Shown here piece by piece: positions 1 to 64,000 of a stretch of DNA of 64,000 nt (the first letter of the stretch is position 1; every line of letters begins with the position of its first letter). The DNA comes from Arbacia lixula (lineage: Eukaryota; Echinodermata; Echinoidea; Arbacioida; Arbaciidae). Location of the stretch: the NCBI GenBank assembly GCA_963669155.1, contig OZ022586.1:22835379-22899378 (forward strand), given 5' to 3'. Made by a program: the position numbers and the translations under genes. Under the pieces are notes generated by a model. It had not been told where the DNA came from. It saw nothing but the letters and a program-made list of their open reading frames with translations, and made no database searches.

Positions 1-12
1 ACAGTAACTTAC

Positions 13-97
13 TTGATTCTACACCGCATGCATTGAATAAGATGCCCAGAAGCAATACTGCCATGTGAAGGATCGATCCTGCAGATATTCTCCCCAT
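13..97 (-). CDS. Signal-peptide first exon of a gene running off the left edge
   Basis: On the minus strand an ATG at 97-95 opens 28 codons plus one base, ending at a strong GTAAGT donor (12-7). The peptide starts MGRISAGS and continues with a hydrophobic core HMAVLLLGILFNACG, which reads as a cleavable signal peptide. The exon ends in phase 1, as do the signal-peptide exons of every other gene in this window. The rest of the gene lies left of position 1, so the product is unknown. It is a secreted or membrane protein if the exon is real. The exon is short, so the call rests on the signal peptide plus donor together. No homologue is recognised. Confidence 0.55.
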
Positions 98-1104
98 TTT
101 CTCCGTCTTTCTCCCTTCTCGGGATGCAAAAAGAAGTTTAAGTCCTCAAAATGTGATGATCCAAGCAGGTATAGCTGTCACGTACCAGCAATCAGCTGAC
201 ACTGTATTCACGCTGTATATAGAGAAATGATAACACCGCGGTTGCATACACGTTCCGCTCTGTGAGTGAGTGAGTTATGGTAAATGAGACGCGCAGACAC
301 CAATGGTATACGTCTACTGTCGACTCACACACTACTGGTACAGAGTGGCTGGTTGCGTTTCGTACACAGCGCGAATAAACGACACTCGCGCGTTCAGACG
401 ATGCTCATGTACGCAGTTTGATGTTGTAATGATTAATGTCCATTAAAGCAGCAGATCATTTGGGGCGTCGAGGCTCAGTTTTGATGCTTTATTTGTTATT
501 CAATCACCTTGTTCGTGTGTCATGGGTTAGCTGTTATCCGGTGTCTTTGTTTAGGCGGTACCACAGAACGAGGAAGTGGGTGTCTAGTTTACGAGGTGAA
601 CTATATAATAGGAAATCAACGTTGATGTAAACGCGCGTGTGATGAACGTAAATAGACCGGACTTTCTACAATTTCGCACCGTAATGCTGTGATGATGTCA
701 TGGTTTGTTTTGACCCTGCTGAAAGAGAGTCGAGCCGAACAAAGAGCTATCGAGCCGAGACGGCGAACAATAGGGCTCGTGCCTGGCGGTGCACGGTCGG
801 GCTTGGGCGGAGGCTAGCTACTGACGTGCGTGTAACGAGTACAAACCGCTCTGTCATGCATTCACCGATATGATGATTTTATGTAACAGCGCATTTAGTA
901 CGTGTACAAGTATTCAAATATATGTAAACATAGATGTACTTTTCCATTCATGTATTGCTTTAATAAGTACCACAAGAAAATAGCACGAGGGCTAATCGAA
1001 TTTGGACTTCATAGTAAACTTCATTAATATACATGCAATGTTCAATATCTGTATTGGCGAGATTTTTAACTTTAATATCAAAAGAACAAACTTAGTATTA
1101 ACAA
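98..1104. other. Upstream region of the left-edge gene, no coding seen
   Basis: This stretch would hold the promoter of the minus-strand exon at 13-97. Only short scattered open frames are present, with no splice-supported exon and no recognisable repeat. No TATA or other core promoter element can be assigned with confidence. Confidence 0.4.
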
Positions 1105-1262
1105 AGAAATTTTAAATATACACCCAGCAGTAAGGACACCATGCTCCATCCTGTAAATTAATGAAAAACAAGTAAGACAAACATCTTGGAACCAGACGGG
1201 ATTTGAACCTGCAATCTACTGCATGCAGTGATCACAAACCTGAGGTACGCACTTGATACTAT
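1105..1262 (-). repeat. tRNA-derived SINE copy 1
   Basis: On the minus strand there is a B-box-like GGTTCAAATCCCG next to an anticodon-arm-like stretch. On the plus-strand left side it is followed by a body containing CTCCATCCTGTAAATTAATG. The same body plus tRNA-like head recurs at 2786-2935 and 14942-15195, so this is a dispersed family and not a tRNA gene. The A box is weak in this copy. Confidence 0.5.
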
Positions 1263-2785
1263 TCTAAGACTATTTGATATTCTAAGACTAATCACTGCAT
1301 TAATATTATTTTTCTCAGTGTTGGAAAGTTGAAGAAGAAGTTTGGGAATGATAAGTTTATTACAGCCAGACCTTTTATTGATTTATTTGATTTAAAAAAA
1401 GTCCAAGAGTCTGAAAGCAAGGCTAGGATATATGGCAATATTTGTAATCACACTCAGTTCCTGTTTGATGATTATTATCGTGAAGTAGGCATAAATGTAA
1501 ATGGTGGATAATATGATTACGGTTATGATTATGTATTTGATACGCATATGTGATTTGTGATTCATTTGGTGGGAGAGATGTATATGGACAGGATGCTATG
1601 AGGAATGTGTGTGTGTGAGTGTGTGTGAGAGAGAGAAGGGGGGGGGGGGGTTGGGGGGCTAGGGGTAACAATAGTGCTGTTAGAAGTGGTGGAAGTGGTG
1701 GAATCTATGTTTTAATGTACTGATACATTGGTGGTGAATGTGTTTCGTTGGTCATAATATCAACACACGCATACACCATACACAACATGTCACTTTATAT
1801 GCGATATCTCCACCTCCATTAATTGGCGCTGCTTTCTACATGCTGCGCTAGTTTGTTGTGTAGTACGGCGGAATGACGGCGCCTTGATTGCTTCTCATTA
1901 ACGTCCTTTCAGCCGGCAAATGGATGAACTACAGTTCTTTGAACTTAGGTATGTATGCTTGTCACGCCTATCGTCCCTGTGTAGACGAGTGTAAACCGCG
2001 CTGGATGAGAGGTTTTCTATTCAGGTACGCGCAGTGTGTTGGTATAAATGGCGCCTTCATTGGTATCCATGCATGCTTGGCAAAAATATCGAAATAACAA
2101 CTTGTTGGGAATTTGTTATATCAAAACATGCACTATCAGAGCAAGACAGTGCGCGTGTGATATCACAGCCTCAAGATAGAGCTGCCAATTTGTCTCCCCA
2201 AAATATCGATTTTCATATCATTAAAACATTCACGATGTTCTTATCGGTTTCTCATTTTCCTCTGTATTGTTCTTCTCTGCTCCCACGACTTCAGCTTTTG
2301 AATTGACGGTTGAAGATTTGAAAACGCCAATTGCATTTTTTTTAAGTAAGTTTCGAACTGAGCGCAAATGCTTGCACTACTTAATTTCTGCTTATGTCAT
2401 GATCATTCAACTCATCACTGTTTTTTTCCCATAGAGATAAAGCACTTACTGGTTACTTAACATAGTCAATTTCCTGCCCGATACCATGTAATCAATATAG
2501 CGTCGTGTTTGAGTTCCGCCACTATTCTAATTGAGGAAGTCCGTATTTCCGAGCCTTTCAACTTATTTTATCGATTACTTAGCCGCAAAATGTCTTAAAA
2601 TAAATGTAGCTAATGCATACTTCCCGCTCTTTTTATTTTATGAATTGAACTGTTACGTCACACCGTATTTATAACGCATACTTATACACATTTGCGTACG
2701 TGTCTGTATGCATGTATATCCTCCAATGACAATCCATATTTCGATTTGAAAATTAACTTTAGGAATGCACCTAATAGAGATAGAG
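1263..2785. other. Non-coding stretch with a GT/GA/G microsatellite
   Basis: No exon with credible splice sites was found. Positions about 1603-1655 form a compound GT, GA and G-run microsatellite. The open frame at 1329-1511 has no ATG-proximal signal or domain and was not accepted as a gene. Confidence 0.4.
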
Positions 2786-2935
2786 AAATCTTGCTCCATT
2801 ATGTAAATGCAAAAAAAAAAAAAGGTGTGGAGAACAGATCTTGGGACCAGGGATATTCGAACCTGCATCTTCTGCTCCCGGTGTAGCGACCTAACCACCA
2901 GGCAATTTCTGGTCAATGAAAGAGACACGGGGCAT
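2786..2935 (-). repeat. tRNA-derived SINE copy 2
   Basis: The minus strand contains an A-box-like TGGTGGTTAGGTCGC and, about 30 nt on, a B-box-like GGTTCGAATATCC. This is the internal promoter spacing of RNA polymerase III tRNA-type genes. It is followed by an A/T-rich body with a poly(T/A) run that resembles the copy at 1105-1262. The B box carries an inserted base and the acceptor stem does not pair, so it is a SINE head and not a functional tRNA. Confidence 0.55.
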
Positions 2936-3218
2936 TCTTTAAAAATACCCTACGTTATGATGTAATTCATTATAGTACAACATATTACATGATAAGAACA
3001 TGATGAAGGGTATGCCGTTTGAGGTTTTTTTTTTATAGACTTTCGTGTGAAACGTGTCGCCCTCACTTTATAGACACAGTGCCCGCGAACACGCCCTAAC
3101 GAACAGTCGTGGTTCTAACAACCCGATCCGGCCCTGGGAATGTGGTAACAGAGAAGGTCTGCTAACAAAGCAGCATCACCATGATCTGTCAAAAACGGGT
3201 ATGTTCTCCCCCCAGCCC

Positions 3219-3225
3219 CCCTCCC

Positions 3226-3271
<46 letters not shown>

Positions 3272-3281
3272 TCTCTCTCTC

Positions 3282-3317
<36 letters not shown>

Positions 3318-3340
3318 TCTCTCTCTTCCTCTCTCTCTCA

Positions 3341-3371
<31 letters not shown>

Positions 3372-3500
3372 TGCCTTTCTCTTTCTCTCTCTCTCTCTCT
3401 CTCCGTCTCTCCCTTCTTTTCCTCCCTCTCTCTCTTCCCTCTCTCTCTCGCTCTCTCTCTCTCTCTCTATTACTCTCGTGTTGTCCGTTTGTCTCTCTGC
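3219..3500. repeat. (CT)n microsatellite, about 250 bp
   Basis: Long interrupted CT repeat preceded by C-runs. It generates long but meaningless Ser/Leu-rich and Arg/Glu-rich open frames on the two strands. Confidence 0.9.
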
Positions 3501-4238
3501 CTGTCTCTGTCTCCTCACCCCATGCAAACATACGCTACACATTTCTTTCTGTGTTATTCCTAACTTCCTTCTCGCTCAAGTAAAACTCATGAAGTGACGC
3601 CCCACAGCGTACCATTATCATGTCATGCCACATTGCCACGTTTTGAATCATACACAAACTCAAACAAAACCATTTTGTCATAGGTGGAAAGAATTGGAGA
3701 CGGGATTTCGACTAACTAGTATACGTCGCGTGAGGGCGGACTCTTGATTTCCATTGAGCGTATTATCATATTTTGTGCATTATTTTTGTTCGGTTCTGTA
3801 ATGTTCATGTCGACATCGCTAGTAAATAGACTGCTTTGGCAACACATATCGTGGAATAGAGACCAACGTCACTATCTAATCAAACTAGTGCCCAAAAGAC
3901 AACACATTACACTTTTTTTGTTACATTACTTTACATGCATTTAATATAAGAGCACTTGATAACCAACATTAATGTCAAAGGAAATGTATAATATTAATAC
4001 TTATCAAATCATTTATCATCTCAACTCATTTCAATTCAACAACACAATCATTAATACGCATGCTATTTCCGTCAATCATCTCCAATGTTGTAGAAAAGTG
4101 TACGGAATACATGTGACTCTCAATGCTGATTACCGTCTTAACCCGTTCTGCACTGAGCCAACATACATGCATGTTTATGTGCATATCCCGGGCGGTTTCT
4201 CCCCAATCAGATACTAAGCAGTACGACTCCCATACAAT
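3501..4238. other. Non-coding stretch, nothing recognised
   Basis: Downstream of the terminal exon of the minus-strand gene at 4239-4908, so part of it is presumably that gene's 3' untranslated region. No repeat family or exon was recognised. Confidence 0.35.
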
Positions 4239-4908
4239 CTACTGTTCGGACAATAGTTGAAGCAGTACATTCACAATGTTCACACTGAAAATGCGTTGCT
4301 TTTTAAAAATGTATAAAACACGACAATAGATCAGGAAATGTTTGTAGAACCAGGCGCAGCAGGCGATGAGGCCCAGCACCGTGAAGATGGCCAGCATCCA
4401 CGGGAAGAGCTGGGAGAGGTCGGCTGCAGAGACAGAAAGGTTAGAAAGGTTGAACACTTTAATTAGAACAGAGAAGCTGCCAAAAGAAATATCAAATGGC
4501 ACAATATTATGCTAATGATATGATTTTATTTATTTTTGTTTCACTGCTTACTCCGTATTTATATATTGTTTATAAGTTCTTTCTTGTGTTGACATTCATT
4601 ATGGTGGAATAACCAGTCGATAGATCATTTATTAGGATTAATGTTTGTGATATCTTTAAATTCTTGAAATTTTGTTCATTACTGTGACAAAACAAAGTTT
4701 TATCCAGTTCATGTCACTGGAGCGGAAATACAATAAAAGGGGTGCGAAAAGGGATATAGGAGAACAATATTTTTTTTATTTCAATTGAAGCAGAACAAAC
4801 TGAGAGACAGAGGTGGACAAACGCTTGAGGAAAATTGGACGAATTGAAAGAAGGAAAATATTGTTCTTACCTGTACAGTCTTGATGACACTGCGATCGTG
4901 ATATTATC
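4239..4908 (-). CDS. 3' end of a single-pass membrane protein gene (two exons)
   Basis: A minus-strand terminal exon (4423 to 4239) begins right after a textbook acceptor (TTTCTGTCTCTGCAG). It encodes ADLSQLFPWMLAIFTVLG and then LIACCAWFY, a transmembrane helix, followed by a short basic cytoplasmic tail (KKQRIF) ending at a TAG. The preceding exon ends at 4871 with CAG|GTAAG and encodes a Cys-containing stretch (SQCHQDCT). The phase-1 joint restores Ala-Asp across the intron. The 5' limit of that exon (4908 or further right) is uncertain. Upstream exons must lie to the right, possibly separated by the Gypsy insertion at 5709-13452. The protein is a type I-like membrane protein of unknown family. 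The tail could be extended by unseen splicing. Confidence 0.55.
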
Positions 4909-4987
4909 CTTGTTGCACAATAATGATTACATCACGCTTAGTATAATTAATATGTGTATACAATGTGGTTTTAGTTTCCTCGGGTAC

Positions 4988-5390
4988 AAAACTATTGGGG
5001 CATGGTAAGGGGAGGATGAGGTGGGTAAGAATTGGAGAGGGGGAGAAGGAGAGAAGATATGGAGAAGGAAGACGAGAGGTAAGAGAAAGACAAGATGAGG
5101 GAGGAGAAACAGAGATGAAGTGGGGGGGGGGGGGGCAGGGAAATGGATACGGGGGAAGGGTGGAGATGCAGCGAGAAACTTGAGGAGGTCAAGGGGGTTG
5201 ACGAAGGGAGAGAGAGAGAGAGAGAGAGTAAAATGAGGAGGGAGCCTTCCTTTTGCGGCCCATCATAAACTTATTTTTTTTATTCGCCCCCCCCCCCCCT
5301 TGTTAACACCCCCCCCCCCTTTACCCGCACCCCCTATCTACTTAAGCTTCCTACACTTCTTCTCCACAATCATCTCCTTGGTATGGACTG
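4988..5390 (+). repeat. Purine-rich dispersed repeat, copy 1
   Basis: A stretch of about 400 bp (GGAGGATGAGG-rich, then a G-run, then GGGTGGAGATGCAGCGAG, a GA microsatellite, CTTTTGCGGCCCATC, C-runs, CCCCCTATCTACTT). It recurs in the same order and orientation at 25093-25480. The G-run and C-run lengths differ between the copies, but the unique segments between them match closely. It has no coding potential, and the family is not recognised. Confidence 0.7.
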
Positions 5391-5708
5391 GTACATAGTG
5401 ACCCATGAAAAATATTTTATTTGTCAATTTTAGCGTGATTTGAGTAATTACTTATTGTTAATCATTTTTAAATGTGCAAAAAAAAAAATGTTAACACCTA
5501 GTACAAGTGTATATTTTATCACTATCGTATGGATAAATCAACCTAGCGGGTGGTTCTGCAGAATTAGTTCAGAGATACGCAACCGAGAACGCATCAGATT
5601 AATTCGTGTTTAAATGAGAATGAGAAGAGATCAAAAGCGCTCTGATGCGCTGTAGACTGATAATCTATATTAGATTGGTTGCCCTTTCCACGTTTGCGTC
5701 TGAGCTTT

Positions 5709-5878
5709 TGTTATGTTCTTATGTTATGAGTTCTTGTGTGGACAACATAATAATGAGATAATCTGCACAGAGATCTTAAGTAGTGTCTGGTTTAATAAAC
5801 GCCATGTTTGAACTCTCTCGCGCATGCGTACAAGGTGCCTTGAAGCTACAGCCTGTAGTCTTCATTCAATACTTAACA
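5709..5878 (-). repeat. 3' LTR of the Gypsy element
   Basis: 170 bp, TGTTATG...CTTAACA on the plus strand. It is identical by eye to 13283-13452 and is flanked on the left by target duplication GCTTT. It contains GCATGCGC, an NRF1-like palindrome. Confidence 0.95.
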
Positions 5879-5891
5879 TTCCTCCCCCTTT
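5879..5891 (-). other. Polypurine tract of the Gypsy element
   Basis: Minus-strand AAAGGGGGAGGAA abuts the inner edge of the 3' LTR, the standard position for the plus-strand primer of LTR retroelements. Confidence 0.85.
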
Positions 5892-6967
5892 AATTGGGAG
5901 CACGCTCTGCTAAATTATACTGCTCTAAAATTAGCCATTTACACTACCAAAGTAATGCATGTTAAAACAAGAACACTGCATGCAAATTACAATTATCCTT
6001 ATGTAGCTATTGTAATAGGCAAAACCTTACATAACAATTTATTTGGTTAAATCATCAAAACCATTTTAACCTTGTGGCTATTTACAAATAACTTCTCATT
6101 TTGTTACACCGGTAAACTATCAATTGGCTGGAGTTTACATATTCTGTTTTCTCATATGGCTGTAATTGTAATGTTATCCTCTAACACAACTATTCTGTAA
6201 CCACTTTAAATTCAATTGCAAGCTTCACACTTATATTGAAGTTTCAAGCTGAGCAATTCTTACAAAACCTTAATTCAGCTGTAGCAAATTAAACCGTTAA
6301 TATGCACTTTATCATGCTATAAAATGAATTTGCCTAATTATTGTACCTTCATCAAATGAGTATACACTTCTTCAATTAATAGTGATCACAACTCATATAA
6401 TGTGGCTGTAATTCTATACCTTGACTGACAATTGTAACCAATCTCAGACTTATGTATAATTCAGTGCAACAGTTGTTTCCTATTCATTTAACTCTAATAA
6501 ACAAGCTTCAACAATATAACACTTTGTGAATGTGTCATTCTTAGTGTCCTTCTCAACCGATTAAACTGTATTTCTATCTGCCTGTGTAAAACTTAATCCT
6601 ATTTTCTATCTTCCACTCAATTGTAAGTTTTACTTAAAGACACTTGTCTAATCTGTTAAATGCATACCTAATGTATTTCCTTCTTTCTTCTTTTTTTTTT
6701 TTTAAAACTAAATACATGTATACCAATGAACATGAATTACTATTCAGTCATGTAGTAATTCACTTACAACTCATAATTGTTAATCTTAATTCAGTTACCA
6801 TTGTATACTTGTAACACTGCTTACGTAATCACTTTTTTCTTTAAACCATACAGCCTTTAACTTGGCTGTGTATCCAATATAACACTATCAACCAATTATG
6901 ACTTTTGCCTAAAATCTCATGTTTTCCTATATAACTATCAATAGGTAGTTGTTTATGTGTTTGCATT
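5892..6967 (-). other. 3' non-coding region of the Gypsy element
   Basis: About 1.1 kb of A/T-rich sequence between the gag-pol stop and the polypurine tract. It has no long open frame on the element's strand, so no envelope gene is present. Confidence 0.7.
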
Positions 6968-9900
6968 TTAATGATACACAATGAAATCCTTGAACTTTGA
7001 GGGTGTCGTTGACTTCCGAGTTGACACTCTCCTCCCTGACATGACATTCTCAGGATTTACTATGTCTGGAGCAACAGCTCCTCTAGAGTCATTCAATGAC
7101 TCTGATTGGGCAGGTTCTGATATTATTGCAGTATCAGTGCTAGATTGTTCAGTATTTGAGCTCAGGGGTTCACTAGTTGTAGGTACCGCTATAGGATTTT
7201 CTATTTGGCTTGGATACCGTGCCTGTCGAGTCAAAATCTCTGGTTGTGGATTGGTATCCTGATGCAGCATTTCTTGTCTGGAACGATCATCTTCACCCGA
7301 TGGAGTGTAATGTCGTATGTGATCCACGTGGCGGCGTACCTCTCTACCATCCTGTAGCTCTATTATGTACATGACCTCATTGAGTGTTTCGGTCACTTTC
7401 CCTCTGAGCCATGTAGGTCCTGCTGCAAAGTTCTTTACCAGGACAGTGTCATTTAACCTGAACTGTCTCATCTTCGAGTGCTTGTCTGCTGATCGTTTCA
7501 TTGCAGATTGTTGTTTCTGAACAGACTTGTGCAGGTTTGGACGGACATGGTCCATTCTACTTCTGATCCTCCTTTTGAACATCAGTTCACTTGGGGTTTT
7601 CATGGTAGTTCCTTGAGGAGTTATCCGATAGGTCATCAGAAAAACCTGGATGCGCATCTCCAAAGATGTTCCACTGGTTTTCTTCACTCCACATTTCACA
7701 GTTTGTACAGCTCTCTCAGCCAGGCCATTGCTGGCAGGGTGTTTGGGAGCTGTCTGAACATGCTCTACATTGTTGCTGAACAGGAAGCTTGTGAATTCTT
7801 CCGAGACAAACTGGGTGCCGTTGTCACTTACGACCGTCTCTGGAATACCATATGTTGCGAAGAGGCGTCGCATGGCAGTGACTGTGGCAGCTGCAGTGGC
7901 ATTGGCTACTCTGACAGCTTCTATCCACTTGGTATAGGCGTCAACAACAATCAGCACGTTCTGGTTATCGATGTAGGCATAATCGATGTGAATCCTACTC
8001 CAGGGTCGTTCTGGGAATTCCCATGGGTGTATTGGTGCAGGCGGTGGGCTGCGTTGGTGCTCCTGACAGGTTGGGCAGGTCTTCACCTTCTCCTCGAAAT
8101 TCTTGTCAATGCCTGGCCACCATACATAGGATCTTGCTAGTGCTTTCATCTTGACAATGCCTGGATGAGTCCCATGAAGCTCATCAATGATCCTTTGTCT
8201 CATTTCCTGGTTGTCTGGAATGACCACTCTATGTCCCCAAAGTACTATGTCGTCCTCAATTGACAGTTCTTCTTTCTTTTGAGCATAGACTTTGAGCTCT
8301 GGTGGAACGTTCTTGGGGTTTGGCCATCCATTCATGATGTTTGCCATCACTCTTGAGAGAACAGGATCTCTTTTGGTACATCTCTTGACCTCATCTGCTT
8401 CTACGGGTCTAGTGTCAATATCAAGCATATTGATTTGAACTGGAAGCTGCTCATCCAAGTCTGAAAGGCTCTGGTGCGACCACACTGTTTGATCATCTGT
8501 CAAGGGTAGGCGTGACAGGGCGTCAGCATTCTGGTGCTGTTTACCTTCCTTGTGTATGATGTCGTACTCGTATGCTGATAGGATCATGTGCCATCTGGCT
8601 AACCGTGCAGAGGCCATCGGACTTGCGGGCTTACTGTCACCGAATATTCCTAACAGCGGCTTGTGGTCTGTTACGATCGTAAATCGTCGTCCGTACAAGT
8701 ACTTATGAAATTTCTTGAGACCGAAAATGATTGAGAGTCCTTCCTTTTCATATTGAGCATAATTTGCTTCACTCTTGGAAAGGGTACGCGAGGCGAAGGA
8801 AATGGGCTGCTCTAGACCGTCTGGTCCAACATGGCTGATGACTACACCTAGACCGTAGGGGCTTGCATCACATTGCAACAATAACGGCTTGCTTGGGTCA
8901 TAGTGCGTCAAAACTGTGTCGCTCTGGACAAGTTCCTTCGATCTCTGGAAGGCTCGTTCTTGGTCTCTTCCCCACCTAAGCTTTGGATCTGGCTTGTTCC
9001 GACCTCCACGCTTCTTTGGCTCTGAAGCGTACTCTGCCTTCAACAGTGTTGTGAGTGGGGCAATCTCCTTTGTCAGATTTGGTATGAATTTCCTGTAGTA
9101 GCCAAGAAGACCTAGATATGCTTGTAGCTGACTCTGGTTCTGGGGTCTTGGTGTCTTCTTTATGGCTTCGATCTTGTCTGCGAGCGGGCTGATTCCTTGA
9201 TGGTCCAGCTTGTGGCCCAGGAACTCCACTGAGTCCATCATGAACTCACACTTTTCCCTTTTCAGTCGAAGTCCATTACTCTCAAGACGATGTAGTACAG
9301 CTTGCAAGTTGGCTATGTGCTCATCATCTGTCTTCCCGCTTACGATAATATCGTCAAGGTAGGGGCGACACATTGGTATGTCAGCTAGAAGAGATTCCAT
9401 AACTCTCTGAAAGAGGGCTGGGGCTGTTGCGATGCCAAAGGGCAACCTGGTATACTGAAAAAGACCTCTATGCGTATTGATCGTGGTGTACCTCCTTGCC
9501 ATTTCATCCAACTCTATCTGATGATAAGCATGCGACAAGTCGAGCTTGCTAAATCGCTTACCTCCACCCAAGTCCTGGAGCATATCCTGGAGCGAAGGGA
9601 TTGGATAGTGTTCGACTTGAAGTGCCTTATTGGCCGTCAGTTTGTAATTGCCACAGATGCGGACTTTCCCGTTTGGCTTCTTCACCACCACTATCGGACA
9701 GGCGTAATCAGCATACTTGACCGGTTCAAGTACACCTTGGTCCAACAGCTCATCAATGGCTTCGTCGATTTTCTGACGCATTGCATAAGGGACTGGTGCA
9801 GCTTTGAAGAACGGCGCTTTGTCTCCAACTTCCTGAGGATGCACCTTTGCTTTATAACCTTCCAGTTTACCAACTCTTGTACAGTCAAACACTTGCTTGT

Positions 9901-11227
9901 GTTGTGTTAGCACATCTTGTAAGGTAGCTTGTACCTTGTGTACAGCTTCTGTGGCGTTGGAAACATCCAATGAAAGGTTAAGGCGATTCTGCAAGAATCC
10001 ATCAGGTGCTGCTTGCATCCAGTCTCTGCCAAGTAATGCAACGCCTTTCTCGACAACAAGAAGGGGCAACTTCTTTGGTGGTTGGTTGTCAACGAACTGG
10101 ACTTCTACCATTGCTTCCCCAACGACTGGTACTGTAGAGCCTGTGTATGTTCTCAAGGAAACGTTGGTTTGCTTCATATCAGCATGGTGTCCCAGTTTCT
10201 TGAATTCTTGCTGCGACATCATCGTCCAGGGGCTTCCTGTGTCAATTTCTAAGTCAACTTGGATTCCATTTAACTTTAGGCTTGCTTGAAATGGTTCACT
10301 GTACCTTGCCATCTTATTTACAGTTCCATCCCTGATGTGTCTGAGTTCACTATCTGGCAGATCTTCGTTCTCATCACCATCCAGGTGGTGTGCCGCTTTC
10401 TTCCTAGATCTGTACTGCTTGATCTTCTCACACTGGCTTCGAGTATGACCCATGGCGGAACATAGAAAGTATTTTTCATTCTTGAATCTGCATGCTGACG
10501 GGGCGTGGTCACCGGAACCACATCTCCAACATCTTGAGGCAGGGACTCCTTGTTTATCTTGTTTCTTAAAGCTGGGCTTTCCTTTCGTGTCCTGCTTCTG
10601 TTTGTGATGCATTTTCTGATGCGATGAAGAAGACACGTTTGGTTTATGCTGGCTTCTGCCTTGCAGTTTCTGAACTGTAGGTGACTCGGTCCCTTTGCTC
10701 AATACTTTGAGCTTTTCAACATCCTGGTTTGCAACCTCCATGGCTGTGGCGGTTTCCAGTGCATGCTTGAAAGTTAGTGATGGGTCACTTAACAGTTTTC
10801 GTTGAATTGTGACATCTCGGCAACCTACAACCAAGCGATCCCTGATCATGTTGTCCAATTCTTTAAAGTTGCATCCTTCACTTAACTGGCGCAAATTTGC
10901 GACAAATTGCGGTATGGACTGATCTTGTTTTTGGATGCACATGTAAAATCTGTATCGCTGCACTATCTCTGTAGGCTTCGGTGCGAAGTGTGATTTCAGC
11001 GTGTCTTTACATACTGTGTATGTTTGATCTGTAGGTTTATTTGGCTGCAAGAGAGCGCGCAGGGTGTGGTAGCTCTTGCTCCCTAAATTCGTCAAAAATA
11101 TTGCTCTCTTTTTTCCCTCATCCTGTATACTGTTAGCGTCAAACCATGCTTCTAACAGTTCTAGCCACTCATCAAAATTGTACCCATCTCCCAATTTGGG
11201 AACATTACCAATATGATGGCTTGCCAT
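6968..11227 (-). CDS. Gag-pol polyprotein of the Gypsy element (1419 aa)
   Basis: A single uninterrupted frame encodes all retrotransposon functions. Approximate residues: gag N-terminus 1-230; CCHC zinc knuckle CWRCGSGDHAPSAC near 233-246; a second knuckle near 254-267 whose first Cys is Tyr (YFLCSAMGHTRSQC); aspartic protease IDTGSPW near 328; reverse transcriptase with KLDLSHAYHQIEL and YLDDII near 622; RNase H with CDASPYGLG near 786; integrase with the zinc-binding HHCC region (HPGIVKMK, CPTCQ) from about 1016; and catalytic D, D, E in HIDYAY (about 1079), VVSDNGTQF (about 1134) and NGLAERAVQT (about 1168). The C-terminus carries a GPY-like WLRGKVTE segment. Gag and pol are fused without a frameshift, as in Mag-type elements. 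All visible catalytic motifs are intact. Confidence 0.95.
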   Translation of the reverse strand: MASHHIGNVPKLGDGYNFDEWLELLEAWFDANSIQDEGKKRAIFLTNLGSKSYHTLRALLQPNKPTDQTYTVCKDTLKSHFAPKPTEIVQRYRFYMCIQKQDQSIPQFVANLRQLSEGCNFKELDNMIRDRLVVGCRDVTIQRKLLSDPSLTFKHALETATAMEVANQDVEKLKVLSKGTESPTVQKLQGRSQHKPNVSSSSHQKMHHKQKQDTKGKPSFKKQDKQGVPASRCWRCGSGDHAPSACRFKNEKYFLCSAMGHTRSQCEKIKQYRSRKKAAHHLDGDENEDLPDSELRHIRDGTVNKMARYSEPFQASLKLNGIQVDLEIDTGSPWTMMSQQEFKKLGHHADMKQTNVSLRTYTGSTVPVVGEAMVEVQFVDNQPPKKLPLLVVEKGVALLGRDWMQAAPDGFLQNRLNLSLDVSNATEAVHKVQATLQDVLTQHKQVFDCTRVGKLEGYKAKVHPQEVGDKAPFFKAAPVPYAMRQKIDEAIDELLDQGVLEPVKYADYACPIVVVKKPNGKVRICGNYKLTANKALQVEHYPIPSLQDMLQDLGGGKRFSKLDLSHAYHQIELDEMARRYTTINTHRGLFQYTRLPFGIATAPALFQRVMESLLADIPMCRPYLDDIIVSGKTDDEHIANLQAVLHRLESNGLRLKREKCEFMMDSVEFLGHKLDHQGISPLADKIEAIKKTPRPQNQSQLQAYLGLLGYYRKFIPNLTKEIAPLTTLLKAEYASEPKKRGGRNKPDPKLRWGRDQERAFQRSKELVQSDTVLTHYDPSKPLLLQCDASPYGLGVVISHVGPDGLEQPISFASRTLSKSEANYAQYEKEGLSIIFGLKKFHKYLYGRRFTIVTDHKPLLGIFGDSKPASPMASARLARWHMILSAYEYDIIHKEGKQHQNADALSRLPLTDDQTVWSHQSLSDLDEQLPVQINMLDIDTRPVEADEVKRCTKRDPVLSRVMANIMNGWPNPKNVPPELKVYAQKKEELSIEDDIVLWGHRVVIPDNQEMRQRIIDELHGTHPGIVKMKALARSYVWWPGIDKNFEEKVKTCPTCQEHQRSPPPAPIHPWEFPERPWSRIHIDYAYIDNQNVLIVVDAYTKWIEAVRVANATAAATVTAMRRLFATYGIPETVVSDNGTQFVSEEFTSFLFSNNVEHVQTAPKHPASNGLAERAVQTVKCGVKKTSGTSLEMRIQVFLMTYRITPQGTTMKTPSELMFKRRIRSRMDHVRPNLHKSVQKQQSAMKRSADKHSKMRQFRLNDTVLVKNFAAGPTWLRGKVTETLNEVMYIIELQDGREVRRHVDHIRHYTPSGEDDRSRQEMLHQDTNPQPEILTRQARYPSQIENPIAVPTTSEPLSSNTEQSSTDTAIISEPAQSESLNDSRGAVAPDIVNPENVMSGRRVSTRKSTTPSKFKDFIVYH

Positions 11228-13261
11228 ACTTCTGAGTTTTGGTATTGTACAAATTCAAACTACTTGACTGTGACTGTGCATATAAAGAACAAAGCTTATT
11301 TGCTCATAAAGTACAATGGGCATCAGTACACTCAAAGCTAGATATACAAGCATCAACTGCATGTGTACACACAAAGTACATGTAGCTTGGACTAGCTGTA
11401 GTCCAATACTGTATCAACAATGAAAACTCTTCATGAGGGGCTACACTAAACTATAGTACAGTGTAAGGCTGTAACTATTCAACAGAATAGCAACAAAAGG
11501 GGTTTGGTCCTACCTGTATAGATCTGTTCCTAATTACGAAGTCTTGGACCAACTCAGACCTATCTTATCCTAGAACTGCTTGGACCTGGACCTGCAATTT
11601 GGTCCTATCAGTATTAAGATTTGGTCCTCTTTACTTGCTAGGCTTATACCTGTAACTCCTTGAGCTGGTCTTATACCTGCTTAGGCTTGGACTTGCATAT
11701 GGTCCTGTAATTGCTTAGACCTAGTCCTACTTGGTTAGGCTTGGACCAGCTATGTGGTCTTATAACTGCTTAGACCTGGTCCTACTGGCTTAGGCTTGGA
11801 CCAGCTATGTGGTCTTATAACTGCTTAGACCTGGTCCTACTGGCTTAAACTTGGCTTAGTTTATCTCGGGCCTGGTCCTGTGAAGGGTCTAGTGCTATCT
11901 AAACGACCTACTTGAACCAATACAAGAACAGTGTATGCTGTTACACTGCAGCAATCAACGAAGCGAGTAATGTATAATCATATGGCACATTACTTACAAT
12001 GACATTGATCCGTGGCTTGGAACTCTCGATAGTCTGGGACCATTACTTAGTCTTAGACTATCAAGACCTGGACCTATTAAGGTTAGAACATAATGAGTAT
12101 CATGCATAAATTCACCTGTACTTTAGGTCTGCTATTTATATAGACCACACACATCTACAACATTAATAAATTTCGCAAACTGGACCTGGACTAACTTTAG
12201 TCCTTCTTGCATTCATCAACTTAGAGTACAGTTCATAAGTCCAAATGATTAAAGTCTTTGTCCATATGTTTGTGTCTTTATTTATTTCATTGGGCGTGGG
12301 CTTGGGCTTGCTGATAGGCTGGGCGCTACAACTTCGTCCTTTCTTGTCGACTTGGAACTGGACTTGTTGCTTGGCTGGGCTTGGCTGAAACCCGATGCTG
12401 GATCCTCCGCTTGATCCTAGGCTTGTGTACAAAATTCACACTGTCACTTGCTGCTCGGTTTGCTGGCGTGAAGACTTCGGCGTGAAGTCGGCTCCAATAA
12501 AGTAAAGATGTAGAACATCAACGACAGGCGGGGCTATTCATGAGCTGCAGACGCGTCTTAGACTTTCTAGTCTAGGTCTCAACAACATGAACAAGGGCTA
12601 GGCATGAACGGCGTGAGGCTTCTGCGAAGCGTCCATTTAATGATTTAGCTTCTCTCACCCGTCATAATTTTGTTGGCGTGAAAATCATTAACTTCGAGGT
12701 ATCAGCGAAGCGTCCTTAAACTTAGGCCCCGTTTAGGCTGGTCTAGACTTGGCTTAGTCTAGAAACTATGCATCGATTACCATCGATATGTCAGTGGGAG
12801 GCTACAGCAAAGCGTTCATATTAAAACGAGCCTCTCTCACTTCACAAGTATGATAATTAGCCCTTTTCTTTTACAGCAAAGCGTCTTTTGAATTTGAGTG
12901 ACTTTAACTGGCGTTATTCACTTACTCATGCACGTACGGCATAGCGTCCATTTCGTAAACGTGCGAACTATCGATGCAATGGCTGAGGCTTGGTTCTGGC
13001 ACTGTGCTGTTTATACCAGATCTCCGTGACTGGGCTTGCGGCTGCGAGTGCTCCATCCACAGTGGACGTGCGTAATACTGCTGGCTTGCAGTGTGTTTAC
13101 CATTGCATTGCGTTCTCTGTGCGGGCTGTGGTGTTGACCGTGTGTGCTAAGCTATGGCTGCTCAGCGGCTGATGATCCAATGTCCGCGGTCAACTTCCAA
13201 AGTTGTCCGAAGTGCAGTTTAGTCACTGGACAGAAATTCCTAATTAATCTCATTTTGATGT
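11228..13261 (-). other. Long 5' leader of the Gypsy element
   Basis: About 2 kb between the primer-binding site and the gag start. It contains no long frame on the element's strand. It is rich in degenerate GGACCTGG/AGGACCA words and includes an internal 55-bp tandem repeat. This is much longer than a typical Mag-clade leader and may carry packaging or regulatory signals; that role is inferred. Confidence 0.7.
11736..11856 (-). repeat. 55-bp tandem repeat in the Gypsy leader
   Basis: The unit begins TAGGCTTGGACCAGCTATG and recurs after 55 bp, with a partial third copy. The first two copies are almost identical. Confidence 0.8.
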
Positions 13262-13279
13262 ATCCCATCCTCGTCGCCA
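13262..13279 (-). other. Primer-binding site matching tRNA-Ser
   Basis: Plus-strand TCCCATCCTCGTCGCCA (13263-13279) has the form of a tRNA 3' end including CCA. From recalled tRNA sequences it matches animal tRNA-Ser(GCU), whose acceptor stem begins GACGAGG. It lies 3 nt from the 5' LTR. Confidence 0.85.
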
Positions 13280-13282
13280 AAA

Positions 13283-13452
13283 TGTTATGTTCTTATGTTA
13301 TGAGTTCTTGTGTGGACAACATAATAATGAGATAATCTGCACAGAGATCTTAAGTAGTGTCTGGTTTAATAAACGCCATGTTTGAACTCTCTCGCGCATG
13401 CGTACAAGGTGCCTTGAAGCTACAGCCTGTAGTCTTCATTCAATACTTAACA
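13283..13452 (-). repeat. 5' LTR of the Gypsy element
   Basis: Same 170-bp sequence as 5709-5878, followed by target duplication GCTTT. On the minus strand this is the promoter-bearing LTR. Its outer edge lies about 120 bp upstream of the start codon of the divergently oriented gene at 13572. Confidence 0.95.
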
Positions 13453-13571
13453 GCTTTGAAATACTTCTACTCGCTACAACAAACACGAAAGCCAAGCGCT
13501 CACAGTGAATGTGTTCTTGCACAGTCTACACGCATAATCGGCGTGGCGCGAGTTGAGAAAGGGCAACGAAA

Positions 13572-16500
13572 ATGATGCGTCTTCTGCAACTTGGAGTGGC
13601 GATTGCCTTTTGTCTCTTACCAATAACTGGTATGTATATCTTTGCTGTTTCGTTTTTTTTTTAATGTTCTGTCGCTATCTAAGCTATAGGGATGTGCTGA
13701 TGCACTGATTTTATACAACGTTGTACTATCATACAAATATACTTTTCTCAACTCGCATCGTGTTTACGACATGGGATTATCCCTTAACGTATCAATAAGC
13801 CAGTTCATAGTTACATCATCGTCGGACACTCCATCGAATCAAGAACGACTATAGGGATTTGATCATGAAGCTGTGTACGTGTGTTATTTTACAGAGTGCC
13901 TATATTGACAATAAAAGAAGGTGCACATGGTGGAATGTTCTTTCAGTACCTTTTCCCATAGCTCAATCGTCGTTTTCATATTTGCATTATAATGGGTAAG
14001 CCTATATGGAATTTCCATTTTACTCTGTGAGTGGTACAATTAGCTCGAGGTCATTCGTACCAGTATGCGCACATTGCAACTATGACCTCGCTTATTGGAT
14101 GATTATGGGTCATCGAGTGCAAGGCCAGGTTTTATAGAAAATGATAATGTCTATACCAAATAGTATAACAGAGTGACGAACTCATCATATTTATTTACAT
14201 CAAATGGTAAATCACAATGAAGAGAAAAGGCCCAGACAGCATGATATAAATCGAATTGAGTCTAATTGCACCATCATTACCTCTCCCTTAAGTATGGACA
14301 TGCAAATGCGCAATCAAATCAAAAGGCTCGAAAAAGTTGAATGTAATCTTCCGATTAAGCTAATTAAATGCTTTTCCTTGACATGTTAGCTTTTTCGGAA
14401 CACCAAGAACTTACGACTATTACTTGCCCTACAATGTGGTTGGACAAAGAGCAGAAGAGGGTTGCCATGGAAGCTAAGGAGCTTCAAACAGTACCGGCTT
14501 ATTTGGCGGGAAAGGTTAAGCATACTGCTATACGTCTGGATTCCCTTGCCACGAACATGGTGATGTGTGTGCCTCCAGGTATGGATATTTTTTTCTTTTT
14601 GTTCGTTTTTAGTGTTTTCTTGCAAGTGAAAGCTACTTAATGTGCTCACAAAATTGAGAAATAGGGTCTGACTAATGTCACGAGCTGTTATGAACAGTCG
14701 AGCGTTCGTGATCGCATAACTGTCAAGAGGTATCATCGCATAAAGGCTGCTAAGAGATTTTACAATTTTCACGATTTAATTACTGTCTAAGAGGTGTACC
14801 TTGTATTTCCGATGTGCTCTTATAGCTGCTTTTGAGTTTTAGTATTGATGGTTAATCTTAGCCGTATAAAATAAGTGAGCACTTGTGAAATTTAATATTT
14901 TCTGACTTTTCTATAAAAAATATATATATTTTTCAAAGAAATGTTACGGATACAACCAGTAATGGTAAGGGTAACGTGGTCTATCCTGTAAATTAATGTA
15001 AAAAAAAGTCGGAATGAGACTCTAAGGTATGTGTTTCCATGCTATCATATCTTGACCCGTGATCTAGAAATAGCTTGGGTCATAAAGTCGATGCCCGGTA
15101 AGAAAAAGATTGCAGGTTCAAATTCATCTAGGTCCATTGTTTTTATTCATTTACAAAGTGGAGCACGCTATGCTGACTACTACTGTGGGAAGATTTATTT
15201 TCAAAATTGAAAGTGCCCCAGAAAGCACTTTCACTAAAATTTAGCCAAAAAATAAAATTGTTTCAGGTGTACGGTTAACATGGTAACCAGCAATATGGCG
15301 TCCATCAATCATATAGAAAGCAATAAAATTCGCAAATGGGCTATAAAATCTAGCAGAATCGGAGGAGAAGACGTGTGGGTGCTCCACAGAATATAGTATA
15401 GTGAAAAGAATATAGTAAAGGACTTTAATAAGTTGAAATAGTCACGATTATGAAGTTCAGATGATTCAAAATGGCGTCCAAGATGGTCGCCACTAAGGAC
15501 CACGTTTTATAAAAAACTATACATCAAACATTTTCTTCACTACGTGCGTAATGTTTCTTGGTCAACTGTTTGATATTTGAGGATTTAACTGTTTGATGCC
15601 TTAATAATTCGGTACACCGTTGCTATGGTGACTTGCATCAAATTACAATCATGTTGTTAAGTGGCAGTAGAATATTTTAATGTAATATAATCGCCGTTAA
15701 TTTTAATTCAACGTTGCTTTTTTCAGAGGTTTGTACTTGTGGCCATAATTTATCTTATAAAAAAGTTAGATAAGTTTTCATCTCATGTTGCCATGGTAGA
15801 AAACGTTCACAGAATACTTCATTAGGACCAAAACTAGGAACACGGTTTAAAAAAGATTTACAACTTAAATGACCGTTAAACATAGGTAATGTCTTTCTAT
15901 ATATTTTGTGTTTTTTTTCTCTTTCATCCTGCGTATTTGTTTCTCCTACCTTTATTTCTACTTGCTTTCCATACACCCCTGCTACTTTCATAGATCATAT
16001 ATATTGTATGAATATTGTATTGACATTTTTAGATTATTATCATTATTACATTACCCAATGAATAACAGAATATTTTCTTAGAGCCTCTAGAGCGTCAGTA
16101 TTGAGAGGGAGTAGTGGTGAGTAAGGGCTTTACAAAATACCCGTTGAGTTGTACATATCGCCCTTGCACGTCACGTGTTCTTCAGACTGGTTACAAAGAA
16201 GATTGGACTCCACGAAGTTCACGGAAGCTTCACGAAGGTCTGGTCGGATGGCTATGCTGCAATGCTTCCCTATCTTAAGGTGGAGCTGATAGGACCGACG
16301 CCAAACGGAAATCTTTCTATAAGAGCTCAGTTGTGGGCTTTTAAAGTTCCACCCCTCCTTTTTCATCCTTTCCTTGCAGGGCGGACGAAAGAATTGACAC
16401 AAAATCCGCCAAAATTATGAGAGTGGGGGCGTACTTACCAAGCCATTGGCTGCCTTGAAAAAGGCTTAAAGAGGGTAATATAGAGTCCACATTCTGTCTA

Positions 16501-19500
16501 ACAAGGGGGATGGGCAGCGTCTCATCCCTTCGAGGCTAGTAGAGAGCCCGTGGTAACCGGCAGTTTAGAAGCAGAGGGGTAAGGGGGTGTTTTTTAAATG
16601 TTATCTAGAGCTACATGTAGCAGCTAGCATTACTGCCCCTCCCCCACTAATGGTGTGGCAATTTTCTTACTGTGCTCATGACTTGTAATGGTTTCCTGCC
16701 TTTCCCTGCCTATAAAGAGCCGTGCCAGAACGGCGGCTTTCGAACTGGAGAGGGGTATAACTATCGCTGCGTTTGTCGAGGTCGATCTACTGGGAAGCAC
16801 TGCGAATGTAAGTCATTATTTCAACTCAATTTACACACAAGATACACACAATGCATTCCAACAGAGCTGTAGTTTATTTATTACACAAAGGATAAATACC
16901 TTGAGAAGGACGTGTTCATGCAAATTGGAGCAAATCGTCGATATTAAACAAAACATCCCCACATTAAAGTTGTGCGTTAATTTGCCGTAAAAATGTACAA
17001 GTTCTTTTGGCAGTAATTTTCTTATGTGATGGTGTAATGATATCAGTTTACGTTGTTACAAAATAGACATAAATGTACGTCAATAATAGGTTCTAGGCCT
17101 ATGTTTGTTCTATTCAGACGATCATGAAATATCTTGAAATATCAATTTCATCTTTATTTCCAATCTAAAAGAGATAATACAATTTTCACATCATATTATA
17201 CAAATTCAACGTAAAGTGTGATGTGGCAAGAACAACAACAACAAAAGAATACGATACACATTTTGCAGCGTATCACATACAAAATTGAAATATCATGTTA
17301 CGTTATAATGTCTTCCGCTCCTGTTTTTGGTGCTTGGGCTTGCATATTAATGTAGCAACCACATGTGTAGAACAACGCTCTGCATATAGAACCGAGATGG
17401 GTGATACTCGTGTTTTCCGAAGGTTCATTATTCGGAACACACATATTTCACATACCCAGGGGCTCGTTGATCCGAAATTGAAGTCGGGCTCGTTTATTAC
17501 AACTATCTTCGGAAAAACTGTGTATAACCATGAAAACCTTTGAATTGCATTAAAAATGTTTCTCTTTGAAACGTGTGAGAAAAAAAACAACCAGTACATC
17601 AAGACCATCTTTCGTGTCTGCCCTAAGCTATCTTTCTATCCAGGTTTCACTCCATAGCTGGAATTCACAAAGAAAGCTCAATTTTAGTCGATGGATCTTA
17701 AAGTTCATGGTTTAAAACCTTGTTGGTTTAAACCAACATTGAACTGACATATCCATGGACTAAACTGTGAATGGAGTATCAAAAGCGAGTTCTAAATCCA
17801 ATCCCTGGTCTACAAATACAACTTATTCTTGAAATGCAAATTTGGTAGTCAATTGTTTAGTTCATGGCCTATACCGTGGTTTGTCATGGATCAGAACAAC
17901 ATGGCCATTTCCATACCTACAGATTGCCAAAATATTATGGGAGGCTCGAAATACTTCGCGGATATGTTGAAGTCAGTCAGGTCCTCGTTCAAGATGACGG
18001 CAAACGGCACCGATTACAGTGTCCTCTTTCGCGAACAGGACAATACAAGAACCTACATGGGTAAGTTTCTTTTTTTCCATGGTTACTCAACGATTTTCAT
18101 TAGCATCATCATAATTGTATGACAGTTATGTAAACGGTTCGTTCAATGTATAGGTACTCGTCTCAAAATCGCCTATTTGTATGGTATCTTCATGTACAGT
18201 TATATGTTTTTGTTTTGTAGTATTGCATTCAGACACAATTGCATAGGCAACATGGTGCGCTGTTAAAACCATGGTCATAGATAATTTGCGTCGGCCACTT
18301 TTATGTAGGTTATCCCTAATACAGTGGTTATGAAACTCGGCAACCATTGCTGTATGCCTTAACGATGATAAGTATGGAAAAGTGAAAAAAGGGAAAGCAC
18401 TCGTTATTCCGAAAGTTCGTTATTCCGAACGTTACGCGACAAATGCTCGGTTTAACGAAGCCTTTTTCGTTTTCGAACTAACGAGCATCGAGGTATAGGC
18501 AATTTACCTGTTTCGGAATTACGAACCTTCGGAATAACGAACCTTTGAAATAACGAAACTTCGGGATATCGAATTTAACGAAAAAAAAAATATTTTTCGA
18601 AATCTTACTGTCATAACTTCATGAACATTCTGCATTGTCACGAGGAAAGATGAAAGATGATTTTTTTTTGCGTTTAAAACACTCAGTTTCCTAGCGATTA
18701 GAGTCTACATTAATACACCAAATTGCATCGGCAAGTGGATCGTTCAGCTCTGCTTGCATGAACACCTCACTGCGGTGTGGAGAGTTGCGTTGTCTAGGCT
18801 ACAGGAAACGATGACTTTTGAAAGACTTAGGGAAGCCTTTTCACAGCGGTCGATTTATTCATCCTTATACCTGTTCTTGCGCCCACTGTGCTGACACCTC
18901 GTTTTTTTGCAAGCGATCGCCTGTTTTTTTTTATGCCTCCGCCACGAAGTGGCCGGAGGCATTATGTTTTCGGGTTGTCCGTCCGTCCGTCCGTCCCGAA
19001 TCCGTTTAGGCAATATCTTGAGAACCGTCAAGCAGATTTGCTTCAAACTTGGTTCATGTATGTATTGCATAAAACTAATGAAGTGTGTAAAATTGGGGTC
19101 AAATCTGATTGAGGTCAAAGGTCAAAGGTCAATGAACTTTGTAAAAATTGTTCAAAAATGACCTTTTCCACAATAAATCCAAATCCAAGGATGCAATTGT
19201 CATTAAGCATGGTACAAATATGGATCACTACTTGGGGATAGACTGGTGACATTTTTGGTAAAATTCCTGAAAGGTCAGAGGTCAAAGGTCAATGAAATTT
19301 GTGAAAATTTGCCAAAAATTGACCTTTTTCACAGTAAATCCAAATCCAAGGATGCAATTTCCATTAAACATGGTACAAAGATAGATCACTACTAGTGGAT
19401 AGACTGGTGACATTTTTGGTAAAATTCCTGAAAGTTCAGAGGTCAAAGGTTAATGAACTTTGCCAAAATTGGCTAGAAATTGCCCCAAACTTTAAATTTT

Positions 19501-20984
19501 TCACAATAAATCCAAATCCAATGGTGCAATTCCAACCAAACATAGTGAAACGATGGATCACTACTTGGGGGTAGACTGGTGACATTGTTGGTGAAATTCC
19601 TGGAAGGTCAGAGGTCAAAGGCCAATGAACTTTGCAAAAATTGATATTTTTCACAATAATTCCAAATCCAAATCCAATGTCACAATTCTAACTAAACATG
19701 GTACAGAGATGTATCACTTCATGGAGGTAGACTGGTAAAAGATTAGGTAAAACTCCTGAGAGTTCAAAGGTCAAAGGTCCATGAACTTTGCCAAAAATTA
19801 GCTTAAAATTGCCCCCAAAGTGATAATTTTTAAAATATATCCAAATCCAATGGAGCAATACCAACCAAACATGGTGCAAAAATGGATCACTGCTAGACTG
19901 ATGACATTTTTGGTGAAATTTCTCAAAGGTCGGGGATCAAAGGTCAATAAACTTTGCCAAAATTGGCTAAAAATTGCCCCCAAATAGATATTTTTCATAT
20001 TGAATCCAATACTGATGATTCAATTCAAACCAAACCTAGTTAGAGAGATGTATCACTTTATGGAGGTAGACTGGTGAAGTTTAGGTAAAATTCCTAAAAG
20101 GTCAAAGGTCAATAAACTTCACCTCAAAAATTGGCTAATTTTGAATAAACTTGATGCAAGGATGGATTTAGACAGACTGTTTAGATTTGAAGTCAAAGAA
20201 ATAATAGGTCAAAAGAACATTGCCAAACTTAGCTAAACTTAAAAAAAGAAAATGTGATATTTTCATTTCACATAGGAGCAAAGGTACATTGCCCACCAAA
20301 CATACACATTTTCTGAGAATAGCAAAGAGGCGGAGGCATATTTATCGACTGCATGGCAGTCGAATTGCTCTAGTTTATTATTATCATTCTATAGAAACTA
20401 CAAATTGTCTGCAAAACATTACCATATTTGGATTGTACAGCCTGTGTGTCGGTAAAACGGAAAAGTGCTAGGCAATGTTGAATTTCACCGTTCATATACT
20501 TCGTTTGTCAGCATACACAACGAGGGCGGGGGATGCCCTCTCACATGCCACATCACCTCCATTTTCCATCCCTAGTGATATTTTCTTGCGCTGTGTCTCA
20601 CCCTCAAACACTCCATATGGCTGCCTAATGCTCTGTATCATGTTCAGACTTAACTTGTACGCTTTCTCCTGCCCTTTTTTTATTCTCTCAGACATATGTC
20701 TTAAAAATCACCTCTTCTACATAGTCAAGTGTGTAACACGTGGCAGTTGGAGGTGCAGTACACTCAGCTCTTACTCTAACCCCAGCCTGTGCAACCCTCA
20801 GAGTCCCTTGGTGTTCTGGTTCAACATCGGCAGAGGCTACTTCCACATCGGCGTAGAGGGAGACAGAGCGCCATTCCTGACTGTCAATGACACGAGATTG
20901 CCGTACCCGGTCACGAGGATATTACCCGGGATACTTGGAATGAATAACTTCCTCGTAATCAAAATCACAGGAACGTGTAAATAA
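13572..20984 (+). CDS. Secreted EGF protein with a farnesoic-acid methyltransferase-like domain
   Basis: Five exons are supported by splice sites. 13572-13629: signal peptide MMRLLQLGVAIAFCLLP, phase 1. 14390-14578: a 63-residue segment with two Cys, family unknown, phase 1 at both ends. 16718-16807: EGF-like EPCQNGGFRTG with YRCVCRGR, phase 1. 17861-18060: contains MTANGTDYSVLF. 20692-20984: FYIVKCVTRGSW, then FWFNIGRGYFHIGVEGD, stop TAA. The last two exons join in phase (Met then Gly/Asp) and together resemble the Methyltransf_FA (FAMeT-like) fold found in many invertebrate secreted proteins, where it is not catalytic. The EGF exon ends in phase 1 but the next exon requires phase 2, so an exon between 16808 and 17860 is probably unrecognised, or the gene is damaged. 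No transmembrane helix is visible. A possible AATAAA lies at 21194. Confidence 0.6.
14942..15195 (+). repeat. SINE family copies in inverted arrangement (intron 2)
   Basis: The left part matches the body of the SINE at 1105-1262 (CTATCCTGTAAATTAATG). The right part carries a plus-oriented B-box-like GCAGGTTCAAATTC followed by the same body in reverse complement (CATTTACAAAGTGGAGCA). The result is two outward-related SINE ends with arms of about 45 nt. Confidence 0.5.
15196..16717. other. Rest of intron 2, nothing coding
   Basis: A small hairpin GAAAGTGC-8 nt-GCACTTTC lies near 15209-15232. No further exon or repeat family was recognised up to the EGF exon. Confidence 0.35.
17649..17780. repeat. 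Fold-back element with palindromic centre
   Basis: The ends pair as ACTCCATAGCTGGAATTCAC against the reverse complement of GTGAATGGAGT. Inner arms (TTTAGTCGATGGAT, AAGTTCA) pair with TTGAACT and ATCCATGGACTAAA. The centre contains the perfect palindrome GTTGGTTTAAACCAAC. It looks like a small MITE or fold-back element 80 bp upstream of an exon. Confidence 0.55.
18395..18595. repeat. MITE-like element with CGTTATTCCGAA ends
   Basis: The left side carries repeated TCGTTATTCCGAA. The right side carries the complement (TTCGGAATAACGAA) several times, so the two ends form imperfect inverted repeats around a short centre. A diverged related stretch occurs at about 17415-17520. Confidence 0.55.
18930..20375 (+). 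repeat. ATGCCTCCGC repeat element with internal 163-bp tandem units
   Basis: Starts with a hairpin (ATGCCTCCGC...GGAGGCAT), then a (TCCG)n tract. Next come about seven diverged tandem units of 157-171 bp, each holding AGGTCAAAGGTCA-like words and CAAATCCAAG. It ends with GCGGAGGCAT (20330-20339) and a small hairpin CGACTGCATGGCAGTCG. The ends are inverted relative to one another, as in a non-autonomous DNA element. It sits in the last intron of the EGF gene. Further copies lie at 58140 and 59486. Confidence 0.75.
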
Positions 20985-21215
20985 GTATATACGCACAAAT
21001 ACACTCGTCTAATACGTCATTGGAGGCTTAAATTAATAACCTGTTTTCGCACCCAACTCCATCGTCCTTGTGTTTGTTTTCGGCGAGGTTGTTAATAGAA
21101 GAAATTATATTCCACATACTAAGAATGTTGCTATATGATTGGTCAAGAGTTGATCACGTGATGACGCGTAGTTTTCCTATCAGATCACCTGAGAATAAAC
21201 GTTCGTTACACTCTA

Positions 21216-21413
21216 GGTGATAGTACTTTTGGTTTTGCTGAAGTGGAACATTTGCTGCAAGAAAGTGAAAGTAAACATACAAAGAGACAATTGAAGTTTA
21301 GCCTTCGAATATTTCAGGAGTTTTGCGCAGCACTAGGGGACGTCGGGTTTGACCTGCTAGCGGAAATCGACTTGAACTCATTGCTATTGGGTCAACTGCT
21401 TGGAAAATTCTAG
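21216..21413 (+). pseudogene. Crypton-like (KIAA1958/DUF3504-type) N-terminal fragment
   Basis: An open stretch of 65 codons reads FAEVEHLLQESESKHTKRQ, LKFSLRIFQEFCAALGD and LNSLLLGQLLGKF before a TAG. The pattern 'acidic start - xxTKRxxKxxLxxFxEFC - LxxLLGKF' resembles the N-terminal helical domain of Crypton-type tyrosine recombinases and their domesticated relatives. It ends at KF, exactly where the family continues with Tyr; a GTGAGT donor lies 4 nt on. No catalytic part was found nearby, so this is a solo exon or relic. The match is from memory of the family pattern. Confidence 0.4.
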
Positions 21414-21904
21414 TGGTGAGTCGTATAGTAAAAAAAATCTATGCAAGCTTTGCGGTATGGTTTGCAAAAATATTTTTTGAATTTGCGGGACCTAGACATT
21501 GTAGGATACTAATTTTGCAGAGTCAGGTCGTGGGTTTAGTGTTAGTGTTAGTGTGTTAGTGCTTCTGTTGAAACTATAAAAGTCCAAGTTAAGAACAAGA
21601 ACAGAAATGCGACGTTTCAGTTTAGTAACTGCTTTGTGAAAATTTACAACTAACGTTACTAGCGTTAGAGTAAACGTTAGACCAGGCCTAGCAATGTTAG
21701 CTGATAATGCTAAGGCTGTGCGGAATTGTTTTTCTTGTGAAGTTGTGAACTATGATTGGCGTCTCTTCACGGCATTTGCATTCATAATCAGCATCATGAT
21801 TCAGGTAAACTTAATCCATACCGTAGTGTTGTTCGTAGCCTCCCCCTCCAATAACCAGAATATGGTCTAAAAGTGAGATTCAACGATAGACCTAACGTTA
21901 GATT

Positions 21905-22329
21905 TTCGGTAGTAGCACCGACCCGAACGCTTTTGTACGTCAAATTGACATTTTTTTTTGTTGTAGATAGATGGTTTCAGATATTGCTCTAAGCTCTAGG
22001 AGCCCGTAGGAGCAGGAGCTCGATTCATTTTTTTTTTAATTTCCTGCGGCTTGGGAAAATCAACGGAAATTCAAGTTGCGCCTCGGCCGCAACACCGCGA
22101 GAGCTCCCCTATGGCGATCAATAATTTTCCGCTGACACACATAAAAGCAGCTCGAAAGAAATACTGTATTGCATACTGCATACTGCATACGGCCTACTGC
22201 AACAAATTTTGTCACCAGGCAGAAAGCATGCGCAGTAGTGCCAAGGCCGAAGAAACCAAAAAGTACGACTACGTAGCTGCACCGACCCGAACGCTTTTAA
22301 CGCTAAATTGTCATTTTTTTGTATAAATT
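21905..22329. repeat. Segment bounded by 45-bp direct repeats
   Basis: CACCGACCCGAACGCTTTT occurs at about 21918 and again at about 22280, followed both times by an AAATTG-CATTTTTTT stretch. The enclosed 360 bp contains GCATACT short repeats (22170-22195). Confidence 0.5.
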
Positions 22330-24343
22330 GTTATTTTATTTATTTATTTATTAAGTCTTTTTTAAACAGGGTAGCCCCATCAGTGAGCTTGGCACTGTTC
22401 TCCCTGGGGGCCCTGTGTACAAATAACACAATAATATAGAGTAACATGAATAGATAAACAAATAGACACATAGATTACACAAACAAATGCTGTAAACCAA
22501 TAAGCAGCGTAGGTCATCTAGTAAGGAACATAACAAAAAGAAGAAGGCGAACTGATGCTTCGACATGCATGTCACAAGCGAAACCTTGTACATTTTCTGA
22601 CCAAAAATTATGTGATTGATACTAATATTTATGCCTCGCTAAAATGTAGGATGATATACAAAAAGTATAAATACAAATCTTCTTTCGATAGGACTATTAA
22701 CATCAAGTCTTAATAAAAGTTGATACCATTTCATGTATACCTGCTAAATATGAATAGCAGATGACATATATCTGACACCGAGTTATGCTTTAATTAAATG
22801 ACAGTAAATGTGATCATGAGGAAATATATTTTTGCAAAGTATACCTGTACTTCACCAAAAATAAAGAGAACGGAAACAGGAATAACGATAGAGGGTGTAA
22901 ACCTACAGCTTGATCATTACAGTTTGATCACTTATGTTAAACATTCTCCCAGTAAAACGTAATCGAGCATCAATAATATGTCTTTTCAAAGTGTAAGTAT
23001 AAAATGTATTGTACCAAAAATAAAGAGCTCACAGAAACATAAATCATGTTTGATCAAAACATTCTCCCATCAAAGAGTAATCGAGCATCAATTTCAAGGA
23101 TTATCCTACAGATATTTTGATTGAATATCATCGAAACTAAAGAGATGGTCATACAAAAAATCAAGTCACACATAAAGTAACATTGAAGGATAATTTGTCT
23201 GACATGGAATGTCATTAACATGAATCATTAGACTGGTAGATGTTAAACAATTATTATTCACAAAATTTCAGGTAGTGAGAGCAGAATGTGTTCTTGGATT
23301 GGGCATTCTTTACTTGGTTTGGAAGAGCGTTCCAAAGAACTGCACCCTCAAAAGAAAAAGCCTTCCTTCCACTCTCTGTTCTTGTTTTGGGAACTAGTAA
23401 GCCTTTGTTTTCAGCGTTTCTTGTCCTATAGCGATGCACTGTAATGGAAGGTGTAAACATGTTTTGTAAATATGAGGGCGCATTGCCATTCAAAATGTCA
23501 AACATGAGTTTTCCTTTTTGAAATTGCCAGCGTTTTTCCATATCAATCCACTTTAGGCTTCTAAACATTTCAGAGGTTGGTGTGAGTGTATTGGTCTGTA
23601 AAACAATTCTGGCCATCTGTTTGTGTTGTTTGATAAGAATGTCTTTTATCCGATAATTGCAGTTTGTCCATGAAATAGAACAGTAATCAAAAAAGGGTAA
23701 CACCAATGCATTTGCGAGCAACTTTGCACTGTCCACAGTAAGATATTTCCTCACTCTTCGAAGTAGTGCTAATCTTGATGCAATTTTATTAGATGTGTAG
23801 TTGACATGTTCCGACCAGTTTAGGTGATGGTCAAGCCAAATACCAAGATACTTCGTGCTTTCCACCTGTCTGATAGGCATATTGTTAACAATAATATCAA
23901 TGTTTTCCTGCATGTAAGATAACTTTTGTGGGGTTCCTATTAGCATGAACTGGGTTTTATCAGTATTCAGAGTGAGGTGGTTATGTTTTAGCCACAAATT
24001 TAGCCTAATTAAATCACTATTCAGGGCACACTCAATTTCTTTGGGATTTGAAGCACTGAACATGATGGCTGTGTCGTCGGCATACATAATCACCTCACTC
24101 TGTACAACTGAGGAGGGCAGATCATTCATAAACAATGTAAATAGCAGGGGCCCAAGTATAGAGCCTTGAGGTACCCCTGTTGGAAGTATCTGCACCTCAG
24201 ACCTTGACCCTTGTATTATTGTACTTTGTGTTCGACCTGTTAAATAAGATGTAAACCACAACAATGCGTTATCACGAACGCCGAACATGCGTAATTTGTG
24301 AAGTAATATATTATGGTTTACAGAGTCACATGTGGAATATAAA
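22330..24343 (-). mobile_element. 5'-truncated non-LTR retrotransposon
   Basis: On the minus strand a reverse-transcriptase frame of 344 residues (24288 to 23254) carries GVPQGSILGPLLFTLFMNDL and YADDTAIMF, then the thumb and C-terminal region typical of Jockey/CR1-group LINEs (LWNALPNQVKNA). Reading continues upstream without an ATG to about 24340 (SVNHNILLHKLR), where the element stops abruptly at a hairpin. Downstream are about 900 bp of 3' sequence and an AATA repeat tail near 22330; the segment at 22355-22420 may be the 3' end of a second element. The endonuclease and fingers are missing, so it is dead on arrival. Confidence 0.85.
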
Positions 24344-24513
24344 GCAAATAATCAACTTTTGGTTTCAGGCAATGAGACGAACTATCACTTCCTCGGCGAT
24401 CTGAATGTATACGCCGTCTTTCCTCAGCTTCGCTTCGGAAAGATTGAGCTACATCCAGATCGCCTTGGAAGTGATAGTTCGTCCTATCACCTAAACCAAC
24501 GTTGATTATTTGC
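24344..24513. repeat. 170-bp hairpin (fold-back) element
   Basis: The left arm starts GCAAATAATCAAC and the right arm ends GTTGATTATTTGC. Arms of about 66 nt pair with few mismatches (shared GACGAACTATCACTTCC and GGCGATCTG). The loop contains a second small stem (CTTTCC...GGAAAG). Its left end coincides with the truncation point of the neighbouring LINE. Confidence 0.75.
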
Positions 24514-24813
24514 TTACTATCTGAAAGGATGCAAAAATCAAACGTTGTTCACCGAGAGCGAGGGCACACAGTTATGAACACAGTTAAATTAATTGTGTAC
24601 ATCTTATTTTCGTACTCCTGTTCTTACGTTGTTGATTAATGTCTCTTTGCGAACCAGGGAAGCGAGCGGGCAGCAGCTTATCAGAAAGCCCAGTTATGAA
24701 ATGCGATAAACATACAATTAATTGCATTATGAAATACACCTATATTTATGTGTGCGTGTACGCGCGCGTATGTGTCTATATACATGGATGATGTTTGTAT
24801 GATTCCGTATGTA

Positions 24814-24844
<31 letters not shown>

Positions 24845-25092
24845 CTCTCTCTTTTGTTTCTATACAGATGTGCCTATATACATTATATGAATATAAATTA
24901 ATTGTATGTATGATTGGAAAAATGCGCATTCGTTCTAAAAGTAACATTTGTTCGTATGTCACAGATTCACCACTTCAATAGGGACCTTGTGTGTTGGAAC
25001 ACTTTTCCTTAATCAGATTGGACATAAATTAAGCTTCACAATGTCAATACAAAGTGTTTTGCGAAAGGTGCGAAGCGAACGAGCGATGGGGA
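24514..25092. other. Non-coding, with a TA-rich microsatellite
   Basis: A TA/GTATG microsatellite occupies about 24740-24860. No exon or element was recognised otherwise. Confidence 0.4.
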
Positions 25093-25480
25093 ATGGGGGA
25101 TAGTAAGGGGAGGATGAGATAGGTAAGGATCAGAGAGGGAGAGGAGGGAAGATATGGAGAAGGAAGACGAGAGGTAAGAGAAAGATAAGATGAGGGAGGA
25201 GAAACAGAGATGAATTGGGGGGGGGGGGGGAGGGGGCAGAGGAATGGGCAGGGGGGAAGGGTGGAGATGCAGCGAGAAACTTGAGGATGTAAGGAGGTCA
25301 AGGGGGTTGACGAAGGGAGAGAGAGAGGGAGCAAAACGAGGACGGAACCTTCCTTTTGCGGCCCATCATAAACTTAGTTTGCTTACTACCCCCCGACCCC
25401 CCCCCCCATCCCCTTAACCCACACCCCCTATCTACTTCAGTTCCCACACTCCTTCTACCCACTCACCTCGCGTGTATGGA
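25093..25480 (+). repeat. Purine-rich dispersed repeat, copy 2
   Basis: Same order of segments as 4988-5390 (GGAGGATGAG, ATATGGAGAAGGAAGACGAG, G-run, GGTGGAGATGCAGCGAG, CTTTTGCGGCCCATC, CCCCCTATCTACTTC). Confidence 0.7.
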
Positions 25481-26340
25481 CCATCGATCTCTCCACTGTT
25501 GGATAGGAAGAACAACGCTTATCGGCCTATTCCGTGACGAAGCACCGAAAGTTGTACCTCCGCTCGCTGACTTTCCCCCCAAAAGCCCTAAATCGAAGTA
25601 GATATCGTTCACGCACATAGTGTTAATTCTTACTGAAGCTTACCATGCAGGTTAACTCTTATTACAGCACTTTTTAATGTGAATGTATGACGTTATAGAA
25701 AGTTAGGGATGCCGTCGTGTGCTGCGTATTAATATATTGATTGGGACGACCGTGGAAATAGAGAAAAAGGGATTACTTTTCACAGATAAGGCAACTGACT
25801 CTACTTACGTACACGTAGTCCTATGTGCTCAAATACATGTGTGGTAATTCTAAATGACAACAACAAGTCTCCATAAACTAAAGGGTTATCGATTGTTGTG
25901 ATTGCTCTAGAAACGTGAATTTAAAGCGTGATTTAAATCAATATTCAATTTATCAATATTCACAACTATCACCAAGTTTTTAAGTTCTCTTTAGACGGAA
26001 AATTATCACAGAAATTATCTGTGTCTGTCGAGATTGTCTACTAGGGACTGTATTCTGAAAATTGTCTTGTAGACAAATATTCTTCTTAGTTGTTTTCTTC
26101 AGAAAATAAAATCGGTATTCTGAAAATTATTGTATCTTTTCTTGTAAGTGTCACTGAGTGCGTATGCTGTCATGGCTAAAATATGTGCGTAATGCTAAAA
26201 ACGTTGCGTTTTTGAAGGTAGGACTACAAGGTATACATTCTGAAAATTCTTTTAGACTTCTGTTTTTTCTTTGTGTTAGCTTCTTTGAAAAATACAATAC
26301 AATTAACAAGAGGTAGGGAGCTATTGTAACTTAATGCATC
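25481..26340. other. Non-coding stretch, nothing recognised
   Basis: A/T-rich, with a recurring TATTCTGAAAATT word (26050, 26112, 26236) suggesting an old degenerate repeat. No exon was found. Confidence 0.35.
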
Positions 26341-26379
26341 CCCCCCCCCCCCCCCAGGTTTGGGGGAATGGTATTTGCT

Positions 26380-26500
26380 TACTTAATAAGTCATAATAAT
26401 GATAATAATAGTACAAATAATAATGATAACAATTGTACTATTGATAATAACAATTATGATGATGATGATGATGAAGATAATAATCCTCATCATTATTGTA
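26380..26500. repeat. AAT/GAT microsatellite
   Basis: Interrupted ATA/AAT and GAT trinucleotide runs, preceded by a C-run at 26341-26355. Confidence 0.85.
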
Positions 26501-26955
26501 ATTGTGTTTGGTGGTATTACCCGCATTCACATGGTGAAAGCCAATTCAGACGGTAAAACAGACGGAAAAAACGGTAAAAAAGAGAAACTAGCACAAGAAA
26601 TGCCAAAATGTACTGTTAAAACGGCATAACTAATTCCCCTTATGACTTTTGAAAAGTTGCATTTTTGTCTTAAAAAATTGCCCACTCATGCATGACTAAT
26701 TGGATTAATGCCCTTTTCACACAGAGGTTAGTCAATAAGTTAAGGAACAATCCTGCAAATTGTTTTGCCCAATACGGCTTCGATAAAAAGTGATGTTTTT
26801 TTTTCTTAGGGGGGGGGGGGGGGTGGGGGTTACTTTTTTGTTGTGTTTAGAGTTCGCTAAGCAGGAGGCCTCGTTTTCCTTAACCTTTTAAGGTGAACAT
26901 ATGTGAGGGTGTCCCTTACATATTTCACAGCGTGAATTGATTTATGGATTCTAAA

Positions 26956-27101
26956 ATGGTTCATAATAAGAGGTTGAAAACATCAACGATCACCTCTTTT
27001 TCAAGCATAATGAGAAAGAAAAACGTGACGAACAGCCGTCTACGTCAAAATCGGATGATGTCGGAGATAGGCCAGTTCTTCCGGAAGTTTAACCAAAATA
27101 A
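26956..27101 (+). pseudogene. hAT-type transposase N-terminal fragment, frameshifted
   Basis: One frame gives KRLKTSTITSFSS, and after a +1 shift a second gives RDEQPSTSKSDDVGDRP. The order 'KRxxxxTITSFF - EQPSTSxSDD' is a common N-terminal signature of TTF/ZMYM-type hAT transposons in animals. There are stop codons in both frames and no zinc finger or catalytic region follows. Low confidence because the signature is short. Confidence 0.3.
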
Positions 27102-27359
27102 AGAGCCGTTGTTGGAGCATCTGAGGCGAAAATGATGATGAAACTGATGCGGGTTTTGACGACTGGGTTAGCCCCAGTCACCCCAAAAAAGTAACTTCTT
27201 CCATTCCAGGACTAGAAACTAAACCGCAGAAAATTATGTTTCAAGCCAAATAGTACCCAAACTACCCCGAGATCCTTTAAGAACCCTCCCTGCAATACGT
27301 GTCAGTTCATTTTGTACTCGTATGCCACGGTGTGTAGATCTTGTCGAAACTATGACTGT

Positions 27360-27640
27360 CCATTTAAGGCGTAGTATGTGTGTATGTGTGTGTGTGAGTA
27401 TGTGTGCGTGAACGCTTGTGTGTGTTATTCTACCTCATTAAGTATGCATCAGATTGCACGATTTCAAGTTCAAAATTGCAAAAGCTCCCTACCGTGGGAG
27501 GGGGGGGGGGGGGGACACCCCCTCCCACACCTTCCCCCGAATCGGTCGCTTCGCTCCCTCGCTCGAGCGCTTTCGTGCCCTCTCGAGCGTTGGCAGCCCA
27601 GTCATTCCCCCCCCCCCCCCCCCCCAGGTGTACGAACCTG
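27360..27640. repeat. GT, G-run and C-run low-complexity region
   Basis: GT microsatellite (27370-27425), G-run (27488-27506) and C-run (27606-27625). Between the runs CGCTCGAG and CTCGAGCG form a short inverted pair. The long open frames here are artefacts of low complexity. Confidence 0.8.
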
Positions 27641-27939
27641 TCTACGCCACTGGTCTGAATGCAGACTATCACAACACATATTATCGGACTGCAGTTCACG
27701 TAATAAAGGAGTACACACGTACTGTCGCTTTCTTGCTTCAAATTATGGCTTTATTTGTCATCCTTGAAGTTAAATTGAACCTGTGAACATAAGACATTTT
27801 AGTGACGAGTACGGGATTTGTTCAGTGAATTGCCTGAAACCACCCAATGTCTTGGATGGCAGGGAAAAGGTTCGATTTTTACGGATTTTGATTAAAACTT
27901 TCGACACAAAATTTGTGATCCAATCAGTGCAAGAATGCC

Positions 27940-28160
27940 GATGACCATGAATTTCCAGTGCATCCACAGCCCAGCTGAAGCTAGCAAGAGCCAGCACAGC
28001 CTATATAGTGTAAGACTAGCCGAGCCTAGAGCAACGAGTACGGCCCAGCCGAAGCCCAGCATAGGCGCAGCCGAGCGAAGCCCAGCCCAATCGCGCCACA
28101 GTCCAGTTGCAGCGCAGCTGAAGCCCAGTCCATGCAAACTCAGCCCGGCCAATACAGATA
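27940..28160. repeat. Degenerate short-period CCAGCC/AAGCCCAG repeat
   Basis: Words such as CAGCCGAAGCCCAGC recur with a period of about 10-16 nt. No protein family resembles the translation. Confidence 0.55.
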
Positions 28161-28235
28161 GACAAACATTTAACAGTGAACAAGCTATAAATACAAACAG
28201 GAACTGAATCCATGCACTGAAAATGACTCAGTTGA

Positions 28236-29145
28236 TATTGTTTTGTTTTCTATTCTATTCTATTTAGCCTATTTCTCTCCACTGCTGAAGGAAGGCCTCC
28301 TCATCATTTTTCCATCTTGATCTATCTTGTGCCGTTCGTTTCCATGTCACACTACCATTTTCTCTAATATCGTCAATCCACCTCCTACTTTGTCTGCCTC
28401 TTCTTCTGGTGTTAGCTCTGGGGGTCCAGATGGTTAATTTATATGTCCATCTGTCATAATTTCTCCTGGCCAGATGACCAGCCCACCTCCACTTCTTTGA
28501 TTTCATTTCCTGTACTATGTCCCGTACTTTAGTTTTCTTTCTCAAATCCTGGTTTCTAACTTTGTCCCTCTTTGTAACACCAATCATAATTCTTTCCATA
28601 GCCCTTTCGGTTACTCTAAGTTTTCTCTCCAGTCTCTTAGTTGTGGTCCATGTTTCTGCTCCATAAGAGAGCACAGGTATGATACATTGGTTGAAAATCT
28701 GTTTCTCGAGAGAAAGAGTGAGCTTCTCATCATGAAAGATAAAGTTGAGCTTGCCAAATTTTGCCCAAGCCAACTGGATCCTTCTATTCACTTCCCCTGC
28801 TGTTTCGTTTTCTATGGAGATCTTTTTGCCCAAGTATATGTAGTTGTCTACCTTTTCTACGGTCCTCCCCCGAACTGTTATTTTGTGTTCTTTGAATCTA
28901 CTGCTCATTATTACCTTTGTCTTTGTGATATTCATTTTCAGTCCAGCTTTTCTACTTTCTTCATTTATTTCTCGGACCATTTTTTCCAGTTCCTGAGGTG
29001 TATGGCTAAGAAGTAAAATGTCATCTGCAAATCTGAGATGTGTCAGGTGTTCGCCATCCACCACTATTCCCAATGATAACCAATCAAGGTTTCTGAAGAC
29101 ATCCTCCATAGCTGCAGTAAAGAGCTTTGGTGTTTTGTTTTATAT
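28236..29145 (-). pseudogene. RTE-clade LINE, 3' half of reverse transcriptase
   Basis: The minus-strand frame 29109-28264 encodes 281 residues starting MEDVFRNLDWLSLGI. It includes LRFADDILLLSHTPQELEKM (FADD active site) and the C-terminal RTE signature WRWAGHLARRNYDRWT with RRGRQSRRWIDDI. Sense continues upstream to about 29140 (PKLFTAA), then is lost, so the endonuclease and RT palm are truncated. Immediately after the stop is a short (ATAGA)n tail, typical of RTE elements with minimal 3' UTRs. The remaining frame is intact, which suggests a recent insertion. Confidence 0.9.
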
Positions 29146-29229
29146 TGCATAAAAAAATATTCGCTGCTGAAAGTCCGACTGTATGCAAATGTGTAACTGT
29201 ATGTTATGTTACAGGTAAACTAGATGCAA

Positions 29230-29625
29230 CGCTAGTCTAGTGCCGCGAGGATGATGGGGTAAGTCTTGACAATATTTGAAGACTTTTGTGGTTCCAAATG
29301 TATTATAAAGTACATTGAAGACTTGATAAGCTCAAGTCTGGGACTAACAATATCGTGAAATATGGGTCCAGTTCTAAGTAAGACTAAGCCGAATAAAGAC
29401 TCGATACTAAAGTCTTAACCCAAGTTTTGTCGGACTCGTCTAGGAATAGTCCAAGCCCCTAAAGTTCAACCAAGTTGAAGTCCAAGTCAAGTGGACGAGA
29501 TCTAGTCCTAGCCCTAGGAAAGTAGGACCAAATCACAGCGCTAGACCATGTAAAGCCTAGACCAGTAGTGTAGTGCAAGTACAAGCCCATGGTCTAAGCT
29601 TAACCCTGATGGGTCTTGCACACAA
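29230..29625. other. Degenerate AGTCCAAG/AGGACCA-rich stretch
   Basis: Scattered words AAGTCCAAGTC, AGTAGGACCA and TAGACCA resemble in style the leader of the Gypsy element (11500-11900, reverse strand), but no continuous alignment could be made by eye. Non-coding. Confidence 0.3.
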
Positions 29626-29714
29626 ATGAAAGACATATTAAAGGAAGCATTAAGTTTCAGTAATGAATGATAATAATAATTCATAGAATTTTAATAATAA
29701 ATGGAAGCATAAAT

Positions 29715-30455
29715 GAAGCCACTGCCCATCAGCTTTGAAATTGGCCCTTATTCGTCCATTGTTGAAAAGGCCATCTCTTGATTATGAATCACTAAAAATT
29801 ACCGTCCAGTTAGTAATCTTCCTTTTTTGTTTAAGATTCTAGAGAGAGTTGTCTTTTCAAGACAACTTTTCAAGACAGACTATTTGTTAGAACACAATTT
29901 ATTTCACCCATTCCAGTCTGCCTACCGACTTCATCATAGTGTCGAGACACTCCTCACTAATATATATTTCCAGCTCAATCTTACAGAAAATGGACAGTGG
30001 ATCAGTAACAGCAATGGTGCTTTTAGACCTATCGGCCGCATTTGACACCGTAGACCACACTTTACTCATCAATACTCTCACTAGTTTAGGGGTTCAAGGC
30101 AAGGCTTTAGAATGGCTGAACTCGTAACTCTCCTTACATTCACAGTCATTCTGAATGGTGTTACCTCCTCAACTCGATCAATGATCTGCGGTGTCCCCCA
30201 AGGTTCTGTTGGAGGGCCCATTTTGTTCTCCGTTATTTGACAGGGCTCGAAGATATTTTCTAACGTCACTCCCTTCATTAACATTTATATGCAGATGATA
30301 TTCTGATTTTTGTTCCTTTTCCACCCAATCAAACCAATTGGCACTTGGTTGAAGTAACACATTACTTTTAAACCAAAGTAAGTGTGAGTTTTTACTTTTC
30401 GTCTCAAAATCTCAACTCAAATTAGACATTGATTCCATTGCCATCTCAGGTAGCT
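29715..30455 (+). pseudogene. CR1/Jockey-type LINE reverse transcriptase relic
   Basis: Successive frames give the RT motifs in order: ALIRPLLKRPSLD, YRPVSNLPFLFKILERVV, LLEHNLFHPFQSAYR, LLDLSAAFDTVDHTLL, CGVPQGSVGGPILFS, YADDILIFVPF and SKCEFLLFVSKSQLK. At least two frameshifts and several stops separate them, so it is a dead copy. It has no ORF1, endonuclease or 3' end. Confidence 0.8.
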
Positions 30456-30878
30456 AAATAGGGGTTGGGGGGTTGGGGTCGAGGTGGGTGTGGGGGAGGG
30501 GGGGGGGGGGGTAAACCACCGCCAAACATGAGTCGCTGAAGTCCACTCGACAGACGAAAGAGAACGCCCTCTGGTGGTAGGCCGATGAGTAGTGTCCCCT
30601 GATCAAGCTGATTCGGTCAGGCATTGCTCGATGACGTCATGATATTAGATGGACTGGTCGTAGATGATGGCGGGAATTAGGTTGGTCGGTCATTTGCTGC
30701 ACGAGGGGGAACGGGTTACAGTGGGCTCTACGAAACTGCTTATAAATATGGCACAGAGTATGTATCAATTCAATGAAGCAATAGAGTCATGTAATAATAG
30801 ACAATGGTGAACGTTAGATTACTAGCGGCACAGGAAATTCAATTAATATTTTTTCGGCCGTCCCCCCCCCCCCCCCCC
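30456..30878. other. Non-coding, with G-run and C-run
   Basis: G-run at 30496-30511 and C-run at 30862-30878. No element was recognised. Confidence 0.4.
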
Positions 30879-31265
30879 ACCATTTTTCTTTTGTTTGGTA
30901 AGAACGATAGGAGATGTGTGTAATGTTGTTCGCAGTTAACAATGAACTATACAGTACGTTCACAAGAACGTATACACATACATATAGTAATTACATGCGA
31001 CTTATAGAAAAGGAGGAAATAGACAGATATAATGCATATCATGGATGCTGCATGTGAAGCCATACAGTAGAATACAATTTGTACACTCCGCGTCTCATTT
31101 TGTCCCGCAATGGGTACGTGATGCAACTGGTCATTCCTTTCCATGCATTGGATTACGTTTTGTGATGAAGCATTATCCATTTATACACAGGACTGAACGG
31201 TCATTAATTCAGCAAAACTATCAAAAACCATGACAACTAAAGCAAGTTTAACCCCGGAATAGTCG
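30879..31265 (+). repeat. Co-duplicated upstream block, copy A
   Basis: Begins ACCATTTTTC...TTTGTTTGGTAAGAA, contains GGTACGTGATGCAACTGGTCA and GCATTGGATTACGTTTTGTG, and ends at CCCCGGAATAGTCG. It aligns in order with 41641-42013 (upstream of gene B) and more weakly with 51815-52180 (upstream of gene C). Confidence 0.75.
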
Positions 31266-32886
31266 AATGGAATAACCTTCCCCACGAACTTACTCGTTGC
31301 ATAAAAATATCTTCATTCAAATGCAATTTAAAGAAACATTTGTTATGTCCATATACCACGCAATAATTTCTTTTATCCTTTACTCATTTTTTTGTTCACC
31401 ACTCACGCTCCGACAGGGACGCTGCCCGGCACCTTGGTCCGAGCAGAGAGGTGTAAGGAATGGAGTCAGCACGAAGTGTAATTTATTCCTACAGCAGTCG
31501 TGTGCATTGATGTCACAATGGAATAGTTTACGCGTTTGGCTCTTTGATCGAGGGAGATCCGCCGCCAAACAAGCATGACAAATTTTGGATGCATTTAGAG
31601 GAATATATATTCTGTATGCGCAGAAGATTTCAGAACCACTACATGAACTGAAGTGCATGTGCAGTAGTATTACATCTTATAAAGATACGATTCTGTGAAT
31701 TTCAGATTATATTGTTGCTTCGTTTTTGTGATAAAATGAGAACACTGTAGAAAACATGCCAGAGAAATGCCTCCATATCACACATTTCCAAATCATATTT
31801 CCTTAAAAATATCTTGTAAATCGTTTATTGAGTGTTTCATCTTTCATGGAAACAACCTCAATTTCGTATGCGGAGGTGTCCGAAAGAGTTACGGACCAAA
31901 TTCTTTCTATAATTTTTTCAAAGTTTCCCTTCGCTTACCCCAAAACTAATTCACAGTGTGTGTAAAAAGATCAGCAACGAGCTCCCAGCGAAGGCTGAAC
32001 GGTTGGCATACTTCTCAAAACAGATTTTCTTTTGTTATTCATAGGAAGGCACTACCTAATTAGAAATACAGCTAGTTGTTTAAAACACCTGAATGTCTTG
32101 GATTTTTATGAGGCGGCGGACCTCATCGATCAAAGGAAGTCAATCCGAGCGCAGTCCATCCATGATAGGTCCATGGTCCGAGCAACCTGCCGAGCTCTTG
32201 GAAAAAAAAATGATACTCTTTAGAATTACTAGCCAATTTCCTTGAGCTCGGCGGGTGCTCGGCCACGTGGCATGGTTAGGCGTCCTTGCCGGAATGTACA
32301 TGTAATGTGATTTGCATATATTATAATGAATCCATCTTATGAATGATGTCTTCGTGTACATATTTATACTTATCCATACATATTCAATACTGAGTCAACA
32401 GTCGAATTGCCTTCGTAGAAGCTTGAGCATTATCGTATTTCATCCTGACTTCTCCTGATTTGTTTGGTTTTGTTTGTCTATTCCTCGCTCGCACACTTTT
32501 CTGTTGTATTGCTGAATTAATCGTACGCCTTTTGATTTTTTATTTTTGATTTTTGTTCTCGATTTGTTTTCATGCTGTTTCTTGAGTTGTTTATGATTTC
32601 TTTTGTTCATTTCTTTGGTCAATTTGTTTATCCGTACTCCGAAGTGTTCTTTTAATCCACATTATTTTGGGGTCTATACGATTTACAAGCTTGCTTTAAA
32701 TAGGCCCCATTCATATTTCTTTACCTATATCCACTGTATGTTTGATATTGACCATTATGTAATATTTTGCATCATTATACTAGTTTTGTTTATGTCAAAG
32801 ACTGACTATGCTGATGTATTATTGCTTTTATTTTACATGTATTGAACAGAAATATGAATAAATTGAAATTGAAATTGAAATTGAAT
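31266..32886 (+). mobile_element. LINE 3' piece inserted upstream of gene A, itself interrupted
   Basis: Against the gene B upstream region, these 1.6 kb are extra. The left end reads WNNLPHELTRCIKISSFKC then NLKKHLL, the C-terminus of a LINE ORF2. The right end has an A/T-rich 3' UTR and an (ATTGAA)n tail (32864-32886). Between them, about 31400-32280 holds paired inverted segments (31538-31567 against 32112-32141, and a 26-nt hairpin at 32178-32262 built on CCGAGC...GCTCGG), which looks like a nested fold-back element. Confidence 0.65.
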
Positions 32887-33092
32887 GAAGGACATTGCGG
32901 TTTAGCGATTTGATCCGGTCTACGGAACTAATAACCGGATCTATCTTGGTGCCAGATTGTACTTATTGGATTTCATAATTATGTCATGTATATGAATAAC
33001 CTCCAATAATCAAATCAGTATTGACTGATTAATCTATCTTCACTCGTCTTACGTCGCTTCGTAGGGAGGACACATATCAACCATTAAAGCTC

Positions 33093-33108
33093 CTAGCTGA
33101 CTGGTAGC
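33093..33108 (+). promoter_or_regulatory. Conserved proximal element, gene A
   Basis: CTAGCTGACTGGTAGC, 43 nt before the ATG. The core AGCTGACTGGTA is shared at 42228-42243 and 52364-52379 and is part of a longer conserved block (GTAGGGAGGACAC...). It is a candidate core promoter or 5' UTR element; copy C contains a CAGCTG E-box. Confidence 0.45.
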
Positions 33109-33151
33109 TGATCAAAACTAGTTTGATATTCACACCATTTTTCAATTAAAA

Positions 33152-36100
33152 ATGGATAACCTGTTTCTAGCTTGGTCTGTCTTGCTTGTAGCAACCTTCA
33201 ATCCTTTACTATCTTGCGGTCAGGTAGTAGGTGAGTTGTGAGACGATACTGTTGGTGTAGTTGCAGTGATGATAGTATTGTGAATGGTGAACCATTATGT
33301 GTCAGGTAAACTGCTGCTCTATGGGATTTGTGTGCATTACATGTGGAAAAGAGCACATGTGACAAACAAGGGGCAACATATCACCACATTGTGTATAATC
33401 ATACTGCTTCACCTCTAGTCCCCCACCCCCCCCCCCCCCCCCCTCCTTACCTCCCGAACCCCTTTCTCCCGACTCTAGATACACAGAAGGCAACGTGGTA
33501 AGAGAGAATAAGCGGTATCGGGCTTTTCAAAATAAAAGATACAAAGCTTGACAGTGAATATGGAATAATTATAAGAAAGATGCGGGTAAAGAACAGAACA
33601 TTCGCTTCCACTCGGTACGCTCAATATTTTACTGATAGGTACTGAAACAAATGTGATATAACAACCAAGGATTTTGATTTCTTAAGTCATTAAGCACTGT
33701 ATGTCTCATAAGATTTTTTTTTTCATCAGACGTCCGCCTTGTGAACGGCCCATCACGCCTTGAAGGCACCGTGGAGTACACCACAGATTATGTCACGTGG
33801 CAGACGACGAGTGGGGTTAACTTTGGTTTCGACGAAGCTAGAGTTGTCTGTGAACACATCGGAGCCAATGGAACTAACAGGGCCATTACTGACTCACCTT
33901 TCGGTAGTGACCTTGGTCAACAAACCACATTTCTGGATTGCCAGATAGGTACGTAGAATTCCGATTCAGAAGTAACCTTACACAACTGATTGAAGGTCTC
34001 AACTGACTGACAGGTACGTAGATTATACTTCGTATGCATCCTTCAAGACAGATATAAACAGCACGGCGCGACAACAGGATCAAACTTAATCTTTAATGAC
34101 GTTTCATACGTGAGTGTATGCTATGTATGTGTGGGTGTATATTCGTGTAGAAATAATTTGTGGGTATGTTTGTGTAGAACGAATGTATGTGTTCCTATCG
34201 TGTCTTTTTGTTTAATTGAATGGACAAAATAAGAATTCGTTTTGGCTTCCCCTCCACATCCCTTTCCCAACACACACACATTTAAAGATGACTACTCGTA
34301 TGTTTCCATGACTCTGCATCCTTAACAGGTGATACAGCTATCAGTGATTGTTCGACAACAGTCATCGGAGCAGCAATTTGTTACGGTAGGAAGGATATCT
34401 TTTAAAATTCAATTATTTGTGTCGACTGCAATCATTTGAAACATGCATTTATCATGAATATATCTTATCTTATCAACCCAATCCTCACTCAGAGGCAGGG
34501 GGAGCTCCGCCCCTCTCCACTTTAATGGGGTTTTGGGGGGTGGGGTGGTTGTGAGCACAAGGGATATTTGGTAGATCTGGGAGCAATTATTGTGTCACTT
34601 TTGATATCAAAAGAAGTGAAATTAACGGAAACAAAAAGATATCATTGATCAATGATGTCGGTAAGCACTTTATCACCTTAGTCGTACCTATTCATTCTCC
34701 ATCATGTCCATTCGCTGCGTTCCTCACTCCGCTCTAATCACCATTTTGTTTCACGCTGTACAGATGAGACCTACCTGGGTTGTTATGTGGATTACGTGAA
34801 TAACATCCGCGTGCTGCCCGGTGATCCACTGCAGGATAGCACCATGACAATAGATAAATGCATTACCCACTGCAGAGAGTCCACCATGGCCGACTACGTA
34901 TATGCTGGAGTCGAGTTCGGGGAGCAATGCTTCTACGGTGTCGCAGGAACAAACTACAGTCGGCTCGGGGCAGCGAGAAATGGTGATCGTGATTGTCAGT
35001 TTCAATGTGCAGGGGACGCATATAGCTCATGTGGCGGAAATGGCAAAATCGCAGCATTTCAAAGTACGTAATAAGGACTAAATATATTAATACTTTTTTG
35101 TTGTGTTTAGTTTATACACAGTCGTTGTAGCTGCTCTGGATTGAAAACATCAATATTGTTTATGTGTTCTGAGAATGGGAAAGCTTGAAAGCGATTGAAC
35201 AAACGCAGCTTAAACTCACATTTCGGGATACGTTAGTAGGTCAAGGTAATGCACAGTAGCTCCTTAAACATCAGTTGGTTTAGAATCTTGCCATGTTGTC
35301 TTACGCAAAACCTCTGAAGAAATGTTATGCCCTTTTGCTTAGGATCCGAGGAGGGGGGGGGGGGGGGGGTTAGTTTGTTAACATGACTTTAAAGGTTTGA
35401 GGAATTTGTGCTTGCTAATAGTATACCGCAAGAAAACATTAATGAAATCTCACAATTTGTTCAGTTCCAGAACGAAGTCCGCCAGTCACCTCTCCGAAGA
35501 CCGTTATCGTGACAACTGAGGATGCGAATACAAGTTCAGGTAATTATAATCAACATAAACGTCATTCCAAAACAATGAAAAAAGTATAATAAACACAAAC
35601 AATCAATACGAATATAGAATTTGATTACAGGCTGGAAAATCATCCTCATTAGAATCGTGTTCTAAACATGTCAATGTCAATTTCATGCATAGCTGTTTTA
35701 CCTTTATAATTAAACCATGTCTTTGTTTCTTTGTCTGTCTCGCTTCCATCTCTGTTGAACATATTTTAACTCCTGAAACAAGCCATCCAGTCACAACTGA
35801 ATTGAAGATTTCTACACGTCAAGGTATTCATGCATCCTTGGGCTTAGGAGTACTATAGTTTTTGTTTGTTATGCATTAGTCTTCATCTCTGTCACGCCGT
35901 CATTTCACATGAATCACATCTCTTCTTTTAAAGAAACCGAAACTTTGACGTGAACAAATTACATATTACTTATGTCTGAATTAAATGATCAATATCATTA
36001 TGTAAACGAAATAAAAGACACGTGCGCATGTATCATATTCCCAACAGGTGAAAATGAAGACTCTTAAAAGATATAGACACAATCTTAAAGTATCATAAAT

Positions 36101-37567
36101 AATAGTTACTTCTTTCACTTATGAGGGAATATAGAGTAAATCATGACTTAAATTTCTTAGGCTTATACCAGTTCTTTTATTTTTACATTGCAACCATCAA
36201 CATCAGCTAATCAACAGTCGACTTCAACAGGCCTCACTACCGTTTCATCAACGCATGGGGAGGATGGTGTCCGGCAAGGTATACATACTGAATGTGTCAC
36301 ATAAATGGATAATGCATATTAAGTAATGTTTGCAAGAGGTGTACAATATAGGTGAAGCCGACTTCGTTAGGGAGGCTGTAAGTGTTGAGTACTGGCTGGA
36401 TCAGCAGCCTAAATTGTGCATTGTTTCAACTCTTAGATTGTAGTCTTACACAATTATGATAATCTATGCCGGATTGTCTTTTTCGGTCAGTTTGTTCGCT
36501 TAATAAACAATATCAACTACAGGCGGCATACGTTATTCCTATTAGGATCGCCTTATTTACAACGTATTGAATAAGCTAAATAGCATACAAGAGAAATGGA
36601 AAATGTACATATCTGTACCAAGATTCTATATAATTATATCAAAGTAAAAAAAAAAGATCATGTAAATCAGCCTTTCCTTGGATGGTGACCCTCTCTTTCT
36701 CTCTTTTTATCTCTACACACCCTCCTTCCCCTTCCCTGGCTATGTCCATATCATTTTCTCTATCAATCCATCATCTTTCATCTCACTTTCTTTCCTTATA
36801 ATTCAAAGGACCGATTATTGGTCTCGGAGTAGTGGTCTTACTGGTCGCCTTATACAGTGTCACCCTGACTGTTCTTTATCTCAGGATCCGGTAAGTCACG
36901 TGACATTATGACAGAAGCCGACAAACCTCGCACTTTCGATTCTTGCTGAACCAGACATGGTGCTCTCCTTCTGGCCTTAAGTTTGTTATTGATGACTTAG
37001 TACAACATAGCCTTTGGTCGAGTCCTCGCTCGCCGAACAAGGTTTGACAAAAGACTAAAGCAGTGTGCGTTTACGGTAGTGATCGCGCGAGCGAGCTGCC
37101 TTGGCAGCGAGCATCGCATGATAGTCTTATGTATGCAGACTCGTTCCTCGCATGATAGTCTTATGTATGCAGACTCGTTCGGCACATTTTGGGAAATAAA
37201 AGCGCCGAATGCCTTGCTGAAAGTTATTCGCCCTCAAATGATCTACATTTGGAGTAATGAGTGATTAAATCACAAATCCTCAAAATGTTCGGCCCGAACA
37301 TTTTGAGGATTTAATCATTTATCATTAATTACTCTATATGTGGATCATTTAAAGGCAAATTATTTTCAGCAAGCTTCTAAAATAGACAATACATGAATTT
37401 AAGACCATTGGCAAGAAGATTGCTAACAATTACATTTTGAAGGGTTTTTTGCCTTCCCAGTACAGTATATGCCCTTTAATCTTGCTTTATTCTTCATATT
37501 TCAATCCTATTTTTAATGTGTTTTTTTAATTGTCTGCTCAATACCCATTCTCTCCTTTTCACTTCCC

Positions 37568-37603
<36 letters not shown>

Positions 37604-37933
37604 GCCCCCCCCCCCCTCTCTCTTTCTACGTGTCTCTCTCTCAGTCGGTCTCCGAGGGAGGAGCAGCCGCTAGAGGGCGTGAAGCCAGAGGGAGACACCT
37701 ACACCGACCTGGACATCGAGCTCCACTCAGCCACTCCTGGGAACAGAGGCCCGCTATATCAAGACCTGCTGCCGATAGAAGGAGCAGCAATTCAGCCAAA
37801 CAAATCACAGGTGAATGGGACGGATACAGACGATGGGTGTTACGTCAACCAGCAAATGGCCAATCAGCAGAAAGCGATGAGACGGCGTGCAAAATCAGAA
37901 GGAGACCTGCAAGACTATGAGGATTTCGTGTAA
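33152..37933 (+). CDS. SRCR-WSC membrane receptor, gene A (9 exons, 401 aa)
   Basis: Exons: 33152-33230 signal peptide (MDNLFLAWSVLLVA); 33730-33948 and 34329-34385 SRCR domain (VRLVNGPSRLEGTVEY, VVCEHIG, GAAICY); 34764-35063 WSC domain (YLGCY, KCITHCRES, YAGVEFGEQC, SSCGGNG); 35465-35539, 35791-35823 and 36207-36278 Ser/Thr-rich stalk; 36809-36890 transmembrane helix (GLGVVVLLVALYSVTLTVLY); 37645-37933 cytoplasmic tail, stop TAA. All joints are phase 1 except transmembrane to tail (phase 2), and the sum is in frame. The tail has YTDL, YQDL, YVNQ (a Grb2 SH2-type YxN site) and DYEDFV at the end. SRCR domains bind ligands; WSC domains are carbohydrate-binding modules. It is a putative surface recognition receptor. 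Odd: the SRCR lacks two cysteines present in B and C, and the WSC lacks one. Confidence 0.85.
37114..37181. repeat. 34-bp tandem duplication in the last intron of gene A
   Basis: CGCATGATAGTCTTATGTAT and the following bases to CTCGTTC occur twice, 34 bp apart, with no visible mismatch. Confidence 0.8.
37211..37374. repeat. 164-bp near-loopless hairpin in the last intron of gene A
   Basis: Arms of about 80 nt meet at CGGCCCG with almost no loop. The innermost 18 bp (AATCCTCAAAATGTTCGG and its complement) are perfect and the outer parts (TTGCTGAAA...TTTCAGCAAG) are diverged. A fold-back or MITE insertion able to extrude a cruciform. Confidence 0.8.
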
Positions 37934-38090
37934 ATGAAAAGTTGCAGACCTATCTCATTTTTCACAAGCTGGTTTTTGAATGTTGGATATCCCATCTGAC
38001 GAATTTGCTTCAGAATAGGAGCCTGCATGGGATTCGGATAGTACAAATATAATCATAAAGATGGTTTAAGATGGCTTATCTGATCTTGAA

Positions 38091-38096
38091 AATAAA
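38091..38096 (+). terminator. Candidate polyadenylation signal of gene A
   Basis: AATAAA, 158 nt after the stop codon; another lies near 38289. Confidence 0.4.
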
Positions 38097-38099
38097 GTA

Positions 38100-39120
38100 A
38101 AGAAATAATCTGAAGTGACTTTTTTGGCATCCATGTACTAAATAGAGCATGCAATATCTATTGCTGGGTGTATTTTGTTGAGCTATTCTAAAACATATTC
38201 GAAGTCCTGCACTCTTGTTTCAGATGATCATGTTAGTAAGACCGTTCACACTTTCGCCTTACAGTTTATTTTGCCTGGTGTACAACAATAAATTTTCCCT
38301 CTTTGCCTCATTACAAGAACTGTTAATATGCCGTGCATATTTCACCTGCATTATACACATATTATGGGTGTATATGCACATGGAAGTTGTAGACATGATC
38401 CTTTTTTCTTGGACTGATAGATATTGAATATTATCAATAGTGATAATGTACATATCTGAGTAGTGAATTTATGTTTATTTTTATATGTTTAGATTTGTAC
38501 ATTATACGCTCTACTGATTCTCATATTGCTTCAATGTATTCTCTTATAAATAACGACAAAATAAAAAGGTTTATCTGTTATTTTGCAATTGTACATTTCT
38601 GGTAGGACCAGTATATATAATCATTGTTGCATTCATAGTGTGTTTTGTATAATATGGTTTAATTTCAACTACCTTTTCAAAAGTAAATGTGTACCATGCT
38701 AGTTTGTTGTAATTATTTTGTATGAAATCATATTTATTGTAAGCCACAAACAGTAACTCTTGTGTTACCGTTGTTTAGTGCTGGTCCGTGAATTTATCGA
38801 CAATCAGAATTGCATGATGATAAAAAATGATAAGTATACATTTCAAACAACATTACGGTAGGGAAGTTATATTCTTGACTAATTTGGTAAAGGGCTTCGA
38901 AAAGGAAGAGAAAGGGGAAATAAAGGATTTGTTGAGTAATGAATGTGTTTATGTGCCTGCATGTATTGTTATATGCATGATTTGCATGACCAATATAATA
39001 ATAATAATATTCAATTCTTAGAGACGCACAATACCATTCAAATAGTCTCTATGCGTGTGAAAGTAAAAATTGATTATGTGAGAATTTGAAAATAACCAAT
39101 AATTATCAAACAGATGCGTC
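38100..39120. other. Intergenic A-B, nothing recognised
   Basis: A/T-rich sequence following gene A, probably 3' UTR and spacer. It resembles in composition the spacer after gene B (47946-49000), including a shared TTTGCAATTGTACATTTCTGG / ATTGCACATTTCTTG-type segment (38580 and 48640), so part of it may be co-duplicated. Confidence 0.4.
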
Positions 39121-39124
39121 CTTA

Positions 39125-39425
39125 GTCTTGATTTGAATTGATCGAAGTCTGTCAATTATTTAATGCCTTAGGGGAGGTTATTCCATAATTTGGGTGCCGT
39201 ATTTGCAAATGCTCTATCACCGAATGTCTTAGATTTTACACAAATTTCAGAGAGAAGATTTTTGATTGAGAACGATGATTACGAGTAGGCTGGTATGGTT
39301 TAATGAGTTCAGTAAGATAGACAGGAGCATTTCCACATAAGCATTTGAATACAAGAGTGAGGATTTTAAACTGAACCCAAGCCCTTATCGGAAGCCAGTG
39401 GAGACTACGTAGGATCGGAGTTACA
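39125..39425 (-). pseudogene. LINE ORF2 C-terminal fragment
   Basis: Minus-strand translation gives LRSLHWLPIRAWVQFKILTL then FKCLCGNAPVYL, the C-terminal signature of CR1/Jockey-group LINEs (xLHWLPVxxRIxFKxLxLxFK). Later stops and frameshifts break it. No RT core remains. Confidence 0.75.
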
Positions 39426-39429
39426 TGTT

Positions 39430-39488
39430 CAAATTTCTTTTTTTTATGTGTGTATATGTGTATGTTAGTGTATGTTTATTTGTGACGG

Positions 39489-39586
<98 letters not shown>

Positions 39587-39700
39587 CGGAAGGGAGAGAG
39601 AGAGAGAGAATGGGGGTGGTGGGTAAAGAGAACATAGAAATATAAGGAGGGGGTGTGTGTTGAGGTATACGTAGAGACACACACACACACACACACATCC
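39430..39700. repeat. GT and GA compound microsatellite
   Basis: (GT)n at 39480-39520, (GA)n at 39520-39610 and (CA)n near 39680. It generates artefactual Ser/Leu/Thr/His-rich frames on the minus strand. Confidence 0.9.
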
Positions 39701-39979
39701 AGATAGGCTGGGGGAAGTGTCTGTATACACATGATAAAGAAGACAAGAAGCTATAGATGACACGCAGACAGAAATAACCCTTCGTATGTGAGTATGTGTA
39801 TGTGTGGTCATGTGTTTCTGATAATATTTTGTGCATTGTTTTTGCCTGAGTTGTTTTTCCGGCAACAATTAACCATTCGTATGCCAGATAAAATGCTGCT
39901 CTATGGGTTTTGAGTGTTTTACCTGTGAATAAAGTCACATGTAACATACAAAGAGTTAATGAGGATACACATCTGAATT

Positions 39980-40700
39980 TGAGAAACGCCCTCTAGCAAT
40001 CATTGAAGTATAATGCAGCGGGGGTAGCTACATATCCCCCTTTTCTTATTTGTTTACTCTCGATGTGTCTGTATTTTGGTTTTATCATAGCCCATACCTT
40101 CTTTCAGGATATAATGGGGAGGAACTTGTTCATTCTCGTATAGCTGAACGGCATGATCCATTCAGATTACTTGAACAGAACATACGCTGTGCACTCACAA
40201 AAATGTCTGTATAGAGAAGCTTTATTTAACAGGAGTTGCTTAGAGATTAGAAAACTGAAGAAAAAATGGGTAACATGATGTGGAAATTTATGATGTCCAA
40301 ATGAATGAAAGATTCAGCAGTTTAGTCGTGTTTAGCTATGTAGCATGGACCCCTTTATAATTATTTCATTGAACAACGGGAGGCAAATCAGGCAAATTAA
40401 ATCAGCTCGCCCCATGTAACATGTTGATTTTAGATGTCAACGTTGATTTCGAACATATTAATAGGAAGTATGACAAGAGCACTTATGACGAAGTAAGGAT
40501 TGCCTTTCTTGATTTAACTTTTACATTCTTTCTATCCCCACAATCTACACTTATATTTCCCAACAATCCAAAAAATGTAATGAATTATTAACAAAGAGAA
40601 CATGGTAAGTCGATTCCACTTACTTATACACACATTGGTCAACGATTCACTAACGGAAAAAAATAATTCCCCTATCAATACAAGTGACAGACACATTTTG
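39980..40700 (+). repeat. Upstream regulatory-type block R, copy 1
   Basis: Begins AACGCCCTCTAGCAATCAT, includes ATACCTTCTTTCAG, GAACATACGCTGTGCACTCAC and GTCGTGTTTAGCTATGTAG, and ends AACGATTCACTAACGG plus an A-run. It repeats about 800 bp downstream (40780-41455) and, more diverged, upstream of gene C (51025-51615). Confidence 0.8.
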
Positions 40701-40779
40701 CTCATTTACAAGAAAAGTCTCTATTGTTAGTTGCTTCCTTCTGTCAGTTTAGGGCAGTACAGAGGACACGCATATAGAA

Positions 40780-41455
40780 ATAACAAACGCCTTCTAGCAA
40801 TCATGGAAGTATGATATAGCCTCTCCTTTGCTCAACTGTGTTCTCTCTTAGTGTCTGTAATTGAGTGCATTCATACTCGATACCTTCTTTCAAAATAAAA
40901 TGGAGAGGAGCTGATTCATTCTCATGTAGCAGACGGCATGATCCATTCAGACTAGAAGAGAACATACGCTGTGCACTCACAAAGATCTCTGTGTAGAGAA
41001 ACTTGATTAGCTTAGAGAGTAGAAAACTGAAGAAAAAAGGGTAACATGGGGGGGGGGGGGATATTGGATGTGCAAATGAACGAAACATTCAACAGTTAAG
41101 TCGTGTTTAGCTATGTAGTAAGATCTCCTTCATATTATTTCCATTGAACAACGGGCGACTAGTCAGGGCCTTGATCCATGCTTGCCCAATGTAACATGTT
41201 AATTTTAGATTTCAATGTTGCTTTCGAACATATCAGTACAAGGTATGACAAGATCATTTATGATGAATGAAGGCTTTCCCTTCTTGATTTAACTTTTCCA
41301 TTCGTTCTATCTCCACAAGCTACAATTATATTTTTCAACATTCCAATAAATATAATGAACGATTAAAGTAAACATTCTTAGTCGATTCAATTTACTTATT
41401 ATACACAAATTTGTGAACGATTCACTAACGGAAAAATAATTCCCCTAAAAATCTA
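40780..41455 (+). repeat. Upstream block R, copy 2
   Basis: Same segment order as 39980-40700 in direct tandem, so gene B has two copies where gene C has one and gene A none. Confidence 0.8.
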
Positions 41456-41640
41456 CCCCCCTTCTCTTTCAGATGTCTACTGCACTATCACCCCCCCCCC
41501 TCCCCCCCCCCCCTCTCTCTCTCTCTCTGTCTCTGCCTCTCTCCATTCCAATTCCAATGTATTTACACAGTATTCCTAATACCTTCTCAACCGTGAACTC
41601 CGCATTCTGCTTGGCTGTCTAAATTATGCTTTCCTTTTGC

Positions 41641-42013
41641 ACCATTGTTGCTTTGTTTGGTAAGAATGATATGAGATGTGTGTGATATCAAAGCGAGTTA
41701 TGATTTGTGCTCGCAGTCAGCAATGACCTGTACAGTCATTACACACGGCTTATCGAAAAGAAGGAAGTAGACAGATACAATTCATTTCGTGATTACCAAG
41801 TCATACAGTGGAATACAACTTGTACACTTCTCGTCTTACTTTATACCCCAGTCGGTACGTGATGCAACTGGTCACACTTTTCCCAGCATTGGATTACATT
41901 TTGTGATGCAGGATCATCTATTCGTACAAAGGACAAAACAGTCATTACATCAGCAAAAACATCAACAACCAAGACAACTAAACCAAGTTTCACCTTGGAA
42001 TAGTCGGTTGAAG
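41641..42013 (+). repeat. Co-duplicated upstream block, copy B
   Basis: Matches 30879-31265 in order (TTTGTTTGGTAAGAATGATA, GGTACGTGATGCAACTGGTCA, GCATTGGATTACATTTTGTG). It continues directly into GAAGGACATTGC, where copy A is interrupted by a LINE. Confidence 0.75.
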
Positions 42014-42227
42014 GACATTGCTTTTTAACAATTCCATCTGGTGTACCTAAAAGTGTAGTACGAAGAAGGAATTATAACGGATCTATCTTGGTGCCAGATT
42101 GTACTCATATTTCATATGTCATGTATATGAATAACCTCCAAGAGTAAAATCAGTATCAACTGGTTAATATATATTCACACGTCGTACGTCACTTCGTAGG
42201 GAGGACACACAGCAATCATTAAAGCAC

Positions 42228-42243
42228 CTAGCTGACTGGTAGC
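42228..42243 (+). promoter_or_regulatory. Conserved proximal element, gene B
   Basis: CTAGCTGACTGGTAGC, 27 nt before the ATG, identical to the gene A copy. Confidence 0.45.
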
Positions 42244-42270
42244 AGATATCACGGAATTTTTCAGTTGGAA

Positions 42271-43127
42271 ATGGAATCCCTGTTTCTAGTGTGGTTCGTC
42301 TTCCTTGTAGCTATCTTGACCCCATTCTTATCTGGCGGTCAGGTAGTAGGTGAGTTCTGAAACGATTCTGATAGTCTAATTTAATACAATAATTATAGTA
42401 TTGCAAATGGCGAAACTTTCGTGTGCGAGGGAAACTGCTGCTCTATGGGATTTGTGTGCATTTCATGTGGAGAAAAAGGGCTGTAATACAGCCACATCGT
42501 GTGTAATCATACTGCTTGGCCACTCGTTTCGGCTTTGAATAATCATATGGAGAGTAACGTGGTAAAAGAAAAGAAGTCGTGTGGGTAAATAAGAAGAAAA
42601 TGCACTATATACGACCACACGGTAATGAAAAGAGAGGTAGGAATGGTGATGAAGAAGATAAAGAAGAAGATACGAGAATAAAATCTAGGCTCAATCTCAA
42701 TACGCTGAATATTCTACTGGTCGGAACTGCATAAGTTGGAAAAATTAGTAATGCATTTTGGGATTGCTTATTTTTGCCTCAGACGTCCGCCTAGTGAACG
42801 GTCCATCACGCTATGAAGGCACCGTGGAGTACACTACAGATAATGTCACATGGCAGACGACGTGTGGGGTCTTCTTTAGTTTTGAAGATGCGAGACTCAT
42901 CTGTGAGCACATCGGAGCATATGGAACTAATAAGGTCATTACTGACTCACCTTTCGGGAGTGACCTTACTCCATCAAACACATCTTTCTACTGCCAGGCA
43001 GGTACGTAGATTATCATTTGTGCACGTCCTCCAGTTCATGCTTGCCAGTCCTCCCATCATTACTATTGCAATCTCATGGTCACCCACCTTCCATTTCCCT
43101 TTAAGGCCATATAGATGTTGTCATCTA

Positions 43128-43174
<47 letters not shown>

Positions 43175-43190
43175 CATCTATTTATCTATA

Positions 43191-43236
<46 letters not shown>

Positions 43237-46200
43237 ATAAGGGAGACCCCATTGCACCTTCCTAACACGCTAAATGAACTTATTGCAGCCGTCACTAACC
43301 ATTAAATTTATCAAATAATGAGTTATGTTTCGGAAAATAATTTGCAACATTTTCTTAGATAGTTGCCATTCTCCCAAATAACATTGAGTCTGTATCCTCA
43401 ACAGGTCACACGACTATCAGCGATTGTACAGTGGAATCTCCTTGCCCGTCACCAGACATGGTCGGAGCAGCAATTTGCTACGGTAGGAAGCTTCAAATAT
43501 TGATATCCAAATTACATTAATCAAGAGCAGCCATTTTGGATTGCGCATGTATACAGTACCTACACCATGATTACTAGTTCGTCATACCCACCTCTGCTTC
43601 TATCATGTCTGTAGCCCACGGTCATCACCCAAACATCCAAATCTTGACATCTATTCGTGAATGGGAATCAGGATTAAAATGATAAGTCAGTTAAATAGAA
43701 TAAAACAGACTAAAACAGTTAGTATGTATGACTCTCTTGATGCTAACATATAACTTCCGCGAGCTTTACAAGAAGACGAGACTGTAATTATTATGTACTT
43801 TACATTGAAATATTGATTGACATAATTACATGTAGAATGGCAGGAATGAAATCCAAATATCGTATTTGAAGTATTGAATATTGCATAATTATATCTCTGC
43901 ATTTGATATCAGTGGATTACCTTTACCATTGTCGTCTATTTTGAGTTAAACCTTGCTTGTACCGATTCTTTGTCCATACTTTTAATTCACTGCGTTTCTC
44001 CCTATATTCTTTGGTGCAGACGATACCTACCTTGGATGTCACAAGGATAATTCGAGCGATCGCGTTCTACCCGGTGATCCACTTATAGGGGATAGCACCA
44101 TGACAATCAACAAATGCATCACCCACTGCAGAGAGTCCACCATAGCTGACTACGTCTATGCTGGAGTGGAGAACGGGGAGGAGTGCTACTGCGATGTCGC
44201 AGGAACAAACTACAGTCGGCTCGGTGCAGCGAAGAATGGTGATGAGGATTGCCAGACCCCATGTGCAGGAGACGTCCATAGATCATGTGGCGGAAATGGT
44301 AGCATCGCAGTATTCAACGGTTAGTATACAGTAGTTTTTATGGCCCCTGGTAATATTTCAATAGAGAGAATAAACATTAACAAAAAATAATTTTCATTTG
44401 CTCTGATGATAATATAGATGAAAATCTACGATTCGTATGAAACGCATAACATGCAGTGATTTAACGTGTTCATATGCGCTGTTAAAAACAAAAGTATGAT
44501 ATACAAGATAGGAGACGTGCGGGATCTTAAACAAATGTTTATACATTACATTTAAAGGACGTGTATTGTAAAGCAATCTTAAATTTATCATTTGAATCAG
44601 TGCTTTTAAGTGTTTCACGAATTTAAAGCAGTGAGGCTGCGTTCACCATGTGACCTGGTCAGAGCTAGTTATATGCATGACTGTTTAGAGAAAGAAGATC
44701 CATCGTTCCATGATGTCCAAATTCGCTGGATTTTTTAACATTATGTTAGAGGCAATCTGTAATCAATAAGGTTGATTGGAACCAACCAATCATACTATGA
44801 TAAATGTTATACAAATCTAGGTTGTACACTAATTTCATTTTACCCAAACTAAAAAGGCGACAGCAATAAAAGCCTAGCCAAATGTAAAGATAATTTGAGC
44901 AACGTGCAAAATTATAGGTATTTGAAAGCAAGTTATTAAAAGCAGTGCACATATTGGTTCTTAACTAAAGCATTATTTTCAAGATTGTGAGAAAAACAAT
45001 TATTGGTTTTCCTATCCTTTGTAAATTAGGTATTTAGGTATACTTTTGTGTTTCCTCTTGGAATAAACGTTTAATATTCACATGTGAATAGTTATTTTCA
45101 ACAATGTATTTGCAGGAGATAATAGTGGAATGAATCTAGGCCTCCAACAAATTGTTTTCATCTTGTCAGAGTGATTTTGTTGGTCAACAAGTGACACTAA
45201 TAACTGTACAGTACATGTATCAATATGTATCCTCGTCAAATGACTGGATTCATGCCTTTCGTCAACCAGTAAAAAGCTTCGTGGCCCCCACTGACATGAC
45301 TGAGGGTAGCACTCAAACATCAGGCATGACAGGTGTGTATGATAAAAAAATTTACACTCTAAATGTTCAAAACTTTACGAAACATGGCCCTCTCGAAGAA
45401 TAGTGTTGAAGCACTAAAGGGGGCTGCCTGGAGTAAATAATAATGACTAGATAACAAAGATTCATCATGAAATAACCTTACTAACCAGTAAAGTAAATGG
45501 GTAATAGTTCCAAAGACATTATCTGCCATGGGAGAATAAAATCAACGAATTTCAACAATATATAGTTTGCTTCCTTCTGTGGGATGAGACAGACAGTGCA
45601 CAAACGTGTTCGTAGAAATAAGTATCGAATACAATACAAGGAGATAACGGAGCTACAAAAGAGTTATTCAATATGAGGTATCGTAGTTGTTAAAATAAAA
45701 CAAATCAGTGTATTTTCTATGATTGAACAAAATGTATAGGACGTTTGGATCTTTGTATCTTACCTTTAGTATGTTATATTTTTGTCCGCTTGTCTTGTTT
45801 AGATTTTGACCATTATGAACTGCTTATTTAGATATCGATTGATCACATTAACCGGTTGGTGTATTACATTTAGTAGGGTTATCTGCTGAATGATTAATTT
45901 TCTCAGTCATCCAGCAGATGAAATATAAAATAATGCACCCATCGGGCTATGTATATGAATCTAATTAAATGTATGAGTTATCATTGTATGTATGTCTTCG
46001 TTAAAATGTTTTACGAGTTTGTTGTTAAAGATCTAAGAATGGTACATGCTTAGATACAGTTAGGATAATTTGAAGTGGAAGAATTTATCAAACATTGTCC
46101 AAATAAATACAGCCTACGTCTTTACGTCAAACAAACACAAGACGGGCTCTACAACTCCAGTTGATACGTCCACTCCTGCTGTCACGATGCCAGTAGGGAA

Positions 46201-47945
46201 CGCCAACAACCTAGGTAGGATTACACCTGAAATACCGCCGGACAGCACTTATACCAAGCTTTGTCTTTATCATGTTAATAGGAATACATTAAATATTCAA
46301 ATGTGGCAGATTTCCAATTCTCTTCAGGTATTACCAGTCATATCGTATTGATAATGGATGTATTTAGTTTTGGCAAAGAGAATGGATATTGTCAATGCGT
46401 ATTATTGAACATGAATGCCTGATTGACCTTATAGTGTAGTTTAAAGGGTTACTAAAGTAGAAAAGTAAGTTCCTACTAATCTATGTAAAATTATCCACTT
46501 AAAACGAATTTAACATTCGTTTGCCGCAATGAAGTCTCATTCTGACGAAAATTTGAAAAAAAAACGCACGCCTCCAGTGACGTATGAGAAGTCAAAATGC
46601 CATCAATGCCAACGGCGTAAATAATGTTTTATTTACGCCATTCAAGCAATACGTTACCAATGGGAACCCCAAAGCTTGTCCGAGGTTTGTCTGAGTAGCA
46701 ACAACTAATAGATTCAAAGTGCATTCCATCCATTGAATCTGAATGAGAAGATACAGGTGAATGCAATAACGCGTTACTACGCAGTTAGGGGGAAAATTGT
46801 GAATACATTACGAAAATGGTCTATTGTTGACTTCCGTACAAGCTATGGAATTTTGACTTCTCATACGTCACTGGAGGCGTGCGTTTTTTCAACTTCTCGT
46901 CAAAATTAGACTTTATTGCGGCAAACGAATGTGAAATTTGTTTTTAGTGGATAATTTTACATACATTAGTGGGAACTTATTTTGGTAATTTAGTAACTCT
47001 TTAATGACATCAAATGTTATACTTTTCTAAACAAGGGGTTGCAGCCGGTGCGGGTGGAGGAGCAGCTGGGCTCGTGATCATCCTCGTGGTCATCATTGTC
47101 GTCGTAGTCATTTATAAACGCAGGTGTGTGATGAAGTGTTATCCGTACATGTAAGTTGAGTGGTAGCCCTAGAAGTGATAATGATTGGGGATGTTGGATT
47201 TGTAAATAAAGTGATAGAAGTAGAAAAATGTTAACGATTTTGTAGCTGTAGAAGTTCTTCAAAGAAAATAATGAAGAATCAATAAAAGCAATAGGAGTAG
47301 AGGTAACATCAATATGAAGTAATTGAAGTAATACATTGGTATTAAAACTTAAACGAAAAAGTAGTAGTAGGGATATCAGTTTTCGAAAGTACATGTAGGA
47401 CATTATATGTTTTTGACTGCATAATGGGGTTTTTTTTCTCCCCCCTCCTTTTTTCCTTTTTTTCTATATCTTTACCTCTGTACATTTGTATCCTTCAACG
47501 TTTTTTCTTCTTGTCCCTATCATTACCTCAATTTTTACTAAATTCAATCCACTGTAGACATGGCAGAGCGGCAAGAAAAGCGCCTCTCCCCGATCAGCAT
47601 CATGACAAGTTTGAAGCGAATAACTACGATGACATTCTTATGGATAGCACTCTTGGTAAAGGAAAGCCAGCCCTCCCTCACCATTACGAGGATTCCATCA
47701 AGTTCCGTGTGGCCAATATGGAACCGCAGCTCAACATGGGATTAGCGAAAGACGAAGAGGATCTTAGCGCCTCATACGATGTGTCGATCCGCAACCGCGC
47801 CTCGAAGGCAACGGAGGCTAGCACGCAGGAATCTACGCCACCGGTCACGGATGCGTTGTACGCCATGCCGGATGAAAGGAAGAAAGTGACCGACGACGAC
47901 GTCGAAGACGGCCCGGAGATGGTAGAAAACCCATTCTACGCATAG
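42271..47945 (+). CDS. SRCR-WSC membrane receptor, gene B (8 exons, 422 aa)
   Basis: Exons: 42271-42349 signal peptide (MESLFLVWFVFLVA); 42783-43001 and 43405-43482 SRCR domain (YEGTVEYTTDN, TTCGVFF, LICEHIGAYG, ISDCTVESPCPSPDM, GAAICY); 44020-44319 WSC (YLGCHKD, KCITHCRES, GEECYC, RSCGGNG); 45270-45332 and 46161-46214 Thr-rich stalk; 47036-47123 transmembrane helix (GLVIILVVIIVVVVIY followed by KRR); 47558-47945 tail, stop TAG. Phases are 1 throughout, then 2 into the tail, and the sum is in frame. All SRCR and WSC cysteines seen in the family are present. The tail has YDDIL, YEDSI and YDVSI motifs and ends ENPFYA, an NPxY-type adaptor/PTB motif. The tail shares no visible sequence with that of gene A. 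Stalk exon boundaries are the least certain; the first two ectodomain exons match A and C in length exactly. Confidence 0.85.
43130..43235. repeat. (TCTA)n followed by (TA)n microsatellite
   Basis: Pure tetranucleotide then dinucleotide runs in the intron between the two SRCR exons of gene B. Confidence 0.95.
46445..47000. mobile_element. MITE with about 160-bp TIRs and TTAA target duplication
   Basis: The left end AGGGTTACTAAAGTAG and the right end (reverse complement) AGAGTTACTAAATTAC open inverted repeats that extend about 160 bp through TTCGTTTGCCGCAAT and ACGCACGCCTCCAGTGACGT. TTAA flanks both ends (46441-46444, 47001-47004). It has no coding capacity. TTAA targets are used by piggyBac and Kolobok transposons, so one of these likely mobilised it. 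It ends 31 nt before the transmembrane exon of gene B. Confidence 0.9.
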
Positions 47946-49000
47946 AGTTAGGTGTGAAAATATTAGAAAGCATTTTCTTTTTATTTTTTTATTTTGAGAA
48001 TCTGTTAAACATGCGTAAATTTAAACCAAGTAAGGTTTGGCTTACTCGTACGATTAGCACGCCTTTCAAAGCCTGTGTCTTCTGTTTTATATTGCTGCGG
48101 TTCCTCAGAAGCAGATGATTCGCGTTCTTATCTCCTTTCTGTTATCTCAACCATTTCATCTATGAGAAATGCTTTTCTAATATAAAGGTGTTTTTTCAGT
48201 ACACAGAGATTTGTAAAGACGTTTTTTTTTTTTAAACATGTTCCAAAGCCTGTACTTTCATTTTCAATGCTTTTATTTCCAGTTTCGCGTTCTCACCTCA
48301 CAGTTTATCTCGGTCAGGACGTCGAACATAGTACTTACCGACTAAAACAGTGTACTATCTAGCGAATATCACACCTTGTACATATCATTCATACCGCACG
48401 TATATATTATAATCGTATAGTATAAAGTAGTGATATTATATGTGTATCTGCATTTGTAAGCAACATTGTAAACAAGAACTCCCAGCGGGACGTAGGTATG
48501 ATGCGGTCACTTTTTGACAGGAAAATATTAAATATTATTGTACCAGTGTGTATACGTTTGCATTATTAGTTTTACATGTTTATAAATTGCTTCTCCCTAC
48601 AATTTAACACTAGGTTACGAAGAAATAAGATTATCAGTAATTGCACATTTCTTGCAGGGCCAGTGTATACACGTATCGTTACATTAATAACATGATGTGT
48701 ATGATACATACGTTTTTAGTCTAATTTTCCTAATTTGTAGTCTGCCATGTCATGTTGTTGCATTTATCATGTGAGAAATCACATAGGTCTTAAGTTGCAA
48801 ACGGTGATTGCTGTATTGCTATTGCTCAGTGATGATTCATGAATTTGAAGGCGATGATTTTGAGACCTGTCTACCTGAAGTTCCAGCATTCACGCAAACA
48901 CGTGCATCTTTTATTGAGAGCACATCGTTTTTTAAGTAATAAAATTGAATAACGCGGATTGCAGATGGTGATCCTAAAATAATCAACATGTGCAGTAATT
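47946..49000. other. 3' flank of gene B, nothing recognised
   Basis: Probably 3' UTR and spacer. A short GACTAAAACAGTGTACTATC stretch and poly-T runs are present; no exon or element was found. Confidence 0.35.
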
Positions 49001-49049
49001 AGTGTTTACATCACAAAACGTGAAAATGTTAGGGGTGAACATTTATATA

Positions 49050-49076
49050 TATAATTATATATATAATAGATATAAT

Positions 49077-49123
<47 letters not shown>

Positions 49124-49125
49124 TG
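49050..49125. repeat. TA and (GT)n microsatellite
   Basis: TATATA run followed by about 20 GT units. Confidence 0.9.
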
Positions 49126-49194
49126 CTAGTGTGTGTTTTTTCGAAAGTGCAATGTATCAAGATAATAGGGAATTATGTTTCAAATAGGTTCAGT

Positions 49195-49362
49195 TCAGTT
49201 CAGTTCAGTTCAGTTCAAATTTATTCAATCAGTCATAAAAAATGCATAAATATACAGACTTTGATAAAACATGGGATTAGGAGCCCCTGGAAGTTCAAAG
49301 GAACTTGTAGGTGGGGCACCACCATGACATATATGATACAAATCAATTTAAAACATACAGGG

Positions 49363-49399
<37 letters not shown>

Positions 49400-50899
49400 A
49401 AAAATAACACTAAAGTGCACTGGAAAACACGCTATCCTCGCAGTGCAAAGAACAAATATGGTACATGTATAGTAAAAAGATATTATAGGGACCTACGGTA
49501 TGCTATTCATTAGTTATTTTGGCAAGATTTTCATATTGACAGAACATTTCATATTTCAAGAGTTTTTTAAATCTATTAACAGTTTTACTTTGTTTAATAT
49601 CATTATTCAATTCATTCCATAGTTTGATTCCCCTACACCGCAAAGAATTTTGAGTAATTTTAGTTTTAGGAAAATAATGGTGAAGATCTGCTGAATGACG
49701 TGTAAAGTATGAGTGATAAGAGGCGTTTGTGCTAAAAAGATTATTGAAAATATTTGGCAAGGAATTTGAATGGTAATTATACATAAAAATATAGGTGTAC
49801 AAAAGGACCAAATCACATATTTTTAATATTTTACAATCAAGAAATAACCTGTTTGTGTGACTATTAAAGTGTGCATTATAAACCGATCTTATTGCCCTTT
49901 TTTGAGTCAGAAATAATTTATGTAAATGAGTTTTAAATCCATTTCCCCATAACATACAACAGTAAGTGAGATGGGGTAAAACCAGAGTATTATATAATGA
50001 AATCAAAACATGTCTGGGTAAAATGAAATTGATTGTAAATTTAGGGAATATTGCACGTCTTCAAGATTATTATTCATTACAAAAGGATTAATTTTAAGAT
50101 TTTGAACATTAGCATATGGAATAATCTTACTCATATGAAAAAACTGCTGGAGAGTCCATAAGAACTCATCATCTTCGATAACATGATTGAAAGGAAAGAG
50201 TTGTTCATTGCACTTTGCACATATAAAGTCAGACGAGCCAAACTGAACATGGTTGAGGTCAAATATAGCTTCACAGGTACAACATGATATTCTTCTAGAC
50301 ATGTAGGTACATGTAGATGAAAGAGAGATAAAAATTCAGATAACACCTAAAATGGGGGGAGGGACAACAACAAATATCAGAAAAATCAGGAAAATTTAGC
50401 ACTGAATGATTTGAAAATTAGCAGGTAAGAAGACAACCGAGAGTCTGAGAAAAGAATGTGATAAATATTTGCCAGAACTATAGTGTTTGGACAGTATGAA
50501 ATATAAATGTGTTTGTTTTGAAAGACAATGGCAAGAAGAAGGCATTTAGAGTCATCACAATAAGTTTAGACGTCGGAGATCTGCTTCAGAGTATATAATT
50601 GAAGTGCTCACTTTTCCTCCAGATACCTTCATTTGTGCGAATATTCTTCCATCAGATTCAGATGTCCACGAATTGGTCACTTTCTTGTTTGAGTACACTT
50701 TACGATACAGTTCCTGGTTTTGCGCCGTGAGGTCTTCTTGAATTGAGATGCCACTTCCCTTCAGTCGTCTTCGGGACTTAATCACTTTAGACCTCATGCG
50801 ATAACTACAGAATTTTACAATTAATGCTCTATGATGACCATGCTTGACCTTTCCAACCCGATGACAACGATCGATGAAAGAGCAGCAGGCTATGACCAT
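49195..50899 (-). mobile_element. Internally deleted LINE with ORF1 and ORF2 pieces
   Basis: Minus strand, from right to left. First, an ORF1 RNA-binding-like piece (50899-50555: CHRVGKVKHGHHRALIVKF, GSGISIQEDLTAQNQELY, WTSESDGRIF). Next, a Cys/His finger-like piece (50302-50003: CCTCEAIFDLNHVQF, FICAKCNEQLFPFNHV), of the kind found before the endonuclease in several marine LINEs. Then directly an ORF2 C-terminus (50006-49503: HLTYCCMLWGNGFKTHL, LWNELNNDIK). Endonuclease and RT core are missing. The 3' end is a (GAACT)n tail, plus-strand TTCAG repeats at 49190-49216. The tail and ORF order indicate one element that lost its middle. Confidence 0.75.
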
Positions 50900-51024
50900 G
50901 ATGACAAAGTTTCCAAGTTCGCTTGAAAAGACACATGCGAACGACCATGCATGAATTATTATTCTCCAAGTCCTTCATATCTCACATTTTTTTTGTAATT
51001 AACTGGGCTTTAAGTTATTATTTG

Positions 51025-51615
51025 AAAAACGCCCTCTTGAATTTATGGTACTTTAATCCAGCCAAGATAGTTGAATATAATCCTTTGTTCAGATCTTTTA
51101 TCGATTTGCCTGTGTATTTTTATTTGACATGATACCTTCTTTCAAAATTAAATGGAAAGGAACTTTGTCATCTTCATGAAGTTCAACGGCACAGTCTATT
51201 GAAAATAGAACAGAACACACGCTATGTACTCACATGATTATACGCTAGCGCTACATATGGAGAAGGAAGATAAAAACAGGTATTGCTTGGAGTGCGGAAA
51301 ACACAAGCTAGTAAAAAAAGAATGTAGAGTGTAAAAGATCTGATGTTCTAAGGAAATACAAACTTAAATAGTTTAACAGTGTGCGCCTATGTAGTGTGGA
51401 CCCCTTTACCATTCGTTTATGTAACGTGCTTGCACAATGTGACATGAAATGTTTCAGATATATTGATATAAAATATGACAGTGTCACTGGTTAAGAACAC
51501 GTAAGACTTGCCCTTTTGGGCTTAATTTTCATTCCTCCAATCTCTGCAATGTAAAAGTAATAGGTTCCCAACAATCCAATAAACAAAATGTGTCACTAAC
51601 GGCAACGCTATTTCC
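51025..51615 (+). repeat. Upstream block R, copy 3 (gene C)
   Basis: Diverged copy of 39980-40700: AAAACGCCCTCTTGAAT, ATACCTTCTTTCAAAAT, GAACACACGCTATGTACTCAC, CCCAACAATCCAATAAA and TCACTAACGGCAACG occur in the same order. Confidence 0.65.
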
Positions 51616-51629
51616 CCTACTCATTTCTC

Positions 51630-51675
51630 TGCCCCCCCCCCCCTCCCCTTCTCTCTCCTTTCCCGAGCCCCTCTT

Positions 51676-51718
<43 letters not shown>
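51630..51718. repeat. C-run and (CT)n microsatellite
   Basis: Same type and relative place as the C-run/(CT)n at 41488-41530 upstream of gene B. Confidence 0.85.
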
Positions 51719-51814
51719 ACTATATCGCTCGCTGTATTTCAATGTCAGCATGTACACAATGTTCACGATACCTTCTCAACCATCAACTCTACATTTCCAT
51801 TGTGTTTGTCTTTC

Positions 51815-52180
51815 CAACCAGTATAGCTTTGTTTAGCAAGAATGTGAAGACATAATGTCTAATATACGTTATGATTCTTCCTCGCTGTGTGTGCGCACTG
51901 TATTGTAAATACACGCGAATGTACAAAGAAAAAGAGGAACTAGACAGGTATAATGCAATCATATGTGTTGCTGCAAGTCAGGTCATACAGTGGAATACTG
52001 ACTGTAATTTATAGACATGGCGTCTCATCATATCCTTCAGTGGTACGACTGGTTTCACCTTTCCTAGTATTAGGAATATTGTATAACGGTTTGTGGTGCG
52101 TCACTATCTATTTGTACCAAGGACATATCACTTACAGGTATCAGCGAAAACACCAACGAACATGGCAAATTTAATCAGCT
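51815..52180 (+). repeat. Co-duplicated upstream block, copy C
   Basis: Diverged relative of 30879-31265 and 41641-42013 (GCTTTGTTTAGCAAGAATG, AGGTCATACAGTGGAATAC, CAGCGAAAACACCAACGAAC). Confidence 0.55.
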
Positions 52181-52363
52181 TTTACCGCGGTGTGAATTTA
52201 TAACGGACATGTTTTTATTCCCGTTCAATGATGCAGGCTGGTCAATGTGTAGGTGCAGATTGTAGACGGAATTATTACTGTCTTGATGTTGAACACCCTC
52301 CAAGGAGCAAGTGAGCCAGCTGTCATGTTTTGTTAGTGGACACTTACTACCATCGACATCGCC

Positions 52364-52379
52364 CCAGCTGACTGGTATC
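52364..52379 (+). promoter_or_regulatory. Conserved proximal element, gene C
   Basis: CCAGCTGACTGGTATC, 44 nt before the ATG. The core is identical to genes A and B, with CAGCTG in place of TAGCTG. Confidence 0.45.
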
Positions 52380-52423
52380 GTCAGAGACTCATATCACAGA
52401 ACTAAGTCGATAAACACACAAGG

Positions 52424-55400
52424 ATGTTTCAAGCTTGGCTCGTCTTCCTCTTCGTTACCTACAACGCATTGCCATCTGGCGGTATGATACTAGGTAAGTT
52501 CATGCGACTTCTATACCGAATGGCATCCTATAATGTGAAACATCTTTAGATTAGCCAAAATATGATGATTCATATTGTTGAGCTTCTTATATTCCCTTTG
52601 CCTCTAAAACATGATAAAATACGATTAAAGAAGAGAGTGAGAATAATGAGTACTGTATTATGGGATTGGTTATTTTTACCCCAGACGTCCGTCTTGTGAA
52701 CGGCCCATCACGCTATGAAGGCACCGTGGAGTACACCGCAGATAATAACACGTGGCAGACGACGTGTGGGGTCAACTTTGATTTCGTCGATGCTAGACTT
52801 GTCTGTGAACACATCGGAGCTTATGGAACTAACAGGGCCATTCCTGATTCACCTTTCGAGATTGACCTTGGTCAACCAACCACATTTCTCAACTGCCAAG
52901 AAGGTACGTAGATTGCCATTTGTACATGTCCTTTAAGATATGCCCGTCATTCCTACCATCATTACTGCTATCATCTCGTAAAAAATCAACCTTACATTTC
53001 CCTTATTTGGTCTAAGAAATGTAGTCAAGAGAAAGACATTTATTTACATACTGCAACAGCTATGTCTACATCTTCCTATCACTTTAATTAAATTCTGCTA
53101 TGGTCAATATGCATAGGTTTGTAGAATAACATGTTGTCAGAAATAACTTTGTGATACCATCGTTCTTGCGTTAAAATATGTTATAATTGCCTACACAGAT
53201 TTAATTCGCCCGGTGATATTGATTCTGCATCCTCAACAGGTGACACCTCTATCAGCGATTGTGGATTAGTGTCTTCTTGTTCTTCACCTGACATGATCGG
53301 AGCAGCAGCTTGTTACGGTAAGAAGGTTCAAATGTTGAATATACTTGTCAAGCCTTTCCCTCTCCTCATTCCCAGGTCATACACACCCCTGCACCCTATC
53401 ATCACCCTGACCATCCGACCAGCCACTCGCCCATATCTATTCAAGCATGACTTTCAGGAAGGGCATATGACTTATTGACCATATCTTTAACACACAAGTT
53501 AAAAAAAAAACAAAATCCAAATGCATTCAAAATAAACATAAAGACATGGGTTTTTGGCAGTGCAATATATAACAACACATAGCTTGTGTTTCTTTGAGGT
53601 CAATAATTGTTTATGTAGTAATGTTTAATGAAACAATACTTAACATTAATTTCAGTTATGTATTACGAGAACGAATGTCTTCCTCCCTGTGTGCTGATCA
53701 TCGTTCTGTTTTCATTTTGCAGACGACACTTACCTCGGATGCTACATGGATGCAATGAACCATCGCGTGCTACCCGGTGATCCACTGATAGAGGATAGCA
53801 CTATGACAATCGATAAATGCATCAGCCACTGCAGAGAGTCCACCACTGCTGACTACGTCTATGCTGGAGTGGGGAACGGGGAGGAATGCTTCTGCGGTGC
53901 CGCAGGAACAGACTACAGTCGGCTTGGGGCAGCGGTGAATGGTGATGAGGATTGCCAGACTCCATGTGAAGGGGACGCCCATAGCTCATGTGGCGGACTT
54001 GGCCACATCGCAGTATTTCAAAGTGTGTAAATGTAAATTGTTATAAACCAAAACATTGTTTAAAGTGGTGTACAAGATGTTGTTTCCATAATGCTTGAAA
54101 AAAAAATAATGTTTTGGTCATAAAAGTGAAGTGTCACATTAAGTTAAAACCTTTGATCTCAACACAAAGACAAAATCAAAGAATTACCTTGAAATTTTCG
54201 GCGGCTAACTCTAGCCTTCCTCAGCGATGACCGAAATGATCCGATTCGGCCTGGTGACGTAGCGGTCGATAATCGGTTCGTAGACACTCGGAAGCTTTAA
54301 TCGCTCTTCGTCCCTAATCACAAATCCAGAGAACGTTTCTGAGGAAACCCAGTTGGGTTTTCAACGAGGTCGACAATCTCAACAAGGAAAACTCTCCGCC
54401 TGAGAAGAAAAATCCCAAGCCTCCAAAAGGACAAATTGTGCTTCCGTACGTGAAAGGATTTTCCGAAGCCCTCCGTAGAAATTTTTATCAATTTGGAATA
54501 AGGGTGTGCTACAAACCAACAAGATCCTAAAGACAGTACTTAAGAACCAACACCTCCTGCATATACCTCGTACTCGCGCCCAGACATATGGACACAGATC
54601 TTTTTCATTTATTGCTCCAAGCTTCTGGAACAACCTCCCACTGCACATCGTGAAAGCACCATTATTATCTTGAAAGCTGTACTTCAGACCTACATGTTTA
54701 CTAAATAGTTTCGTGTTTTTTAATGTAAAAACTATTAATGTAAGAATGTAAGATATGTACCTTTTTAGGAAATCTGTAGATATTAATGTAAAGCACATAG
54801 AGAACTTTTATCGTCATAATGCGCTATATAAGGTTTACTTATTATCATCATTATCATTACTTAGTTGCCCCGAGGGACAAAAACCGAGAAGGATATCACT
54901 GGTCCTATTCACTTGATTCTTTTCCAAGGACCAGATTCTTTGAACATCGACGCCCTAGCTCCACTTCTTCTGAGGTATCGCAGGTATCACATGGACATCA
55001 GCAAGGTTCAAGTGCTGGACAGGGAGCCGCAGTCCTTCGAGAGAGGTGTGAAAGAAGCGATCTACATCCGGGCGTTCAACCCTTCTCTAAATAGGGACGA
55101 AGGGAGATACAAGCTACCGAGTGTCTACGATCCGATTATCGATCGCTATGTCACCAGGTCGAATCGGGTCACTTCGGTCATCGCTGAGGAAGACTGCAGT
55201 TAGCAGCCAAAAAAAAAGTGGAGGTAATTCGTCGAATTTTTTCTTTGAGTTGAGTTGAAAAGTTTCAACTTGAGGTTATTTTCAACCAACACTAATCAAC
55301 TTTCATGATCGTAAAGTGAAGTGTCGTTCTTGTAGCAATGTACCCGAGGGGATGCAATAACACCCGGAACTAAGCCGTCCCCTGTTTCACATAAACAGGG

Positions 55401-58400
55401 ATCACTTACAAATATTAGCTCCAGTCTTTATCACTGAATAAATATTTTTTTTCTTCTGACCTTGTTTCTTGTATTGTGCGTTGTAATTTTACTTTGTGTA
55501 ATTATGTTTAAAGTTACACAGTTTTGCCAAGACCATATACACTCGTTGAAATAGGCTGCTTTAAAGGATATGTGAGATACAAAAAATGCGTTTAAATTGA
55601 TTTTTATTCGTACAGGATATATATATATCAATAAATACAAGTCAATTTTACAGCCATATGACATCAGTAGTCGGAGAATTTCAAGTTCAAACATGGGGTG
55701 ATTTTGGCATAAAAAAGCGGCCCCTGCGAAACTAACGAGTACATCCGGGAGATTCTGTGACGTAAATCTGTAGATTCGATCGCGAGCTAGCATCCTACGG
55801 GCGCTATTTTTGAACCCTACATATTGCATACGAGAACGCCATAATTTGTGACCGAGAAATATCTTCAGATGATGAAATCACCCTCGATCTTGATTTTGAA
55901 ATTCTGGATGAAGAGAGTAATGGTAGTGATAGTGACGAAAGCCACAGTAATATCGACAAGGATGACGGTGATATCGGAGAATTTGACAGTGAAAATGGAG
56001 GTGCGGGTGATCAACAAGCTGCTGCAGATCGATTCTACGGATTTACGTCACTTTCGCTCTACGTAAGTACAGTAATGTTTTAAATTTCTGAACTCGGACG
56101 ATTTGGTGGCAAGTCAAAATATTCTTTTTAGGGGGTTGGAGGTGGTAACATGGTGTAAATGGAATACATGACATTTGGGACACATTCAAGACTCATAAAA
56201 TGTGAAATTGACATGAATTCGCCATTTCAATAATTGAGCATTTCACAGCTCCCTTGACAGAACTCATGAATGTTTACATTAGACTTGCAACATATTAACG
56301 ATATGCGTGTGATATTAACTGTAACATTTACGCACTTTCGGCTTGCCCATCTCCCATTTTCGTTAATATTCTTGAAATTATATTCTGATTTCTTTTTACA
56401 AAATTCATATATGATTTAATAATGTTATCATAACTACAACATTATTTGAAAGAGGGGCATTTATAACAGTTGTACTTGAATCATCATTGAACTGTGATCT
56501 TGTATAGTGATCGTATAGAGGCTCTAAGTAGCTTAAATGTTTTAAAAGATGAAATTGTTTTAGTCCTTAACCAAGCCAGCCAACCACAACTCCATTGCCT
56601 TTCATTGCGGATATTAATACATGTCCATTATAAGAAACAGTACGAGTAAATTGTTAAATTCCATTTAATAACTGCGAAACCGTTAAAGTGCCATTAGACT
56701 TGACGACGTGTTGAGATATTTTATCTCAAGAAGTCAACATTTTGTCGAGTTTTAAAAATATATAATCTAACGATGTCGACTCATTGAATGTTATAAGACG
56801 ACGTGACAGCGGAGGATGGTGATAGTGATTGCCAAACTCCATATACCGGGGACGCCCATAGCTCATGTGGATACATTGCAGTATTCCAAAGTGCGTACTT
56901 GTGATTTGTTTTGAAGAAAAGTATCTTTGAAAGTAGCGCACAAGATATTTTTCATAATACTTTGAAAATATTGTTTGCTATCGCCATGAATTCGAATTGT
57001 CGATTTTGCATTAAGGTACTGGAAGGGATATATGAAATCTCACCCGCATGGACATCGTTCCCAGTTCAATCTCCCTATACATGTACACGTAGAGAGAAGA
57101 CGTTCGGACACGTTTTATAACATGTCCTCATCATAACTTGAAATTATATGAAGTATTGCATGTATAATTACTGTACTATGTAACCATATAGTACATTTTT
57201 CGCTAACATGCCTCCTTTCCAAATATTGTTGTGGTTCCTGAATCAAGCCAGCCAACCACAACTTCACTGACTTCCACTGAGGGCATTGCAACTCCAGGTA
57301 TTTCTACGGATGAAATAAGTGACAGTACGATAGAATTATTATTTGCATCGAATAATGTCTGTGAATTCAATATAATAGTTTTTGCTTGCAATCTTTGACA
57401 TGAAATTTCAACTGTATGTACCGCAGAGAAAAGGATATTTTAGGTTAAAGATTGTCCTTCCCTTTTGCAAGCTTAAAATTTGAAATCGTCTATCACGATC
57501 ATAAATTGAAGAAAGTGTGATTCAAGACCATTTCGAGGAATATAGCATGTTGAAGCTTTTTGTATATGTAAAGATTTCAGCCGTTGAATTTCAAACCGAC
57601 TTTTTTCGTACCACGAAAAAAGTATTAGTCTTTGTTACAGTATCTATGTGGTTATTATCCATGTGTGAAATCCTAATTTTATGAGAAATTACCAAACTTT
57701 GGAGATGCTTTCTTCTATAGAACAATTTTTTTCATAATGTGTTTTATAATTTAATAAACAGATTAATCAATAAAGGAGATATTTCAACACAAACTGCTAA
57801 GAGCCTGAGGTAAAGACTACTAATCAGACGTTGTTTACGTGCATTATTTGAATTTTACACTACGTATCAGTTTCAAATTATGAATATACAGCTTGCTAAC
57901 ACTTCTCTACACGTTTGGCCAATGTTTCGATGGTTTTGTGGTGATCTGAAAAAGGGAAAAAGGGAAAAAGGGACGGGCTGTTAGATATAGCTAGGTTTAA
58001 GCATGACACCACATCTCTAGCCGAAGTGGTGAGCAGAATTACAATTTAACACCTCATTCGTTCCTTTGGTCTTTCTAATCAAGGAAGAAGAAAAAATTCT
58101 TTACATCCATAAAGGAATCCTTTATTTGTTGATTCAGGATTTTTATGCCTCCGCCACGAAGTGGCCCGAGGCATTATGTTTTCGGGTTGTCCGTCCGTCC
58201 GTCCGTCCGTGAACCAGATTTGCTTCAAACTTGGTACCTGTGTGTATTGCATAAAACCAATGAAGTGTGTAAAATTGAGGTCAAATCTGATTGAGGTCAA
58301 AGGTCAAAGGGCAATGAACTTATGAAAAATTGCCCCAATTGACCTTTTTCACATTAAATCCAAATCCAAGGATACAATTTTCATCAAACATGGTACAAAG

Positions 58401-60502
58401 ATAGATCACTACTTGGAGGTAGACCGGTGACATTTTGTGTAAAATTCCTGAAAGGTCAGAGGTCAAAGGTCAATGAACTTTGTAAAAAAAATTACACAAA
58501 TCTGACCTTTTTTACAATGAATCCAAGGTCAAGGATGCAGTTTTCATTAAACATGGTACAAAGATGGATCAGTACTTGGGGATAGACTCGTGAAATTTTT
58601 GGTAAAATTCCTGAAAGGTCAGAGGTCAAAGGTTAATGAACTTTGCCAAAATTACCTAAAAATTGCTCCCAAAGTGATATTTTTCACAATAAATCCAAAT
58701 CCAATAGCGCATTTTCAACCAAACATGGTGCAAAGATGGATCACTACTTGGGGGTAGACTGATAACATTTTGATGAAACTTCTCAAAGGTCAATGAACTT
58801 TGCCAAAATCGGTTATTTTTCACAATGAATCCGAATCTAATGATTCAGTTAAAAAAAAAAACATGGTACAGAGATGTGTCACTTCATGGAGGAAGACTGG
58901 TGAAAGTTTGGGTAAAATTCCTGAAAGATCAGATTTATGAGCTCAGCCAAAATTTACTGAAAATTGCTCCAAAATTGATATTTTTCACAATAAAGCCCAA
59001 TCCAATTATGCATTTCAAGAAAAAATGTTACATAGATGAATCACAAGGATACAAGGATGGATAGTTACTACTCATTTCAGGTACTTTCATGTACGGTCGC
59101 ATTATATGTATTGTTTAAATTTGTAACGCCATCAATTCACATGAATGACACCTTTCTTACACAAGCTGAAATTTCTGCATAATCGTATCTATGAATGATA
59201 TTATGAAAACGGTTACCTTATTCAATTTCAATTCTTTATTCATTTAACAAACAAGAATTAACAACTTTCATGAACAATGAGTATAAGGCATCACCAGAAA
59301 GCCGATGGCTTGTGAGATGTGATAACCATTAACATGTGGTTCAAAACACATAAGTATAGAGTCCATTATTTAAATGACATACAGTAAGATGAACCCAAGT
59401 ACACAAAATACATAAAAATATATACTTAAAAAAACATATATCAAAGAGAGACTAATACAAGCAAATACAAACGAAGCAAAAAAACACAAACGAAGTGGCC
59501 GGAAGCATTATATTTTCGGGTTGTCCGTCCGTCCGTCCGTCCAGAATCCGTTTAGGCAATATCTTGAGAACCGTTCACCAGATTTGCTTGAAACTTAGTA
59601 CATGTGTGTATTGCATGAAACAAATGAAGTGTGTAAAATAGGGGTCAAATCTGCCCGAAGCCCCAAATAAGACCTGTAAAATGGTCGAAAGCTTGGCTGA
59701 TTAACGTTTGTGAACACACTAGCTACGTCCAACCGCGTCCTTCTTCTGCAATCTCAAATATAATTTATGATGCGGCACCCATCACGTACGTGGCCGACGC
59801 ACATTCACGTTTTTTTACATATAGGATAGGAACTAACAAATACCTACACTGCGACGTTTATATTGTATGAACAAAAGAAAAGGAAAGTGAGTATATATTC
59901 TTTCAGTAAGATTGTCTTGAGGTCCGAGAGGCAGAAAAATGTCACTCTCACAAATTGAATAAAATCATGGAAACGTAATATCGTGAATAACATGTCGAAT
60001 CCAATGCAGTTGTTAGGGACTTTTAAGTGAGGTGCATATCACAGTCTCACTCCCGTTCTCATATCTTTACAGCGGCACCAACAACATCAGCTAATCAACA
60101 GTCAACTACAACAGGTCCCACTGCCGTTTCTGCAACACATAGGGAAGATGGGAAGGGTAAACAAACTTAATTTTTCACATCCTATTCACAACCTAAAAAG
60201 TTTGAAAGAGATAGAGACGATATCGTGTTTGCATAATTTGAAAGATGTATAATTCTGATAGTAAAGAGGCCTTACTACCATTGTGGTGTATTTTTTTTCG
60301 ATTTTCTAGTATTGTTAGTATGATTGAAGTGTGATGTTATCTTTTGGCTGTCATTTATAGACAGATTTGAAGTTATGACCACGTGAACTTACACTGCTTT
60401 TACAATCACCACCATTTCTCATGTTGTCATGTCGTCGTACAGACACAACGACTTGCATCTGTCCAACCCAACCAACACAGCTGAGTGCATCGCCTTCCAA
60501 TG
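52424..60502 (+). CDS. SRCR-WSC receptor, gene C (5' part; continues off the right edge or broken)
   Basis: Exons: 52424-52493 signal peptide (MFQAWLVFLFVTYNALPS); 52685-52903 and 53240-53317 SRCR (TTCGVNFDF, LVCEHIGAYG, SSCSSPDMIGAAACY); 53723-54022 WSC (YLGCYMD, KCISHCRES, GEECFCGAAG, SSCGGLG). Then, beyond 6 kb of repeats, stalk exons 60073-60156 (APTTSANQQSTTTGPTAV; close to gene A exon 7) and 60443-60502 (TTTCICPTQPTQLSASP). All joints are phase 1. No transmembrane or tail exon is seen before the satellite array at 60950, so they lie beyond the window or are lost. The intron after the WSC exon contains a Penelope-like element, a partial WSC duplication and a stalk exon with a broken acceptor. 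The ectodomain is intact; whether the whole gene is functional is unknown. Confidence 0.75.
54182..55230 (+). mobile_element. Penelope-like element fragment with inverted terminal copies
   Basis: A frame from 54357 reads PKGQIVLPYVKGFSEALRR then QFGIRVCYKPTRS, the region after the RT of Penelope-like elements. After a LINE insertion, 54865-55203 encodes VLDREPQSFERGVKEAIYIR then NPSLNRDEGRYKLPSVYDP, the C-terminal signature that follows the GIY-YIG nuclease in many animal Penelope/Neptune elements. The coding end (55087-55230) is present again in inverted orientation at 54182-54320, including ACACTCGG and TCACCAGG blocks. Inverted or tandem terminal copies are characteristic of Penelope elements. 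The RT core and most of the nuclease are missing. Confidence 0.7.
54553..54862 (+). mobile_element. LINE 3' fragment inserted in the Penelope-like element
   Basis: Translates as LHIPRTRAQTYGHRSFSFIA then PSFWNNLPLHIVKAP, a CR1/L2-type ORF2 C-terminus. A 3' end follows with GCGCTATATAAGG and an ATTATC repeat tail (54825-54862). It splits the two Penelope segments. Confidence 0.75.
55814..56062 (+). CDS. Acidic open segment ending at a splice donor (uncertain)
   Basis: A frame without stops encodes a strongly acidic stretch (SSDDEITLDLDFEILDEE, SNGSDSDESHSN, DKDDGDIGEF) ending TSLSLY before GTAAGT. It contains no in-frame ATG and the acceptor is unclear. Acidic leaders of this style occur at the start of several transposon-encoded proteins, and 55560-55840 may be the non-coding left part of such an element. 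It could also be chance. The overlapping minus-strand frame at 55431-55829 is not supported. Confidence 0.2.
56565..57298 (+). pseudogene. Duplicated stalk exon relics of gene C with lost acceptors
   Basis: Two copies of CAAGCCAGCCAACCACAACT (about 56570 and 57245) resemble gene A stalk exons 5 and 6. The second is otherwise complete (VPESSQPTTTSLTSTEGIAT, donor GTATTT at 57299). However, the position of the gene A acceptor (TTCAG before TTCCAGAAC) reads TGTGG, so it cannot be spliced in the same way. Confidence 0.6.
56800..56892 (+). pseudogene. Truncated duplicate of the gene C WSC exon 3' end
   Basis: Reads GDSDCQTPYTGDAHSSCG then YIAVFQ, matching the last third of the WSC exon 53723-54022. 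Its downstream intron also matches (CATAATACTTTGAAAA against CATAATGCTTGAAAA). It has lost the first two-thirds of the domain, one Cys (Tyr) and part of the GGLGH loop. Confidence 0.8.
58140..59080 (+). repeat. ATGCCTCCGC repeat element, copy 2 (partial)
   Basis: Same start hairpin, (TCCG)n tract and tandem AGGTCAAAGGTCA-bearing units as 18930-20375. The end with GCGGAGGCAT is missing. Confidence 0.8.
59480..59660 (+). repeat. ATGCCTCCGC repeat element, copy 3 (5' fragment)
   Basis: Begins GAAGTGGCCGGAAGCATTAT, has (TCCG)n, and matches about 170 bp of the 5' part of the family before ending abruptly at GGGGTCAAATCTG. Confidence 0.75.
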
Positions 60503-60864
60503 GTGGGTTTAAAATGTGATCTTAGGTCATCTATTGTTAATGCTCTGTTAAATAATGCTAACTTATCTTTTTTAACACTTTTTTTTAAATTTAGCCTCAC
60601 TAATTATAATAATGTATGCCAGAGAGGATTTCTTTTGAGATTAATGACAAAATGGCGGTCAGTTTTTTAGGCTACATGAACGGTATGAACTGGATTGTTC
60701 TTATAAACAACACAGCAGTTACAACACATTGGATGAAGACTCCATTGACTGAATATCACATGGCAACAATATAAATCGTAACACCTGTTATGAAGATAAC
60801 GCTTAATTTAAAAGCCCGCATACGTTTTGTAAAACCTAGGTTTTGGCTCCTCTTTCCCCGTCTC

Positions 60865-60947
60865 CCTCTCTCTCTCTCTCTCTCTCTCTCCTTCTCTCTC
60901 TCTCTCTCTCTCCCTCTCTCTCTCTCTCTTTCTCTCTCTTTCTAGAT
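60865..60947. repeat. (CT)n microsatellite
   Basis: Interrupted CT run directly preceding the satellite array. Confidence 0.9.
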
Positions 60948-60949
60948 AC

Positions 60950-63900
60950 GTATAGATAACCCTGATAGCAGACTGACGTCGTAAAGACGTCGTGTATATG
61001 TCATAAACTCGTCAACACGTCGTACGTCGTAAAGGCGACCATATTGTGACGTCATAATGACGTCTATAAATGACCAAAAAATCTTACATTTTTGCTTGAC
61101 CATATTATGACTGTGTAACGACGTCATAATTACGTCTTTAAATGACCAGACAAATCCCACTTTTGCACGACCAGTTGATGACTATGTTACGACGTCATAA
61201 TGACGTCATAAAATGACCTAGCAAATCCCACTGTTTAACAACAATATTACGACTATTTTACGACGACATGTTCACGTCTTGAAATGACCAAACAAATCTC
61301 TAATCGCACGACCAGAATCTGACTATAATACGGCGTCAAAATTACGTCTTTAAATGATCAAATTTTTCATTGTATGACCAGAATCTGTCTTTCATTCGAT
61401 CGACATCTTAAAAGACGTATCCACTTTCTGCATGACCATATCATGACCATATAACAACATAATAATGAAGTCTTTGAATGACCAAACAGATCATGTATTG
61501 TACGACCAGAATCTGACTTAAATACGACGTCATATTGACGTCTACAAACGACCCCAAAATCTCACTTTTTGCACGACCATTTTTTGACTATTTTACGACG
61601 CCATGTTGACGTCTTTAGATGACCAAAGAAATCTCTTATTGTACGACCAGAATCTGACTTAAATGTAACGTCATAATTACGTCTTTAAATGAACCAAAAT
61701 CGTACTTCTTTGCACGACTTTATTATGACTACGTTACAACATCAAAATGACGTCTTTAAATGATCAAACACATCTCTTATCTTTAGACCACAATCTGACT
61801 ATAATACGTCAGAATGACGTCTTTAAATAACCCTAAATCTAACTCTTTTTTGCCCGACCATATACCGTGTTACGACGTCAAATTACGTCTTTAAATGATC
61901 AAAGATTTTTTTTCATTGTATGACCAGAATCTTAGTTTCATTCGATCAACATCTTAATGACATATCCCACGTACTTCCTGCATGACCATATCATGACTAT
62001 ATAACGACATCATAATGACGTCTTTGAATGACGTACCAAACAAATCATGTATTGTACGACCAGAATCTGACCTAAATACGACGTCATATTGACGTCTACA
62101 AATGACCCCAAAATCTCACTTTTTGCACGACCATTTTTTGACTATTTCACGACGCCATGTTGACGTCTTTAGATGACCAAAGAAATCTCTTATTGTGCGA
62201 CCAGAATCTGACTTAAATACGACGTCATAATTACGTCTTTAAATGAACCAAAATCGTACTTCTTTGCACGACTTTATTATGACTACGTTACAACATCAAA
62301 ATGACGTCTTTAAATGATCAAACACATCTCTTATCTTTAGACCACAATCTGACTATAATACGTCAGAATGACGTCTTTAAATAACCCTAAATCTAACTCT
62401 TTTTTGCCCGACCATATACCGTGTTACGACGTCAAATTACGTCTTTAAATGATCAAAGATTTTTTTACATTGTATGACCAGAATCTTAGTTTCATTCGAT
62501 CAACATCTTAATGACGTATCCCACGTACTTCCTGCATGACCATATCATGACTATATAACGACATCATAATGACGTCTTTGAATGACGTACCAAACAAATC
62601 ATGTATTGTACAACCAGAATCTGACCTAAATACGACGTCATATTGACGTCTACAAATGACCCCAAAATCTCACTTTTTGCACGACCATTTTTTGACTATT
62701 TCACGACGCCATGTTGACGTCTTTAGATGACCAAAGAAATCTCTTATTGTGCGACCAGAATCTGACTTAAATACGACGTCATAATTACGTCTTTAAATGA
62801 ACCAAAATCGTACTTCTTTGCATGACTTTATTATGAATACGTTACGACATCAAAATGGCGTCTTTAAATGACCAAAAAAATCTCTTATCGTACGACCAGA
62901 ATCTGACTATAATACAACGTCAGAATGACGTCTTTAAATGACCCCAAATCTTACTTTTTTTGCCCGACCATATTATGACTGTGTTACGACGTCAAAATTA
63001 CGTCTTTAAATGATCAAATTTTTCATTGTATGACCAGAATCTGACTTTCATTCGATCGACATCTTAAAGACGTATCCCACTTTCTGTGTGACCATATTCA
63101 TGACTATATAACGACATCATAGTAACGTCTTTGAATGACCAAACAAATCATGTACTGTACGACCAGAATCTGACTTAGATACGACGTCATATTGACGCCT
63201 ACAAATCATCCAAAAATCTCACTGTTTGCACGACCACATTTTGACTATTTTACGACGCCATGTTGACGTCTTTAGATGACCAAAGAATCCCCTTTTGTAC
63301 AACCAGAATCTGACTCAAATGTAACGTTATAATTTTGTCTTTAAATGAACCAAAATCTTACTTCTTTGCACGTCTTTATTATGACTACGCTACAACATCT
63401 AAATGACGTCTTTAAATGATCAAACACATCTCTTATCTTTAGACAGGAATCTGACTATAATACGTCAGAAGGACGTCTTTAAATAACCCTAAATCTTACT
63501 CTTTTTTTCCCGACCATATTATGACTGTATTACGACGTCAAAATTACGTCTTTAAATGATCAAAATTTTTCATTGTATGACCAGAATCTGAGTTTCATTC
63601 GATCGACATCTTAATGACGTATCTCACTTCCTGCATGACCATATCATGACTATATAACGACATCATAATTGACGTCTTTGAATGACGTACCAAACAAATC
63701 ATGTATTGTACCGTACTGACTTAAATACGACGTCATACTGCATGACGTCTACAAATGACCCAAAAATCTCACTTTTTGCACGACCACATTTTAAGACGCA
63801 ATGTTGACGTTTAGATGAACAAAGAAATCTCTTATTGTACGACCAGAATCTGACTCAAATGCAACGTCATAATTACGTCTTTAAATGAACCAAAATCTTG

Positions 63901-64000
63901 CTTCTTTGCACGACTTTATTGTGACTACGTTACGACATCAAAATGACGTCTTTAAATGATCAAACACATCTCTTATCGTAAGACCAGAATCTGACTATAC
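60950..64000. repeat. GACGTC satellite array, higher-order period about 550 bp
   Basis: Monomers of about 65-75 bp contain (A)TGACGTCTTTAAATGACC, ACGACCAGAATCTGACT and TACGACGTCATAAT words. A landmark (TTTCATTCGATCxACATCTT) recurs at about 61385, 61931, 62485, 63041 and 63588, spacings of 546-556 bp, so about five higher-order units are visible and the array runs off the right edge. Units two and three are nearly identical. There is no coding capacity. Confidence 0.9.

Follow-up and report, generated by a model that had tools for sequence, protein, structure and literature searches.

Which kind of protein is encoded where an SRCR domain is joined to a WSC domain three times in a row, and to which responses could such proteins be coupled? 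Three adjacent genes of this composition (A, B and C) lie in the window, i.e., the whole stretch of 64,000 nucleotides analysed here. They are members of a family repeated in tandem, whose products are predicted to be type I single-pass receptors. In these, a group A-type SRCR domain, a WSC domain and a Ser/Thr/Pro-rich stalk are followed by one of two modules of transmembrane helix (TM) and tail.

Gene structures and domains

The exon lengths, phases and domains given in a preliminary description of the DNA were recovered in the spliced models (Table 1). All introns were GT-AG with matching phases, phase 1 between extracellular exons and phase 2 between TM and tail. The region delimited there begins and ends on exact exon borders, the ATG of gene A (33152) and the end of the last gene C exon in the window (60502). 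The predicted products of genes A and B have 390 and 438 aa.

Table 1 Exons of genes A, B and C, in window positions.
Gene	Exon	Feature	Position	Strand	Basis
A	1	start codon, signal peptide	33152..33230	+	hydrophobic N-terminus, GT donor, homologous signal peptide exons in paralogues
A	2	SRCR first part, C2 replaced by Ser	33730..33948	+	spliced model, Pfam
A	3	SRCR end, C6-C7 loop deleted	34329..34385	+	spliced model, cysteine columns
A	4	WSC, 7/8 cysteines	34764..35063	+	spliced model, Pfam
A	5	Ser/Thr/Pro-rich stalk	35465..35539	+	matching exon (ST_A1) in paralogues
A	6	stalk	36207..36278	+	homologue in gene C and paralogues
A	7	TM helix, type A	36809..36890	+	19-residue hydropathy peak 2.45
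A	8	cytoplasmic tail, type A (YTDL, YQDL, YVNQ, YEDF)	37645..37933	+	spliced model, tail comparison
B	1	start codon, signal peptide	42271..42349	+	spliced model
B	2	SRCR first part	42783..43001	+	spliced model, Pfam
B	3	SRCR end	43405..43482	+	spliced model
B	4	WSC	44020..44319	+	spliced model, Pfam
B	5	stalk	45270..45332	+	homologues in L010, L025
B	6	stalk	46113..46214	+	homologues in B-tail genes
B	7	TM helix, type B	47036..47123	+	19-residue hydropathy peak 3.26
B	8	cytoplasmic tail, type B (YDDI, YEDS, YDVS, LYAMP, C-terminal NPFY)	47558..47945	+	tail comparison
C	1	start codon, signal peptide	52424..52493	+	spliced model
C	2	SRCR first part	52685..52903	+	spliced model, Pfam
C	3	SRCR end	53240..53317	+	spliced model
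C	4	WSC	53723..54022	+	spliced model, Pfam
C	5	stalk	60073..60156	+	spliced model
C	6	stalk; last gene C exon in window	60443..60502	+	extended model
C	7	TM, type A	68577-68658 (window-equivalent, outside window)	+	extended model
C	8	tail, type A	69106-69394 (window-equivalent, outside window)	+	extended model

Both domains exceeded the Pfam cut-offs in the spliced proteins of all three genes (C in its short form), as the preliminary description had led us to expect. SRCR scored 30.2, 29.8 and 34.2 bits in A, B and C (cut-off 26.1), and WSC 54.6, 58.7 and 63.0 bits (cut-off 27.8). Full-length C and four more ectodomains, from other loci, also cleared both cut-offs. The two-exon splice matters for the SRCR call, because the first SRCR exon of gene A alone reached 25.1 bits, just under the cut-off.

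Group A SRCR domains are encoded by two exons and have six cysteines, numbered C2, C3 and C5-C8, without C1 and C4. Exons 2 and 3 encode the domain in A, B and C, and a second SRCR exon was detected in 41/43 fetched genes. The domain, earlier called divergent, is so in sequence, but B and C keep the group A cysteine pattern, while gene A and its near copy g23724 do not: both are without C2 and one of C6/C7. Among the fetched genes the cysteine columns were occupied in 30/32 (C2), 33/33 (C3), 34/34 (C5) and 41/41 (C8) cases. The group B cysteines C1/C4 were absent at their positions in A, B and C, and no such column was present in 34 genes. In the WSC domain (eight cysteine columns, 43 genes) seven columns were complete and one was filled in 42/43, the exception being gene A. 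The fold prediction for WSC had a pLDDT of 45.

Splice sites recurred at matching positions in the paralogues, for WSC in 43/43 acceptors and 43/43 donors and for the TM exon in 17/17 acceptors and 19/19 donors. The dN/dS of SRCR plus WSC among A, B and C was 0.35–0.45 and stayed below 1 in every bootstrap replicate. Together these place the gene structures beyond chance.

Diversifying selection was considered from an excess of exon over intron divergence in 75 pairs but is not supported. These pairs were selected on intron similarity, and the excess vanished when exon similarity was the criterion. The pooled control values were dN 0.074, dS 0.117 and intron 0.094 for WSC (21 of the 29 pairs could be aligned), and dN 0.071, dS 0.098 and intron 0.132 for SRCR (22 of 25).

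Stalk, TM and tail had been reported for A and B only. This is correct for A and B, but gene C, tail-less inside the window, is completed 4.6–5.4 kb past the window end to a predicted receptor of 393 aa. An in-frame stop directly after its WSC domain points to a possible short secreted product. A secreted protein only is disfavoured by a donor in the corresponding position and by the downstream stalk, TM and tail exons, and the membrane form is likelier. A piece of WSC sequence (56809-56889) also lies within gene C, as does an inverted-repeat insertion.

A large array on one contig

The tandem family is real, but larger than the three members first noted: genes A, B and C are three of about 70 genes in an array on one contig (C11 of the 607-Mb assembly that includes the window). 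Its last 2.1 Mb carry 69 strong WSC exons, 67 of them with a family SRCR exon upstream (median distance 1 kb, within 9 kb). The pattern of the array suggests a recognition repertoire.

Two tail types

Tails were assigned as the nearest match within 30 kb, with more than one candidate in five genes. By this rule 24 of the 69 genes had tail A, 37 tail B and eight none; 6/30 A and 4/41 B tails were left without a strong WSC gene. TM type agreed with tail type in all 18 genes where both were detected. Tail A is marked by YTDL, YQDL and YVNQ, and tail B by LYAxP and NPxY. All four tyrosine columns were invariant in tail A (7 genes), and six of seven in tail B (11 genes).

The SH2/PTB-type motifs of the preliminary description stand as conserved sequence. 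YxN was present in 7/7 A tails (expected by shuffling in 17%) and NPxY in 10/11 B tails and 0/7 A tails. As binding sites they are putative, and the adaptor partners named below are candidate assignments. YxxP appeared in 49% of shuffled B tails. An ITIM-like pattern was found in 3/7 A and 7/11 B tails, with shuffle frequencies of 0.12 and 0.17, respectively, and an ITAM pattern in 0/18 tails (7 A, 11 B).

Neither tail profile scored above 1.2 bits on tails of the other type. Between the two tail types in the window there was a weak alignment with a score of 39, reached by 50/1000 shuffles. Two loci outside the array also have a tail A, at 43–45% identity, and L051, elsewhere in the genome, combines a WSC domain and a Sushi exon with a tail of type A. 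B-tail remnants lay downstream of the A stop in 5/7 aligned A genes, and seven B-tail loci lay beside the 30 A tails array-wide. Downstream of its stop, gene A resembled B genes in 3' noncoding sequence only, and gene C showed no similarity. A recent truncation of tail B to tail A, to which the remnants and the weak alignment point, is not the whole story, given the mutual profile scores and the A-type tails outside the array; the sequences fit better with an A module having taken the place of a B module.

Pairing of ectodomains with tails

Tail type did not cluster on the tree of the 20 predicted ectodomains tested: it requires six changes (at least four of them forced by starred branches), compared with a mean of 6.8–6.9 for shuffled labels. 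Along the contig the two tails were intermixed, with 33 runs among the 61, against a mean of 30.1 after shuffling. Nearest neighbours by SRCR and by WSC agreed in only 7/30 genes, a disagreement that may partly be short-exon noise.

Vertebrate-style paired receptors include a partner form with a charged TM residue and a short tail. The array genes differ, as no charged residue (K, R, D, E) was seen by eye in the hydrophobic core of 20 TM segments, one of which is itself a partial match. Tentatively, the family may be a germline-encoded invertebrate repertoire in which each ectodomain lineage exists in a tail-A and a tail-B version, as recombination over the 2-Mb array would continually join variable SRCR-WSC ectodomains anew to two old, mutually unrecognisable tails. 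This would be an independently evolved counterpart of paired receptors, in which two tyrosine tails replace tail loss and charged-TM adaptors; we regard it as quite possible, at somewhat less than even confidence.

Relatives and known systems

The ectodomain of B was searched against a collection of 5.8 billion proteins, where the few relatives found reflect word filter and coverage, not rarity. There were two matches, the better a Strongylocentrotus purpuratus WSC-TM-tail protein (P0001; LOC105439939, XP_011667815; E 2.2e-19), the other a fungal WSC protein. With the whole gene B protein, none of 7995 candidates reached E ≤ 0.001, an outcome for which the crowding of the list by low-complexity TM words is the probable cause, and P0001 as query retrieved only itself. 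P0001 and B share 34% identity over an alignment of 328 columns, and P0001 has the WSC domain, stalk, hydrophobic segment and B-type tail of B; on this P0001 tail the tail B profile scored 24.2 bits (0/2000 shuffles as high). Unlike B, P0001 as predicted gave no Pfam match to SRCR and begins at the WSC, perhaps as a truncated model. The match supports an echinoderm, or a near relative of one, as the source of the DNA.

The receptor order had been put forward as undescribed. For the single-pass form with one SRCR and one WSC, or for two exchangeable tails, no description was found in the literature covered. SRCR+WSC proteins as such are already known in sea urchin, where 36 WSC domains in SRCR proteins have been counted and tandem clusters occur, as seen here (PMC10855680). 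The sea urchin SRCR domains are described there as encoded by a single exon each, whereas the array genes spread one SRCR over two. A sea star protein, Patiria miniata PMI_006935, is listed as 'Scavenger Receptor/WSC/Sushi' in a skeletal proteome (PMC5460417, in part); by description only, it joins SRCR and WSC, and its Sushi is matched by the Sushi exon of L051.

WC1 and CD163c-alpha are likewise multigene SRCR receptors with tyrosine tails. Their tail motif, Y-(Q/E)-(D/C/E)-(I/L) (PMC2906472), was matched by YQDL in 7/7 A tails (as against 1.4% after shuffling of A tails), and was present in 0/11 B tails. They differ from the array genes, with one group A-type SRCR and one WSC, in having group B SRCR domains, and no WSC is named in the part of that source covered. 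The B tails, with NPxY (10/11) and YDEI/YDDI-type sites (8/11), recall CED-1, Draper and MEGF10, whose tails have NPxY together with either a YxxL site or an ITAM according to the part of PMC8092387 covered. The latter have EMI/EGF-type ectodomains, of which the Pfam scan of A, B and C found none, and the ITAM is missing from the 18 tails here.

Proposed function

We consider it probable that the family is a modular germline innate recognition repertoire, one type of ectodomain being wired to two tyrosine-signalling outputs. The immune role, and with it pattern recognition and glycan binding by A, B and C, is what we infer from sequence; glycan binding has been reported for fungal WSC proteins (PMC9024836, in part). 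The ectodomain would bind surfaces bearing glycan or protein, on microbes or on altered or foreign self, and once the receptors cluster, the tyrosines of their tails would become substrates of a Src-type kinase. Tail A could then recruit SH2 adaptors for an activating output, through YVNQ, which we take to be a Grb2-type site, and YQDL, which fits the WC1 motif. Tail B, with its C-terminal V-x-N-P-x-Y and LYAxP, could recruit PTB and SH2 adaptors and drive uptake, as in CED-1/Draper/MEGF10. Through recombination or gene conversion, neighbouring genes would re-pair ectodomains with either tail, so that one kind of specificity could be wired to two outputs. Echinoderm SRCR expansions have so far been counted, without a route from recognition to response. 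With ectodomain and tail varying independently in a compact family, two outputs of one kind of recognition domain can be compared, and the array, as a set of natural swap experiments, would make the diversification and wiring of invertebrate innate receptors directly testable.

Receptors for self or allorecognition, or for gamete or cell adhesion, would bind conspecific ligands and use the two tails for different outputs. A big tandem array, mosaic ectodomains and cores under constraint agree with this, but the sequence evidence does not separate self from microbial ligands, and we consider it unlikely. We think it quite improbable that the receptors serve in the gut to scavenge or endocytose food or host debris, with NPxY and YxxPhi as internalisation rather than immune signals. 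NPxY in the B tails, YxxPhi in 7/7 A and 8/11 B tails (though also in 55–73% of shuffled tails) and raised SRCR expression in digestive tissues (PMC10855680, in part) argue for it. On the other hand, four to seven conserved tyrosines per tail plus YxN exceed the needs of endocytosis, and two exchangeable tails suggest separate outputs.

Kremen, a Wnt co-receptor, combines kringle, WSC and CUB domains. The array products resemble Kremen 1/2 as type I membrane proteins with WSC, and their WSC part matched Kremen 1 structures (E 4.5e-9 and weaker); the skeletal Patiria protein likewise points to a developmental or matrix role. Such a role is very unlikely, as Pfam scans of A, B and C found no kringle or CUB, only SRCR and WSC exceeding the cut-off, and a tandem array of some 70 copies does not resemble a developmental co-receptor. 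A largely decayed pseudogene array with few live members is hardly credible: 8/75 SRCR exons are unpaired, the eight genes with no assigned tail and the B-tail remnants beside seven A tails have been noted, and there are also fragments of WSC and stop-containing matches to SRCR or WSC, but the 118 exon matches used (34, 41 and 43) contained no stop, splice sites are conserved, and average pN/pS is well under 1 (0.54–0.64 in ectodomain exons, 0.42–0.50 in tails).

Structure of the window genes

The preliminary description had named three adjacent SRCR-WSC paralogues. Models built from the sequence bore this out, with three exon sets on the plus strand. In genes A and B, the exons encoded, in order, a signal peptide, the SRCR domain (two exons), the WSC domain (one exon), two stalk segments, the transmembrane (TM) segment and the tail, giving proteins of 390 and 438 aa. 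The introns of all three models were GT-AG; those separating extracellular exons were in phase 1, and the one preceding the tail exon was in phase 2. In the spliced A, B and C, Pfam recognized SRCR and WSC above cut-off, as had been proposed, and no other domain. The SRCR part matched solved structures including PIT54, CD163 and CD6 (stretches within residues 22–129 of B), and in a sequence search the WSC part matched Kremen 1. With respect to the host phylum, the best protein match of the receptor was an S. purpuratus protein. Window self-comparison showed flank pieces duplicated together with the exons. The dN/dS of SRCR plus WSC was 0.35 (A-B), 0.45 (A-C) and 0.44 (B-C), and all bootstrap replicates stayed below 1; values >1 were found only in a short signal-peptide stretch of the B-C pair.

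A TM helix and tail had been described for A and B. Both are there, but gene C has them too, outside the window. Inside the window C ends at 60502, after two stalk exons; exons for a TM segment and an A-type tail, both in fitting phase, were present in the adjoining 10 kb (L023) and completed a 393-aa protein (Pfam: SRCR 33.0 bits, WSC 60.3 bits). A short form of C, stopping just past the WSC domain, is possible because the unspliced frame has a stop there.

Coordinates of features in the window and elsewhere in the genome
Feature	Position	Strand	Remarks
Frame of 1428 residues	6968-11254	-	single open frame; Gypsy-type retrotransposon polyprotein-like (by eye)
Direct repeats	5709-5878, 13283-13452		170 bp, identical; flank the 1428-residue frame
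Repetitive element	18928-20138, 58140-59653		~160-bp units; both sides of the receptor genes
Inverted repeat pair	54141-55271		180 bp, 82%; bounds transposon-like insertion in gene C
Orphan WSC fragment	56809-56889		after that insertion in gene C
Tandem satellite	61048-63996		period ~71/141 bp; last long intron of gene C, to window edge
Gene C exon 7	68577-68658	+	window-equivalent
Gene C exon 8	69106-69394	+	window-equivalent
Receptor array	C11:21.66-23.72 Mb		strong WSC and first SRCR exons
SRCR-WSC pairs outside the array	C22:6.62 Mb, C11:14.64 Mb, C11:14.68 Mb		by eye
L051	C11:2938800-2944800		WSC-Sushi gene
ORF of 227 residues	L051:220-900	-	Tc1-type transposase-like (by eye)
L052	C12:3958600-3962600		TM and tail, A-type
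Second WSC cluster	C11:20.2-21.6 Mb		L049, L050
Dense runs of weaker SRCR matches	C17:6.85-6.87 Mb, C5:9.55-9.57 Mb		~32-38 bits; spacing ~0.6-1 kb

A receptor array on C11

The genome (606,990,701 bases, 590 contigs), in which the window occupies C11:22835379-22899378, was searched with the WSC exon (best 150 of 173 candidates scored; strong, ≥54 bits) and the first SRCR exon (best 150 of 593 scored; strong, ≥60 bits). The counts are lower bounds, since only the best candidates were scored. At least 69 strong WSC exons (62 on the minus strand, 7 on the plus) and at least 75 strong first SRCR exons lay in the same stretch of C11. The median spacing of the WSC exons was 13.3 kb, and 62 kb separated the last of them from the contig end. 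Sixty-seven of the 69 were paired with an upstream SRCR exon (same strand, ≤9 kb, no other strong WSC between), at a median distance of 1,038 bp (range 646–8,636); eight SRCR exons had no WSC partner. Three further pairs were recognized outside the array.

Two cytoplasmic tails

TM and tail type agreed in all 18 genes in which both were found (TM_A with tail A in 7, TM_B with tail B in 11); two further sampled genes gave TM_A alone. The four tyrosine columns of tail A were invariant throughout (YTDL, YQDL, YVNQ, YEDF; n = 7). Tail B had seven such columns, six of them invariant (n = 11); YDEI, YEDC, YAVV and LYAVS are typical sites, together with two LYAMP and, at the C-terminus, VENPIY. The tail of window gene B is shorter and has one LYAMP fewer.

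The motifs were divided between the tails. YxN occurred in 7/7 A and 0/11 B tails (17% of shuffled A tails), as did the WC1/CD163c-alpha motif, matched by YQDL (1.4% of shuffled A tails). NPxY was found in 0/7 A and 10/11 B tails (4% of shuffled B tails; 0.6% for hydrophobic-x-NPxY), and YxxP in 0/7 and 11/11 (49% of shuffled B tails). A pattern scan detected no ITAM in the 18 tails, and by eye none of 20 TM segments had a charged residue in its core.

Every one of the 85 tail-B matches in the genome (all 56 candidates were scored) fell inside the array. For tail A, where all 40 candidates were scored, there were 36 matches: 30 strong ones inside the array, one on C22 adjoining its SRCR-WSC pair, four weaker ones elsewhere and one array fragment.

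Re-pairing of ectodomains and tails

In the genes tested, tail and ectodomain assort INDEPENDENTLY. The tail label required six changes (bootstrap 6–8) on a tree of 20 labelled ectodomains, at least four of them being forced by starred branches. Shuffled labels needed 6.8–6.9 changes, and 183–187 of 500 shuffles were as low, so that clustering of tail type on the tree was not detectable. Each of the four starred groups of which the tree is composed (7, 3, 4 and 6 genes) contained both tails, and the SRCR-only and WSC-only trees gave seven changes each. Along the contig, tails were assigned as the nearest match within 30 kb to 61 of the 69 array genes (37 B, 24 A; more than one candidate in 5). 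Six of the 30 A tails and four of the 41 B tails were assigned to no strong WSC gene. Tail types formed 33 runs, vs an expectation of 30.1; as few runs or fewer came from 4146 of 5000 shuffles.

The usual break between the modules seems to lie in the stalk, because stalk exon ST_A1 follows the WSC in A-tail and B-tail genes and later stalk exons vary with the tail. SRCR and WSC nearest neighbours agreed in only 7 of 30 genes. From 42960 on, windows of gene B and its array neighbour g22922 were 93–99% alike, also across introns and WSC, vs 86% in the SRCR exon and 67–81% around exon 1; this fall in likeness indicates exchange inside ectodomains also. Recombination or gene conversion would be the simplest cause of the re-pairing.

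Integrity and constraint

In sampled stretches with 43 of the WSC exons, the second SRCR exon was found in 41 genes and the first in 34, many misses being stretch ends. None of the local exon matches used (34 first SRCR, 41 second SRCR, 43 WSC) contained a stop. The genome searches gave three stop-bearing SRCR matches in the array and one stop-bearing WSC match, and orphan fragments of SRCR, WSC and tail were also present in the loci. At homologous borders, splice sites were kept in 29/29, 26/26, 29/31, 41/41, 43/43, 43/43, 17/17 and 19/19 cases; the two failures look like matches with the start out of register.

Among the sampled genes, the SRCR cysteines were nearly invariant and corresponded to the group A set, and 42 of 43 genes had all eight WSC cysteines, gene A alone having lost one. 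Two genes lacked SRCR C2: gene A and g23724, a near copy of it (97% in SRCR exon, 94% in WSC). The same two were those with the C6-C7 loop deleted, which looks like the loss of a C2-C7 disulfide as one unit. The second SRCR exon, with the C6-C7 loop, varied in length and had the highest mean entropy (1.15; first SRCR exon, 0.65; WSC, 0.73).

The pN/pS ratios were 0.64 and 0.61 for the SRCR exons, 0.54 for WSC, 0.42 for tail A and 0.50 for tail B, indicating that ectodomain exons and tails are, on average, under constraint. dN exceeded dS in 64/560, 80/743 and 13/902 non-independent pairs for the three ectodomain exons, and in 0/21 and 0/55 pairs for the tails.

Age of the tails

Two of the four weaker tail-A matches outside the array, L051 and L052, proved to be distant relatives with A-type TM and tail. 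In L051, a WSC scoring 65.5 bits was combined with a Sushi exon (22.9 bits, cut-off 20.7) and with TM_A-like and tail A-like segments; the 1.9 kb upstream of its WSC gave no match to array-family SRCR exons. The L051 and L052 tails kept YTDLDIQLHS, PLYQGL and CY(I/V)NQ, at 43–45% identity. Tail A would thus predate the split from this WSC-Sushi gene of the same genome.

A profile of 11 B tails scored 24.2 bits against the tail of the S. purpuratus WSC-TM-tail protein LOC105439939 (XP_011667815), and none of 2000 shuffles scored as high (best 9.7). Tail B would therefore be older than the split from S. purpuratus, unless the host is itself a close relative of a sea urchin. Three LYA sites are present both in the S. 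purpuratus tail and in a typical B tail, and both have EN-x-x-Y near the end. The A-tail profile did not detect the S. purpuratus tail (1788/2000 shuffles as high).

Closely following A tails on the downstream side were B-tail remnants (7 B loci for 30 A tails; five sequences aligned), which suggests that A modules replaced B modules in place.

Proposed working and known systems

The architecture, the array, the two conserved tails and their re-pairing are documented at the level of the genome sequence. The receptors could be displayed as a repertoire at the surface of immune or gut cells, where ligand binding would cluster receptors and lead to tyrosine phosphorylation of the tails. Putative partners would be a Grb2-type adaptor for phosphorylated tail A and PTB and SH2 adaptors for tail B, the latter with an uptake-like output. 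A search of the open-licence literature found no description of a one-SRCR, one-WSC receptor with tail exchange.

SRCR proteins have a role in pattern recognition (PMC10855680), and beta-glucan is reported as a ligand of a fungal WSC lectin (PMC9024836). In the sea urchin SRCR expansion, 253 of 359 genes are in tandem clusters, and SRCR co-occurs with WSC (36 WSC domains; PMC10855680). A preprint on the sea cucumber, the main text of which does not contain “WSC”, describes 37 SRCR loci and places most of them, perhaps all, in group A (PMC13228809). In function, the closest parallels are WC1 (PMC2906472) and CED-1/Draper/MEGF10 (PMC8092387); the receptor family is a member of neither.

Other elements

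The Gypsy-like element upstream of the receptor genes is perhaps a recent insertion, because its flanking direct repeats are identical. The second WSC cluster on C11 consisted of ~300-bp matches that carry an insertion and belong to another subfamily, and two 3-kb stretches of it gave no match to array-family SRCR exons. The runs of weaker SRCR matches on C17 and C5 are perhaps large multi-SRCR genes.
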